Assembly (NCBI GenBank): GCA_950295325.1
Contig: OX485805.1
Span: forward strand, 13,689,501 to 13,753,500
Origin: Polytrichum commune
Taxonomy: Eukaryota; Streptophyta; Polytrichopsida; Polytrichales; Polytrichaceae
DNA: 64,000 nucleotides
Direction: 5' to 3'
Translations under genes and position numbers: made by a program
Shown here: one piece after another, positions 1 to 64,000 of the stretch
Layout: the number at the start of each line of letters is the position of its first letter
Position numbering within the stretch: position 1 is the first letter of the stretch
The notes under the pieces: model-generated
What the model was told of the DNA's origin: nothing
The model's input: the letters and a program-made list of their open reading frames with translations, nothing else
Database searches by the model: none

Positions 1-2245
1 TTTGCCCCTTGCCTCGCACCTCCTGGGATCCCCCTGAAATCAATTAGGGCAAATGGGCAACCCCTGCGGTCCTCCCTCACCTCGGCCCTGCTGATGGTGC
101 CGTCCCACTTAGAAAAAGTGGTCCTCTCCAGCCCGGTGGTTACCAAACAAAACCTGGCCACTCCCTCGAATGTGGCCCTCCGCTTCCTCTCCAAAAACTT
201 TATATACAACTCCACCTCCTGGGGATCTGTCTCTGCTTTCTTGGTCCGCTTGTTCCCCTTCAGCTTCAAGACGGAGGCGTGTTCCTTAACTAGCCTACGC
301 ATGGAAGAGCCGTTGATGTTATACCCGACCTTGAACTCCTTCCATCCAGCCTAGTTGATGTCCCCGTTGGCCTGGAAGAGTTTGTACTCCGGGACTAGTG
401 CGCCCAACTCCCTCATTGCGTTGGTCTTCAACTTGCGATGTTCGCACCACTCCTTGATGGAGTACGTTCCGGGCCTGTGCTTTGGCCTCTTCAAAAAAAT
501 CTTCGGGTAGGGGATTGTTCTCCCGACGGTGTTCCCAAGAGCATGAACTGCACATCTCTGCAATTCCGACTTCGTCAACCCCTGAAGCGGCCTAAAAAAT
601 TCCCTCAGCAGCGGAGGCGCTTCCCCAGTCTTCTCCTGATTATATTTTTCTTCAGTGTCGGGGTTGACGAGATCCCCCGCACTGTGAGCATCAAAAAATT
701 GGGTCCACAAATCCCAGGTGTCTCTGTTGCAACAAATAAGCCGGAGCTCACCCTTCAGCTCGAGCACTGACTTCGTTGAAGTGGACTTCATGTCGATGGA
801 AGAGAATTTGTCCACCATCGCATCGCAAAACGCCTGCATTAGAAAGGAATGTCATCGGTCAATCAAATACGAACGCACGTTCGTAAATAAAATGATCAGG
901 AATGTTCTAAAGGAACCTGAGAATTACGAACGCTCGTTCGTAAACTTACCTTCCATTGTGGATACTGGTTTTTCGCATTCTCCCTCTCCTTTGGTGGGCA
1001 CCCGTGTGCCACCCACACGTCTCTCGCAGCCACTATGTTTGCTGCCCATAATGCCTCAAACGCTTTGATCTTATTCCCAGAATTTAAAAATGTCGAAATT
1101 TTCCGGAGTTTGTTCCAGTCGTCTGACCACACCAGGAACGCCTTCCAGTAGCGCAGGTCCCCCTTCAGCTCATGCTGGAAGTTATCATCCTTGAGGATGA
1201 TCTGCGATGCCTCCAGGTTGTGCTGTCCATCAATAATCCAGAACTCCCCATTCTGGATTCTTGCCCAATCTTTCTCCGTGGGACGGGAAGTGAAACCCTT
1301 TGGCATAACGCACACAGTTTGCCTATCCCACTTCACGTTATTCATCAAGTTGTTGATTTGCCACTTCACACCTCCGCTTTCACGTGACCTCACCACCCAC
1401 TTGTTGGGGGATTTCTCGCATTTGAAGCAGTCCACGTTGAAGGTGAAGTGCCGTCCCATGGGCCAGCAATCCTTCGAGTAATTGTTGAAGTCGCGAAGGA
1501 TACGAGTCGCCTTTGCCGCATCAGGATTTTCCCCCTTCTTCAAAGGGGTCGGCATGACAGGCGGCGAGTTGACCTCAGCTGTCTCCGTGACACTAGACTT
1601 CTCCATATCGTCCCGAGTTCTTTTAGATGGCGTGGAGTGTCTGCTTGGCCCCTCTGACAATCTGCTAGCTGAAGGCACTGGCCGCGGCGCACTTCTAGAA
1701 CCTCCTGCTCCGGATGCAGTAGGTTTTTTGGGACTCTTCTTCTTCTTGTTGGCCTCCACGATGGCACTGTTATACTTGGACATATTTAGGGCCAGTGCAG
1801 TCAACTTCCTGGCTGTCCAATGCTGGCTGAGGCTGTACTTCGTGAAAAGGTTCACGAGGTCAAAATGCTTGGCATCCTCTACAACATTATTCTGTGCGTA
1901 TGTATGGGAGAAAGGGTGCCTCCTGAAGTCCAGTAGGAGGTTGATGTGGTCTTTTTTGTTTTTCAAATCCAAGATAACAAAATCACCCTGTGCCTCTATG
2001 GATTCTATCTCCCATGTCTTCATCTGCACCCACTGCTCCGGCTGGTCTGGCCTTGTCTCCAACTCGTATGTGAATCTCAGGGCGAACAATCCACCCTCGA
2101 TTTTCTCCGGGAGCGCCGTCCACTCCCCCATGAAGTCATCTTTGGGGACGTAATTATCGTTCCCATTGTCATCTGTCACTGACTCCGGAAGCCGATCCAA
2201 CTGAACCGCGAACATTTTGATTGCGCTCCTGACTGGTCTAGCCAT
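1..2245 (-). pseudogene. E1 accessory gene: DGQH-motif protein, 5' exons (cut by window edge)
   Basis: Exon A is 2245-950 and exon B is 833 to beyond base 1; the intron (949-834) has GT-AG ends and phase 0. The ATG at 2245 directly follows a TTGCAG acceptor, so a 5' non-coding or upstream exon is likely. Exon A encodes about 432 residues: an N-terminal region rich in aromatic residues, a basic low-complexity linker, then a block with IIDGQHNLEA followed by FLNSGNKIKAFEA. That arrangement resembles the DGQHR domain of DndB and the ParB/sulfiredoxin fold, although the usual Arg after DGQH is Asn here. Exon B matches exon B of E2 (LREFFRPLQGL, YPKIFLKRP) but has an in-frame TAG at 353-351 where the sequence otherwise stays open to the window edge. 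Two element-type palindromes sit inside the A/B intron. The biochemical role is unknown; DNA binding or partition-like activity is inference. Confidence 0.72.
868..945. repeat. E1 palindromes in accessory-gene intron A/B (2 sites)
   Basis: Two ACGAACGNNCGTTCGT-type palindromes, with centres CA and CT, occupy much of the 116-bp intron between exons A and B. The matching intron of E2 also contains two palindromes, but of the E2 type. Confidence 0.9.
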
Positions 2246-2276
2246 CTGCAATGTAACAGACACATTCAGAATTGCA

Positions 2277-2952
2277 TTTACGAACGCGCGTTCGTTACTG
2301 GCATTTGCAGGTCGTCAATAAATTATTTATTATTGGCAAGACATCTGTTGGTTCTTGTTTACGAACGTTCGTTCGCAAATTTGGTTTGATTTCCAAGGTG
2401 TTATTCATTTTCAATAAATACGAACGCGCGGTCGTATTTGAGTGCTGTGATGTTCATATGGCGTAATCAAAAGGTGTAGGGTTCGTTTTTATTTTCATTT
2501 TTTGGGCTCATTTTTATTAGTTTTTGGGTACACATATTTGTGTCCATGCCTTTGTGTAGATTTACGAACGCGCGTTCGCAAATCTTGGGTGTGTTTGGAT
2601 CCCTGGTTACGAACGATCGTTCGTAAATCTAGGATATTGATGTGATTCAGTGTTTGTTCACGAACGGACGTTCGCAAATACAAGATGTTCCTTATTTAAT
2701 CAATTACGAACGCACGTTCGGAAAATTAGAAGGTGAGTGGGTATTTTACGAACGCACGTTCGTAAAGGTGGAAAGTGAGTGGGTATTTTACGAACGCACG
2801 TTCGTAAAGGTAGAAGGTGAGTGGGTATTTTACGAACGTACGTTCGTAAAAGTAGAAGGTGAGTGCGTATTTTACGAACGTGCGTTCGTAAAAGTAAAGG
2901 GCTTGGTGTATTAGATGTATAAACGCCACATTTACGAACGATCGTTCGTAAA
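2277..2952. repeat. E1 palindrome cluster upstream of accessory gene (12 sites)
   Basis: Twelve copies of a palindrome with core ACGAACGNNCGTTCGT, usually extended to TTT...AAA, are spaced about 40-140 bp apart. The centre varies (CG, TT, AT, GA, CA, TA, TG) while the arms are nearly invariant; a few sites have one arm mismatch (for example 2419, 2561, 2705). The cluster lies just upstream of the accessory-gene ATG, probably in a 5' intron or promoter. Confidence 0.95.
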
Positions 2953-3451
2953 TGTGGTCGTCTGTGTATGATAATAAATGCTTTCCATACATATACGGAT
3001 ACGTATACATACGTATACATACGTATGGGTTTATGAATGTTGCTATCGACATTGCTTGGATTTCTGCCTGCAACTCTTGATCAGAATGATGAAACACAAA
3101 GTGAAATATGTAATGACAACAACATTGAGATTCAGTGATTAAGAATTCATAATGAAGGGGAAAGTCCTAATTCATACAAAACATGACAAAGCTCATAATG
3201 CATAAAACATGACACATGGAATTCAACAAAGAACAATTTCAGATTGCAAAGAAGTGTTTTGAAAAGGAAACCTGTACTCACATTGAATTGTTGCAAACCC
3301 AAAACCTGCTGCCTGCTACTCAGAAATCCAGAAACCTCACAAATGCACTGATTTCGCTTTCAAATGCAATTTCTACCCTCGCTCCTTTCTCACACTCTCA
3401 AGCCTTCAGAATTTATTTACAAATCCTACAAATATTCTGATGTAAACACAA

Positions 3452-3700
3452 CTCACAAGCTTTCTGAAACTCTCAAGCTCTCAAGCTTTTTGCAACACTC
3501 AACCTCTCAAGCTTTCTAAAACTCTCAAGCTTTCTAAAACACTCAACCTCTCAAGCTTTCTAAAACACTCAACCTCTCAAGCTTTCTAAAACTCTAAACC
3601 TCTCAAGCTTTCCAAAACTCTAAACCTCTCAAGCTTTCCAAAACTCTAAACCTCTCAAGCTTTCCAAAACTCTCAACCTTCTCAAGATTTCTACAAATAT
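3452..3700. repeat. Minisatellite, CTCAAGCTTTC-based units
   Basis: Irregular tandem units of roughly 24-26 bp built from CTCAAGCTTTCTAAAAC and CTCAACCT blocks repeat about nine times. No coding content. Confidence 0.8.
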
Positions 3701-3924
3701 CAACCTCTCAAGCGATCCTACTCTCAAGCTTCTGACAATGCGCGCCAAGAATAAACATAAAATGCGGCTATACAAATGGCCAGGGCTTCGCCGCATCTAA
3801 GCTCTCCCCTCCTCCTCTGCTCCAAATGACAAATGAGGAGGAGAGGAAGAGGCGCGGGGAGGTAGCCGGCACCGCTAGGGTTTCCTGGCGGCTGCCACGT
3901 GGCTGACAGCCACTGGCCAGGGCT

Positions 3925-4012
3925 GGGATGGGGGAGGGGATGGGGGAGGGGAGGGGATGGGGAGGGAATGGGGATGGGGATGGATGGGAGGGGAATGGGG
4001 ATAGGGAGGGAT
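3925..4012 (+). repeat. G-run-rich tract (possible G-quadruplex)
   Basis: Many runs of three to five G separated by A/AT occur on the plus strand, enough for G-quadruplex formation in principle. It lies upstream of the presumed minus-strand leader of the E1 accessory gene. Confidence 0.5.
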
Positions 4013-4266
4013 GAGGGTTTACGAATTAAGAAATACGAAATGGTGGGAGCTTAGTTCGGGGACATGAATTTTACATTCAGGGGATACGTATACATTCACT
4101 GAATATGTAAACATATTTTAGTGGGGGATACGTATACGTATTCAGGGGATATGTATGAATTTTACATTCGGGGACATGAATTTTACATATGGATTCCTTG
4201 TAAACATATTTTAGAAAAGTATGTTCAGTTAATTTGTACAACACAATGCATGTCATTTAGTAGGTT

Positions 4267-4478
4267 TTCGATGAAGAATCCACCCCAATGTGTGTATGGT
4301 GTTTTGCAAAATAGAGTTTTCATGAACCACACATCCTTAAAGTTGTTCAATGGTTCCTCAAACAAATTTTACATACATAAAGGACGCATTTTGAATTGTG
4401 GAGAGGGGCTATCAGATTCTCCTCAAGAGGTGGGGGAAAATTCATTTTTCAATACGATGTCATTAATTTCATGAGGTG
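4267..4478 (+). repeat. Diverged direct repeat, copy 1 (copy 2 at about 5375-5588)
   Basis: The two blocks share an ordered series of short matches (AATCCACCC, GTGTATATGGTGTTTT or a variant, GTTCAATGGTTCCT, GGTGG(G)GGAAA) over about 210 bp. They look like two old copies of one repeat. The ORF read across it has no recognisable domain. Confidence 0.55.
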
Positions 4479-5147
4479 TTAGCTTGACCCACCCTTAATA
4501 TGATATTTAGTATTAGATACTCTAAATACGAACGCATAGTACACTAAGGGCCTGTTTAGACTTGGGGCCAAGGCCATTGTGAACGAAGGCCAATATGTCC
4601 CATGTGGCATGCAAATGGGCCCCAAAGGCCATTAATAAGAAAGTAACCTAACTCCATTCATTGCTTTCATGTGTAAACCTATTTAGGTGGGGTTGGGGCC
4701 ATTTGGAGGTTGCAATTATGAGAGGGTTATGAGAGGTTCCAACGTACTCATGAACTATTCTATGGATAATAATTAAAGTATAATAAATTTAGAATTTCTC
4801 CCCTCCTACTCAATGCTCAAAGAATAAACTACTATAAGCGAATAAAAGCTCTAACAATGGCCTCAACAAGAGGGAAAGAGTCCACAATGTTGGGAGCTCT
4901 CTTTTCCAAGGCTTGAGGCCATTGTCATGATGAATAAAATAATTTATTTGTGATTGGCCCCAACTCATGGTGTAAACTTGAAGAGGAAAATCCTAGCCTT
5001 TCTACCAATGAGAGGCGTGGATTTCTTTCACCCCAACCCATTTTTGAGCCTTGACTCCAAGTCTAAACCCGTCCTAAGTATCACTAACGATCTAAACCCT
5101 AAGCCCGCAAACCACATATTAGACAACTTTCACAAACCATATACACT

Positions 5148-5192
5148 AACCCCAAACCCCAAACCCCAAACCCCAAACCCTAAACCCTAACC
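5148..5192 (-). repeat. Short telomere-like tract
   Basis: Consecutive CCCCAAA and CCCTAAA units on the plus strand resemble the plant telomere repeat, but there are only about six partly degenerate units. It is an interstitial tract, not a chromosome end. A similar short tract occurs at 21126-21160. Confidence 0.6.
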
Positions 5193-5374
5193 CTACATCT
5201 TTTTATCTTACCAACCCTTCTTAGGAGGTCAAGTCATTTAATTAGTTGTCGACTTGAACTAACAAACGAATACTAGTGCCATCAACTTTAAATTTCACCA
5301 ATGATCAATTGCATTTAAACTTGTAGTTCATAATATGGTCCGATGTTTGGCGAGCCTCAAGTGTAGGGGGTGGA

Positions 5375-5588
5375 TTCAAATGAAAAATCCACCCGCAAGC
5401 ATGTGTATATGGTGTTTTAAAATGTAATTTTTTCATGGACAATATGTCTTTCAAGGTGTTCAATGGTTCCTTAAAAAAAAATTATTGGATAAAAGACTCA
5501 ATTTCATATTGTGGCGAGCCTGCGCTATCCTAAACCTTTACAAAAGGTGGAGGAAATTCTATTTCTCATAGGACGTCAAACACATGAT
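5375..5588 (+). repeat. Diverged direct repeat, copy 2
   Basis: Partner of the block at 4267-4478, with the same order of short matching segments and many substitutions. No coding content seen. Confidence 0.5.
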
Positions 5589-6327
5589 ATTAATAATTGT
5601 AAGTGTGACTTCACGTAGGCATGGTTTCAATTCTTATCATTATCGTATGCACCGTTCCAAAGTGATTGATCATTTCCAATCATGCCATTTTAATTCATTA
5701 TTTTCAAACCTAGTGTTACATTTGAATGAAGACCTTACCTACATATATTGGGTATGATTACTTCAAAATGTCCTCAATTTACCTAGTACAAACCATTATG
5801 GATTAAGCGACTTTTTATTGGTATTCATGCAGTTGGTGACCATATTACGGGCATTTTTTTTATGTGAATCATATGATACCTACAATTTTAGGGGCTTCCA
5901 CAACATGTTTTTAGCTACTCTTACCTCATTGTGTGTGTGAATATATATTACCCTAAACCCTTCATCACTTTATTAGGTATAATCAATCGTCAATTAACTT
6001 GGACTTCACACCTTAGTTGCAAATCATTTAAATTCAATGTTAACCATAAGCCTATATAGACATTATAAATCTAATAATATATATAAAATATAAAATTCAT
6101 ATATACATATAAATATAGACATATATTCACGTGAGACCTTGGTGACAACTAAGGTGTGCGACCGATTGACATATTTACAATATGTTGCGTGCATGCAAGA
6201 CATGTTCCATACATAATGCTATTTATTTATTCCGCATGGATGGAATGGCATATTGTTAGGTCAAAGTAGGCGGCGGGAATCCGCTTTTTAAATAGCATCC
6301 AAGGGATTTTGAACCATCAGGGGGGAG

Positions 6328-6335
6328 GTACTTAA
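6328..6335 (+). promoter_or_regulatory. Candidate core promoter motif of E1 transposase gene
   Basis: GTACTTAA follows a G6 run and precedes a CCCCCC block. The same GTACTTAA occurs upstream of the E2 transposase (minus strand, 20513-20522) and upstream of the E2 accessory gene (24095-24107), each near a G6 or C6 run. A promoter role is inference. Confidence 0.25.
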
Positions 6336-6500
6336 AGCTCTTCCCCCCACATCAGAGCTCTTTTCTGCGGCACAACCAAGTGTGCGCTCCACAGACCTGA
6401 CTGGAACGAGCACAAACCATTTTCTTGTGCGCCCACCCTATACCTCCCAAATACACAATAGGTTGCACATACCCGCATATACCGCTGCAAATACCGGACT

Positions 6501-6522
6501 TTTACGAACGCACGTTCGTAAA
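6501..6522. repeat. E1 palindrome, single site
   Basis: A perfect-arm E1 palindrome with centre CA lies between the candidate promoter and the 158-bp tandem array. Confidence 0.9.
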
Positions 6523-6611
6523 GATGACTTGGTAGCGACATGTGATGCGAGTGGTTTAGACATGTAGTTTAGACGAGTGGTATAGACGAGTGGTTCAGAC
6601 ATGTGATGCGA

Positions 6612-7681
6612 GTGGTTTACGAACGTGCGTTCGTAAGTAGAGCATTAGACATACTCAACGTAGATTTACTTACAGCTAGTCATAGGCACAAAATGTTCAA
6701 TTATATACGAACGTGCGTTCGTATATATTTCCTTCCAAATACAGGCGCACGTAAGTTGTTGTGATGCGAGTGGTTTACGAACGTGCGTTCGTAAGTAGAG
6801 CATTAGACATACTCAACGTAGATTTACTTACAGCTAGTCATAGGCACAAAATGTTCAATTATATACGAATGTGCGTTCGTATATATTTCCTTCCAAATAC
6901 AGGCGCACGTAAGTTGTTGTGATGCGAGTGGTTTACGAACGTGCGTTCGTAAGTAGAGCATTAGACATACTCAGCGTAGATTTACTTACAGGTAGTCACA
7001 GGCACAAAATGTTCAATTATATACGAACGTGCGTTCGTATATATTTCCTTCCAGATACAGGTGCACGTAAGTTGTTGTGATGCGAGTGGTTTACGAACGT
7101 GCGTTCGTAAGTAGAGCATTAGACATACTCAACGTAGATTTACTTACAGGTAGTCATAGGCATGAAAATGTTCAATTATATACGAACGTGCGTTCGTATA
7201 TATTTCCTTCCAGATACAGGCGCACGTAAGTTGTTGTAATGCGAGTGGTTTACGAACGTGCGTTCGTAAGTAGAGCATTGGACATACTCAGCGTAGATTT
7301 ACTTACAGGTAGTCATAGGCACGAAAATGTTCAATTATATACGAACGTGCGTTCGTATATATTTCCTTCCAGATACAGGTGCACGTAAGTTGTTGTGATG
7401 CGAGTGGTTTACGAACGTGCGTTCGTAAGTAGAGCATTGGACATACTCAGCGTAGATTTACTTACAGGTAGTCATAGGCACGAAAATGTTCAATTATATA
7501 CGAACGTGCGTTCGTATATATTTTCTTGGAGATACAGGCGCATGTAAGTTCGTGTAATGCGAGTGGTTTACGAACGTGCGTTCGTAAGTAGAGCATTCGT
7601 TAATACTCCACGTTGACCTACTTATAGGTAGTCGTGGGCGCTAAAATGTTCAATGATATACGAACGTGCGTTCGTTTATTT
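6612..7681. repeat. Seven-copy 158-159-bp tandem array carrying 14 E1 palindromes
   Basis: Units start at 6612, 6770, 6928, 7086, 7245, 7404 and 7563. Each unit carries two ACGAACGTGCGTTCGT palindromes about 83 bp apart, one flanked by TT/AA and the other by TAT/ATA, so the flanks are also symmetric. The units are highly similar, with the last one more diverged, indicating recent amplification. Further single sites occur near 7757, 7951 and 8338. Confidence 0.95.
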
Positions 7682-8496
7682 TCCTCCGAACCCTCAAAGA
7701 CACCTACGCTCCCGTGACTCTGTTATGTCCAACTGAACATATGATGGTCTGGTATTCACGAACGTGCGTTCATAAATATCAATTGATATTATTTTGCAAT
7801 TATACAGAAACATCTGTTCATTTATGCACATGCCTCCTACTACTACGCTATAGATGTTTCTTCTGATGGGTCAACATTTTTACAAACACGGTTAGGGCTA
7901 GAACACATGATTGATCGTTCGTATGCATACGCCCATATGTTTCGGCCAGGACTTACGAACGATCGTTCGTATACATACACCCTTGAGTTTAGGCTCTACC
8001 TTGGGTTCGGTCGTTCCTAGATACACACCCGTCAAAGACATGCCCTTCAATTACGATGCTTGTTGCATGTGGATAATGATGCAGGTGCATTTTAGGTGCT
8101 CCTGAGCAATGCATGTTGCTTATCCCTTTTATAATTCATTGTTTGTTGGGTTGATGTTCTCGTCCGCGCGTTCGTGAATATATGTGCGTATGCTCTCCTT
8201 TGTTGGTTGGCAACACTTCCCATGTTTTATTAGCAAATCGACCCAAAACCCTTCACGGTTAATATGTACCACAATTGCATGCCGTTGTCCATTGGTGTGT
8301 GACTCCCACGTAGTATTTGCTTGTCATGGCGTTGTTTTCGAACGCACGTTCGTCTTCATATGTGAGGTCCCCCAACGGTGCCGCGAGAGTTGTTTGTGTT
8401 TTTTTAGCCATATATCTACACAGCTCTCGTTTTCGCTTTTGTGTGCATTGCGGTGCTTCTTGTTTTGGTCATTGATTAGTGGTTTGCTTAGGTTGG

Positions 8497-11400
8497 ATGG
8501 CGCTGCCCGTGGCATATAGTTCATTGGAGTTGTCCACAATTTCTTCCTCCTTCGATGGTGAGTGTGAACTTTCTTCCCCTTCGGCGGGTTGTAATGGTCT
8601 GCCAAACGTGATGGGGGAGTTTGTGGATACATCCTCCCATGAATCTTTAGAAGTGCACGAACAATCTCTACATTCCAGGGATGACCACGATGACATTCCG
8701 TTGTGTGCCGGTTTCGGGAGGGAGCAATGGGTTGGCCTTGATGTCGTCCTACTCAACGACATTGGTGTCCCTGTGGCAGATGGCATATGTAGAAACTCTG
8801 ATCCCCGTGATTGTGTGGATGCCAACCCCCTTGGTCCGAACGATGTTGGTGTGTGCATCTTGAATTCATTGCTTCCGCTTGAGGTCCCGGTGACATGGAG
8901 ATTTTCCTTGCGTCGATGGCTTTTTTGTCGGGTTCTCCATGACGGAGTGAGCTTGTTGGACCATGAGCGGCGCCATAAGCAAACACAATTAGCTTTGTTG
9001 GCCAAAATACGTCCTCGCAAAGGCCTACGCAAATATGATTCGAACCGTGTGCCTCGAGAAGATAAGGAGCGTCGACGGGATCGCATATTGGGAGACGAAT
9101 CTATCCGTCTTGTGTCCGCCAAAGACTGTTGCTATCGGAAATGTTGCCAGTTTTTCCCACGGGAGAAAATTAAGTCCCTACGTCAAGAGATGTGGCTGGC
9201 CGATTTCCGTATGAGATCGGCAAAGAAACTCGAGGTCCATAGAAATGTGCACATTGACACCCATGGGCATAAGGTGGTCACACTTGAGAATGTGGATGTG
9301 TGTTGTACCGCGTGGTATACCATCCATGCCGTGTCAAAGGCTGACTTTTATAGGTTTCAAAAGTATTCATCGTTGGGTCGCCGCTCACGATTTCATGGAA
9401 ATTCGGGCACAAAGAAACCTCGGGAGGCTACACTCCAAGCCTCCGCGACACTCTCCACCATCATAGTCCCATTGGCCGATGCAATGCCCCACAAGACGAG
9501 GACATTGTCGTCAGGGGAGAAAGTTGTACAAATGGTGTTGCCCACAGGTACAAAATGGAAGAACATATTAACGGACATTAACGAAGTGGGTCGCATAGCG
9601 GGATGTGGTCCCATTTCTTTGTCCAAGTTGAATGTAATTAAAAACCAACAGTTTGCTGAATACATTTTGAAGAGACCTGGGGACAAGTTCGCTAGGTGTA
9701 CGACGTGTGAAAAATACAAAGGTCTTCGAGACGCCCACCCCATAGGCACCGAATCCCACTCCAGACACCAAGCAAAATATATTGAACATGTCAACAACCA
9801 AGAGGCTCACCGTCAAGATTACTACAAGAACCGTGCTCTATCCATAATGAGGCCTACACAGGTTCTAACAATCATCCATGACAAAATGGACCATGCCAAG
9901 ACCGCATGCCCTTGTTATGCACGGAAAATAAAGGCCACGGATGGACTCTTCAAGTTGCCCGTAGCTGTCACAAGTTTGTAGGAAATCACAAATATGTGTT
10001 CAAATTCTATCCAATTTTACTAGATGTGTTTGCGTTAGGTTTCAACTTCACACATCCGTTTAGGGTTGTTGTTGTTATTGTTGTCATTCATGGATCGTTT
10101 GTTTTTTCCCAGGGATGATTGCCCACGGACATGGAGACGTTAAGTATGCCCATTATGGTCTGGATTTTTACCCTGGCGATGCTAACCACACGGTGGGATC
10201 ATTTGCAAAACTCTTGCACGATCTTGAGAAGCCACCGGTACATTCATCACGTGCATTGTTTGATGGTTGTGGAACGACACCCCTTTACGAAGCACTGCTT
10301 GCGGGGAAGGAGGTTTGTATGTCGTCATTGCCGGAGCCACCCGGAGAACCTCTTTGTGCGAAACCTTTGCCTCCAACTCTCCACGTTCAACTTGATAATT
10401 GTGCGAAGGACAACAAATGTCGATATGTATTTTGTTTTTGGTCCTTGCTTGTGGCGAAAGGAATCTTCAAGGAGGTGTTTGTGTCTTTCTTGATGGTGGG
10501 ACACACACACGATGACATTGATGTGTCTTTCGGACAGTGGAGCATGAAGTTGCATGAAGAAGATTTTCCAACCATACCACTTATGAAATCGTATATGGAT
10601 TTGGACCATATGCCGGTAATTCCGCACATGATTGAGGAAGTACCAGATTTCAAGGCCTTCATCAAGCCATACATGTTGAAGGGAGGGGACCGTTTGGTGG
10701 GACATACCAAAGCACAACAATTCCGATTCTTTATAAGGGATGATGGTCTCCCGGCCATGCAATTTAAGCTTTTGTGCACATCTCCTAATTGGGGCCCGGA
10801 TGATGGTATACTCGTATGGTGTCAAGACAATGATGGGAAATGTTTGCTCCCGGATGGGGATCCAAAGCCTTGCAAACCCGACCCCATGAGGAATGGGCCG
10901 GAAATCATCAAAGGCATATCCGGATTCATTGAATATTGGAAAGAGTTGTGTGAGGAGGACATCACTAGACGTGTTAGAGATACTCATGAACCTTTGATTG
11001 CGTATTGGGATTGCATTCGCTCGGCCCTAATGACACTTGGTGGCGACACCCGTACAACTTTAACACAAGGATTTTGGCCACAAAGCCGTTTAACGGTTGT
11101 CGAGTCCGACACCATGTTTTTTAGCAATAGAGACGTTCGTGAAGAGTTCGCAATGGACGAGCATTACGTTGGCCCTGCCCGAGATCGACCGGCACCGTCG
11201 TTTCGTGTAGGTGTTGATTGCCATGAAGGTTATTTGGTCCTCGTACGAGCAGGGGATGAAGAGTGTGAGGCCAAAACCCCCACCCTTAAGCGTCCGTAGT
11301 CCGAGTAGTGGGTTTGGGCTCACATTCCTCCGCGGTATTGGATTTGGACTTGGATGAGTCCATAGTGCAAGGTTCACCCTTCAAGTGGTCTTGGTTTTAA

Positions 11401-13550
11401 TTGGTGTCTCCATACCGTACATAAGCCTTTAAGTATTAAGAAATACTTATGTGACTTATGTCAATCTCTCCCTCGCACCTTTGGTCTTTGCTTCCTTTGT
11501 CTTGCCATCGCGAGAGTGCTCCACATTCTCCATTAAGTTGTGCACGTGGTTTATTTTTAAAGAGAGGATGCAAGTGTTAAAAAAAACACTATTCTCTATA
11601 GTCAATCTCAAATACATTTACTTGTGAAAGCCACACATAACACTAACTAGCATAATGTAACTAACTACTTGTCTATGAGCTAATTAGGTAGGCTATCTAC
11701 TAAGCTCCTTCATGAACCCATCTCTTTACTTTCTAATTACATAAACCTAGCTCCTTCATAAACCCAGCTCCTTCATAAACCCAGCTTCTTAGCTTCTAAC
11801 TAAACAAACCCAGCTCCTTCATAAACCCAGCTCCTTCATGAACCCAGCTCCTTAGCTTCTAACTAAACAAACCCAGGTCCTTCATAAACCCAGCTCTTTA
11901 CTTTCTAACTAAACAAACCCAGCTCCTTCATAAACCCAGCTCCTTCATGAACCCACAACTTTGTAGTTGTAATCCCCAACTACCTCACTAATTATTCAAG
12001 CCCTTAACTAATCTTCCTACCTAATTTCCCTAATTCTACTAACAACCCCATTCTAATCACACAATTCTTCTCTAATCCTAAAATCCTAAAATCCTAAAAT
12101 CCTAGAGAGGAGAGGGGGAGAGATAATTTCCTAACTTCACTAAGACTAACTAATCCACACAAGTATATTTTTGCACTCATCACAACATCAAGTGCTCAAC
12201 TCTTAAACATGAAACTTGCAACCACGTGTATTCAAAACATGAACTTAAAGTACCACAAATTGGAATCATGAATTAACTTTAAAATCCTTCACGTCAACAC
12301 TAATTCTACCAAGAGGTCAAGCCCTCTTCAAGGCTAACAAGCCTTGGCTCTCAAACTAAAAACTAAGCACACACATGTGCTCCAATATGGCTTCCCACAC
12401 CCACACTTATAACTCGTGGGGTGCCTTGGAGCACAAAGGAAAGAGAGGATGAGTGAGGGAAGAATGAGGGATTATATAGTAAGCTTGAGGGGGTGAGCAC
12501 CCTCAAGGCTCACGATAAGCCCTTGAGATTTCCTCCTACTTAGTAGGCGCCAATCCTATCTTCTAAGCCTTCCTCCCTCAAATGATCAACAAGGATCCTA
12601 ATTCGAACATTTAACTAGCCTTGGCTTTCTACCTACCACACTTTACCAAACTTGGGATGCTTCAACCCAAACTTAGCCTCCTTCGCTTTCCGCCGCCATA
12701 ACTTTCTCCCCTTACTTTCCCAAATCGTCGCTCACCACTTAATTCAAACCACGATGCTTAACTCGTGATTTGATTGGTGCTTTGAGAATTTGCTTATCCT
12801 CCACCTTGCATTCTTCCTTGGGCCTTCCCCATTAAGTGGCCATGATGAGGTGGTCCACTTGTGCGCTCCATGTGATCCTCCATTCATCCCAATTCGAATG
12901 CACTTGCCTCTTGAGTCACTTTGGTTGTCTCCATCCATTTGTACTAGCCTACTCACTAACTACTCAATCCAAGTTCTCCTTACCTATCCTCATTCACTCA
13001 AATCCTTCCGAAGGTAAAAACACAATAACAACTCACATCCTAGCCTCTTACAACATGGTACTTCTAAGACTAACATTTCACTCTTTTTATATTTTTGTGA
13101 AGTAACATGCTACTTCAAAGTGCATCAACTAACGTTTCAAGGGTCTAAGACTAAATGTGGGCACCCTTTTGGGCTCACAAAGAGCATCCCAAGCCAATTT
13201 GGTTGGTGAAAGCATTGTCTTCACCCAATTTTGTTCGAACTAGCCCCAACTTTCGTCAAATTGAGGTGGAATATTGTCGTCCAAGCATTAAAGACCAAAA
13301 CGTGCTACGCACTTATTTAGGTTGGGACACCAAAAAGAATTTTAAGTGGACAGTGGACTCAGCGTACACACCGGTTTGGATAAACACGGATACTATACTT
13401 TGTGCTTGGAAGCCGCGCAAAGGTTCCAAAACAGAAACAATGACCATCCCCCAAAAACATATAGATTTTGCCAAAGACAACTTGGCACGTATTGCAGCTG
13501 CGGTGAATGACGCCGAGAATGGATATGAAGCGGAAGATGGAGATGTGTAA
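8497..13550 (+). pseudogene. E1 DUF7869-like putative transposase, split by a solo LTR
   Basis: Exon 1 is 8497-9973 and exon 2 is 10113-11263 continuing at 13185-13550; the short intron has GT-AG ends. Setting aside the LTR and one target-duplication copy, the lengths sum to 998 codons in frame. The start ATG at 8497 is chosen because upstream in-frame codons are not ATG. The protein has an acidic N-terminus, a Cys-rich segment (KDCCYRKCC, then VDVCC), a CxxC pair near residue 405, and a C-terminal half with DKMDHAKT, QLDNCAKDNK and VGHTHDDID. These three acidic blocks are typical of the DUF7869 family and look like an RNase H-fold DDE/D site. The family assignment is from motif memory; a role in mobilising this element is inferred from its place beside the TIR and its presence in all three copies. 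The insertion makes this copy non-functional. Confidence 0.8.
11264..13179 (-). mobile_element. Solo LTR, family 1 (1.9 kb) inserted in E1 transposase
   Basis: The block begins TGTGAGGCC and ends GGGCTCACA, so it has TG...CA ends, and it is flanked by a perfect 5-bp duplication AAGAG (11259-11263 and 13180-13184). No gag or pol lies inside, so it is read as a solo LTR rather than a full retrotransposon. A near-identical but shorter copy in the opposite orientation is at 47949-49732. A TATATAAT-like box on the minus strand near 12475 suggests the transcription direction. Internal AGCTCCTTCATAAACCC-type repeats lie at about 11700-11960. Confidence 0.85.
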
Positions 13551-13941
13551 ACATAACATATTAGGTGGGAGTTAATGGTGAAAAACATGGGCGCTTAGTA
13601 GACTTGGTTTTTATTAGACTTAGTGGACTTGTCACACTCCATTGTTGTATACGTTTGGGATGTGCCATCCAAATTCATAAGAGCCTTACTTATGGGATGC
13701 GCACCCCAAATTCTATAATGACATAAACCAATTGTTTTTTCAGAGTTGATTGTTATTTTCCACAAAGAGCTCACGTTTTCATTTTAATTGAAATTATCTA
13801 TTTTTAGTAATAAGAATATGCTTTACGTGCGAAATTTCAAATCGTCATGTTCTTGATGTTCCCAATATTCCGTATGCCCACAATATTGGCATCCCAAACC
13901 ATGGGCATATTTTATTTTGAGACTTTCAAAAGTCTCCGATT

Positions 13942-13956
13942 AACGAATATAGTGTT
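13942..13956. repeat. Right terminal inverted repeat of E1
   Basis: AACGAATATAGTGTT is the reverse complement of the E2/E3 left end AACACTATATTCGTT. Just inside it, GAGACTTT and AAAGTCTC form a hairpin, as on the transposase side of E2. Confidence 0.9.
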
Positions 13957-14236
13957 AATGACTTATATTGTAGAAACAAATTTGTATGAATTACATCCAA
14001 TTAATGGATCAACGAGTGTTCAATGAATTCATCAATGATAAATAAATATGTTTTGCTAAGAGTATTTTAGCTATATGACCTTTCCGGTTATACATATGAT
14101 AGGGAGTCTATATATATATATATATCACTTGTATGTGTATTCGAGGAGATTTCCCAGCTACATATTGTACATATATCATTTTTTAGAAGGAAAAAATCTT
14201 GTATATTAGGGGTATCGATTTCAGGGTCATCCACGC

Positions 14237-14741
14237 ATGTGGTGGTTCTCGGTTCTAATGAATGGAGCCATGCCACACTTCAAGGAACTTCTCCTCACAT
14301 ATTATAGTGATGCTGACTGGGGTGGTGATCTTGATGAGCGCAAGTCTACTGGGGCCTTTGTATTCACAATTGGAACAACCCCCATAAACATGGTCAACCA
14401 AAAAACAATCTTGTTTAGCGCTCTCATCCACTGAATCGGAATACCGCGGCATTGTAGAAGCTACCAAAGAAACCATCTGGCCTCAAAATCTCTACCTTGA
14501 ACTAGGAGCCATGACGAAAACACTTGTCCCTCTCTATTGTGACAATCAGAGCATAATAAATATATCCAAAAAATCCCATGTAACATTCGAAAACAAAACA
14601 CTTCGAAATTCACCTCCACTATGCATGCATGAAATGTGGTGGCTCAAAAACAACTCTCAAGTCTTATTCACCCCAACTGACAATCAGCCAGCTAACATTC
14701 TTACCAAGGCACTCGGGATCACCGAAATTTCTAAACTGTAG
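14237..14741 (+). pseudogene. Ty1/copia RNase H remnant
   Basis: Translation shows SDADWGGDLDERKSTGAF, then after a frameshift near 14415 a YRGIVEATKE-like block, YCDNQS and PANILTKAL, the order seen in the RNase H end of copia pol. No LTR, reverse transcriptase or integrase adjoins it, so it is an isolated, degraded 3' piece lying between E1 and copia A. Its sequence differs from copia A and B, which indicates a different family. Confidence 0.75.
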
Positions 14742-14839
14742 GAAGCTACTTCACCTTTGTATCCCAAGACATTCGTCGTGCAATTGTTCCAACACAAATA
14801 CACATTCGGCTCCTCTCCTCGCTTGACCACATAAAACCT
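14735..14839 (-). pseudogene. RNase H1 N-terminal (viroplasmin-like) domain fragment
   Basis: A minus-strand stretch reads FYVVKRGEEPNVY then CWNNCTTNVLGYKG, matching the pattern of the small RNase H1 N-terminal domain (Y-x-V-x-x-G ... W ... C ... V-x-G-Y-K). Only about 35 residues are present, and the reading frame around it has no other recognisable domain. It is short enough that a chance match remains possible. Confidence 0.35.
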
Positions 14840-15023
14840 GGCTCCTGATGCATTCAATGGTGTGGTCACTGGCTTCATCCGTGCAATCGGTGTTGTGGGA
14901 ACTCGCTCTATGGTCGATGGGGGGGGGGAGGAGGATTCTCCGCTCAATTGACATCGACTCTTGAAGACAAGTGTGACCTGACATGTCACAGTATTGGCAA
15001 ACTGGCGGCTTGCTGTCAAAAAA

Positions 15024-15198
15024 TGTTGAAGCGGAAGTGAAACTCACTACTTCGGAACGAATCAGTTCATAGAGAAAGGAGCGATAACAGGTATAAGTAC
15101 CGAAGAGGATCCTAACGGTAAGCTGTAACCCTAATGGTAAGAAGTAAAACATAGCAGGTAAAATACAAGTAAACAAATTGTGTGCAGAGGTTTCAACA
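15024..15198 (-). repeat. Copia A 3' LTR; carries the empty site for E3
   Basis: This 175-bp LTR contains the uninterrupted sequence CAGTTCATAGAGAAAGG, TCAT at 15067-15070. In the other LTR the same place is split by E3. A purine-rich tract (AAGAGGGGGTG on the minus strand, about 15199-15210) adjoins it as the expected polypurine tract. Confidence 0.9.
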
Positions 15199-15260
15199 CC
15201 CCCTCTTGCACACAAACTATCCCTCTTATTTTTCAGTCTCCAAAAGTGAAGAGAGAAACA

Positions 15261-15617
15261 ATGGACTTGAGATTGAGGGAAATAACGCTGAGACGACTTC
15301 TGTCGTTATTGGTGTGGACTCTGCTGGTGATCTTGAAACGAGGAATTTCGGCGTTGATAGAGTCAATTGAAGGTTGCGTCTTCGAGAAGAGCAAGCCACC
15401 TCTAGATAGAAAAGTTGAGAGAGGAGAAGTGAGGGGAGCAACTTTGTTGCCCCCTTTGAGTGATGAATTTGTATTCGCACACATCTGGCCACGTCTTCAC
15501 CAGCGGGTAAACATCTCCCTTTTATGGAGACTTCGTCGAGTGAATCGTGCCTGGAAGAGTGGAGTAGAAACAACCCAAGAGTGGGCGGCCCTGGAGTTAG
15601 ACTGTTCGTATAGATAG
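15261..15617 (+). pseudogene. Antisense F-box-like ORF of copia A, 5' part
   Basis: The ORF starts with ATG at 15261 just inside the 3' LTR and runs opposite to gag-pol. It encodes a basic hydrophobic N-terminus, then LLPPLSDEFVFAHIWPRL and ISLLWRLRRVNRAWK, an arrangement like an F-box (L-x-DE...L...LRxVxxxW). It is clearly homologous to the 241-aa ORF at 53082 in copia B. It ends early at 15617 because of a frameshift relative to copia B; homology then continues to E2 at 15668 and resumes after E2 at 32670-32878. The F-box assignment is tentative. Confidence 0.55.
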
Positions 15618-15668
15618 CCCTGGCTTTATCAAGTACTTGGTGGATCATCGTGAGTGTCGACCATCTTT

Positions 15669-15713
15669 AACACTATATTCGTTATTTGGAGACTTTGGAA
15701 AGTCTCAAAATAA
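15669..15713. repeat. E2 left TIR with subterminal hairpin (transposase side)
   Basis: AACACTATATTCGTTATTTG is followed by GAGACTTTGGAAAGTCTC, an 8-bp-stem hairpin. The same hairpin form occurs at the transposase end of E1 and, weaker, of E3. Confidence 0.9.
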
Positions 15714-16314
15714 ATTGGACCCATAGTTTCGGATGCGAATATTGTGAACGTAGGGAACATCGGGAACATCGGGAACAATTACATCATAATGTTTTAGAAA
15801 TCCATATGCGATGGAACTATATATATTACTAAATATAGTAAGTATGGGGATGAGAATCAAATCACACAATTACACGATTATTTGTTTTTTTGGGATTGTG
15901 TTGAACAAAAGTAATGAATCCATAAATAGCCATCTAATTTTATATGTATTGACTCTTGGAATCGCATCCGAAACATAAAGCTCTTGGCCTATTGTGGTTG
16001 AATTGAATGGCACATCCCAACTGCAACAATACTTAAAATAAATTGACAGTGTTAATTGGAATTTACAAATTAACATAATATGCAATATTAAATAGTTTGG
16101 ATTCCACATCCGTAAATATAAACATATACTAGAAAACATTTGATAGCGCATGGGAAGGGTGATTCCACATCCGTAAATCAATACAGTCATGCAATGATAT
16201 TATACTAGTTGTAATCTATAAAATGTGTCTAATATAATATTCAACCCCAATGTCATATATTAATGACAAACAAATACACATTTCAACTAACTTTGGTCCC
16301 GACGTACGTCAATA

Positions 16315-19300
16315 TCATTCCCTCTCTTCATCTTCATCTTCAACTTCATTTCCATTTTCAAGATCGTTTTCCGCAGCTGCGATACGTGCCAAGTTGTCTT
16401 TGGCAAAATCTATATGTTTTTGCGGGATGGTCATTGTCTCTGATTTCGAACCTTTGCGTGGTTTCCAAGCACAAAGTATGGTATCTGTGTTTATCCAAAC
16501 CGGTTCGTATGATGAGTCCATTGTCCATTTGAAACCTTTTTTGGTGTCCCACCCTAAATATGTCCGGAGCACATTTTGATCTTTGGTGTTTGGACGGCAA
16601 TATTCCACCTCAATTTGGCGAAAATTTGGACTAGTTGAAACAAAGTTTGGTGATGACAATGCTTTCACCAACCAAATCGGCTTGGGATGCTCCTCATCCC
16701 CAGCACGTACGAGCAGCAAATAACCTTCGTGGCAATCAACCCCAACACGAAACGACGGCTCCGGTCGATTGCGAGCAGGGCCAACATAATGATCGTCCGC
16801 AGCGAACTCTTCACGAACGTCCCCATTGTTGAACAACATGGCCTCAGATTCCACGACTGTCACTCGACTTTGTGGCCAAAACCCTTGTGTCAAACATGAA
16901 TGTGTATCAACATCGGGTGCTATCAATGCCGTGCGAATGCGATCCCAATACGCAATCAATGGTTCGTGGGTATCCCTAACACGTCTTGTGATGTCTTCCT
17001 CGCACAATTCTTTCCAATACTCAATGAATCTAGATATACCTTTGATGATTTATGGCCCATTCCTCATGGGGTTGGGTGTGCAAGGCTTCAGCTCACCATC
17101 AGGTAGCACACATTTGCCATCTTCGTTTTTGCGCCAAATGAGTATCCCTTCCTCCGGACCCCAATTCGGGGAAGTGCACAAAACTTTGAATTGCATGGCG
17201 GGCAGACCATCGTCACGCATATAAAATCGGAATTGTTGAGCCTTGGTGTGGCCCACTAGTCGGTCAGACCCCTTAAGAATGAATGGTTTTATAAACCGTT
17301 TGAAATCAGACACTTCTTCAATCAAATGTGGAATGACTGGCACATTGTCCAAATCCATATATGATTTCATGAGAAGAGGAATTGTCGGAAAATCCTCCTC
17401 GTGCAACTTCATACTCCAACGTCCAAATGAAGCGTCGATGTCATCGTGCGTGTGGCCAACCATCAAAAAAGACACAAACACTTCTTTGAAAATGCCCTTG
17501 GCTACCAGCAATGACCAGAAACAAAACACGTATCGACATTTGTTATCTTTGGCACAATTGTCAAGTTGCACGTGTAGAGTTCGAGGCAAAGGTTTAGCAA
17601 GAACGGGTTGTTCAGGCGGTTCTTGAAGTGAAGATAGACAAACTTCCTTCCCCTCTAGCACAGCCTCATAAATCGGAGGTGTTCCACATCCAACAAAAAG
17701 AGCACGCGAGGATGATGTTGGCGGACTCTCAAGATCTCGTAGAAGTTTTGCAAAAGACCCTACGGTATGATTGGCGTCGCCTGGATAGAAATCCAAGCCA
17801 TAATGTGCATACTTGACGTCCACATGGCCATGTGCAATCATACCTGAATTAAGACATACAAATGAGAAGTACATTCCAATATCATATATATGAAGGAAAT
17901 ATGATATTGCCGCAAGTAAGGAACAACCATGCACATACGAGTTACGGATGCGCATCCGTAACTCTTAAAAATGAGTATGTGGGCACGCCAAAAAAATGAA
18001 AACCAACGAACCTGTGACAGATATTGGCAACTTGAAATATCCATCTGTGGCCTTTATTTTCCGCGCATAACAAGGGCAAGCGGTCTTCGCATGGTCCATT
18101 TTGTCATGAATGATTGTCAACACCTCGTTCGGCCTCATTATCGATAAGGCGCGATTCTTGTAGTAGTCTTGACGGTGTGCCTCCTGGTTGTTGACATGCT
18201 CAATGTATTTCTGTTGATGTCTGGTGTGCGACTCGGTCCCTATTGGATGTGCGTCTTGAAGGCCTTTATATTTTTCACAAGTAGAACACCTAGCAAACTT
18301 ATCCCCGGGTCTCTTCGTAATGTATTCAGCGAACTGTTGATTCTTGATCACACTCAATTTTGACAACGAAATCGGCCCACATCCAACATTTTCACCAACT
18401 TCATTAACATCCACGAGTATGTTCTTCCATTTTGTCCCTGTGGGTAAAACCATCTGAACAACCTTTTCCCCCGACGGCAAAGTGCGTGTCTTGTGTGGCA
18501 TCGCATCCGCTAATGGCATAATGATGGTTGACAGAGTTGCAGCCGCTTGGAGTGTTACCTCCCTGGGCTTCTTTGTACCTGAGTTGCCATGAAACCGAGA
18601 ACGCCTTCCTTGCAGCGAGTAGTTCCGGAACCTATAAAAATCTGCCTTTGAAACGGCATGAATAATGTACCATGCCCGGCAACAAACTTCTATATTTTCC
18701 AAGGTCACAACCTTACAACCTCCGGCATCCAAGTGCATGTTGCGATGTACTTCAAGTTTCTTGGCAGACCGCATACGAAAGTCGGCAAGCCACATCTCTT
18801 GCCTCAAAGATTTGATTTTGCCACGGGGAAATAGTTGGCAGCACTTCTTCGCACAACAATCCTTTGTGGCTACGGACCTAATAGATGTGTCTCCCAATGT
18901 ATGATCTCGACGACGCTGCGTGGGTTCACGAGGCACACGAACGGAATCATATTTACGACGACCTTGTCTGGGACGCATTGTGGCGAACAAATACTGTTGC
19001 AGTTGCTCAAATCGGCGGGATTGATCCCACAAGCTCACACCATCGTGATGAACACTTCGCAAAGGCCATCGACGGAGAGAGAACCTCCAACCAAGAGGCA
19101 CTTCCGATGGAAGTAAGGAGTTCAATATGCACACCCCAACATCGTCCTCCCCGAGGGGTTTTGCATCAATACAATCCGTTGGATTTGAGTTCCTACAAAC
19201 ACCGTTGGCCATGGAAACGGCACATGCATTGAGTAGTACAACATCAAGATCAACCCACTGCTCCCGCGAATAACCCTCACATGGTGGTATGATTTCATCA

Positions 19301-19416
19301 TCTGCATCGGCCACACCATTTGTAGCTTCCTGTTCCACGACATCTTCAAACTCGCTAGCATAGCTTGACGGTTCCGAGGAGAAATCGGACGCACTTTCAC
19401 CGACGTCGGAATCCAT
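16315..19416 (-). pseudogene. E2 DUF7869-like putative transposase with one nonsense codon
   Basis: Exon 1 is 19416-18012 and exon 2 is 17843-16315, joined by a GT-AG intron at the same codon as in E1 and E3 (just before MIAHGHGDVK). Together they make 978 codons. A single in-frame TAA at 17052-17050 replaces the GAA of E1 in an otherwise open reading frame. The ATG at 19416 has a good context (GCCATGG). Features are as in the other copies: acidic N-terminus, Cys-rich segment (KDCCAKKCC, EVCC), CSTCEKYK, then DKMDHAKT, QLDNCAKDNK and VGHTHDDID as likely catalytic blocks. It reads leftward toward the E2 left TIR and starts next to the first palindrome cluster. Readthrough or a recent loss of function are both possible. 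Confidence 0.82.
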
Positions 19417-19469
19417 GGCCACTACAAGAGAGCCAAATGAAGAATGAGATAAAATATAAGCAGTGTATG

Positions 19470-20274
19470 TTTACGGACGCCCGTCCGCAAATCATTATCT
19501 GATAAGAGATGTCAGGGTTAGGCGCAAACGTCTTGGCAAATTAAACAATGTATGTTTACGGACGCCCGTCCGTAAACATCCCTATGTCAAATGATAATTG
19601 TGTCCAAAACAAATAGGGTTGCAAGGAACCAAGAAGTCCCAGCCCCATTTACATTTACACTAAATTTTACCTCCTGGCCTTACCAGTAATGTATTTGAAT
19701 GTATACCAACGGTTTGTCTGTTTACGGACGCGCGTCCGTAAACATACCTTTACCCCATTACTAAACAGATGCAAGAGGTTTGTATGTTTACGGACGCGCG
19801 TCCGTAAACCTACCTTTACCTCATTACTAGAACAGATGCAAGAGGTTTGTATGTTTACGGACGCGCGTCCGAAAACCTACCTTTACCTCATTACTAGAAC
19901 AGATGCAAGAGGTTTGTATGTTTACGGACGCGCGTCCGAAAACCTACCTTTACCTCATTACTAGAACAGATGCAAAAGGTTCAAGATTTACGGACGCGCG
20001 TCCGTAAATATTCATCAGAACAAATATGCATACTATCAAAACAAATAATAATTCACAGCCCACATTGTAGATGACATACCACCATGTGACACCAAAAGGA
20101 TGCATGTTTACGGACGCGCGTCCGTAAACCTACTTGTAAATGCTCAATGAGCCAATGAAAATAGATTGAGATACTCAATGATGCAACGAGCCACTGAGAG
20201 ATTCAATAAGATATGAGATATTCAATAAGCAAATAAGTCAAGAGATGTAATGTTTACGGACGCGCGTCCGTAAA
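19470..20274. repeat. E2 palindrome cluster upstream of transposase (9 sites)
   Basis: Nine ACGGACGNNCGTCCGT palindromes with centres CC or CG occur here. Five of them lie in a roughly 64-68-bp tandem repeat (about 19705-20005) containing CATTACTAGAACAGATGCAA. The arms match E1 except for one symmetric A-to-G / T-to-C change per arm. Confidence 0.95.
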
Positions 20275-20512
20275 GTTCCGTAATTTGCGGCGTCATAATA
20301 GGACACTTGAAGCGTGAACAATACCTGTCAGAAATAGAATCCATCGCATTCAGAGATCCAGATAGTGCAAATCGAATATGGGTTTAGGGTATAATAGGTT
20401 CATTGCAATAGGATCTATACCTGCGCGAAACAAGTATCCACCACACTACAAGGGTCTCAAGAACGCAACCCACATCTGAGATGCAAAAAGAGTCCCTTAG
20501 TGGGGGGATTTC

Positions 20513-20522
20513 CCTTAAGTAC
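20513..20522 (-). promoter_or_regulatory. Candidate core promoter motif of E2 transposase
   Basis: AGTACTTAAG on the minus strand is followed by GGGAAATCCCCCC. It is similar to the E1 site at 6328 and to the E2 accessory-side site at 24095. A transcription-start role is inference. Confidence 0.25.
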
Positions 20523-21882
20523 TCGTCGTCTTCCCTTGGATCCTTTCTTCAGCATAGGATACTAGCTGCCAACTCTTTCATAAAAACAAAAACCTAATAT
20601 TCCAACATGGAGAATGCCAGCCTTGCAATGGAATGTGTATTCATGGCGGCCAACATGCATTTGACCATGACTCCACATAACGACAAAGCAAAAGGCATCT
20701 ATATATTTATGGTGTACAACAAAGCAAGTTGGTTAATATTATATGAGCAATAAACATTGTTGAGGGGGGGTTTATATTAATGGAGTACCCAATATTAAGA
20801 GTTCATTGTAGAATTTGTGGACAAAAAATTATAGAATCGTATAAAAAATCAACCACCACAACAACATTTGTAGTCCATGGACTATAAAAATATATGTGCT
20901 TCGGAAATAATCTAGCAACTATTTAATTGTTTTGCATACAATCTTATGATATTAGAATATCATGTTCTCTCCTCTCATCTTGCATTTAATATTGTAATAC
21001 AATCGGCCACCACCCTACCATCCAACCCTTTTAATTTCCCCACCTACACAAAAAATTATTAATACATACAGAAACTTTGATTTCCATGAGGCCATGAAAG
21101 TAGAACATCTATGGACCTAGGTAGGATTTAGGGTTTGGTGGGTTTAGGGTTTAGGGTTTGGTTGCAAGCATTCTTAGTTATTGAACAACACCAATTATTT
21201 TGCAAGATGGAGTAAGTGGTGAAAAAGTATATGACATTGAACAAATATTCATGAAACTGTCAATAACAATTCTAATTGCCATGTACAAAATCTTCATTTG
21301 GTATCCTTTAATGAGAGCCATAAAACTTGGGTTATGTAACCCTAAGTTTCATTTTTTTGAATCTTACTTTTTTGGGTGAAATGTACCCCTTACATGCAAG
21401 TAGAAGATTTAGCCGGGACTTGTTATCCTTTGATGTGACCCCAAGTTTAAAATGAAATGAAGGGATACAAATATGGAAACAATTAAGGCTTCAAAACATT
21501 GAAGATCATTATAATATTTATGTTCCAAGCCGGCTTTAGCCATTTGCTCTTAACATATACTTTTGATGAAAGGTTTTGAAGATCTTATATATTAATTGGT
21601 ATTCTTTAATGGAGTACTTAACACATCAATCCATGTCACTATGGAAACAAACTCTAGAATAAAAAACAGTTTGCTACTACTTGATGTAGGTGATATACAA
21701 GCTCGTGGAAGGATTCAATGAATCCCGATGGTTGTTTAATGTACAAGAGGGATGTAAATTCAATACATACCCTTGCGTGCACTTTTAATACAAGCTTACT
21801 AGACCTATGTTCAAAGGGATTGAATTAATTCGTAATGTTGTGCAAGATAATATCATAGGCATATGACTTCAACCCTATTAGA

Positions 21883-21960
21883 TGGTATGAAATAAGAGCT
21901 TATAACTCCAAACAAATACAAACATTTTCAAGAACTCTTGACACAAGATTCCAAAGAGTG
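21883..21960 (+). repeat. Direct repeat pair in E2 centre (second copy 22481-22560)
   Basis: Both copies share GAAATAAGAGCT, AATAACTCCAAACAAATACAAA-like sequence and TCCAAAGAGTG with a few substitutions. Non-coding. Confidence 0.75.
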
Positions 21961-24094
21961 TAGTTGGATTGACATCCCCCACTACCTCATTTTATCATTA
22001 AAACTCTCAAATGAGAGGCAAGCAATTTGGCCTCATGATTACAAGAAGTAGGGTAGTTGAATGCTCACCCTAGGTTCTAGACTTGCATTCATGCTAAACC
22101 CCTTAAACCCTAAACCCTCAACCCATAGTATTATGTCGTTCTTCTCAAAATATGGTGAAATTTCTTCCAAGCCTCGCACTTCGAGGTTATGTTATTGATA
22201 CCGGCTTAGGATGACCTCAAGTGACGGACGAGAGTTATGTCCTCCAAGAATTAAAGAGATTAACATGCAAATTCATCCAAACCGAACATGAATGTCATTA
22301 TTGTTCACCCTCTTTAGTATGACAAGTGTGAGAAACACAAAAAGGTCATGTTATCTAGGTGTCGTCTTCTCATTCATATGACAAGTGGCGTAAAGTTGTC
22401 ATATTATTGAGGGAATACGAAATTATCATAATAAAAATGAGCGCAAAGATATATATACAACAAGTTTAATAGGCAATATAGATGATATGAAATAAGAGCT
22501 AATAACTCCAAACAAATACAAATATTTTCAAAGACTCTTGATAGAGGAGTCCAAAGAGTGGCATATGTCGATGTTTGTATTTACAAAATGCTTAATCTTT
22601 AAATTTTTTTTATTGATGTAATTTAATTGTGGACAATGATATACTATCATACAATAAATAGTTGTAGCATATCGTAATTCGTAATAATAAGCGATAGTTA
22701 GTGTACTAGTCATTTAAAGTCCACTTACCTTCATATTGCAACAACTCCACAAAAAAATGTTACACTTGAGTTACTCAACCTCATATTGTCCTATAGTTTC
22801 AATACCGAAAACTTCCCTAGGCTTATCATTGTGAACTTAATAAACATTAGGATTTGTATTGTAGAATGGGTTTGGTTAGGGTATTAATAAATGAAAGGTG
22901 ACTAATATGACTCCAGGTCATGCATCTTCACCTTATGTTAGTTGGGCTTTGTCATAAATATGATGCTACATTGAAGGACTAATATCAAACAATCTATCAT
23001 GTGGAGTTATGAAGTAATATGGTGTGAGTTGGGTTAGCACCATAGTCGGTTGGCAGAACAACAATTCCCAAATAAACCTACGAATGAAAATGTGAAATAT
23101 ATAAATATTTATGTCGACATGGAAAAAATGAAAAAAGGATGATATTTAGGTTTCAGACCAAGAGCCTGCCACTATTTAATGAAAATAAGGGTTTCAAGAG
23201 ATTATTTTAAACAAAGACTATATTCGAGTACAAGGTGCAGAACCCAATTGTCACTGGTGCTATGTTTTTACAATTTGTATCTTACATGCTATGTTACTAC
23301 CATGTCCCTTCTCCTTTTGTCATTGTTAAATTTTAATCATATAATTAATGGTACACATTATATGTCACTTCCACTTATTACCATTAATAGTTGAAATTTA
23401 GTGTTTGAGTTCACAGTTAAAAGTACCTTACTTTCATAGGATTAGTGATATTTAGTGTAATTGGATGTTGCGACTGGATGATGGTGACATGTCAACTAAT
23501 ACTTATATGCATATGATATTGAGCAAGAAGTGTGTATAATGGTTGTTGAGTTGGTGGATGCCGTTTTGGGAATCAATAATGCAGAAGGCTTTGATTTTAA
23601 TGTTAATTTGCATTTGGTTCATTTGGATGATGTTTTTTCACGTACAATATTAAAGCGTCAACGTTATGCATCATTGTTGTCTAATTTTTTATTAGACAAC
23701 TTGTTTCACTTAGGTAGGCAACACTAGACTCAGATCACTGGACTCTTATTTCAATAATTATTGAGAACGCTTGTATTTGTTTGAAGTTATATGTTATTAT
23801 TTCATACAATATATATAATAATTGCTTACATCCGTTGTGTGTGTTTTGAAGCTCATATTTCTTTTGTTTTTTTATTCGCTCAATAGTACGACAATTTTAC
23901 AGCGTTTGTCATATTAACGAGAAGACAACATGTCGATAATACGACATTTTTTGTGATTTCCAAACGTGTCTTACTAAAGAGGGAGAGGTGTGCCACATAC
24001 CTCTCCAATATGAACCTATAGGGTTCAGCCACGTGGCGATGGGGTGCGGGGTGGATGGGACGTTGGGAGTCGGGGCGTTTGGGGGGCTCCTCTT

Positions 24095-24107
24095 GAGTAC
24101 TTAAGGG
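24095..24107 (+). promoter_or_regulatory. Candidate core promoter of E2 accessory gene
   Basis: GAGTACTTAAGGG follows a G6 run and is followed by TTTTAGGGTTTC and a long CT-rich stretch (24130-24360), the composition of plant 5' leaders. A possible first donor, CACAAG/GTTGTT, lies near 24375; the accessory ATG at 25809 follows a GCAG acceptor, so a 1.4-kb leader intron is plausible. Confidence 0.3.
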
Positions 24108-24375
24108 TTTTAGGGTTTCATTTGCCCATTTTCACCCTCTCATTTCTCCGCCTCCCCTCTCTCGCTCTCCTTCCTCACATTCTTCTCACGCTCCTCTCTT
24201 GCTTCTCTAGGGTTTGTTGTTGTCACCCTAAACCCTCTCCTCCCCGCGTTCCTCTTGTTGTTGGCGCTTCTCTCCGCGCTCCTCTCCTCTTGCTGTTGGC
24301 GCTCCTCTCCTCTCCGCGCTCCTCTTGCTGGTGGCGTTGCTCCTCTTGCTGTTGGCGCTCCTGGTCACCTCACAA

Positions 24376-25070
24376 GGTTGTTTGTTGTTTGTGTTTGTGT
24401 TTGTTCTTGTGCTTGCTGGTTTGCTTTGCTTTGCTTTGTGCTTGTGCTTTGCTTTGCTTTTGCTTTGCTTTGCTTTGCTTTTGCTTTGCTTTGCTTTGCT
24501 TGTGCTTTCTTGGCTTGTGCTTTACTTTGTTTTGCTGATTTGCTTTGTTTTGCTTTGCATTGCTTGTGCTTGCTGGTTGTGCTTGCTTGTGTTTTGTTGT
24601 GCTGGCTTGGTTGCTTGTTTGATTGTTGGCCTCTTGCATAATGACATAGGTTGCTTGTTTGATTGTGTTTTAGTTAATTTCTTGCTTTGACTTGCTTGTT
24701 TAATTGTTTGATTGCCTGCTGCTTGTGTCATTGTTTGTGCTTGCTAGCTGGTTGTGCTTGCTTGTGCTTACTTGTGATTGTTTTTTAATCTTTTGTTTAT
24801 GTGCTTGCTTGTGATTGTTTTTTCTCTCTTTTGCTTGTGTGCTTGCTTGCTTACAGTTGTTTGATTTGCTTGTGCTTGCTGCTTGGCTTTGCTTTGCTTG
24901 CTGGCGTGGTTGTTTGTTTACTTGCTGGCCTCTTGCATAAGTACATAGATTGCTTGTTTGATTGTGTTTTAGTTTATTTCTTGTTTTTTTATTTGCTGGT
25001 TTGATTGTTTGATTGCTTGGTTTTTTTTGTTCTTTGCTGGTTTGCTTGTATTTTGCATCATATACAAAAC
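24376..25070. repeat. Low-complexity TTTGCTTTGCTTG tract
   Basis: Simple repeats of TTTGC and CTTGTG units dominate and open several long frames that are artefacts. A CTCTTGCATAA-ACATAG-TTGCTTGTTTGATTG block is repeated at about 24630 and 24930. It probably lies in the leader intron of the E2 accessory gene. Confidence 0.75.
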
Positions 25071-25132
25071 CACCTTCCTGAAAATCCGGAACCCTCTCAA
25101 CAAGGACCAGATTAACCAATGTAGGGCTTGAA

Positions 25133-25764
25133 GTTTACGGATGCGCGTCCGTAAACTTTGACGCACCAGGTGGGTGAAGCATGCAACATATATCCAGAAC
25201 TTACGGACGCGCGTCCGTAAGTTCTGGATATATTTAAAAAACAATATTATTACTAATGGACAGTATATTTTCCTAATTTACGGGCGCGCGTCCGTAAACT
25301 AGTGACATCCAAGTAAACCCCACTCCTAGTTTACAGACGCGCGTCCGTAAACTAGTGACATCCGAGGAAACCAAATTCGTAGTTTACGGACGCGCGTCCG
25401 TAAACTAGTGACATCCGAGTAAACCCCATTCCTAGTTTATGGACGCGCGTCCGTAAACTAGTGACATCCAAGTAAACCCCATTCCTAGTTTCCGGACGCA
25501 CGTCCGTAAATTAGTGCTAACCCCGTAAACCCAACTACTAGTTTAAGGACGTGCGTTCGTAAACTAGAACTATCTTATTAAATCTTATCTTTGTTCATAG
25601 TTGAGATTCTCATCCCCAACTACCCGTTGATAGTTTACGGATGCGCGTCCATAAACTACATGTGAAATTTCGTATTGACATATGCAAAATCTTTTCGGAT
25701 AGTTCATTCTGACATTATAATTCAAAACAACCTGTGGAAAGTTTACGGACGTGCGTCCGTAAAC
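25133..25764. repeat. E2 palindrome cluster upstream of accessory gene (about 10 sites)
   Basis: About ten ACGGACGNNCGTCCGT palindromes; several lie in a roughly 53-bp tandem repeat (25270-25560) with AGTGACATCC between sites. Some are degenerate, for example at 25435, 25490 and 25543. The last one ends 45 bp before the accessory ATG. This mirrors the E1 cluster at 2277-2952. Confidence 0.95.
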
Positions 25765-25808
25765 TTGACATTGATCATGATGCTAAGCATTGTTTTTTGC
25801 ATTTGCAG

Positions 25809-28800
25809 ATGGCATCTACAAAAAGACCTGCAATTGACCAGGCATTTGAGTTTCTTCCGCCTCCACTTCCACCCGCCATCAAAGATATAAGCCACAACGA
25901 TCACTACAAGCCAGTCGAAGACACAGTAGACAACTGGACAGTTTACGTAGAGAAACTTGAGAATGACACATTCGTACTTAGATTTGGGTATCAAATGAAT
26001 ACCAAAGATATAGACGTAGATAAATGGGTTAGAGTTAAAAATTGGTCAGTAGAGTGTGCAGTGGCCCAAGGTGACTATGTCGTCATAGATCTTGAAAAAC
26101 AAGATGACAGAGTCACAATTCTTCTTCATGAGCACAGACATCCATTCCACAAGGCTGAATGCGAAAATGGCAGCCCGGATGCGGGTTGCTTCAATCTTGC
26201 AACTGAATTCCAAGACTATGCATGCAATGCACCTTGGACGGGTAAGCGGCTTGGAAGACTCCTCAACAATGTCACGAGAGTGAATGGGGCAGTCCTGGAG
26301 TCCAGAAAAGGGAAAAGGAAGAAGAAAGTCGTTTCTGAACGACAACCGCGTGTTCCACAGACAGTCCCGGAAGGACCAAGACCGTCCCAAAGTGGAGCAT
26401 CGAGAGGGAGCAGACCATCCAGTAAACGCTCCCATTCACAGATGGAGTCATCTGGACTTACCGAAGGTCCAGATGTCAGCTCCACCCTTACTGTCGCACC
26501 ACTTTTGAAGAAAGGAGAACGCCCGAACTCTGATCTATCAACAAAAATTCAACAAGAGTTCGACGAAAAAACGAAAGCCTGCTGGCCAATGGGCAGGTAT
26601 TTCACATTTGACGTGGATGTTTATAAATGTCACCAGGGCACCGAGAGTATGAATACTCGGGTGCAAGAAGAGAGCGGGGTCTGGTGGCAGATGAACATCA
26701 TCATGAACAACCCGAAAGCTGACCGGCAGACCATATGTGTGACCCCAAAGGATCCAATCGTGGAGGTCACACCAAAACATTGGCCAATTATTAAGCAAGG
26801 GGAATTCTACATCGTGGACGGCCAGCATAGCGTGGAAGCGGCAAAAGCTCTCCTCGCAGACGATAATTGGAAGAGCCCTCTGAAACCCACAATCCGATAT
26901 TGGAAGGCACTTCTCGTGCATTCAGAGGACTCCAATCAGCTCATCGCCATATCTGCCTTCCTCAACCAGACAAACAAAATCAAAGCGTTTGAGGCGTCAT
27001 GGGCAGCCAACATCGTGGCTGGTAGGACCTTGTGGGAGGAGCACGGCTGTCCACCAAAAGAGAGGGACAACGCAGTCGTCAAGAATCCCAAATGGCAGGT
27101 AATATTCCCAAATGAATTTACGGACGCGCGTCCGTAAATTCTCCTTCACTCTTTCTGTAAACTTTCCCTTTATTCTTTGTGTGCTCCAAGTTTACGGACG
27201 CGCGTCCGTAAACTAGACGGTTCTCATTCCATTTTTTGATCTCATTTCAACAACTCATTTGTTTCTCTACTTGCAGGCATTCAGCAGTGCGATTGTGACG
27301 AAGTTCTCAAGCATTGACATGAAGCAAAGCGGCATGAAGACAGTGCAAGATCTGAAGGGCGAACTGAAGCTCATCACTTCGTCGGGTAGGACCTGGGCTA
27401 TCTGGATGCGCGTCTTCCATGCACACAGCAACGGAGAACTCATCAACCTTGAGACGGAGAAGAAGTACAAAGAGGACCTGAAGATTAAGGTGCCTCCAAT
27501 CCTCAGAGAGTTCTTCCGTCCCCTCCAAGGGTTGCTCGATGCCGAGCTTTACAAGGCGGCAGAACACCTTCTTAAGGAGACTCCGAGAAGGACAGCGCCG
27601 TATCCAAAAATCTTCCTCAAACGACCAAGGTTTATGAAGCCTTCAACGTACCATATTAAGGAATGGTGCGAATACAGGAAGAAGAAGACATTGGCTATGA
27701 GGGAGATAGGCAAATTGGTACCCGCCTACAACCTTACAGATGCAGATGGTGACATTGTGTGGGACAACTGGAGGGGATTGAAAATAGCATACCACATCAA
27801 TGGCGTCTCAATGAAGGCATTGATAAGAGCAGCATCTCCGTTCTTGGCCCAACGCTCAAGGAAGAACGAGAAGAAAGGTTCTATCGACGAAAGGGAGACA
27901 ACTTTATATAAACACTTCCTCGATAGAAAGAAGAATGCCAAATTCGAGGGTGTCGCGAGGTTTTGCGCTGTGACATCACAATTCAAGTTCGGCAAGTGGG
28001 ACACCCATGCTTCGCGGGCCACTGTGAGAGATGACCCCCGGGGTTGTCCTTTTGCTATCTTTGATTTCCGTGCATTTCCAAATTCTTGGAAACAACCTCC
28101 TCCGGGGACCCCTTTCTACGACAGCTTCCTGAAATCTTTCAAGAGCTTTCGGTCCCCTGCACTTCTGGAGCCAAACGTGTGGCTGTGGATTGTGGACCAA
28201 GAGAGATCCGCAGCGGTCGTCGACCTATACAACTCGACGATGGATCTCGAATACAATATCTTCCACAGCACATACGTCCCCGCGAAGACGGAAGGCATCG
28301 CCGTCATCGAAGAAGCAAGGGGGGTAAAGCAGGTCGGCGCTATATGTCTCTATTTCTTGACACGGAAGTCTTCACCAAGTGGGCGTTTGCCTGTAAAGGC
28401 GAAGAGCGTGTTCAAGAAAATTTACCAGTTGCCGCCTCCACACCCCAAGGAGCTAATGGACGAGGCGATGTTCGCAATCTGCCCGGCAACCGAGCTCCGA
28501 ATGGACTTTTACATAGGAGTATTGAAGGCTGTGACTGTGATGAGTGAGACAGTGTACAACGTCTTCGGGGGGACCAAATTTGTTTATGTGGCATTGGTAA
28601 GTACTTAAAAAAACTTTCATGCCTCCACCTGATGCAACTTTATGGCCGCGTGACCGTAAAGTTTAACCACCTAGTTCATTTCAACTTTGCGGCCGCGCTG
28701 CAGTGCATATTTACGGCCGCGCGGCCGTAAAGTTATCAAACCTAACCCAGTGTGCATTTTACGGACGCACGTCCGTAAAATGCACACTGCATCATGTTTG

Positions 28801-30257
28801 TATGTCCATCTTCCCCGTCAATTCAATCTTGATACCAACAATCCACTAACTTTTTTTATTTGGTGCAGATGCTTGGGTTGCAGGTTAACTCGTTTGTGGG
28901 GGTTGGCGACATGGATGAGTGCAAAGATCACAGGAAACTTGCAGAGAAAATGGATCTCAATGACTTCTTGGATATCATTACCCCACATCCTGTTGTTCCT
29001 CTTGCCTCTAGAGAGGAGCCTTCTCATGCAGGCGGGTGGGGCAGCGATGGAGACGATGATCCAATGTCTCCAAGGGGACAGCCCTCCAGGCAGGAAGACT
29101 TGCGCGGTCTTGCTCGTCATCCAGTGTATCGCGTGGCGTATCTCCTGGGTGAAGACGACATGGATGCAGAGGAGGCGCAGCCCAACGTCACTCCAATTCG
29201 GGTGCCTCATAATACGTCTAGTCTATCACCCTTTGGGACTCCCACTTCTCGAGTTGGGCTTCCTTCCACTGCGGGGCCATCTCGTGCTGCAAGGCTTATG
29301 GCGGAGAGGGATGCGGACCTTGCTGCAGAAACCGGATGCACGGCGTCCTCTGGTGGGGGAGAGCCCAGTGAGCAGGCGGCGCTCCCGCCCATGGAAGGTA
29401 GAGATATGCTAGAGTTGATATCGAGGCCCGATATCGACTCCTACCGTGCAAGCCGGCGGCAGAGGAACAAGACGCCTTACAACGAATACCCCGAAGGCGC
29501 CGTCTTGGAACTCTCAGATGAAGACGAGGATGAGGTGAGGCTGTACGCTTCCATCTCCGCCTTGCCTTCTGAGCCAGGCAAGGTGAAGAGAGAGCCCATG
29601 TCCGTCTCCGAGCCGGACGAGAAGATGGAGAAGAGGATGAAGGAAGAGCTTGACATGCGGCTCCGGGAGGCCAACGAAGAGCACGCCAGGAAGATGGCCG
29701 CCATCCAAGCTGAGATGGAGCAAGCTAGGTTGGAGTCTGCTCGGAGGCACGCCGACCTCATGGCTCAAAATCAACAATTCTTGGCTCAAAGCCAACAATT
29801 CATGAGCATGATGGCAAGCTTGCAGGCAAGACCCCAGGTGGTGTATGCAGCGCCCGAGCCCGCCATGTCCGTGCCCCCCGTTCTGGTGCGCACTCCTTCT
29901 AGCAGCCACACGGTGTACATACCGGAGCACACCTATACGGCCCCCGCGTTGGTTGTCCTGCCCCCTCCCCAGGTTGCTGCCGCTCCAGAGCCCTCCCCTC
30001 CCGCCATAGGAGACGATGAAGATGTCAACATGGGCGACGCCCCCCTCGCCGATGAAGATGTACATATGCGGGGGGGCCAAGACTCCTCGCATGAGGATCA
30101 ACCTTTCGTCGGCACGCAAGCGTCGCAAGCAGGTGGAGCCGATTTGTTGGTGGTGGAAGACACGCAGGGCGAATTTACGGACGCGCGTCCGGAACCTGGC
30201 CCCGCAACTGGGCCTGGTGAGGGAGGCACTGCCGGCGAGGAACTCACCGCTGAAGAG
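25809..30257 (+). CDS. E2 accessory gene, exons A-C: DGQH-motif protein
   Basis: Exons are A 25809-27098, B 27277-28596 and C 28869-30257, all GT-AG and phase 0. Exon A (430 aa) has a basic Ser/Pro linker and a C-terminal block with YIVDGQHSVEAA and FLNQTNKIKAFEA, resembling the DGQHR domain of DndB and the ParB/Srx fold, with Ser in place of Arg. Exon B (440 aa) is conserved with E1 and E3 (FFRPLQGL, PFYDSF, VWLWIVDQE, YNVFGGTK) but I do not recognise a family. Exon C (463 aa) has VLELSDEDEDE, which looks like a SUMO-interacting motif, a coiled coil of about 70 residues rich in Glu/Lys/Met/Gln, and a disordered Pro/acidic tail. After exon C a conserved GAG/GTAAT donor is followed by a stop at 30270-30272, so the protein either ends there or is spliced in frame to the HAD exon at 30603. 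Palindromes lie in every intron. Confidence 0.75.
27117..27213. repeat. E2 palindromes in accessory intron A/B (2 sites)
   Basis: Two ACGGACGCGCGTCCGT sites are at 27117-27139 and 27190-27213. The same intron in E1 carries two E1-type palindromes. Confidence 0.95.
28639..28788. repeat. E2 palindromes in accessory intron B/C (4 sites, one variant type)
   Basis: Two degenerate GGCCGC-containing sites (28639, 28684), a perfect variant ACGGCCGCGCGGCCGT (inside 28709-28733), and an ordinary E2 site extended to a 40-bp palindrome (28749-28788) with AGTGTGCA/TGCACACT flanks. E3 has three E3-type sites in the same intron. Confidence 0.92.
30173..30192. repeat. E2 palindrome inside coding exon C
   Basis: The core ACGGACGCGCGTCCGG lies in the open reading frame, encoding TDARP within the acidic tail. 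One outer arm position has changed. Confidence 0.85.
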
Positions 30258-30285
30258 GTAATCAACCTTTGAGCATGCCTCCCTC

Positions 30286-30307
30286 TTTACGGACGCGCGT
30301 CCGTAAG
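30286..30307. repeat. E2 palindrome just after exon C donor
   Basis: A perfect-core E2 palindrome lies 29 bp after the conserved GAG/GTAAT donor. E3 has one E3-type palindrome at the equivalent place (47421-47442). Confidence 0.92.
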
Positions 30308-30602
30308 TTCCCAGTCAGCCAGCTTTCGTGGCGTGTGCATATTTTCGAGTTCGAATCTCGACTTCGCCCGCGGCGGCGGATCCAATTTTGCTAGTGTAGG
30401 CTCAATTAATCTTAGGAGAGACCTTTAGTGACAATGTAAATTATTCGCGAAATGTATATCACCAAACACATTAATACAATTTTTTGAACTGCATAGTTCT
30501 TCGGATACTTGTTGCCTCGCATTTCTTTGTTGCGTTTTTGCATGCTTGTCATTTGGTTTTCCTGGGTAGTGCCATTCACCTAGGTAGTATGTGTCATCAC
30601 AG

Positions 30603-31370
30603 GGTCCGTCGGAGATATGTCGCCACCCCGCCAAAAGACCAAGCCATATTATGAGGAAAAACTTCATAATATTTGACCTCAATGGCGTGCTTTGTCAATC
30701 CACACATATCTCCAATAGTGCGTCCAAGGGTCCCTACCGTACTCCACAAGACATGGATTACGGCGGGCGCTTCGATACACTAATTAACAAGAAGGTTGTG
30801 CGCGTCCGGCCCGGCTTGAGGTGCTTCCTTCGTGAGGTCCTCGGCTTGGCCCATGTCATCATCTGGAGCTCCATGCTGATGGACAACACGAAGGCCGTCG
30901 TCAGTTTCCTTTTCCGAGAACTCGCAATGCCGTGCTTGCTTCTCGGTCAAGAACACTGCGATGACCTTTATGACCGTAGCGGCAACATTGTACCCAAGGT
31001 CGGAGGAGGCCGCGGACCTCAATTCCTTAAGGTGCTGAGGAAGAACCTCTGGGTGGGCGTCCCAATGTTGGAGGGGGTCCCCCAAGGTTATTGGCCCACT
31101 CCGGAGAACACGCTCCTCATTGACGACAGCCCGGCGAAGAGCGTTCTCAACCCCCCGGGCAACTGCATTTTCCCGAACCCTTGGGAGGGCGATAGAAACG
31201 ACAACTTCCTAGAGTTAGAATTAGGACCCTACATTAGAAGGCTTGCCCATCACTCCGGAAGTGTCCCGGATTTTGTCCTCTCAAATCGTATTGGCAATAG
31301 ACCTCTAGGCCCAAGAGATACAGAATTTAGGAGGTTGTACGGCTTTGCTGAACTCAATAAATTGGTATGA
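30603..31370 (+). CDS. E2 HAD/FCP1-like phosphatase domain (exon D)
   Basis: The open stretch contains FIIFDLNGVL (HAD motif I), VIIWSSM (motif II) and LLIDDSPAK (motif III/IV), the order of the FCP1/NIF-like branch of the HAD superfamily. The second Asp of the usual DxD is Asn, as in several plant DLNG-type relatives, so catalytic activity is uncertain. An in-frame ATG is at 30651, right before motif I. Alternatively the exon starts after a CAG acceptor at 30602 and is spliced in phase 0 from exon C; the E3 homologue has no ATG before motif I, which favours that model. The end is either TGA at 31368-31370 (NKLV) or a donor after 31364 leading to the next exon. The role in the element is unknown. 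Confidence 0.72.
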   Translation, partial: GPSEICRHPAKRPSHIMRKNFIIFDLNGVLCQSTHISNSASKGPYRTPQDMDYGGRFDTLINKKVVRVRPGLRCFLREVLGLAHVIIWSSMLMDNTKAVVSFLFRELAMPCLLLGQEHCDDLYDRSGNIVPKVGGGRGPQFLKVLRKNLWVGVPMLEGVPQGYWPTPENTLLIDDSPAKSVLNPPGNCIFPNPWEGDRNDNFLELELGPYIRRLAHHSGSVPDFVLSNRIGNRPLGPRDTEFRRLYGFAELNKLV

Positions 31371-31463
31371 GAACTTTGATACTTTTTGGCTCCGTACTTG
31401 GACTCTCCATGTTTATATCTAACATTTCTCTCCTTATTTTGTAAATGTATTTTTGTGCCTTAG

Positions 31464-32335
31464 TTGCCTCACCAAGCATCCCAAAGTCTCGGACATGGCA
31501 TGTCTACATCTCAGCCGGGCCCCAGCTCCCCTTCCATTGGTGTGACCGACGTTTCAATGCCTTCACTATTTCAATTTTCGGCCGTCGATGCCGCCTCTGC
31601 CGTGGATTACTCCAAAGACTCGGGGTTCGAAGACGGAGTTGTCGATAGCCCTCCTCCAAAGGTTGCAAAGCTCAATTACGCTCTACCCCCATCCCCATCT
31701 CCCCTCCGCAATGAGAAGCACGTTCGAAACCCACGGTCGACCAGGCGTCTTTGCATGGATGAACCCCACATTGATGTCCCGGCCTTTACGAACGTCCCGG
31801 TTGTGCTTGTGTCTACTCCCCTCGATGTCCCTGAAGATCAAACCGCCGCCCCGAAGGCCAAGGTGCCCCACTATTGGCATTCTCAAGTTTTTCGTTCATG
31901 ATGTCCGCATATTAATTTAGTGCATTTCAAATTCTTGGGTTTTTCGGACTTACATCCGTAACTTATACTAACCCACGTCATTATATATATTTATGGTCAT
32001 TGTTTCAGACCCCAATATACATGGATGTGGGACGTGCATCCTCCACTCCGTCATTGGATAGGCGAACACTGAAGACTGCGACTTGCGAGTCTGATCGTTG
32101 TTTGGCCCTACGAAAGAGTGCAAGACGTTCGGTTTCCCAAACACATTCGTATTCCACTTATTCGGTAGGGGGTCGGCCAATATGGGAAAATGGCATATAT
32201 TCGAGGGCTGGGAATGGGAATAAACAAGGTTACAGTCGCGGAGCCGAGATATTTAGAGCCATGGACGCCATGAAAGCAAAAGAAAAAGAAACGGCCGCAA
32301 AGGCTAATAATAGTATTTCAAAAACAAAAGAGTGA
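31464..32335 (+). CDS. E2 accessory gene 3' exons E and F
   Basis: Exon E is 31464-31862 and exon F is 32009-32335, with GT-AG ends and phase 0. The same two-exon structure with identical phase occurs in E3. Exon E carries a conserved DYSK...GVVDSPPPK...SPSPL segment with basic, Ser/Pro-rich surroundings. Exon F ends in GYSRGAEIFR followed by a charged Lys/Glu/Ala helix. There is no ATG near the start of exon E in E3, so these are probably the 3' exons of the HAD or of the whole DGQH-HAD gene. If exons A-F are all joined, the frame is open for about 1828 codons. No known domain is recognised in E or F. Confidence 0.6.
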
Positions 32336-32369
32336 CGCCTATTCATGGTCCAAATGTATAGGCTATATT

Positions 32370-32669
32370 AAAATACATATAGATGTGGATTTGTGTTTCT
32401 AGGGCTTTGGCCTAATAGTGGATATTCCACTTGCATTTTGTATTTTGACCCTCTTCAATGAATATGATATCCATTTCCTATATGCAAATGTTGTAATTGT
32501 CCCATTTCCCTATTTTTATATGTGTAATTACATGCATTTGAGTTTCATATTTGTTTCCATATTGGGAACATAGCATATTTGTAGTGTATTCATTCCTATA
32601 AATGTGAAAGCCACGTCCTTAAATAGTCTCAAAATTAACAAAAAGTCTCCAAATAACGAATATAGTGTT
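32370..32669. repeat. E2 right end and TIR (accessory side)
   Basis: The terminal 28 bp match the left TIR inverted. Just inside lie two GAGAC blocks in direct orientation when read inward (GAGACTTTTT then ATTTTGAGAC), unlike the hairpin at the other end; E3 has the same arrangement on its accessory side. Confidence 0.85.
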
Positions 32670-32878
32670 CTTTGCGAAAACGGGTTGAGAGTGAACTAGA
32701 GTCGATTAATTTCTTGTTCACCGAGTGCCTGGAAGATTACTCGGTGCGGTCGGAGACAGAAGATGTAGCCGAAAGTGATGATTTTGATCGCTGGAGTTCG
32801 TCGACTAGCAGTGTGGATGGTCCTGACTATCTGTTTATGAGAAGTGACTATCCTAAGAGAAGGAATTTTGCTTTCTAG
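32670..32878 (+). pseudogene. Antisense F-box-like ORF of copia A, 3' part
   Basis: This is a continuation of the ORF at 15261 after the E2 insertion. Translation shows ESINFLFTECLEDYSV, which aligns with the ISVLLSESLEDFAL block of the copia B ORF. The C-terminus is acidic and Ser-rich and ends at 32878, just next to the end of pol on the other strand. Confidence 0.55.
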
Positions 32879-35800
32879 GGGTCAAGAGGATGGAATTTGT
32901 GAAGATTTAGCTTTTTCTTGCATTCCTCAAATTTGATCCTCCCTAATGGCTTGGTGAGGAGATCAGCAGGTTGCTCCTGAGAGGAGATGTACTCTACCCT
33001 AATAATATTACTTTCTACCTTTTGTCTGGTGAAGTGATAATCTATTTCGAAATGTTTTGATTTTTCATGGAAGACAGGATTGTAACTAAGCTTAATAGTA
33101 CTTTGATTGTCACAGTAAAGAGTAGTTGGTTTGGTATCCAAAATCTTGAGTTCTTGGAGTAGTCTTCTAATCCAGATGGCCTCGCATGAGCATTGTGCCA
33201 AGGCTCTATACTCGGACTCGCATGATGATATGGAGGTGCTTGATTGCTTCTTTGAATTCCAGGAGATAGGTGTGTTTCCGAGAAAGAAGATAAATGCTCC
33301 CACTGAGATTTTGTCGTCGATGTCTTGTCCGTAGTCCGCATCAGTGTACCCACGTAGGTGATTTTCCTCCCCTGATTCGAAGAACAGACCCAAATCAGGG
33401 TAACGGCGGATGTAGCGTAGGATGTGCTTGGCAGCTTGCATGTGAGCCTCCTGAGGTTGCTGCATGAATCTGCTGACAACGCTGACGGCGTGTGTGATGT
33501 CGGGCCGAGTCTTGGTAAGGAAAAGAAGCTTGCCAACCAACATCCTGTAGATAGTGGCATCGACACTAGGTGTGGCTGTGTCCTTCGCAAGAACGATGCC
33601 TTCAGGAAGAGGTGCTAGTGACGAAGCACAATGTTCCATGCTAAAAAGACGGAGGATACTTAGAGCGTACTGAGTTTGGTGCATGCAGAGTCCGGATGAG
33701 TTGCGGTGAAACTCGACGCCCAAGTAGCGTTGAATGGGACCAATATCATTCGTTTTGAATTCCTTGTGTAATTTATTCTTGAGCGTAGTAATAAGCTGAG
33801 AATTGCTCCCTGTCAAGAGAATATCATCGACATAGACTAAAAGTGCCACTGTGTCAGAGCCACTGTGTGCGAAGTAAAGGTTTGGGTCATTTTGAGACTG
33901 GACTAGGTGCCAAGAAATAAGAGCAGCATGTAGTCGAGCGTACCAAGCTCGAGGACTCTGACGGAGTTCGTAGAGTGCTTTATGTAGTTTACAGACAAGA
34001 TGGCTTGTACCTGATCGGATGAAACCTTGTGGTTGATACATATAAACATCTTCTGTAAGGATGCCGTTGAGGAATGCGGTGAGAACGTCGAGTTGATGAA
34101 TCGACCAGTTGAGGTGGACAGCAATGGCTATAAGGATGCGGATGGTCTCCCATCGTACGACTGGCGCGAAAGTATCCGAGTAGTCGATGCCGAATTTTTG
34201 TTCGAATCCTCGGGCAACCAAACGAGCCTTGTAACAGTCTGTAGTACCATTTATCCCTGGCTTGATTTTATAAACCCAGCGGGACGTGATAGCCCTTTTG
34301 TTGAAAGGAAGAGGGACTAGAGTCCAAGTCTTGTTGTTGTGAATGGAAGCAATCTCGGCTTGCATTGCTTCCTGCCAGTGAGGATCGAGAATGGCATCCT
34401 GGAATGTCAGGTGTTCGACTTGGTCTTCTGGAGGAGTTTCAAGTAGCATCAGTTGAAGATTACCTGCAAAGTCCTCAAGGTGACGAGGAAAGCGGCGAAC
34501 GCGTTCCGACCTGCGTAGTTGAGGCGAGATGGATTTTGGAGAAGACAGAGGCGGTACTGCTGCGGTTGATGTGTCTGCTGAGGATTCGGGCAGCGTTGTG
34601 GGTGAAATTTCCTGGGTTGGTGAGGAGGGAAAGTGAGATGGGCTGTTTGGAGTCGAGTGTTCGAGTTGAATGTCGGTAGAAACGGTAGGTTGATCATTGG
34701 TGTCGTTAGGTGGAAGAGTCTTGGACTCCTCTGTGCGCGTTGGGGCAGGCATGTCGTATGGTGCAGGGTGTTCTTGCATCGAAATTGGTTCGAGTTGTGT
34801 TGGGTTGTCAGTCGGTAGCTCATCGATGTAGATGTCTCTTGATATGAAAACCTTTCTGGTGGATGGCCGATAGTATCTATATGCTTTGGCATGTTCGTCA
34901 AAACTCAGTAGAAAGCATTTTTCGAAACGAGATTCCAGTTTAGTTCTGGAAGGTTTCGGGATGTGAGCGAAGGCTGGCGAACCGAAAATGCGTAAGTGGG
35001 CGACAGAGGGCTTCTTACCCGAAAAAAGCTCGCTGGGAGTTTTATCTGGATGTCGCTTGGTCGATCGAAGATTGAGAATGTTGATGGCTGCTTGAACAGC
35101 TTCTCCCTAGAGGTGTGCTGGGAGAGTTTGATCAAGTAGAAGACATCGAGTGATGTCCAAGAGTGAGCGATTGCGGCGTTCCGCTACACCATTTCGTTGT
35201 GGTGTATGAGGCGGTGTAAGTTCATTGATGATCCCTTTCGATGCGTAGAAATCTTGAAAAGCTCGAGACGTGTATTCTCCTCCGTTGTCTGTCCGGTGAT
35301 GTTTTCAACTGTCTGAACAAAGTGTTGAAACTTAGCCAATACTTGACTTTTGTGTGATATGAAATACACCCACAATCTCCTGGAGTAGTCTGTGGTACTT
35401 TTGGGCCACCCCTTTTCGAGGGAGCCTAAAAGTATCACACAAGCCCTTCGGTGAAGGTGGCCTACATTTGCAGGCGCCCAAGCCAAACCCGGATGATAGG
35501 TGTATAACGTGAGTAGTTAGATTTTTAAGGGAGATTAAATATGCGTCGTAGTACCTCCGGAGGTTAGGCCTTAGTTTTTTACTAGTGTGGCTTTAAACTC
35601 CACTAACCAATTTCATATCTAGTTCTAACCTTAACCTACAACCTATTCTACGCGCAGACGCACCAGCCTTGAAACCAAGGCAATCCTAATTTGTGAATTG
35701 GGATGGTTCTGATACACCCAACCGGGTGTGACTCATACCACCCCAACTCAACGAACGGAATAACGACAATTTGATGGACCATTCAATTCTTCCTATTTCT

Positions 35801-38800
35801 TTATTTAGTTCTATTTAGTTTTCTAAGCGGGGGAACTTGGCCTAAGTCCCACCCTTCACACAAATTCCTTCTTAATTACTTACTTTTGTTTGCACGTCCT
35901 AACTTACTACATTAACATATTAGGCATCACCCCTTACCTCGGGTCTCTTGCCAACAAGGGTTTACGATTTATTTTGTATGTTTTGATTGTTAAATGTGTT
36001 TACACTGGATAGACCACGAAATGCAACTCAATGGGACCAGGGTGACGGGCGACCTGTAGGTTCAACCTGTTGCGCAATCTTCATAAATTGGGGCCATTAC
36101 TCCCAATCTATGGGGCCAACAACATAATAGTGGATTCGCGGGTCATTAACCCCACCTTTCCACCAACAACATTCAGAGTGGTCGTGTCGGTAATTAATCC
36201 GACTTACCACACACGAAACTTGCTAATAAATGAAGCTACTACCACAAAACATACCAAGGGCCCCGAAAACAATGGAATTGGGTACTCCCTTGGCGGTCAA
36301 GTGGTCAAGTGGCCACTTGACCTTACGAGATAGGTGAGTGGGTTTAGAGATGCGTACCTTAGCCGTGCTCCCTCCAATCCTAAATGGAGGGCTTAAGGTT
36401 AGTTAATTTACCTCAATTTTCCTCGGTTGATTTGGGCTTGATGTAGGCCGAGCCGCTACCTCCTTCCTTGCTCCACTTTCCGAGCGTCGACCTTGCCTCC
36501 TTCTTTGTAACTAGTTTGGTAGTAAGCGTACCTTAGTTAACCATTAAAATATAAAGTGTTATTCTGCCCTGTAATTTAATCCTAAGCATAATATTTATAC
36601 TTAGTGCACCAAATTATCTTTCCAATGATCTAAAAATCACTCTAATCGGATAAGAAATGCAAAAGTTATGAGGGTTGGAAGTGTGAGGTCGATTCAACCG
36701 ACCCTTCCAACCCACCTATCTACCTTCTAACTTCAAAAATTCATAGCACATTCCTTACTACTTGGATCTAGGCTTTCCTTATACCATTGGAAAGCTATGA
36801 ACAAACTCTAACTAGAAAAAATTATGACATCAGCAGGTTAAGCTAATAGAAATTCAGCGGACTCCTTGTAACACAGCAGTCAATCAAGAAGGCTTAAACT
36901 ATGTATCTCGCCTTCAACAATTCATATCTAATTCAAATCTTAGTCAAATCAAACGTTCTATATGACCTTGGAGAGATATTAAAAATATGTATTTGATAAA
37001 AATATGTGATTAGAAAGGTAAGCCGAAGTGAACCCAGCAGGTCCTCTGTAATGCAGCAGTCAACCAAAAGTTCTCAAACTATGTGTCCCATCTTGCACAA
37101 TTCATATCTAATTCAAATCATGCTCAAATCAAATGTTCTAAGCCATTTTGGAAAGCTACACAAAAGTTCTACTTGGGAAAAATATAATTTCTTGGAATTA
37201 AAATTCCTATTGGGCTCGCAGGTCTGATCCAGCAGCCGCTACCCACAAGACCACCCAGTTTTTCTACTCCATCTTTGAAAATCCATAACTAATTGTGATC
37301 TCAACCAAATCACAAATGGGAAACGGCTATGGATAGCTATATGAAATCTCTCTAAGAGAAAAATGATAAGTATCTTGTTCTAGCTTTTGAACTAAGCCTT
37401 CAGGGCATTGGCAGATGAGGTCTATAATGCCTCTACTCAAAACTCTACCATCCAACCTACCTCTACAAAAGAAGGAATAATTTTGTTGGTGTGTTAATAA
37501 ACACACAACCTAACTAGGAGAGAGAGAGTAGAGGAGGTTCTCAAGCCTTTCTTTTAGACCATTGAGAATACATGCTAAAGGATTTTTTCCTAACTACATT
37601 GAAGCAGGGCTTCGCCCAAAACTAGAGAAAGAGAGAGAGCTACAAGGTGGAAGGAGGGGTTTTTAAACCCTCTCACAAAAGGGTTGGACCCCTCCTCCAC
37701 CGGATCCATTTTTCAAACCCTTTCCCGAAATTTTGGCTCGGGGGTTTTCCCGGTTGAGGTTGCCACCCTCTCGCCGAGGTGGCTCCGACAAAAAACCTTT
37801 AGAAATCTTTCTAATTTTTCCGCCATCGAGTTGGCAAGGGGGCAAGTGGGCAAGTATCCCCCTTGCTCTCTTTCTTTTTTGTCTTCAAAATTCTTCACGC
37901 CGATTTTATCTTCTTACGTAAAACACCTCCAATAGTCTTGTGTGCCTCACACTAACTAATAAACTAACACTTGCTTAGCTAGCATCTACTAACATTTGCT
38001 TAATAACTAGCATCTACTAATATTTGCTTAATAACTAGCATCTACTAATATTTGCTTAGCTAGTTGTTTTTACTAGCTAGCACATTTTTTCTACTTTGCT
38101 ATCTTCTAGCACTACTTAGTTTCATTTTGACCTTCCTTCTTCTAGGCTAAATACTAAATGAACTAATTTTTCCTAAATTCCCTATCAATTCTAACTTTTA
38201 ATGCTAACATTCTAACTAAAAGTGATCCCGCAGAGTGGTGGACCACTCAAAGGGTTCACATAGTCGTCTATAAAAGTCACAAAATACCGTGCTCCCCCTG
38301 TGGAGTTTACTTTAAAAGGGCCACATACATCAGAATAGATTAGTTCTAAAATTTTTGAAGCATTATGAGTAGTCTCTTTAGGAATTTTGGTCCTGGTGTG
38401 CTTGCCGAGCTGGCAGCTATCGCATGTGTGTTTCGAAAACTGAATTTCAGGCATACCTTTGACTGCTTCGAATTGAAGCATTCGTTGTATGCCGCGGATA
38501 TGAAAATGGCCGAGTCTTTTATGCCAAAGATTCGCCTGTGAATTGCGTTGCACTAAGTGTACTTCAGGTGCAATCTTCACCGAATTACCCTGGAGTTTGT
38601 ACAGCCCTTTCGAATTCTCCCTCTGAGCCACTGCTTCTAGTTTTAGAGTGGTGTTATCGAAAATGAAGCACCCTATTGACTTGAACACTAGGGTTTTGTT
38701 ATGGTCTGCTAGACATCCTACGCTCAGTAGATTTTTCATAATACCCGGCGTATACAGAACAGATGGGATGGACTTTATTGTTCCTGGAAGAGTCTGAATG

Positions 38801-40107
38801 TCGACATGTCCGACACCAGTAACATTGTGATTCTGTCCTCCCGCAATTTGAACACGGGCTCCACTAGTTGGACGAAATTCTGTGAACATTGAGGAGTCTC
38901 CTGACACGTGATGCGTGGCTCCGGAATCTAGGTACCAAGGACTTGCTGTTTGAGACGTTTCTAGTGCATTTAGCTCAACTAAGCAAGCATCAACGATTTG
39001 TCCTGCCGTTTCGAAATTTTCAGAGTCTTGGTTGAATACCTCAGCTGGATCTTCCAGATGATGAATCTGGCCGTTTAGAGTTCGATCGCGTCGCTCTAGC
39101 AATCGTTGCTCATAATCCTTTATGCGATCCAGTATGGATCTCAAATCACACTCACGTTCAAAGTGTCCGTTAAGGCCGCAAAAATTACATCTGTCGCCTC
39201 TCTGCCTGTCAGGTTCCTTCGATCTGTATCAATTTTGAGGGACTGTTGATGATCTTCCTTGCTGTGCGGCTCCAGAGTGTGTTGCGGCGGCAGTGTGCTG
39301 GGAGTATCTTGTAGCGGCGGTGTGATGAGGGTATTTCGGCGTTGTCATTCCTCTCGATTCGTTGTGTCTCCTATTGTTGTAGTGGTGTCTAGGGTTCGAT
39401 GAAGAGTGTCCGAATCTGGGTGGAAACTGTGGCCTCCTCGTTTTGTCTTGATGGAGAAAGAGGGCTTCGCCTTCTTCTTTCTGTTGGGTCTCCATTCTGA
39501 TTGCAGTTTCTTCAGAAATTAACTTGGCCTCAAGATGCTCATATGTTGGCAATGTCTGGGCCGCGATCTGCATCCTTTTAAATATCTCATACTCCTTAGG
39601 CAGATTTTTGAGAGTATAATAAACAATGATATCCTCAGGAATGACAACTTCTACTTCCTCTAATTGGTTAGCGACTTCCTTGACTTCTGTAAGGTGTGAG
39701 TCCATAGAGATAGAGTCAGTTTTTCTCAAAGCAAAGAACTTATCAATAAGCATTACTCTGCGAGGACCACTATCAGATTCGTATATGGTTTTGAGTCCTG
39801 TCCAACACTCATGTGGATCAGTGTAGCGTCGCAGTAGCTTAAGAACGTTGTTTTTGGCGTTGCTATTGATGATACTCATCACCTGCTGCCGCGCCATCCT
39901 TTCTTCTCCCATGACCTTACTCGGTGCCGTGAGACAGTATCGAAATCGCCCATCCTTCAGCAGCAGGTTCTTCATTCGAAAGGACCATACTCCGAAGTTG
40001 GCTGCTCCCTCCAGGTGATAGATTTGGGGGAGACCGTTGTCGCTTGCCATGGTTGCCTGTTGAGTCTGTAAACTGCTTGCCGAATCTTCTTCTTCTATGG
40101 TCGACAT
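32875..40107 (-). pseudogene. Copia A gag-pol polyprotein, interrupted
   Basis: One reading frame runs from ATG at 40107 through gag (UBN2-type, about 290 aa), a CCHC zinc knuckle, protease (WYLDSGATHHVSG), GAG-pre-integrase and integrase, then reverse transcriptase (YVDDILLTG) and RNase H (SCESEYRALAQ, YCDNQST), ending at 32875. Lesions seen: TGA at 39231-39229 between gag and the zinc knuckle, a solo LTR at 35391-38260 inside integrase, and TAG at 35109-35107 (HLxGEAV). From 35106 to 32875 the frame is open. Order INT-RT-RH identifies Ty1/copia. Confidence 0.88.
35391..38260. mobile_element. Solo LTR, family 2 (2.87 kb) in copia A integrase
   Basis: The block begins TGTGGTACTT and ends GGGTTCACA, and is flanked by perfect 5-bp copies TAGTC (35386-35390 and 38261-38265). 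The integrase frame resumes exactly across it. No gag or pol is seen inside, so it is most likely a solo LTR. Its ends resemble family 1 (TGTG...CACA) but the body differs. The small ORFs within have no recognisable domains. Confidence 0.82.
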
Positions 40108-40146
40108 GAAGAGTGATCTAGGGTCTGCTCATCTCTCCTTGAACCC

Positions 40147-40158
40147 GCTCTGATACCA
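40147..40158 (-). other. Copia A primer-binding site
   Basis: TGGTATCAGAGC on the minus strand, adjacent to the 5' LTR, is the usual plant copia site for initiator tRNA-Met. Confidence 0.9.
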
Positions 40159-40737
40159 TGTTGAAGCGGAAGTAGAACTCACTACTTCGGAACGAATCAG
40201 TTCATAACACTATATTCGTTAAATTGAGACTTTCTCTAGTCTCAAATTAATATATGGATCAAAGAACTTGAAGAGGCCCGAAACTATATTGTCAACAATC
40301 TCAAATATATTATATGTTCTAATATCCCAAATCTATGATGTGCGGACATAAGCACATATGGTAGAGCACTCGACACCAACTTCATCAACAAAAACACATT
40401 GGGTAGAGCACTTCAAACAAGTTTCACCCAAAAATATATATAAAATGATTTCTATTATTAGCATGTTCAATAGAATATAGACATTGCAACATACAAAGTG
40501 CATGTAATAAATGCATGTTTCTTCATTTGAGAATATAGTCCCAAGCATAATAATAAGATGAACTTCAATTGCAGCTTGAAATATAGTAAATGGATATTCA
40601 TCCAACTCCAAACAATATAGTATTCGTAAGTTCTACCCAAACTCTGCCCCAATTTTGAAGAGCACACATATGTGTAATTTATATTGCTATAATTACGTAT
40701 TAAACTATAATCATGCTAACACAATCCTACCAACTTC

Positions 40738-43700
40738 TCATTCAACGTGGGTTGCTTCTTCTGCAATCCGAGCAAGGTTGTCTTTTGCAAAAGTTATGTA
40801 CTTTTGAGGGATGGACACTGATCCACTATGGTGTTTCCGTGGTTTCCATGCTATGAATATGGAATCTGTATCTACCCAAGATGGACCGTGCTCAGAATCC
40901 ACCTTCCACCGAAAGTTAGGGTTTGTATCCCAGCCTGTATAATGCCGAATCACATCTTCATTCCTTGCTGTCGGTCGATAGTACTCCACTTGTATTTGTC
41001 GAAAATGAGGGCTGGAAGTTACAAAATTGGGTTTGGACAAAGCTCTTGCCACCCACACTGGCTTCGCATATGTCTCGTCTCCAGGACGCAAAATGAGCAT
41101 ATAACCTTCATGACAATCCACTGCAATGCGGAAAGATGGTGGGGGACGACTACTAGCAGGCCCCACGTAATGGTCGTCCACATCAAACTCCTCTCGAACC
41201 TCTCCATTTCCCAAAAGACTAGGCTCTGAAGCTTGTACATCGACTCGTGTTTGTGGCCAAAATCCATGCCTCAAAGTATGAGGGCTATCTTGGTGGAGGT
41301 CTGCCAAGGCGGCACGAACACGTGTCCAATAATGTATCCAACTCCCATAACGATGCCAACATGATCCGCCAACATCCGCTATTTTCAAACTCTCCCAATA
41401 TTGTATGAAGCCTGATATACCTTTCAAAATATCCTCCAAATTCTTCATGGCTATTGGCTTACAAGGCCTAGGCTCCCCATCCGGTAACATGGTCTTTCCA
41501 TCCGCATCCACGCGCCACACAAGAAGACCCTCCGGCGGGCTCCAGTCTTGTGACGTGCACAACAACTTGTATTGCATGGCCGGGACACCATCGTCACGCA
41601 TATAGAAGCGGAATTGTTGTGCCTTCGTATGCCCGATCAATCGGTGAGCTCCACTTCGAATATAAGGTTCTATAAATGCCTTGAAGTCTGGCACCTCCTC
41701 AATCATATGGGGGATGACGGGAACGTTCTCCAAATCCATGTACGACTTCATCAATAATGGAATTGTAGGGAAATCCTCCTCCCGCAACTTCATGCTCCAC
41801 CGCCCAAAAGATGCATCAATATCATCGTGCGTGTGGCCTACCAATAGGAAGGACACAAAAACCTCCTTGAAAATGCCTTTCACAACCAACAACGACCAAT
41901 ATGCAAATACATATCTGCTTTTATTGTCCTTGGCACAATTGTCCAATTGGACACGCAAAGTTGGAGGCAACTTCTTGGCAATCACGGGTTCATTGGGTGG
42001 CTCGGGCAACGAATGCAAGCATACATCTTTTCCATCCAACACCGTTTCATATAAAGGTGTTGAACCCGTGTTCTCAAATAACAGTCCTGAAGAATAGGCT
42101 GGTGGTTTCTCTAAATCACGTAAAAGCCTTGCAAATGATCCTATCGTGTGGTTTGAATCCGCTGGATACAAATCAAGAGCATAATGAGCAAATTTGACAT
42201 CACCGTGTCCATGTGCAATCATTCCTGCAATGCCAACCCAACGTGATTAGCATCTATGTATGAATAAACCATTATGAAGGAATCCATGTTCTCCAGTACA
42301 TCACGGAATAAAATACAACAACATTTAGGGTATGTCATGACATTGTTTCGAAGTTCACCTGTAACCGATACAGACAACTTGAAAAACCCATCCGTGGCCT
42401 TGATTCGATTTGCAAAACATGGGGAGGCTGTTTTGGCATGGTCCATTTTGTCATGGATGACCGTAAGAACCTCCAAGGGCCTGGAGATGGACAAAGCTCT
42501 ATTTGTGTAGTAATCATTACGGTGTGCCTCTTGCATGTTTACGTGCTTGAAATAGTTCAATTGATGCGCTGCATATGACTCGGTGCCCATCGTGTGTGCA
42601 TCCCGGAGGCGCTTCAACTTCTCGCAATTAGAGCACCTGGCAAATTTGTCCCCTCGTCTTTTTGTAATGTATTCGCTAAAGTTTTGTTTCTTGATTGCAC
42701 TCAATTTTGACAATGAAATTGGCTCCAACCCAATCTTCTCGCCAACTGCATTAACGTCCAACAATATGTCTTTCCATTTTGTGCCTGTGGGAAGAACTTT
42801 CTCCACAACCTTTTCACCGGTTGTGAGTGTGCGTGTTTTGTGCGGCATTGCATCGGCAAGAGGGACAATGATGGTTGCTAGAGTGGCCGTTGCTTGCCTT
42901 GTTGCTTCCCTAGGCTTCTTTAAACCCACGTTACCATGGTGACGGGACCGGCGGCCTTCCTTGGCATAAGCAGCTTGTCTATAAAAGTCCGATTTCGACA
43001 CACCGTGAATGGTGTACCATGCCTTACAACACACGTCTATGCTTTCAATGGTGATGACCTTGCGACCCGTCCCATTCACATGTATCGCCCTATGGACATC
43101 AAGTTTTCTTGTGGATCTTAGACGGAAATCTCCAAGCCACATTTCTTCGCGGATGACCTTCAATTTATCCCTTGGAAACAATTGGCAACAACGATGCACA
43201 CAACAATCCTTTGTGGCAACTTCTCTAATGGACTCCTCCCCGAGCAACCTTTGACGTTTACAATCAGTTGCAGACGGAGCAGGACGTGCCAATGTATCGT
43301 ACTTTCTTTGACCCTTGCGCGGCCGCATGTTTGATTGCACCTCCTTTTCGATTTGCATGTGTCGTTGCTCATGTTCACGCAAGCTAACTCCATCAATTGT
43401 GACATTCCTCAATGGCCACCTGTGGAGGGAGAACCTATGAGTGGGATCCACCTCGGAATGAACGACCGACTCCAATATGACAACCCCAACGTCCTCAGTG
43501 CCAAGCAGGTTTTCATCAATGCAATCTTGCGGATGGGTGTTACGGCAAATCCCCTCCGCCACAACAACTCCACTATCGTTAAGAAGTATCACCTCCAAAT
43601 TCACCCACGAAGCCCTTGAAAGTCCCGTACATTCAACAATGGGACACTGCGGTACGGAAGACGAAGGTAAATCCAAATGATCTTCATCCGCACTGTCAGC

Positions 43701-43802
43701 CATAGTAGCCTCCCCGACAATGTCTAGGTCATCATCAGATGCAGATGGCCAAGTGGCCATGTCATCAGATGACCAATCCCCTATTTCACTAAACCCATCC
43801 AT
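40738..43802 (-). CDS. E3 DUF7869-like putative transposase (intact)
   Basis: Exon 1 is 43802-42359 and exon 2 is 42224-40738, with a GT-AG intron at the same codon as in E1 and E2. The sum is 977 codons with no internal stop, giving about 976 aa. The ATG at 43802 (MDGFSEIGD) is chosen over an upstream in-frame start because the other copies also begin with a short acidic leader. Domains: acidic N-terminus; Cys-rich segment (KDCCVHRCC, IDVCC) resembling the N-terminal zinc region of DUF7869 proteins; CSNCEKLK; then DKMDHAKT, QLDNCAKDNK and VGHTHDDID as probable acidic catalytic blocks of an RNase H fold; and a C-terminal region ending in a conserved AWKPRK...IPQK segment. It is the only copy here that could make full-length protein. 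DDE function is inferred. Confidence 0.88.
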
Positions 43803-44015
43803 TCTGCCTACACACATGAACATTGAACATTGTCTTAAAATCACAAAAATTGTAGGTTCAAATCGAAGAACAAAAAAACCATCATATATAAACAAAATTG
43901 CAAATACTCAGTGCTCATACAAGTTCATATGACTGCTATGCCATTGGGCTTGTAAAGGTTTCGGAAGGCCAGTGGCCACACCGGCACCCAGATCCCAACC
44001 ACACTTAGAGGCTGG

Positions 44016-44840
44016 GTTTGGGTCGAGCGACCCAAACCTTTTGGGAGGATGGGTTCAGGCTCAATACAGAGAGCACCCACACTTAGGCGCTGGATTTGGG
44101 TCGAGCGACCCAAACCTTCTGGCAGGATGGGTTTAGGCTCACTACAGACAGCATCCACACTTAGGGGCTGGGTTTGGGTCGAGCGACCCAAACCTTTTGG
44201 CAGAATGGGTTTTGGGTCACGACAGGGAGCACCCACACTTAGAGGGCTGGGTTTGGGTCGAGCGACCCAAACCTTTTTGCAGGATGGGTTCAGGCTCACA
44301 ACAGTGAGCACCCACAGTGTAGGGCTAGGTTTGGGTCGATCGACCCAAACCATGAGGCAGGATGGGTTCAGGCTCACAACAGTGAGCACCCACACTGTAG
44401 GGCTGGGTTTGGGTCGATCGACCCAAACCTTGAGGCAGGATGGGTTCAGGCTCACAACAGTGAGCACCCACACTATAGGGCTGGGTTTGGGTCGATCGAC
44501 CCAAACCATGAGGCAGGATGGGTTCAGGCTCACAACAGAGAGCACCCACACTGTAAGGCTGGGTTTGGGTCGACCGACCCAAACCATGAGGCAGGATGGG
44601 TTCAAGTTCAGAACAGTGAGCACCCACACTGTAGGGCTGGGTTTGGGTCGATCGACCCAAACCATGAGGCAGGATGGGTTCAGGCTCACAACAGAGAGCA
44701 CCCACACTGTAGGGCTGGGTTTGGGTCGATCGACCCAAACCATGAGGCAGGATGGGTTCAGGCTCACAACAGAGAGCACCCACACTGTAGGGCTGGGTTT
44801 GGGGGGGTGTAGGGATGGGTTTGGGTTTGGGTCGATCGAA
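44016..44840. repeat. E3 78-bp tandem array carrying palindromes (10 full sites)
   Basis: Each unit of about 78 bp contains one palindrome with core GGGTCGNNCGACCC flanked by TTT/AAA and a spacer with ATGGGTTCAGGCTCACAAC and CCCACACTG. Centres are AG in the first four units, then AT, with one AC. Because 78 is divisible by three, long frames stay open on both strands; these are artefacts. The array abuts the truncated accessory gene, the last half-site merging into it. Confidence 0.95.
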
Positions 44841-45743
44841 GAAGCTCATCGTGGACGGAGAGGTCGACGAGGCGCACTGGAGGGCCTTCAAAGCCGAATA
44901 TAAGTTTACCAGTGCGTCCATGGCGGCACTCATGAGGGAGGCGGGAGACGACTTCCTCAGATCCAAGCTCGTGAAGGGGGGGAGGAACCGGGCGCTTCCC
45001 GAACACTCAGTGCGGGCCTTCTCCAACTTCATAAAGGAGAAGAAGATCGTCAGTTTCGAAGGCGATGCGCAATTCAACATGGTCACTGTCGAACCTCTCA
45101 GGATCCAGGGTTGGCCGGGTTCTGAGTCAAGGAAGGCGATCAGGACTAGAGCCGGGGACCGCTTCCCCTTCGGAATGATAGACTTCAGGAACATCCCTGG
45201 AGCCTCATTCGAGGGGACTATGAGCACCCCTTTTTACGATCCTTTCTTGTCGAAGTTCGTGGACTACGCCACCCCAAATTCAGGGAGGTCGACGTCTGGC
45301 TCTGGATTGTCGAGGACAGAAGGGCAGAGCAGGTTTACGAGATCGTGCGCAAATTGCAGCCAGAGTATGCCGTCTCGAAATCTCACTACGTTGCTGCACC
45401 AGCGGAGGGGGCGTACAGCACGCTGAAAGACAAGAAGACGAAGATCGTCAACGTGCTGTGTTTGTACTTCGTGTACAAAGCTGAGCTGCTTAAGGTGCCA
45501 AACCATCCCATAGCCAGGATGGAAAAGCTCTTCCAAGTCCAAGAAGGGTTGGGTACCAGCAGGAGCTTATATGACGAGGCGAAGTACGCCAACTACCCCG
45601 CGGATGAGCTGCGCATGGAGTTCTACCTGCGGATGATGAGGACCCTCACGAAGAGAGGGGACTGCATCTTCAACGTTTTCGGGGGGTCCAAACCGATTTT
45701 TGCAGCCATGGTAAGCAGAAAACCCAGAAGTCCCTATACGTTC

Positions 45744-45839
45744 GGTTTGGGTCGAACGACCCAAACTAGGGGCATGCACAGTTTGGGTCGAGCGACCCAA
45801 ACTAGGGCCATGCATAGTTTGGGTCGAGCGACCCAAACT
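45744..45839. repeat. E3 palindromes in accessory intron B/C (3 sites)
   Basis: Three GGGTCGNNCGACCC palindromes (centres AA, AG, AG) about 37 bp apart occupy the intron that in E2 carries four E2-type sites. Confidence 0.95.
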
Positions 45840-47047
45840 AACTATTCTTATTTTGTTTGGAAGTCATTTTCCATTATATGTTCATTTGGTGTTACTAATA
45901 GTATTGATTTTGATTGTGCAGATGTCTGGGTTGAACATCTACTCCTATGTAGAGGATGCCGATGTTCAATTCTACAGGACCCAAAAGGCGCTGGCCAAGA
46001 GAATGGACATCCTCGACTGGATACCCGGATCCTACGTCGAAGAGATCGTCGAGGGGGGCGAGAATCCTTTGGATATTGCGAGGCGAATCAACCCGGGTGA
46101 ATTCGCCATGCGGGCCCCCGTTCAATTGCCAGAGCCGCTCATCGGGTTGCATCCGGGCAATCCGTCTATGGGAGCAGGTGGCAGGGTTGGGGAGGAGGGG
46201 GAGGAAGACGAGGAGGAGGCGGAGGAGGAAGCAGAGAAAGTGGAGGGGGAGGTGGAGGAAGGGGCAACAGGATTCACTCAAGAATCCGAGGCCCCTCAGC
46301 GGAAGAAGGCCATGCGGCCTGCCACGCCGCAGAGCAGGCTGGTGCCCGCATTGACGGTGGACGACGCCAAGGATATGTACTCGAGGGACGCGACGGCCAC
46401 CTTCAGGGAGCGTAGAAGGATGAAGGGGAAGAAGCTGTACGGGGACTATGCGGTGGAGGAGACGATCGCAATAAGCTCCGAGGACGAGGACGACATGGAA
46501 CTCGCCAAGAAGCTGAGGTCTGATCCTGCCTCCCCCAGAGCGTTCGCCGGGAATGTGAGGGTGAAACCGGAGGTCCTCACCGTGGAGGAGGCGAACGCAA
46601 AAATGCTCCGAGACGGGGAGCAGCGTGTGCGACTGCAGAGGGCTGCCGCCGAGGAACCCTCTGTCCGCAACGAAGTCGCGGAGTTGAGGGCTCTCCTGTT
46701 GGAGCAGGAGCGGCAAAGGGCGATGTCCCAAACTCCGTCCCAAGCGGACCTCATCACGCAAGTGATCCAGGGCATGCTGGCGCAGGGATTGGTGATGGCT
46801 CCCCCGAGTTCATTCCCTCACTTGCCCGCAGGCTTCCCTCCACAGGATATCCGCCCGCGGCCGGCGTTGGAGCATTCCTTCAGCTTCGCGGATTTGCTGC
46901 AGCCGCACGCCCGTCCTTACGCGCCTGTGCAGCAGGTGGATGATCCAAACCTTTGGCGCGTCCCCGGAGCGTCCAGCTCGTTGGCACCCCCCCGCTCCGG
47001 CCTCCCATCCTCTTGCCCCCACACCACCAGCGGGACGACCCCCACAT

Positions 47048-47138
47048 GTTTGGGTCGTCCGACCCAAACAGTGCCGACGTTGCAGCGTCGCAGAGCGACC
47101 CTCGCCAAGCAGCAGGGTTTGGGTCGGCCGACCCAAAC
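47048..47138. repeat. Two E3 palindromes inside coding exon C
   Basis: Perfect sites at 47048-47069 (centre TC) and 47117-47138 (centre GC) lie in the Pro-rich tail, encoding FGSSDPN and FGSADPN in the frame that leads to the conserved donor. E2 has one palindrome in the same tail. Confidence 0.9.
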
Positions 47139-47420
47139 CCCGTCCCCCATCAGACCCCGGTCGACGAGCCTATGCTAGATGTTGAAGGCCCGCAAGGGCC
47201 TGGTGATACCTCTACTCCTAACCCAGTCGATGAACCAATGCATGATGCGCATGCGGAGGTTGGGTTGGGACAAAGGCCTGACAGTCAGCCTTTGCAGGAG
47301 CAGGTTGCGGCTGACGGCGTCGTCGGAGGCGGCGGTGACAGAGGTGGGGCAGCGCACGCGATGCCGGCATCAACGTCGTCAAGGCACGACCAAGGCGAGG
47401 TAATGCACTGACCCCACTCA

Positions 47421-47442
47421 GTTTGGGTCGGCCGACCCAAAC
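47421..47442. repeat. E3 palindrome just after exon C donor
   Basis: A perfect E3 site (centre GC) lies 22 bp after the exon C end at 47399; the equivalent E2 site is 29 bp after its donor. Confidence 0.93.
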
Positions 47443-47948
47443 TTCCTGGGTCTTTGACTTCTTGCCTTGGTCGTGTCCCCTAGCTAGGACGAACTTAGGC
47501 CCCCCCTGGCACTCGCGCCCTTCGTCACCCCCAGCGACCATTCGTTCGTCCACCTACCCCGGCTTGCGACGAAGTCTTCATCACGGCGGCCCGTCTCTTC
47601 AAATTTTCCTAGATTTAGAAGTAGGCTAGTTTGAACGCATCGTCCAACGCGGCTCCCCCAATCAAGATGTACATAGAGCATTGTATATAATATAATCACC
47701 ATTTTTGACTCCTATATACTTGTATATTGTGTTTGAATGTATTTTGTATGCTCTTGTCTCTCTTGTATCCCTTGTTGCACCCCCTCCAAAATGAATCAAT
47801 TGGTTTTGTGTTTGCACCAAGAACACTCGTTTCCTTAATGCTTCGTTTGGACATAGCATGACATAAGTCGCCCACCGTTTTCTCTCGATCGTATCCGCAG
47901 GGCTCGGAGCATAGCGTAGCGGCTCCCCGACGCTCTTCTCCAAGGAGC

Positions 47949-49732
47949 TGTGAGCCCAAAAGGGTGCCCACATTTAGTCTTAGACCCTTGAAACGTTAGT
48001 TGATGCACTTTGAAGTAGCATGTTACTTCACAAAAATATAAAAAGAGTGAAATGTTAGTCTTAGAAGTACCATGTTGTAAGAGGCTAGGATGTGAGTTGT
48101 TATTGTGTTTTTACCTTCGGAAGGATTTGAGTGAATGAGGATAGGTAAGGAGAACTTGGATTGAGTAGTTAGTGAGTAGGCTAGTACAAATGGATGGAGA
48201 CAACCAAAGTGACTCAAAAGGCAAGTGCATTCGAATTGGGATGAATGGAGGATCACATGGAGCGCACAAGTGGACCACCTCATCATGGCCACTTAATGGG
48301 GAAGGCCCAAGGAAGAATGCAAGGTGGAGGATAAGCAAATTCTCAAAGCACCAATCAAATCACGAGTTAAGCATCGTGGTTTGAATTAAGTGGTGAGCGA
48401 CGATTTGGGAAAGTAAGGGGAGAAAGTTATGGCGGCGGAAAGCGAAGGAGGCTAAGTTTGGGTTGAAGCATCCCAAGTTTGGTAAAGTGTGGTAGGTAGA
48501 AAGCCAAGGCTAGTTAAATGTTCGAATTAGGATCCTTGTTGATCATTTGAGGGAGGAAGGCTTAGAAGATAGGATTGGCGCCTACTAAGTAGGAGGAAAT
48601 CTCAAGGGCTTATCGTGAGCCTTGAGGGTGCTCACCCCCTCAAGCTTACTATATAATCCCTCATTCTTCCCTCACTCATCCTCTCTTTCCTTTGTGCTCT
48701 AAGGCACCCCACGAGTTATAAGTGTGGGTGTGGGAAGCCATATTGGAGCACATGTGTGTGCTTAGTTTTTAGTTTGAGAGCCAAGGCTTGTTAGCCTTGA
48801 AGAGGGCTTGACCTCTTGGTAGAATTAGTGTTGACGTGAAGGATTTTAAAGTTAATTCATGATTCCAATTTGTGGTACTTTAAGTTCATGTTTTGAATAC
48901 ACGTGGTTGCAAGTTCCATGTTTAAGAGTTGAGCACTTGATGTTGTGATGAGTGCAAAAATATACTTGTGTGGATTAGTTAGTCTTAGTGAAGTTAGGAA
49001 ATTCTCTCTCCCCCTCTCCTCTCTAGGATTTTAGGATTTTAGGATTAGAGAAGAATTGTGTGATTAGAAAGGGGTTGTTAGTAGAATTAGGGAAATTAGG
49101 TAGGAAGATTAGTTAAGGGCTTGAATAATTAGTGAGGTAGTTGGGGATTACAACTACAAAGTTGTGGGTTCATGAAGGAGCTGGGTTTATGAAGGAGCTG
49201 GGTTTGTTTAGTTAGAAAGTAAAGAGCTGGGTTTATGAAGGAGCTGGGTTTATGAAGGAGCTGGGTTTGTTTAGTTAGAAGCTAAGAAGCTGGGTTTATG
49301 AAGGAGCTGGGTTTATGAAGGAGCTAGGTTTATGTAATTAGAAAGTAAAGAGATGGGTTCATGAAGGAGCTTAGTAGATAGCCTACCTAATTAGCTCATA
49401 GACAAGTAGTTAGTTACATTATGCTAGTTAGTGTTATGTGTGGCTTTCACAAGTAAATGTATTTGAGATTGACTATAGAGAATAGTGTTTTTTTTAACAC
49501 TTGCATCCTCTCTTTAAAAATAAACCACGTGCACAACTTAATGGAGAATGTGGAGCACTCTCGCGATGGCAAGACAAAGGAAGCAAAGACCAAAGTTAAA
49601 TCCAAGACCACTTGAAGGGTGAACCTTGCACTATGGACTCATCCAAGTCCAAATCCAATACCGTGGAGGAATGTGAGCCCAAACCCACTACTCGGACTAC
49701 GGACGCTTAAGGGTGGGGGGTTTGGCCTCACA
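47949..49732 (+). mobile_element. Solo LTR, family 1, in E3
   Basis: TGTGAGCCC...GGCCTCACA, nearly identical to the reverse complement of 11264-13179 but about 130 bp shorter, partly through a gap near 49600. Flanks GGAGC/GGAGT differ by one base, compatible with an aged 5-bp duplication. A TATATAATCCC box at about 48648 sets the transcription direction as plus. It separates the HAD exon from its upstream sequence. Confidence 0.82.
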
Positions 49733-50501
49733 GGAGTGCAGAGGGCAGCACGGCGGCCCCCCGGTTTTACCCGCCCCGCCCCCGCTGCCGAAGAAACGAT
49801 TCCTGGTGTTAGACCTGAACGGTGTCCTCGTGCAGTGCGTTCATTGCCCTAGGGCCCCCACAGTGCCCTTTTGCAAGCCCGAGGACGCTAATTATGACGG
49901 GCCGCCCACGTTCATAAAGAGCAAACTAGTTCACCTCCGCCCGTGGCTTCGGACCTTCCTCCAGATCGCCCAACAACGATGGTGGGTGGTCGTGTGGAGC
50001 TCCATGACGGCCGAGAACACCAATGCGGTCGTGGAGTTCATCTTCAAGGGCATCGAGCCCCCCTGCATGGTCCTAGCACAGGAAGCCTGTAGAATATTGT
50101 ACACACAGGACGGCAAAGTCGTCAAAAAACCAAACAACCCCGCTTCCCCCCAATACCTCAAGGTCTTGAAGCCCATTTTTTGGGACCAGCGACCGTCCTT
50201 GATAGGCGTCCCCTACGACGTCCGCCCCACCCGCGAGAACACGCTCATGGTGGACGACAGCGCCGCAAAGAACATGTTGAACCCGACGGCCAACTTCATA
50301 GTGTGCCCTACCTGGACGGTCGAGAAGGTCCGGGACCGATTTTTGTTAGACCTTAGTAAATACCTCCAGGCGCTCTGGGGAAGCGGACTTCCCGTAAACA
50401 ATTTTGTTAGGAATAATCCCATAGGCGAGAGATACTTGGATCCACGAGACCATTTGTACAGAGAGTTGTTATCTCACGCGAAATTTAACAAGCTCATTTG
50501 A
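49733..50501 (+). CDS. E3 HAD/FCP1-like domain exon, 5' end displaced by LTR
   Basis: Motifs FLVLDLNGVL, VVVWSSM and LMVDDSAAK parallel E2. The frame is open to TGA at 50499-50501 (NKLI), which aligns with NKLV plus stop in E2. No ATG precedes motif I, so this looks like an internal exon whose upstream part lies left of the solo LTR (possible acceptor CCGCAG at 47900, but the frame does not fit without an indel). Expression after the LTR insertion is doubtful. Confidence 0.65.
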
Positions 50502-50644
50502 GACAGTACGTGTGTTTGTATGTGTGTGTGTGTATATGCGCCTGCCCATTTTGTGTAATTTACGCTTCATATGTATCTTGATTTTCACGCGCTCTATCTC
50601 CCCCCTTTTCCTTGGGTTTTGTTTTGTTCCAATTTTGGCTCCAG

Positions 50645-51416
50645 CGTTTGGAGCCCTCGATTGACGTCGTCAGCGAGTCAGACTTGGGGAGCTTCTTCTA
50701 CGAGACCGTTTACGACGCCGCGTCAACCATCGACTACTCCAAGGAGCCTCTTGACGCCGGCGTCGTCGATAGCCCCCCACCCAAGCAAATCTTCCGGCGA
50801 TCTGCGTCCCCGTCACCGCTCAAAGGCATAAATCGCAAATGCGTCCGGACATCCCCCTCTCGGCCCGGCGGCAGTAGTACACCTCAACGGCGGCTGCGGA
50901 TGGACGCTCGGCCTACGAAGAGTGGAACCCTTCCTATTCCTTTGCGGGATGCCTTGCCCCTCCTCGCCAACTCTGACGGGAACGCCCCCGGTGACAAGGT
51001 GAACCCCCCCCCCCCCAAAAAAAACATGGTTATCCGCGCATTACAATCATTTTGCACTTAAAAAATGAATGTGTGACACGTTTGGGTCTTCCTCCCTAAA
51101 CTAACACATGTGTTCTTGCGTTGACGCGTTGCAGGTTGCTCCCACCCGTAAACCTATGCGGTCTAGTGCGTCCATCGAGTTGGAGCGTTTCTACTCCATG
51201 ACCAGAAATGCAAGACAGTCCACTTCATCGTATTCGAATTCTTCGTCGTATAATTCGGGCGGCCGACGGAATACAAAATGTGTTATTGATGGCGTTCACC
51301 CCAAGAATGGCTATAGTCGCGGGGCGGAGATTTTCAGGAATGTTGAAGCAATGCGAGCAAAAGAAGCTGCAGCAAAAGAAAAAGAGGCAAAAGAAAAAAA
51401 AAGCAAAAGAAAATGA
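50645..51416 (+). CDS. E3 accessory 3' exons E and F
   Basis: Exon E is 50645-50998 and exon F is 51135-51416, both with GT-AG junctions in phase 0 exactly as in E2. Conserved segments are DYSK...GVVDSPPPK...SPSPL in E and GYSRGAEIF in F, followed by a Lys/Glu/Ala tail. There is no start codon in exon E, which supports splicing from upstream. Confidence 0.6.
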
Positions 51417-51608
51417 AGCAAAAGAAAAAGAGGTAGTATCCGAGGCTAGATAGGCCATAGTAGGCGTAGGGTTTTGGGCCATAGGCAAGAACATTTTGGG
51501 TCGCACTATCCAATGCATGTGTGGTGTTAGCATGATATGCATTTTACATGCCACACTTTGTATGTTTTTTTTTTGCAATAATACAAGTTAGACATGATTT
51601 CCCCTTCC

Positions 51609-51860
51609 ATATGGTCTAAGGTTTGGATTGCCCTACCTAAACCATCACAAATATGAGTTTGGAATATTTTGTATGCAATATTATATTGGTTAACATATTA
51701 ACCCTTCAATAAGATCTATGGTTTGGATTGCCCTACCTAAACCATATTCATACAAGCTCTAATATTTTGTGTGCAATAATATGAATGTTTTAAGGTTTCC
51801 CCTTAAATGTGGTCTAAGATTTGGATTGCCCACCCTAAACCATCACAAATATGAGTTATT
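51609..51860 (+). repeat. E3 subterminal repeats (3 copies of about 100 bp)
   Basis: TTTGGATTGCCCTACCTAAA (or CACCCTAAA) recurs at about 51620, 51724 and 51818, with CATCACAAATATGAGTT after two of them. Such subterminal repeats often bind transposases; here that is inference. Confidence 0.75.
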
Positions 51861-52139
51861 TATGGGGTTCTTGGTCTAAACACCTGCTTCAAAGTGTTCG
51901 CATCTTACAACTTTCTCCAATATGTGTTCCATTTATCCTTGTTCTTATTTATGTGAATGTCTCAAAATGCCCAAAAAGTCTCAATTTAACGAATATAGTG
52001 TTTCATAGAGAAAGGAGCGATAACAGGTATAAGTACCGAAGAGGATCCTAACGGTAAGCTGTAACCCTAATGGTAAGAAGTAAAACATAGCAGGTAAAAT
52101 ACAAGTAAACTAATTGTGTGCAGAGGTTTCAACAAAAAA

Positions 52140-52809
52140 CTCGTCATCGGGGACTACTAGCCGCGGAAGTAGATTCGAGTGTGTTATGCAGATGATCAAA
52201 GACACGCATCAACACCCAATCACAACATCTTCGCACCAACAACGCAGGTATCCAACAACCTAGGAGATACACCTCACGCTATTAATTGGGGTGTCAACTG
52301 TTGATTGTCAAGGCAAATGCTTCAAACCAAATCAAATTGCATACCGTCTCAAGTTGCTTGATGTTCTGAAGCATTCTCTCAATTCTGCCTCCTTCGTCCA
52401 AACTCAAAAGGAAATGGGGAACTTCGACTTCTTGCTCAGTCTATCTTTGTAGGGTTTTAGGGTGTTGGAACTAAGATGATACCCTGACTCATCCATCACT
52501 ATTTCATAGATGTAAAGTGCACACTGTTAATTAGCTAAGTTTAGTTTGGGTTAACTGTATATATTGCTTCACTTCAATTCACTTGCTCTCTCTTGAGCAT
52601 TTATGCATCCCACGATTTATCATTTCTCTCAAAGGAGAAAATTAAAGAGTCTCACAGTGAAACACATTTTGAGTGGTTTGGGCGAAGGTCTGGATGTTGA
52701 AAGGAGGGATGGTGGAATGGGTTGGAATAATAGACAGGGACGACACAGTGGGTTGAAGGACTCTATATGAAGGAGCAGGGCTAGAGAAGCAAGGGATTAG
52801 ATTTGGGGT
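52140..52809. other. Unassigned spacer between copia A and copia B
   Basis: No gene, repeat array or element end is recognised here. Confidence 0.5.
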
Positions 52810-53081
52810 TGTTGAAACTCACAAGACACAAGCAGGATTGTGTATGAACTAGGACAGAGGTCACTGTCCGGAACTAACTGGTTCATTGAGGTGTGAGCAG
52901 ACTCACTGTATATGTACAAGAATTGATAAGACCTAATTAATCAAGGAAACCCTAAGTAAAATATAAAATAATAGCTAACCACTAACGGCCTTGTGGGCAG
53001 GGTTTCAACACCCCCTCTTGCACACAAGACGTCTGGAGAACTAAAGTACAAGTGTCAAGCCGTCAGTGATCGTGGGAAGAG

Positions 53082-53806
53082 ATGGATTTGCGGCTGAGGG
53101 AGATAACTTGGTTCCGATTGCTGACGTTACTGATATGGACAGTATTGATGATGCTGAGGCGTGGGATCAGCCAATTGATAGATGTGATCGAAGAGAGGGT
53201 TTTCGACAGAAGTGCGCAGATTTTGAGAGAGGAAAATCCGAAGGGAAAAGTCGGTGCAGCCACTTTACTTCCCCCTCTAAGTGATGAATTGGTCCTTGAG
53301 AGAATTTGGCCACTGCTCCACAAGAGAGTGAACATCTCTCTTTTGTGGAGGTTGAGGAGAGTGAACCATGCTTGGAAGGAGAGTGTTGCGAGGTCGCTGG
53401 AGTGGACTGCGCTGGAAGTAGTCAGAGTCGACACTCCTGGATTGATTCGGTATCTTGAGGAGCGTAGGGAGTGTCGTCCTCCCTTACGGGAGCGAGTTGA
53501 GGACGAAATGAGATCCATTTCGGTGTTGTTATCCGAGAGCCTGGAGGACTTTGCTTTGCAGTCGACTAGTCATCAGTTGATGACGGGCAGGAGTTGGAAA
53601 AGCGAGAGGACTTGGGGTTCGTTAGGTAGTTCAGTCGAGGTCGACTGTGCGTGTGCGAGAGCCGGAATCCCTTGTTCAGGGGAATTTTACAACTGCAGTG
53701 AGAGTGAGAGTTGGCCAGGTGAGGAGATAGGTTCAGACGAAGTGTGGAGTCGTTCTCCCGAAGACTCTCCGAGGGTTTATTTTCCCCGTCACTCAGTGAG
53801 GGGATG
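53082..53806 (+). CDS. Antisense F-box-like ORF of copia B (241 aa)
   Basis: This ORF runs opposite to gag-pol between the 3' LTR and RNase H. It encodes a hydrophobic, basic N-terminus, then LLPPLSDELVLERIWPLL and NISLLWRLRRVNHAWKE, an F-box-like pattern (L-x-DEL...L...LRxVxxxW), then charged segments with LIRYLEERRECRP and a Ser/acidic C-terminus. The homologous copia A ORF keeps the same motifs. Its stop lies opposite the last codons of pol. A true F-box would suggest a link to SCF ubiquitin ligase, but I rate this only as resemblance. Confidence 0.6.
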
Positions 53807-56800
53807 AGAATTGAAGTCTCTGCAAAGATGAAGCCTTTCTCTGTGGGCTTCAAACTTTGTCCTTCCGAGCGATTTCGTGAGGATGTCAGCGGGTTGCTCT
53901 TGAGAGGGAACAAATTCCACCTTGATGATGTTGTCTTCGACCTTTTGTCGAGTGAAGTGAAAATCAATTTCGAAATGTTTGGATTTTTCATGAAACACTG
54001 GATTATAGCTGAGTTTGATGCTATTTTGATTGTCGCAGTAGAGATTGGTTGGTTGGTTGCCAAGAATTTTGAGTTCACCTAACAATCTCCTAATCCATAT
54101 AGCTTCACACGAGCACTGAGCAAGAGCTCTGTATTCGGATTCACAGGAAGACCTAGAGGTGCTAGACTGTTTCTTGGAGTTCTAAGAAATAGGTGAATTT
54201 CCTAGATAGAAAATGTATGCTCCTACAAAAATTCTGTCATCTACATCTTGTCCGTAGTCGGCGTCGGTGTATCCACGAAGATGATTCTCCTCCCTTTGTT
54301 TAAAAAACAAGCCAAAATCTGGGTACCGACGCACATAGTGTAGAATATGTTTTGTGGCTTGAAGGTGGGCTTCTTGGGGACTCTGCATGAACCTGCTTAC
54401 AACACTGACGGCATGTGCAATGTCTGGCCGTGTTTTAGTAAGAAATAATAATTTTCCTACAAACATCTTATAAATTGTAGCATTGACAGGGGGAGTGCTG
54501 GAATCTTTGGACAAGGATATAGCCTTTGGAAGAGGGGTGTGAGTGGGGGTGCATTCCTCCATGTTGAAAAGGCGGAGAATGCCTAAGGCATAGTTGGTTT
54601 GATGCATGCGTAGCCCCATGGAGACTTTGTCGAATTGGACGCCAAGGTATCTGTGAATTGGACCAAGGTCATTGGTCTTGAAGGTGCATTGAAGATGGTT
54701 TTTCAGTTTGGTGATGAGCCGAATGTCGCTTAACTTCCAGTGATAAGGATGTCGTCAACGTAGACGGGGAGTGCAATTGTGTTGTTGCTAATGTGCGCGA
54801 AGTAGAGATTAGGGTCTGCCTGGGATTGAGTAAGTTGCCAGGCGAGGAGGACGGCATGGAGGCGTGCGTACCAGGCACGTGGACTTTGGCGACGTCCATA
54901 GAGGGACTTGTGGAGCTTACAGACAAGGTGTTTGGTTCCTCGTCGAATAAACCCAAGCGGTTGTTGCATGTAGACGTCTTCCGTGAGAATACCGTTGAGA
55001 AAGACGGTCAAGACGTCGAACTGGTGAATTGGCCAATAAAGGTGTGTGGCGATGGCGATGAGAATCCGTATCGTCTCCCACCTGACAACCGGGGCGAAGG
55101 TGTCGAGGAAATTTGAACCGTCTTCTTGTTCAAAGCCGCGTGCCACCAATCTCGCTTTGTAGCGAGGAGGATTACCATTGTTGCAGGTTTTGACTTTGCA
55201 GACCCATCTTGAGGATATGGCTCTCTTATGGGGAGGGAGTGCAACCAACGTCCATGTGTTGTTGCTGCAAATGGAGTCCATTTCTGCTTGCATAGCGGCC
55301 TTCCAGAGAGGATTAGTGTGCACCTGTTGGAAGGTGAGCTCGGGTTGAAGCTCTGGTGGAGAGTTAGAGAGATCAAGTTCAACGTGAGCAGCAAAATCCT
55401 AGAGGTGTCGAGGGAAGTGCCGTATGCGGTCAGAGCGGCGTAGAGGGTTGCTGGCTATGGCAGGTGTTGGTTGAGGCGGTGATGTCTCCCTGAGACGCTC
55501 AGTGTCGGAAGAGCTGCTTTCTGTAGTGGTTGTTGAAGTCGAAGGGACAGCCGCTCCGGAGTCTGATTGAGTGGAGTTGATGTTGTGTGTAGGGAAAGTA
55601 GCGGTTGGCTGATTGTCAGAGTCGTGGGCGGGGCTGGTTAGGGATGCTTGAGTATCAGGAGAGTGGTGTCCTGTCTCGGTGTGTGTAGGAAGCGGGAAAT
55701 TGTCTGTGTGAGTGGATGCAGAGATGAAGTCGTCTGGTGGGGAGGGAGGGCTATCCAGAGTCGGAGGGAAATCGAAGAGGTTATCTTCGTCAATGAAGAC
55801 ATCTCTCGAGACAAAAATCTTCTTGGTAGAAGGGCGAAAGCATCTGTATGCTTTTGCATTCTCGTCAAAACTTAAGAGAATGCATTTTTCGGAGCGAGGT
55901 TCTAGCTTTGTTCTAGACTTTTTTGAAATATGAGCGAAAACAGGTGATCCGAAAATGCGAAGGTGAGCTATGGATGGCTTCTTACCGAAGAAGAGTTCGT
56001 TGGGGGTTTTGTCGGGGTGGCGCTTGTTGATCTGAGGTTGAATATATCTCCCGCAGCTTTCACAGCCTCTCCCCATAGATGTCCCGGGAGCGCTTTATCC
56101 AGTAAGAGACATCTAGTAATGTCAAGCAGGGACCGATTCCTCCTTTCTGCCACGCCGTTTCTTTGTGGTGTGTAGGGGGGAGTTAATTTGTGGGTGATCC
56201 CCTTGAGTGAATAGAAATTTGAGAACGCTTTTGATGTGTATTCTCCGTTGTTGTCTGTGTGGAGGGTGCAGACGGTCTGTCCGGTGATGTTTTCTACTGT
56301 CCGAACGAAGTGTTGAAACTTCTCCAGTACCTGACTTTTCTGGGTAATGAAATATATCCAGATTTTTCTGGAAAAATCATCTGTGAAGGTGACAAAATAT
56401 TTTGCTCCTCCTGTGGAGCAAATTCGAAAGGGACCGCATACATCCGAATGAATTAACTCTAGTTTTCTTGAGGCGTTGAATGTGGCTTCTTTTTGTATCT
56501 TGGTTTTGGCATGCTTGCCAAGTTGACACCCATTGCAGGTTTGTTTCGGAATCTGAAATTGAGGTAATCCTTTTACAGCTTCTGATGCTATCATCCTTTG
56601 CATTCCTCTTGTATGAAAGTGACCTAGCCTTTTGTGCCATAGCACAGCTTGAGAGCGTACTTGGAGTGTATTTACCTCTGGTCTCGGGTTGAAGAAGTCG
56701 GTTTGTAATCTGTATAGCCCCTTACCGTTTTCCCGGTGAGCGAAGGCTTCAATTCGTGAAGTGATTTTGTCAATCACAAAACAACCTGTTGAGTTAAAGA

Positions 56801-58214
56801 CAAGAGTCTTCTGTTGGTCGGTTAGAGAACCGACACTCAGAAGGTTTTTCGTTATACCCGGCGTATACAAAACAGAAGAAATAGTTTTTATTTCACCAGA
56901 GAGACCTTGAATATCCACATTTCCTACTCCAGTCACATCATGACTTTGCCCTCCCGCAGACTTGATTTGGGATCCACTAGTTGGAGAGATTGAAGAGAAC
57001 ACATTTGGATCTCCTGATACGTGGTGCGTAGCACCTGAATCAAGATACCACGAGGAGCTAGACTGTGGTGCTTCTAGCATATTCAGTTCCACCAAGCAGG
57101 CATCCACCACTTGATCTGCTAGAAGATCTTCGGCAGGTTCTTCGACGTTGTGTACCTGTCCACTGAGATTTCGGTTCCGTCTCTCAAGTAATCTATGCTC
57201 ATAATCTTTTATGCGATCAAGAATGGACCTGAGATCGCATTCTCTCTCAAAGTGTCCATCCATTCCACAGAAATTACACTGACTGTTTCTGGGTCTCTCA
57301 GATCCTCTTGTCCTAAACCTTGGTTGGTAAGTTCCTACATTGCTCATACCTCTCTGGGTGTGTTCGGGGCTAGCATTCAGATTTGGTGATCTTGGCGTAA
57401 ATCCTCCCTGAGTTGCTGAGCCTGAGAATCTTGGTGCAGATGGTCCGCCGAAATCGACCTGTCTTCGGTGCGGTCTCCCGTTTGTTGTCTGTGTGTTGAA
57501 GTGGCCGAATCTTGTGCTTTGTTGTGTTCTTCTTCCTGGGTTTCGGTGAAGGAGGAGTGCTTCGCCTTCCTCCTGCTGTTGGTTCTCCATTCTGATGGCG
57601 GTTTCTTCTAAAATGAGCTTCGCTTCCAACTGTTCATATGTTGGAAGTGTCTGGGCAGCTATCTGCATTCTCTTAAAGATCTCGTACTCTTTCGGGAGGT
57701 TTTTCAGCGTGTAATACACGATGATGTCCTCGGGAATAGTCACCTTGACTTCCTCCAAGAGATTCGCAATCTCTTTTACATCTGTAAGATGTGTGTCCAT
57801 GGACACAAATTCAGTTTTCCGGAGAGAAAAGAATTTTTCAATGAGCATCACCCTTCTCGGCCCACTGTCAGATTCGTATCTTGTTTTCAGCCCCGTCCAA
57901 CATTCGTACGGGTCAGTGTATCTTCGGAGAAGTTTGAGGGCGTTGTTCTTGGCATTACTGTTGATAATGCTCAGGACTTGTTGACGAGCCGTCTTCTCCT
58001 CCTCGCCCATGATCTTGCTTGGGGGATTGATGCAATAATGGAAACGTCCATCTTTCTGCAACAAGTTCTTGATGCGATATGACCAAACTCCGAAGTTCCC
58101 CCCTCCTTCTAAGTGATATGCTTCAGGAAGGCCGACGTCTCCGGCCATGGTGACTTGCTGTCTCGCACCACTGCTGTGCAGGCTACTCGCCGTATCGGTT
58201 TCGTCAGTACTCAT
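53789..58214 (-). pseudogene. Copia B gag-pol polyprotein, frameshifted
   Basis: ATG at 58214. Gag is followed by zinc knuckle CNFCGMDGHFEREC, protease WYLDSGATHHVSG, pre-integrase (HKRLGHFH), integrase (LHTDNNGEY, NGVAERRNRSLLD), reverse transcriptase (YVDDILITG) and RNase H. Breaks: a frameshift near 56040, TAG at 55401-55399, a frameshift with stop near 54730 right after YVDD, and TAG at 54184-54182. The element therefore cannot make full pol, although the LTRs are still very similar. Confidence 0.9.
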
Positions 58215-58493
58215 GGGGAATGTGTCTGCTACCTCTGCGATCTGCCGAGATCTACTGGACTTGTGCTACACATGTATCCTGCTCTGATACCATGTTGAAA
58301 CTCACAAGACACAAGCATGATTGTGTATGAACTAGGACAGAGGTCACTGTCCGGAACTAACTGGTTCATTGAGGTGTGAGCAGACTCACTGTGTATGTAC
58401 AAGAATTGATAAGACCTAATTAATCAAGGAAACCCTAAGTAAAATATACAATAATAGCTAACCACTAACGGCCTTGTGGGCAGGGTTTCAACA

Positions 58494-59239
58494 AGGGTAA
58501 CATCAGGAGAGATACCCTCTACAAGGGAGGGAAAAATCCTTAAGTGTTGAACTCGATTTCTCCTTCATCGTCACTATCATCGGAGTGAACATGCCTCATC
58601 TCCGAGAATCGGAGAGTTCGGTTTATTTCAAGAATTTATCAGAAGGTGTGTTTTTTGAGCAATCACATCGGCCATGTTGACGTCGTTGTGTTCATCCTTG
58701 ATGTTGGAATGATCGTGCTCTACCTCATACTCTTCCTTTCACTCTACTTCAGGTTGTTCTTCAACGCTACACTCATCCCTGTCGTCATCACTTTCACCTA
58801 GCACTTACACCACCGCCAAAAGATGATAACGTTTCTCCTTTGGTTCATGACCTTCGCTCATATTTCCCCCATTTTGTACATGTCCTCGTCTTCTTCTTCT
58901 TCCTCTTCCTCTTCTGCTTCTTGCTCCTGCCAAAGATTCACCTGGGTCTCTTGCATATCATTGTCTTCTCCCTCGTCCTGTAGAAATGTGTATGAGTAAG
59001 AATAAGTTCCTGTCGATCGATAGAGGAAAATATATTAACTAACCAATAACATGATAATTCAATAACAATCATACTGTAATCAAGAGCGCTACACTAAACA
59101 TTATTTTAGTGTCAAATGGTATTTTAAGTCACTGTGATAACTTTTCTAATGACGCTTCTTATGAATACGTTTACAAATATTGTCATGGATTATTGAAATT
59201 AGGATGACACTAAATGCAATATTTAGTGTAGTTTCAGCC
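58494..59239. other. Unassigned flank with acidic-coding composition on minus strand
   Basis: TCATC and CTTCTTC-rich stretches would encode Asp/Glu-rich peptides on the minus strand, but no continuous frame or domain supports a gene. Confidence 0.35.
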
Positions 59240-59782
59240 CCCGGGTACGCAACTCCCATATTATACGCATGGGGCATCGTACTTAAAATGGCTTAGAGGA
59301 CGGCTTTTGTAAAAATTATATCAAATTATATCAAATTAAAATGATCAAAAAGTTGGGTGAAGACCAAATTAAATAAAATGAGATGAAAAAAAAGTTGGGT
59401 AAAGACCAAATTAAATAAAATGAGATGAAAAAAAATTTGGGTGAAGACCAAATTAAATAAATGAGATGAAAAAAAAGTTGGGTTGCATATTTATTAAGCC
59501 TCCCATTAAAATTATAATTCATTCACAATGTTAAAATTTTATTAAAAAGTTCAAAAAATTGGGTAGTTTGACCTATGGTACATGTATTAAAAAAATCATA
59601 TAATTAGGTTTTTAATGCAATTATATGCTTCAAAATATATTCATTTCCTATATATAATTACATTTTTGGATTCCTTGTTAGAAGGGCTACATTAAAACAA
59701 ATTGTATCACTCAATATTGGACTAAAACGCATTGTAAGTGATTATAGTCAGGACCATATAATACGGGAGTTGCGTACCCGGG
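59240..59782. mobile_element. Nonautonomous TIR element (543 bp), hAT-like
   Basis: Inverted ends start CCCGGGTACGCAACTCCC and continue with TATTATA. The flanks TTTCAGCC (59232-59239) and TTCCAGCC (59783-59790) form an 8-bp duplication with one mismatch, the size typical of hAT. It contains 3-4 tandem copies of a roughly 43-bp AAGTTGGGT(G/A)AAGACC unit (59345-59485). No coding capacity. Confidence 0.6.
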
Positions 59783-59790
59783 TTCCAGCC

Positions 59791-60932
59791 CTCGGCATTT
59801 TGTCCATCTCCATCGGATTATTATCGGCCCCAAATGCAATGAAGGACAATTCTCTTGCCTCAACACCTCCCTTATCAAAATTCACCTTAAGCTTTTGGGG
59901 ATGGTATGAATGCCATGACAATTGGATATCTAAACATATTGGATATCAAACAATGAATAACAAGTTGCAGCGGAGTTGGATATTAGACCAGTCAAAGAAG
60001 TAGGAAATGAAGACAAGGTAAGGGCTTCTCTCGATCGCAAAAATAACATGTGTGTATTATCCCCTAATGTCCTATGCGACCATAATATGGTAGTGAACAC
60101 TTCGCTCTATTCCTTTTGACACCAATTCGGATGGTTTTTGGATTGTTTGAATTACTCCTCTTGTTCATGTTTAGATGTGCTATGTCTTGTCACATGGATA
60201 GTTTTGATGCAACATAGATAGATATTTTTGGATAATTTAGATATGGGAGTATGCTCTCAACTAGTTTACAATGAAATTGGTTCATAAACGCCTACTTGAC
60301 ATCTATCATTTCCATAATCTAGGGGTAGGTAGTTGTTTAAGAGGGCAACATATCGTAAACTTGTTTCTTGTTGATCCCTATGTGCAAATGATCATTCCCA
60401 ATTGATCTGAAAATTTGCATTACACTCAAAACGCAACATATCATAAACATTTACCATTATAATCTTTAGTTGGACACGTGTTGGTGGGTGTAAATCCATG
60501 TGGAAGGTGCACAGTTGTGGCACCGCTGCCTCAAATTGCAAAGCTTCCCAAAATATTACAAAATAATGGTTTCAAGATTTGTAAGTTGATTTGAGTAGGT
60601 GTATTGCCCCTTTTTTGAATGAGGGTAATATTTTGTCATTTGGAGATGATTTGAGTGTAGGATTGATCAAGAAACCAACCCCAATTTAATTTCTAAATTG
60701 TTGCCTCTCAAGACCACCATAAACATTCCTATTATAATTTCCTACATAACAAATCTTCAACGTTTAAAATTAGAATGTGAATAGTCATCTCTAACCTAAA
60801 CGCATCTATATAGTTGGATTTGTCATGAAAGCTTTAGATCTTCAGCTACAGTCATTGAAATTGAGATCACATTTTCTAAGTATCAATTGAGGGAAATTGG
60901 GCATGGGAAGGTATAGTGTTAGTTAGAGTTAA

Positions 60933-60967
<35 letters not shown>

Positions 60968-61290
60968 TTATTTTTATTATTTTTCAAACTTCTACACTAC
61001 CTTTTGTACATATTCACCAAACACTTGTCGAACATGGAAAGTGTTACATGCACTTACCACCTAGATAAACATGTGATACCTAAAGTGTACAAAACATGGC
61101 AAATGGACTTTTGATCAATGAGGTTAATCACTAGGTTTTGTACACTTTATCATGTCTCTGTAGGTTTTACATTGCCCAAAGTTCCATGTGAAACTAAAAT
61201 CATTGAAAGGAACTCCTTGGTACAAATGTTTGCACAAAATTCATACACAATCATAGCCTATAGAAGGAGGAATCTCAAGGACGTGATTCT
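59791..61290. other. AT-rich stretch without recognised genes
   Basis: No supported coding sequence. It contains a (TTAG)n microsatellite at about 60931-60967. It may include degraded upstream exons of the P450 relic, but I could not find conserved motifs. Confidence 0.45.
60931..60967. repeat. (TTAG)n microsatellite
   Basis: About eight to nine uninterrupted TTAG units. Confidence 0.9.
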
Positions 61291-61576
61291 TTTCTAGTGG
61301 CTATGAAGAGGATGGTCATAACTCATATCCATATTCTCTCTCAATTATTGTACGAGAACCAAAAAAATTCATCCAGGACACTGTCTCTCTTTTGGCTCAA
61401 TTCTTCCTCACTTGTTACAAGTATGATAATGACCAAACGAAGAAGCCATGTTATAAAGTTTAGCCAGTTGCCATCATGGGCGGCTGAAATGAACACAATA
61501 TTAGAACATAAATGTCTTAAGTTTTTTATTCATCAATCAATGCAGGAATCTTCCCACAAAAGGTCGTCTCAATTTT

Positions 61577-62911
61577 TTGCAACAAAAAAAGGAGCTCGAG
61601 CAAACAATCAAAGAGATCATCCAAGTGCGAAAAGATCAGATCAAGAAGGGGCAGAGTGAATCCTATGGGAGTGAATTGTTGGGCCTCATGATACTGGCAG
61701 CTGATGAAGATGCATCCCTCACGGGTGAGAATGCACATTTTGATCTGCAATCTTTGATCGATGAGTGCAAAACTTTTCATCTTGCGGGCCAGGACGCAAT
61801 ATCCGCATTGTTGACATGGACAGTGATGTTGTTGGGTACGCATTCGGAATGGCAAGATTGTGCGCGTGTTGACGTTTTTGAGGCTTGTGGGGACCGGCCC
61901 CCAAATGCGGATACCATTGGCAAGCTAGAAGTTGTAAGAGTTCTCCCCATTTTATCAAGTTTAATCTATTTTTGTAACTTTAACACATTGGGGTTATCAA
62001 AAGAGATGAGACGGTCTACCTTCACGGCATTTGTGACATTGAAGTAACATGACAGCTATGTCTGATTATTTTAAAGTTGCCCGGTGGTGTTATCCAAGCT
62101 TTCTAGTGACGGCCATCTCTGGTGACAAATCGTAAAAGTATTTGATTGTTCAGTTAAAAAGACAGAGATAACAACTCCAGTCTACTGCTGCTCTGTTGAA
62201 CATGTCAACCTGATTGATTGAACTGGATTACCTAAGCAATTGGACATATCTACTGAAAATTCAATTGGATTCATGTGGGTGCCAAAGAAAATTAGTCAGT
62301 CAACACCACGTCAACTTCAACCTACAAAGACAACCAGTTGCAAATGCCCCAAGGTAAAACCTACATTCTACACCTATACCTCTAGTACTTCAGATTTAGA
62401 ATTTTATTTAAATAAGGATACTCTTGGCATGTATGGACAGAAGATGATATTTAGAAATTGATTAACAGATTATGCTTGGCCTTCCAATTGACCATGATAG
62501 TGAATGAATCCCTTCGTTTGTTACAACATGTTACTAGTATCCACAGGTCGATTGTCCGAGACGTGACAATTGATGGTCTTCACCTTCCAAAATATGGTAG
62601 TGTTTGTGCCAAGGATATCACTCCATCATGATGCAGATTTGTGGGGTGACGACTTCATGAAGTTTAAGCCCGAGCGCTTTGCCAATGGAGTTGCCCACGC
62701 TACCAAACATCATTAGGCTTTCATGCCCTTCTCATTTGGACCTCGCACTTGTGTGGGCAGTAACTTTCCACTGCAAGAGACGAAAGTTGTTTTGGCGATG
62801 TTGCAACAATTCCACTTCCGCATGTCCCCTCGCTATCGCCGTTCTCCCAAGCTGACTTATCTCACTTTCAATCCTCAATATGGTGCCTCTTATATTGGAA
62901 AAGGTCCATAA
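61577..62911 (+). pseudogene. Cytochrome P450 (CYP72-clan-like) pseudogene
   Basis: The exon at 61577-61933 reads like the I-helix part of CYP72-clan enzymes: ELLGLMI, DECKTFHLAGQDAISALLTW, then a donor GTT/GTAAGAG. After about 550 bp, NESLR (62503-62517, K-helix ExxR) is followed by [12 protein letters not shown]. Then a frameshift with stop near 62630, FKPERF, an in-frame TAG near 62714, and the heme block FSFGPRTCVG with a normal C-terminus ending at 62911. AGQDAIS replaces the more usual AGHETTS. N-terminal exons are not recognised. At least two lesions mark it as non-functional. Confidence 0.78.
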
Positions 62912-64000
62912 TTGAATACGTATCAACCAATTAACAGCACATAATTCTTGACCCCCATTGCGGGGGTTTTACGCCCTTAGTCATAGGAGATATATAGGGC
63001 TATAAGGCCTCCTTCCTAAGATTTTTTTTTTTTTTTTGTTTTTGCAAGGAGAATGGTCATTTGATCCTGGTATCACTCACCAGAACCAAGGCAGATGGTG
63101 CTAAGACCATGAGGGTTTAGCCTTATGGTATAGCTTTGGTCCAAGATTACATTGGGTGTCATTGTACAGCATAGTATGGGAAAAGAGTACTGGGAGTGAG
63201 TGTGAAGGATTAAGAGAAAAACAAAAACAAAATCTCTTTTAGGAGCAAATGATGTGAATGCCTAAATACCATTCCTTTGCACAATGCAAGTAACTTATCA
63301 TGACTGTGTGGGTCGATCTGCTGCTCTGATTTTGTAAAATGTGCTATCTGATTTTGAATCAGACAAGGTTACATCAGCAGGTTGAAATACTTCTTGAAGC
63401 CATTTTAAGTTCACAAAGATTGATGACACTGAATACAACTCAGTCCTGTAATTTAAGTGAGTCTCTGTATTGTAAGCAACTGCACAAACTTGTGGAAGAC
63501 AACTTATAAACCTCTATATGCCTACGTTTGACAACGCTTCCTAGTCAGCAGTATAAATTCAGTCCTAATTAAACATTTTAAATGTATGGAATTGCAGTTT
63601 CTACTTCTCTCACAACAGGAATCACAGTTTCTACTTCACTCATGCGCTATGTATCCTCCTAGAACAAGATGTAGCAATAGACTTGAGGAACTGGGAAATT
63701 ATAGATCATCTAGATACAGAATAAAAGTTGTTGAAACAGAAAATTTAACCTACTTCTAAGTTCTACAAGATACACAGAAGCTGATTGATATTCACCAGCT
63801 TCATAAGAACCTGAGATACGAAGTGTTTTTGCGCAAAACACCAAGAGTTTTGCACTGATCGACTGGGCGTAAAAGCCCATCCAAGAGTCTTGAATCACGA
63901 TGCTATCTTGAATCCGGTCTTGCACCACTTGACCGGAATTCGAAGGTGGGGTTTGTACCTGTTGAAGCATCGCCAAAGTTTGATTGATGCGGGGCCAGAT
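62912..64000. other. Unassigned right edge
   Basis: A T-run at about 63022-63039 and AT-rich DNA. The minus-strand frame at 63710-63976 is open for 88 codons but has no recognisable domain and no supporting context. Confidence 0.4.

Follow-up and report, generated by a model that had tools for sequence, protein, structure and literature searches.

Element-specific palindromes as candidate private protein-binding sites in DUF7869 transposons of the moss Polytrichum commune

VANDAL transposons are MULEs, and VANC proteins share the conserved Pfam domain DUF1985. In maize En/Spm, TnpA has a 12-bp subterminal motif and autoregulates transcription and/or assists transposition, while in the ParB-parS system a dimer binds a palindromic site. 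According to Hosaka 2017 (PMC5735166), Arabidopsis VANDAL/VANC transposons encode a protein whose binding sites are arrays of element-specific motifs in non-coding DNA, and these motifs include one-base C-type and T-type variants. An earlier sequence-only reading of the moss DNA described below stated that no such system was known from a plant transposon, which overlooked this Arabidopsis precedent. Within the portions of the literature covered by our search, moss included, we found no comparable palindromic-site transposon system; a search for DUF7869 returned no paper.

We analyzed a window of 64,000 nt from Polytrichum commune (GCA_950295325.1, contig OX485805.1, 13,689,501-13,753,500), and all coordinates are window positions. 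Its three related TIR transposons, E1, E2 and E3, carry element-specific arrays of short sites in non-coding regions. As described for VANDAL21/VANC21 and VANC6 (PMC5735166; Sasaki 2023, PMC10398659), these are tandemly repeated and occupy introns and the DNA upstream of genes; motifs differ between related families, one-base variants occur, and the motif and its accompanying protein change fast. The VANDAL motif is given there as a 9-mer (8-mer for VANC6) in one orientation, whereas the moss site is a strict palindrome with a 2-bp spacer, and VANC binding and demethylation were established experimentally, whereas the moss system is described here from its sequence (PMC5735166; PMC10398659). 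Unlike VANDAL/VANC, the moss elements are DUF7869/TIR transposons with a 4-bp TSD, and R, one of their genes, gave no VANC domain in Pfam. To us VANDAL/VANC looks like a precedent in idea, with an apparently unrelated transposon, protein and palindromic site. The likeness to TnpA would extend to a transposon-encoded protein, a repeated private motif, methylation sensitivity and action on its own promoter; TnpA sites, however, are subterminal and serve transposition while the moss sites are internal and at genes, and the moss TIR starts with AACACTATA rather than CACTA.

The earlier reading placed the palindromes at 868-47442; they are real, but the elements are larger. E1 (1-13956) begins beyond the left edge of the window, and its right TIR copy (13941-13956) matches the TIR 16-mer with 0 mismatches. 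Exon 1 of its R gene, with a DGQH motif, lies at 953-2245 (minus strand), and its DUF7869 gene, encoding a putative transposase, at 8476-11263 (plus strand), broken after 11263. All E1 palindromes are of the ACGAACG or A type: 13 on the R side (867-2951), located either within R intron 1 (867, 924) or 5' of the gene (2278-2951), and 15 on the DUF7869 side (6502-7972), some of them in a 159-bp tandem array.

E2 spans 17,001 bp (15669-32669) between 28-bp TIRs (AACACTATATTCGTTA...) flanked by the 4-bp TSD cttt. Four further copies have the same ends and a TSD of their own, so the 28-bp TIR and 4-bp TSD hold for 5/5 E2 copies. Its DUF7869 gene (16315-19416, minus strand; Pfam PF25273, E 1.5e-40) has a stop that splits the exon 2 frame in the window copy; membership in the DUF7869 transposons is indicated by 139.3 bits against a PF25273 cut-off of 26, together with the TIRs and TSD, and all 150 scored genome matches exceed that cut-off. 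Upstream of this gene are nine ACGGACG or G-type palindromes (19471-20273), with an extra site at 17942. Ten more (nine G/G and one A/G) precede R at 25135-25762, partly in a 53-bp tandem array. The R gene, on the plus strand, comprises exon 1 with the DGQH motif (25809-27098; at least 90 matches in the genome search), exon 2 (27277-28596), delimited from its open frame and splice sites, and exon 3 (28869-30272), which encodes a long charged helix, judged from its residues to be a possible coiled coil. Two palindromes lie in intron 1 (27118-27211), two in intron 2 (28711-28778), one within exon 3 (30175-30194) and one immediately 3' of the exon 3 frame (30287-30306), ahead of a NIF/FCP1-like phosphatase gene (30651-31367, plus strand; PF03031, E 1.9e-13).

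E3 (40206-52002; TIR core as in E2, TSD tcat) is a copy without R exon 1. The products of its DUF7869 gene exons (40738-43907, minus strand) are 59% and 74% identical to those of E2, and the gene has at least 85 genome matches at 97-100% identity, its own copy counted. Ten GGGTCG-type palindromes in a 78-bp tandem array (44017-44739) precede an R remnant (44836-47178, plus strand) made of exon 2 pieces in two frames plus exon 3; six further sites of this type occupy 45746-47441 (starts 45746, 45782, 45818, 47049, 47118 and 47422), and a NIF/FCP1-like phosphatase gene follows (49677-50501, plus strand; PF03031, E 3.9e-15). A relative, L043, has R exon 1 and carries an array beside each of the two genes.

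As the earlier reading claimed, dozens of 22-bp palindromes (10-2-10) occur in these transposons. With at most one arm mismatch the window holds 72, whereas 30 dinucleotide shuffles averaged 2.2 and never exceeded 5. At odd spacings from 1 to 7 bp the counts are 2, 6, 9 and 12. When exact 8-base half-sites no more than 40 bp apart were paired, those facing each other had the 2-bp spacing in 22/22 pairs in E1, 13/13 in E2 and 16/18 in E3, for which a symmetric dimer would be the natural reading. Each element has its own arm: sites typed as 20-mers with up to two arm mismatches in total were A/A in 28/28 cases in E1, G/G in 25/26 in E2 plus one A/G, and of the GGGTCG type in 16/16 in E3. None of the 70 typed sites in the window lies outside or between the elements.

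In the 408-Mb genome, exact 22-mers number 2909 for A/A, 1147 for G/G, 9231 for the GGGTCG type and 43 for A/G hybrids, with 0 exact matches for a C-or-T variant and 0 for reversed-sequence controls. The sites listed from the genome cluster: all 50 G-type places among those listed fall into seven clusters, and among the A-type places listed two sit 10-18 kb from the nearest other. A search by gene similarity for related elements revealed six more arm types, one of them weak, with the 2-bp spacing kept, for a total of nine. Three pairs of arms differ by one symmetric base (ACGAACG/ACGGACG, CCACGGGTG/CCACGGGCG and TTCCACTCG/TTTCACTCG), as does, less clearly, TTCCTCTCG/TTCCACTCG. Where both sides of an element were read, its R-side array and its DUF7869-side array were of a single type in 6/6 cases, namely E1, E2, E3 (from L043), CCACGGGTG (L045/L065, ~12 kb apart), CCACGGGCG (L047/L066, ~12 kb apart) and GGTGAGGCA (L051/L061), where the CCACGGGCG and GGTGAGGCA locus pairs are taken as single elements from their layout, not from TIRs. 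An element-type site is present in R intron 1 for all four arm types examined (E1, E2, L043 and L065). Among deep R relatives (~25% identity), an array with a new arm accompanies three of five, a sample of the 23 matches listed that was chosen blind to palindromes; L072 has one site and L071 none.

That the central two bases vary freely was borne out for E1 and E3, but the other types examined use few centers: CG in 148/197 and CA/TG in 43/197 G-type sites, whose copies are not independent; AA/TT in 33/33 CCACGGGTG sites in the loci examined, with AT too in the genome list; and TA or CA/TG in 62/62 GGTGAGGCA sites, again in copies that are not independent. The symmetric one-base change between E1 and E2, described as affecting all sites, applies to most of them. 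Types are unmixed in the A-type loci (135/135 sites A/A across 12 loci of E1 relatives), but the 200 sites of 21 G-type loci include 20 A/G hybrids, and 17 of these 21 loci have one A or near-A site. This has a conserved position: in 17/17 ACGGACG-type loci outside the E2 family the final site ahead of R was typed A/A, five being perfect and 12 near-A with one or two mismatches.

The arms are conserved relative to their flanks, varying about half as much at matched CpG status: 89/656 arm against 70/257 flank positions changed at CpG (p 2.5e-6) and 44/818 against 685/6098 at non-CpG positions (p 5e-8), in a comparison whose columns and copies are not independent and from which L039 and L042, having no close partner, were left out. 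Without the CpG split the effect is small (133/1474 versus 755/6355, p 0.0016). Arm type also follows element phylogeny, a check proposed by the earlier reading: in the R tree the A rows (13) and the G rows (22) are each confined to a single side of a branch, with SH-aLRT support of 99 and 100. The A/G split in this tree amounts to one switch.

We lean towards reading the palindromes as private sites of a dimeric, probably element-encoded protein that activates or un-silences element genes. A symmetric dimer would bind each palindrome with one monomer per 9-10-bp arm across the 2-bp spacer, and would be encoded by the same transposon family as its sites. Bound promoters and introns would keep the element's own genes expressed, most likely by countering host silencing in a VANC-like manner and possibly by autoregulation too. 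Protein and sites would change together to give each family its own 'key', with the arm shifting by small symmetric steps that would each come to be carried by nearly every site in the element. The best candidate for the binder is the product of R, a gene that has diverged far more quickly than that of the DUF7869 protein: between E1 and E2, identity is 44% (exon 1), 58% and 47% for R but 78% and 84% for the DUF7869 exons. R and arm are nonetheless not tightly coupled, as a divergence of ~56% in R went with a single-base change in the arm. Methylation sensing cannot apply to every family, given that the GGTGAGGCA arm lacks CpG. More tentatively, and with some doubt, we propose a superfamily-wide lock-and-key, in which at least nine families of one superfamily in one genome would each have their own palindrome together with a dimeric activator or anti-silencing protein that matches it, in a system of an origin independent of VANC, and one-base symmetric steps would sweep nearly all sites and isolate families from each other's regulator.

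The alternative that survives best, though we consider it unlikely, is that these are sites of the element's own regulator, TnpA-like in autoregulation and/or transposition aid, with no special anti-silencing; the DUF7869 protein may then be the binder, as it could also be instead of R under the reading we prefer. A DUF7869 gene with an adjoining array is found in all six elements for which both sides were read, and an upstream array in 12/14 DUF7869 loci of further families (L049 has one site and L058 none of the kind). Unlike subterminal transposase sites, however, no E2 site comes within 2.2 kb of a TIR (site at 17942 to element end at 15669, 2,273 bp; 30306 to 32669, 2,363 bp), so that E2 has no TnpA-type clustering beside both TIRs; many of the sites are at R and within its introns, and R has diverged further than the DUF7869 protein.

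Sites of host transcription factors, taken up by each family as enhancers, would suit the promoter and intron positions, but we find this improbable: nine arm types would require many host factors, one arm type is common to an element's arrays and tracks its phylogeny, and in the window no typed site lies beyond the elements. Slightly less probable still is an origin without function, in which tandem duplication and the template-switch repair of quasi-palindromes left the sites behind. Many sites do lie in tandem arrays with a period of 36-159 bp, and some palindromes reach well beyond the core, with arms up to 27 bp, as would be seen if one half had served as the template for its partner, a process that would readily yield symmetric changes; against this, isolated sites in introns and the coding exon bear the same arm amid unrelated flanks, arms are conserved relative to flanks, and nine arm types repeat one spacing. 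RNA hairpins of element transcripts are the least probable, for although the palindromes lie in introns, one coding exon and possibly 5' leaders, where the variable center would form the loop, the arm sequence is constant amid unrelated flanks, changes within families include three symmetric double against 93 one-sided ones, and where a site has a single change at a CpG position, C>T (22) about equals G>A (19) when read in the sense of R, with no sign of the G.U bias expected from RNA pairing.

Against the preferred reading, in which R is the candidate binder, searches of Pfam, NCBIfam, PHROGs and the PDB returned nothing significant for R and so no recognizable DNA-binding domain, and the structures predicted by AlphaFold were of unusable confidence (mean pLDDT 31.8 for exon 1 with 2 window rows and 42.9 for exon 2 with 5 window rows). 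Pfam gave no VANC domain for exon 1 (10 family members, E up to 10) or for E2 exons 2 and 3 (E up to 1), and no MULE transposase among the scanned element proteins, in which it found DUF7869 and NIF only. The DGQH string resembles the ParB/DGQHR loop, but a relation to ParB is not supported beyond this motif: hhalign gave 0.2% probability against a shallow ParB profile (3 rows, 49 columns), and the one match to a PHROG ParB was not significant (E 0.099). Exon 2, which we had presumed from one short motif to resemble DNA methyltransferases, gained no support from the R searches, and that assignment was dropped.

Within one genome, these recently multiplied elements provide several naturally occurring combinations of site and candidate protein, one base per arm apart, and so permit a direct test of how a DNA-binding protein changes specificity together with dozens of sites. 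They also bear on whether sequence-specific escape from silencing is something that transposons invent repeatedly, and if R binds the sites it may yield highly specific palindrome-binding modules.

Individual loci vary. L044, taken as an E3-like upstream region, has no palindromes; its sequence matches neither the window nor L043, so this copy is interrupted by other DNA and was not counted. No array is present in L059 or L060, which lie between the R and DUF7869 genes. At L068 hybrids make up three of four sites. L062, largely outside its element, has one site, and the R gene of that CCACGGGTG element is located further left.

Within the window, 72 palindromes consisting of two 10-base arms around a 2-bp centre were found at up to one mismatch, against 2.2 expected. 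All 70 typed sites are located inside the three DNA transposons of the window, E1, E2 and E3, and 69 of them carry their own element's arm type (ACGAACG or A-type in E1, ACGGACG or G-type in E2, GGGTCG in E3), the sole exception being an A/G hybrid in E2. Of 53 pairs of exact half-sites facing each other no more than 40 bp apart, 51 have a spacer of precisely 2 bp. The sites lie 5′ of the DUF7869 gene, 5′ of the gene R, in R introns and, once, within R exon 3, and every site in E2 is at least 2.2 kb from a TIR.

The ends of E2 (15669-32669; 17,001 bp) were set by comparison with four further copies; in all five, the TIRs start with AACACTATATTCGTTA, and the 4-bp target duplications are each different (cttt, attg, ttag, taag and ctgg). 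E3 (40206-52002, TSD tcat) and E1, with its right end at 13956 and its left end beyond the window, have a TIR core in common with E2. The elements carry R beside the DUF7869 gene (PF25273), a putative transposase gene, and E2 and E3 also include a NIF/FCP1-like phosphatase gene, the corresponding part of E1 falling beyond the window. R of E2 has three coding exons, with splice sites read from the sequence and a DGQH motif in exon 1. It matched no family, no DNA-binding domain was recognised using Pfam, NCBIfam, PHROGs and PDB, and its structure models had confidence too low for use. The elements are abundant in the one genome that the analysis covers (408 Mb, 64 contigs): among the matches listed, which fall on contigs C1-C7, there are at least 85 E3-like DUF7869 exons with 97-100% identity and at least 20 full or nearly full E2-like R exons 1 with 95-100% identity.

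Genome counts of exact 22-mers, each with a reversed-pattern control of 0, gave 2909 TTTACGAACG-NN, 1147 TTTACGGACG-NN and 9231 GTTTGGGTCG-NN palindromes, together with 17+26 A/G hybrids; replacing the variable base of the TTTACGGACG-NN pattern by C or T gave a count of 0. CCCACGGGYG-NN is present 853 times with T types, C types and hybrids pooled, and two of its first 50 places listed are T/C hybrids. The first 50 G-type places listed form seven clusters, five coinciding with R genes among the matches listed. In the A-type listing, two places are separated by 10-18 kb from their closest listed neighbour.

An arm-blind scan of 33 loci at R exon 1, chosen for their resemblance to E1 or E2 at the protein level, detected an array in every one, with 6-14 sites apiece. 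The 12 A-clade loci are A/A at all 135 sites, and the 200 sites of the 21 G-clade loci comprise 163 G/G, 17 A/A and 20 A/G. Mixed types therefore do exist, as exceptions to the change across all sites described in the sequence-only reading. The 17 A/A sites (perfect in 5, near-A in 12) belong to G-clade loci that are not of the E2 family, where each locus has one, invariably the site closest upstream of the R start; at this position E2-family copies are G-type. This suggests, short of proof, that A is the older type, of which a single site was left behind in the G-clade. In a quick-method tree of R exon 1 (37 rows), the A rows (13) and the G rows (22) each keep to one side of a branch; because the tree holds a single switch, the agreement between arm type and R phylogeny is an association, not a replication. 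In L019 and L022 (about 580-1140), G-type sites are interleaved with copies of another palindrome, CCAAATATT-GT-AATATTAGG, the repeat measuring 135 bp.

Replication of the pattern comes from other families. Arrays were found in 12 of 14 regions 5′ of DUF7869 genes located with the Pfam model (L045-L058), having arms of CCACGGGTG (L045, L046, L048), CCACGGGCG (L047), GGTGRGGCA (L050, L051), the GGGTCG type (L052) and ACGAACG (L053-L057); L049 has a single CCACGGGCG site without an array, and L058 has none of the kind. The element of the CCACGGGTG family measures ~25 kb and carries the same genes as those in the window; its palindromes, of the CCACGGGTG type, occur on the promoter side of R, within introns and exon 3 of that gene, and in the region of the phosphatase gene. 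The palindromes within the exon 3 frame of E2 (30175-30194) and of the CCACGGGTG element (L065, reverse strand 4967) are each of their own element's type. Searching with the R protein of this element identified an 86% relative with 10 CCACGGGTG sites (L067) and an R gene beside CCACGGGCG sites (L066; 12 pure, one hybrid), ~12 kb from the L047 array. Among the matches listed are 23 deep ones at 23-26% identity, covering only the DGQH half of the CCACGGGTG-type R and mostly with long open frames; they are probably more families with private palindromes. Of five examined, L069 has six TTCCACTCG sites, L070 seven TTTCACTCG sites, and L068 four sites mixing TTCCTCTCG with TTCCTCGCG half-sites, three of them hybrid; L071 has no site and L072 one only. 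Nine arm types, eight with good support, thus have one architecture in common; among them are three clear pairs and a weak one in which the two members are distinguished by a single base, altered on both arms. R-side and DUF7869-side arrays are of the same type in all six elements for which both sides were covered, counting L047/L066 and L051/L061 as one element each from their layout.

Arm conservation was assessed in ten close-copy groups (31 loci plus two rows from the window, 33 rows in total) over gap-free columns at positions 701-1600 of oriented R loci. At matched CpG status, variability in the arms is about half that in the flanks, with 89/656 against 70/257 variable CpG columns and 44/818 against 685/6098 variable non-CpG columns, where copies and tandem units are not independent and decayed sites may be missed, since one matching copy was enough for a site to be counted. 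If CpG and other columns are pooled, arms and flanks differ little (133/1474 versus 755/6355, p = 0.0016), and arms do not differ significantly from centres (p = 0.07). Within groups there are three symmetric double changes versus 93 one-sided ones, so the symmetric switch is a between-family event. Such changes may arise by template-switch copying of one arm onto the other, since some sites extend into perfect palindromes with arms to 27 bp. These longer palindromes, at 25201 and 28759 in the window, 1349 in L024 and 923 in L020, look as if one flank were a copy of the other.

Because both arms and the 2-bp spacing are fixed, and uniform across unrelated flanks, a protein dimer would be expected on the DNA at each palindrome. 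It would be family-specific, as distant arrays of one element agree in type and homologous positions, R intron 1 for example, differ in type from family to family, and hence probably encoded by that family. R is the best candidate binder, since it diverges faster than the DUF7869 protein (E1/E2 identity of 44% in R exon 1 versus 78-84%) and a long charged helix in its exon 3 might mediate dimerisation. A possible VANC-like role is suggested by the likeness of the sites to those of VANC, the Arabidopsis VANDAL anti-silencing protein: in both systems the arrays lie in non-coding parts of genes that the element itself carries, and motif variants differ by a single base. CpGs are present in most arm types and absent from GGTGAGGCA. 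Plain autoregulation through the sites would fit the anatomy almost as well as a VANC-like role.

The E1 DUF7869 gene in the window is interrupted by ~1.9 kb (11264-13181) matching E3 47949-49732 in inverted orientation, 95-100% identical in the main pieces; this E3 stretch extends to the start of the phosphatase frame, and either E1 contains a fragment of E3-type DNA or both elements have received the same insert. An in-frame stop at 17049-17050 splits the DUF7869 exon of E2, giving a frame of 304 aa; many other copies have one of 549 aa. At 44740-45720, the E3 copy is without R exon 1 and its R exon 2 is readable in two frames; a relative, L043, has R exon 1 and further palindrome arrays. 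By reading of open frames, the minus-strand frames at 32875-40128 and 54182-58265 are Copia-type retrotransposon-like, and the translation of a frame at 61505-62047 resembles part of a plant cytochrome P450.
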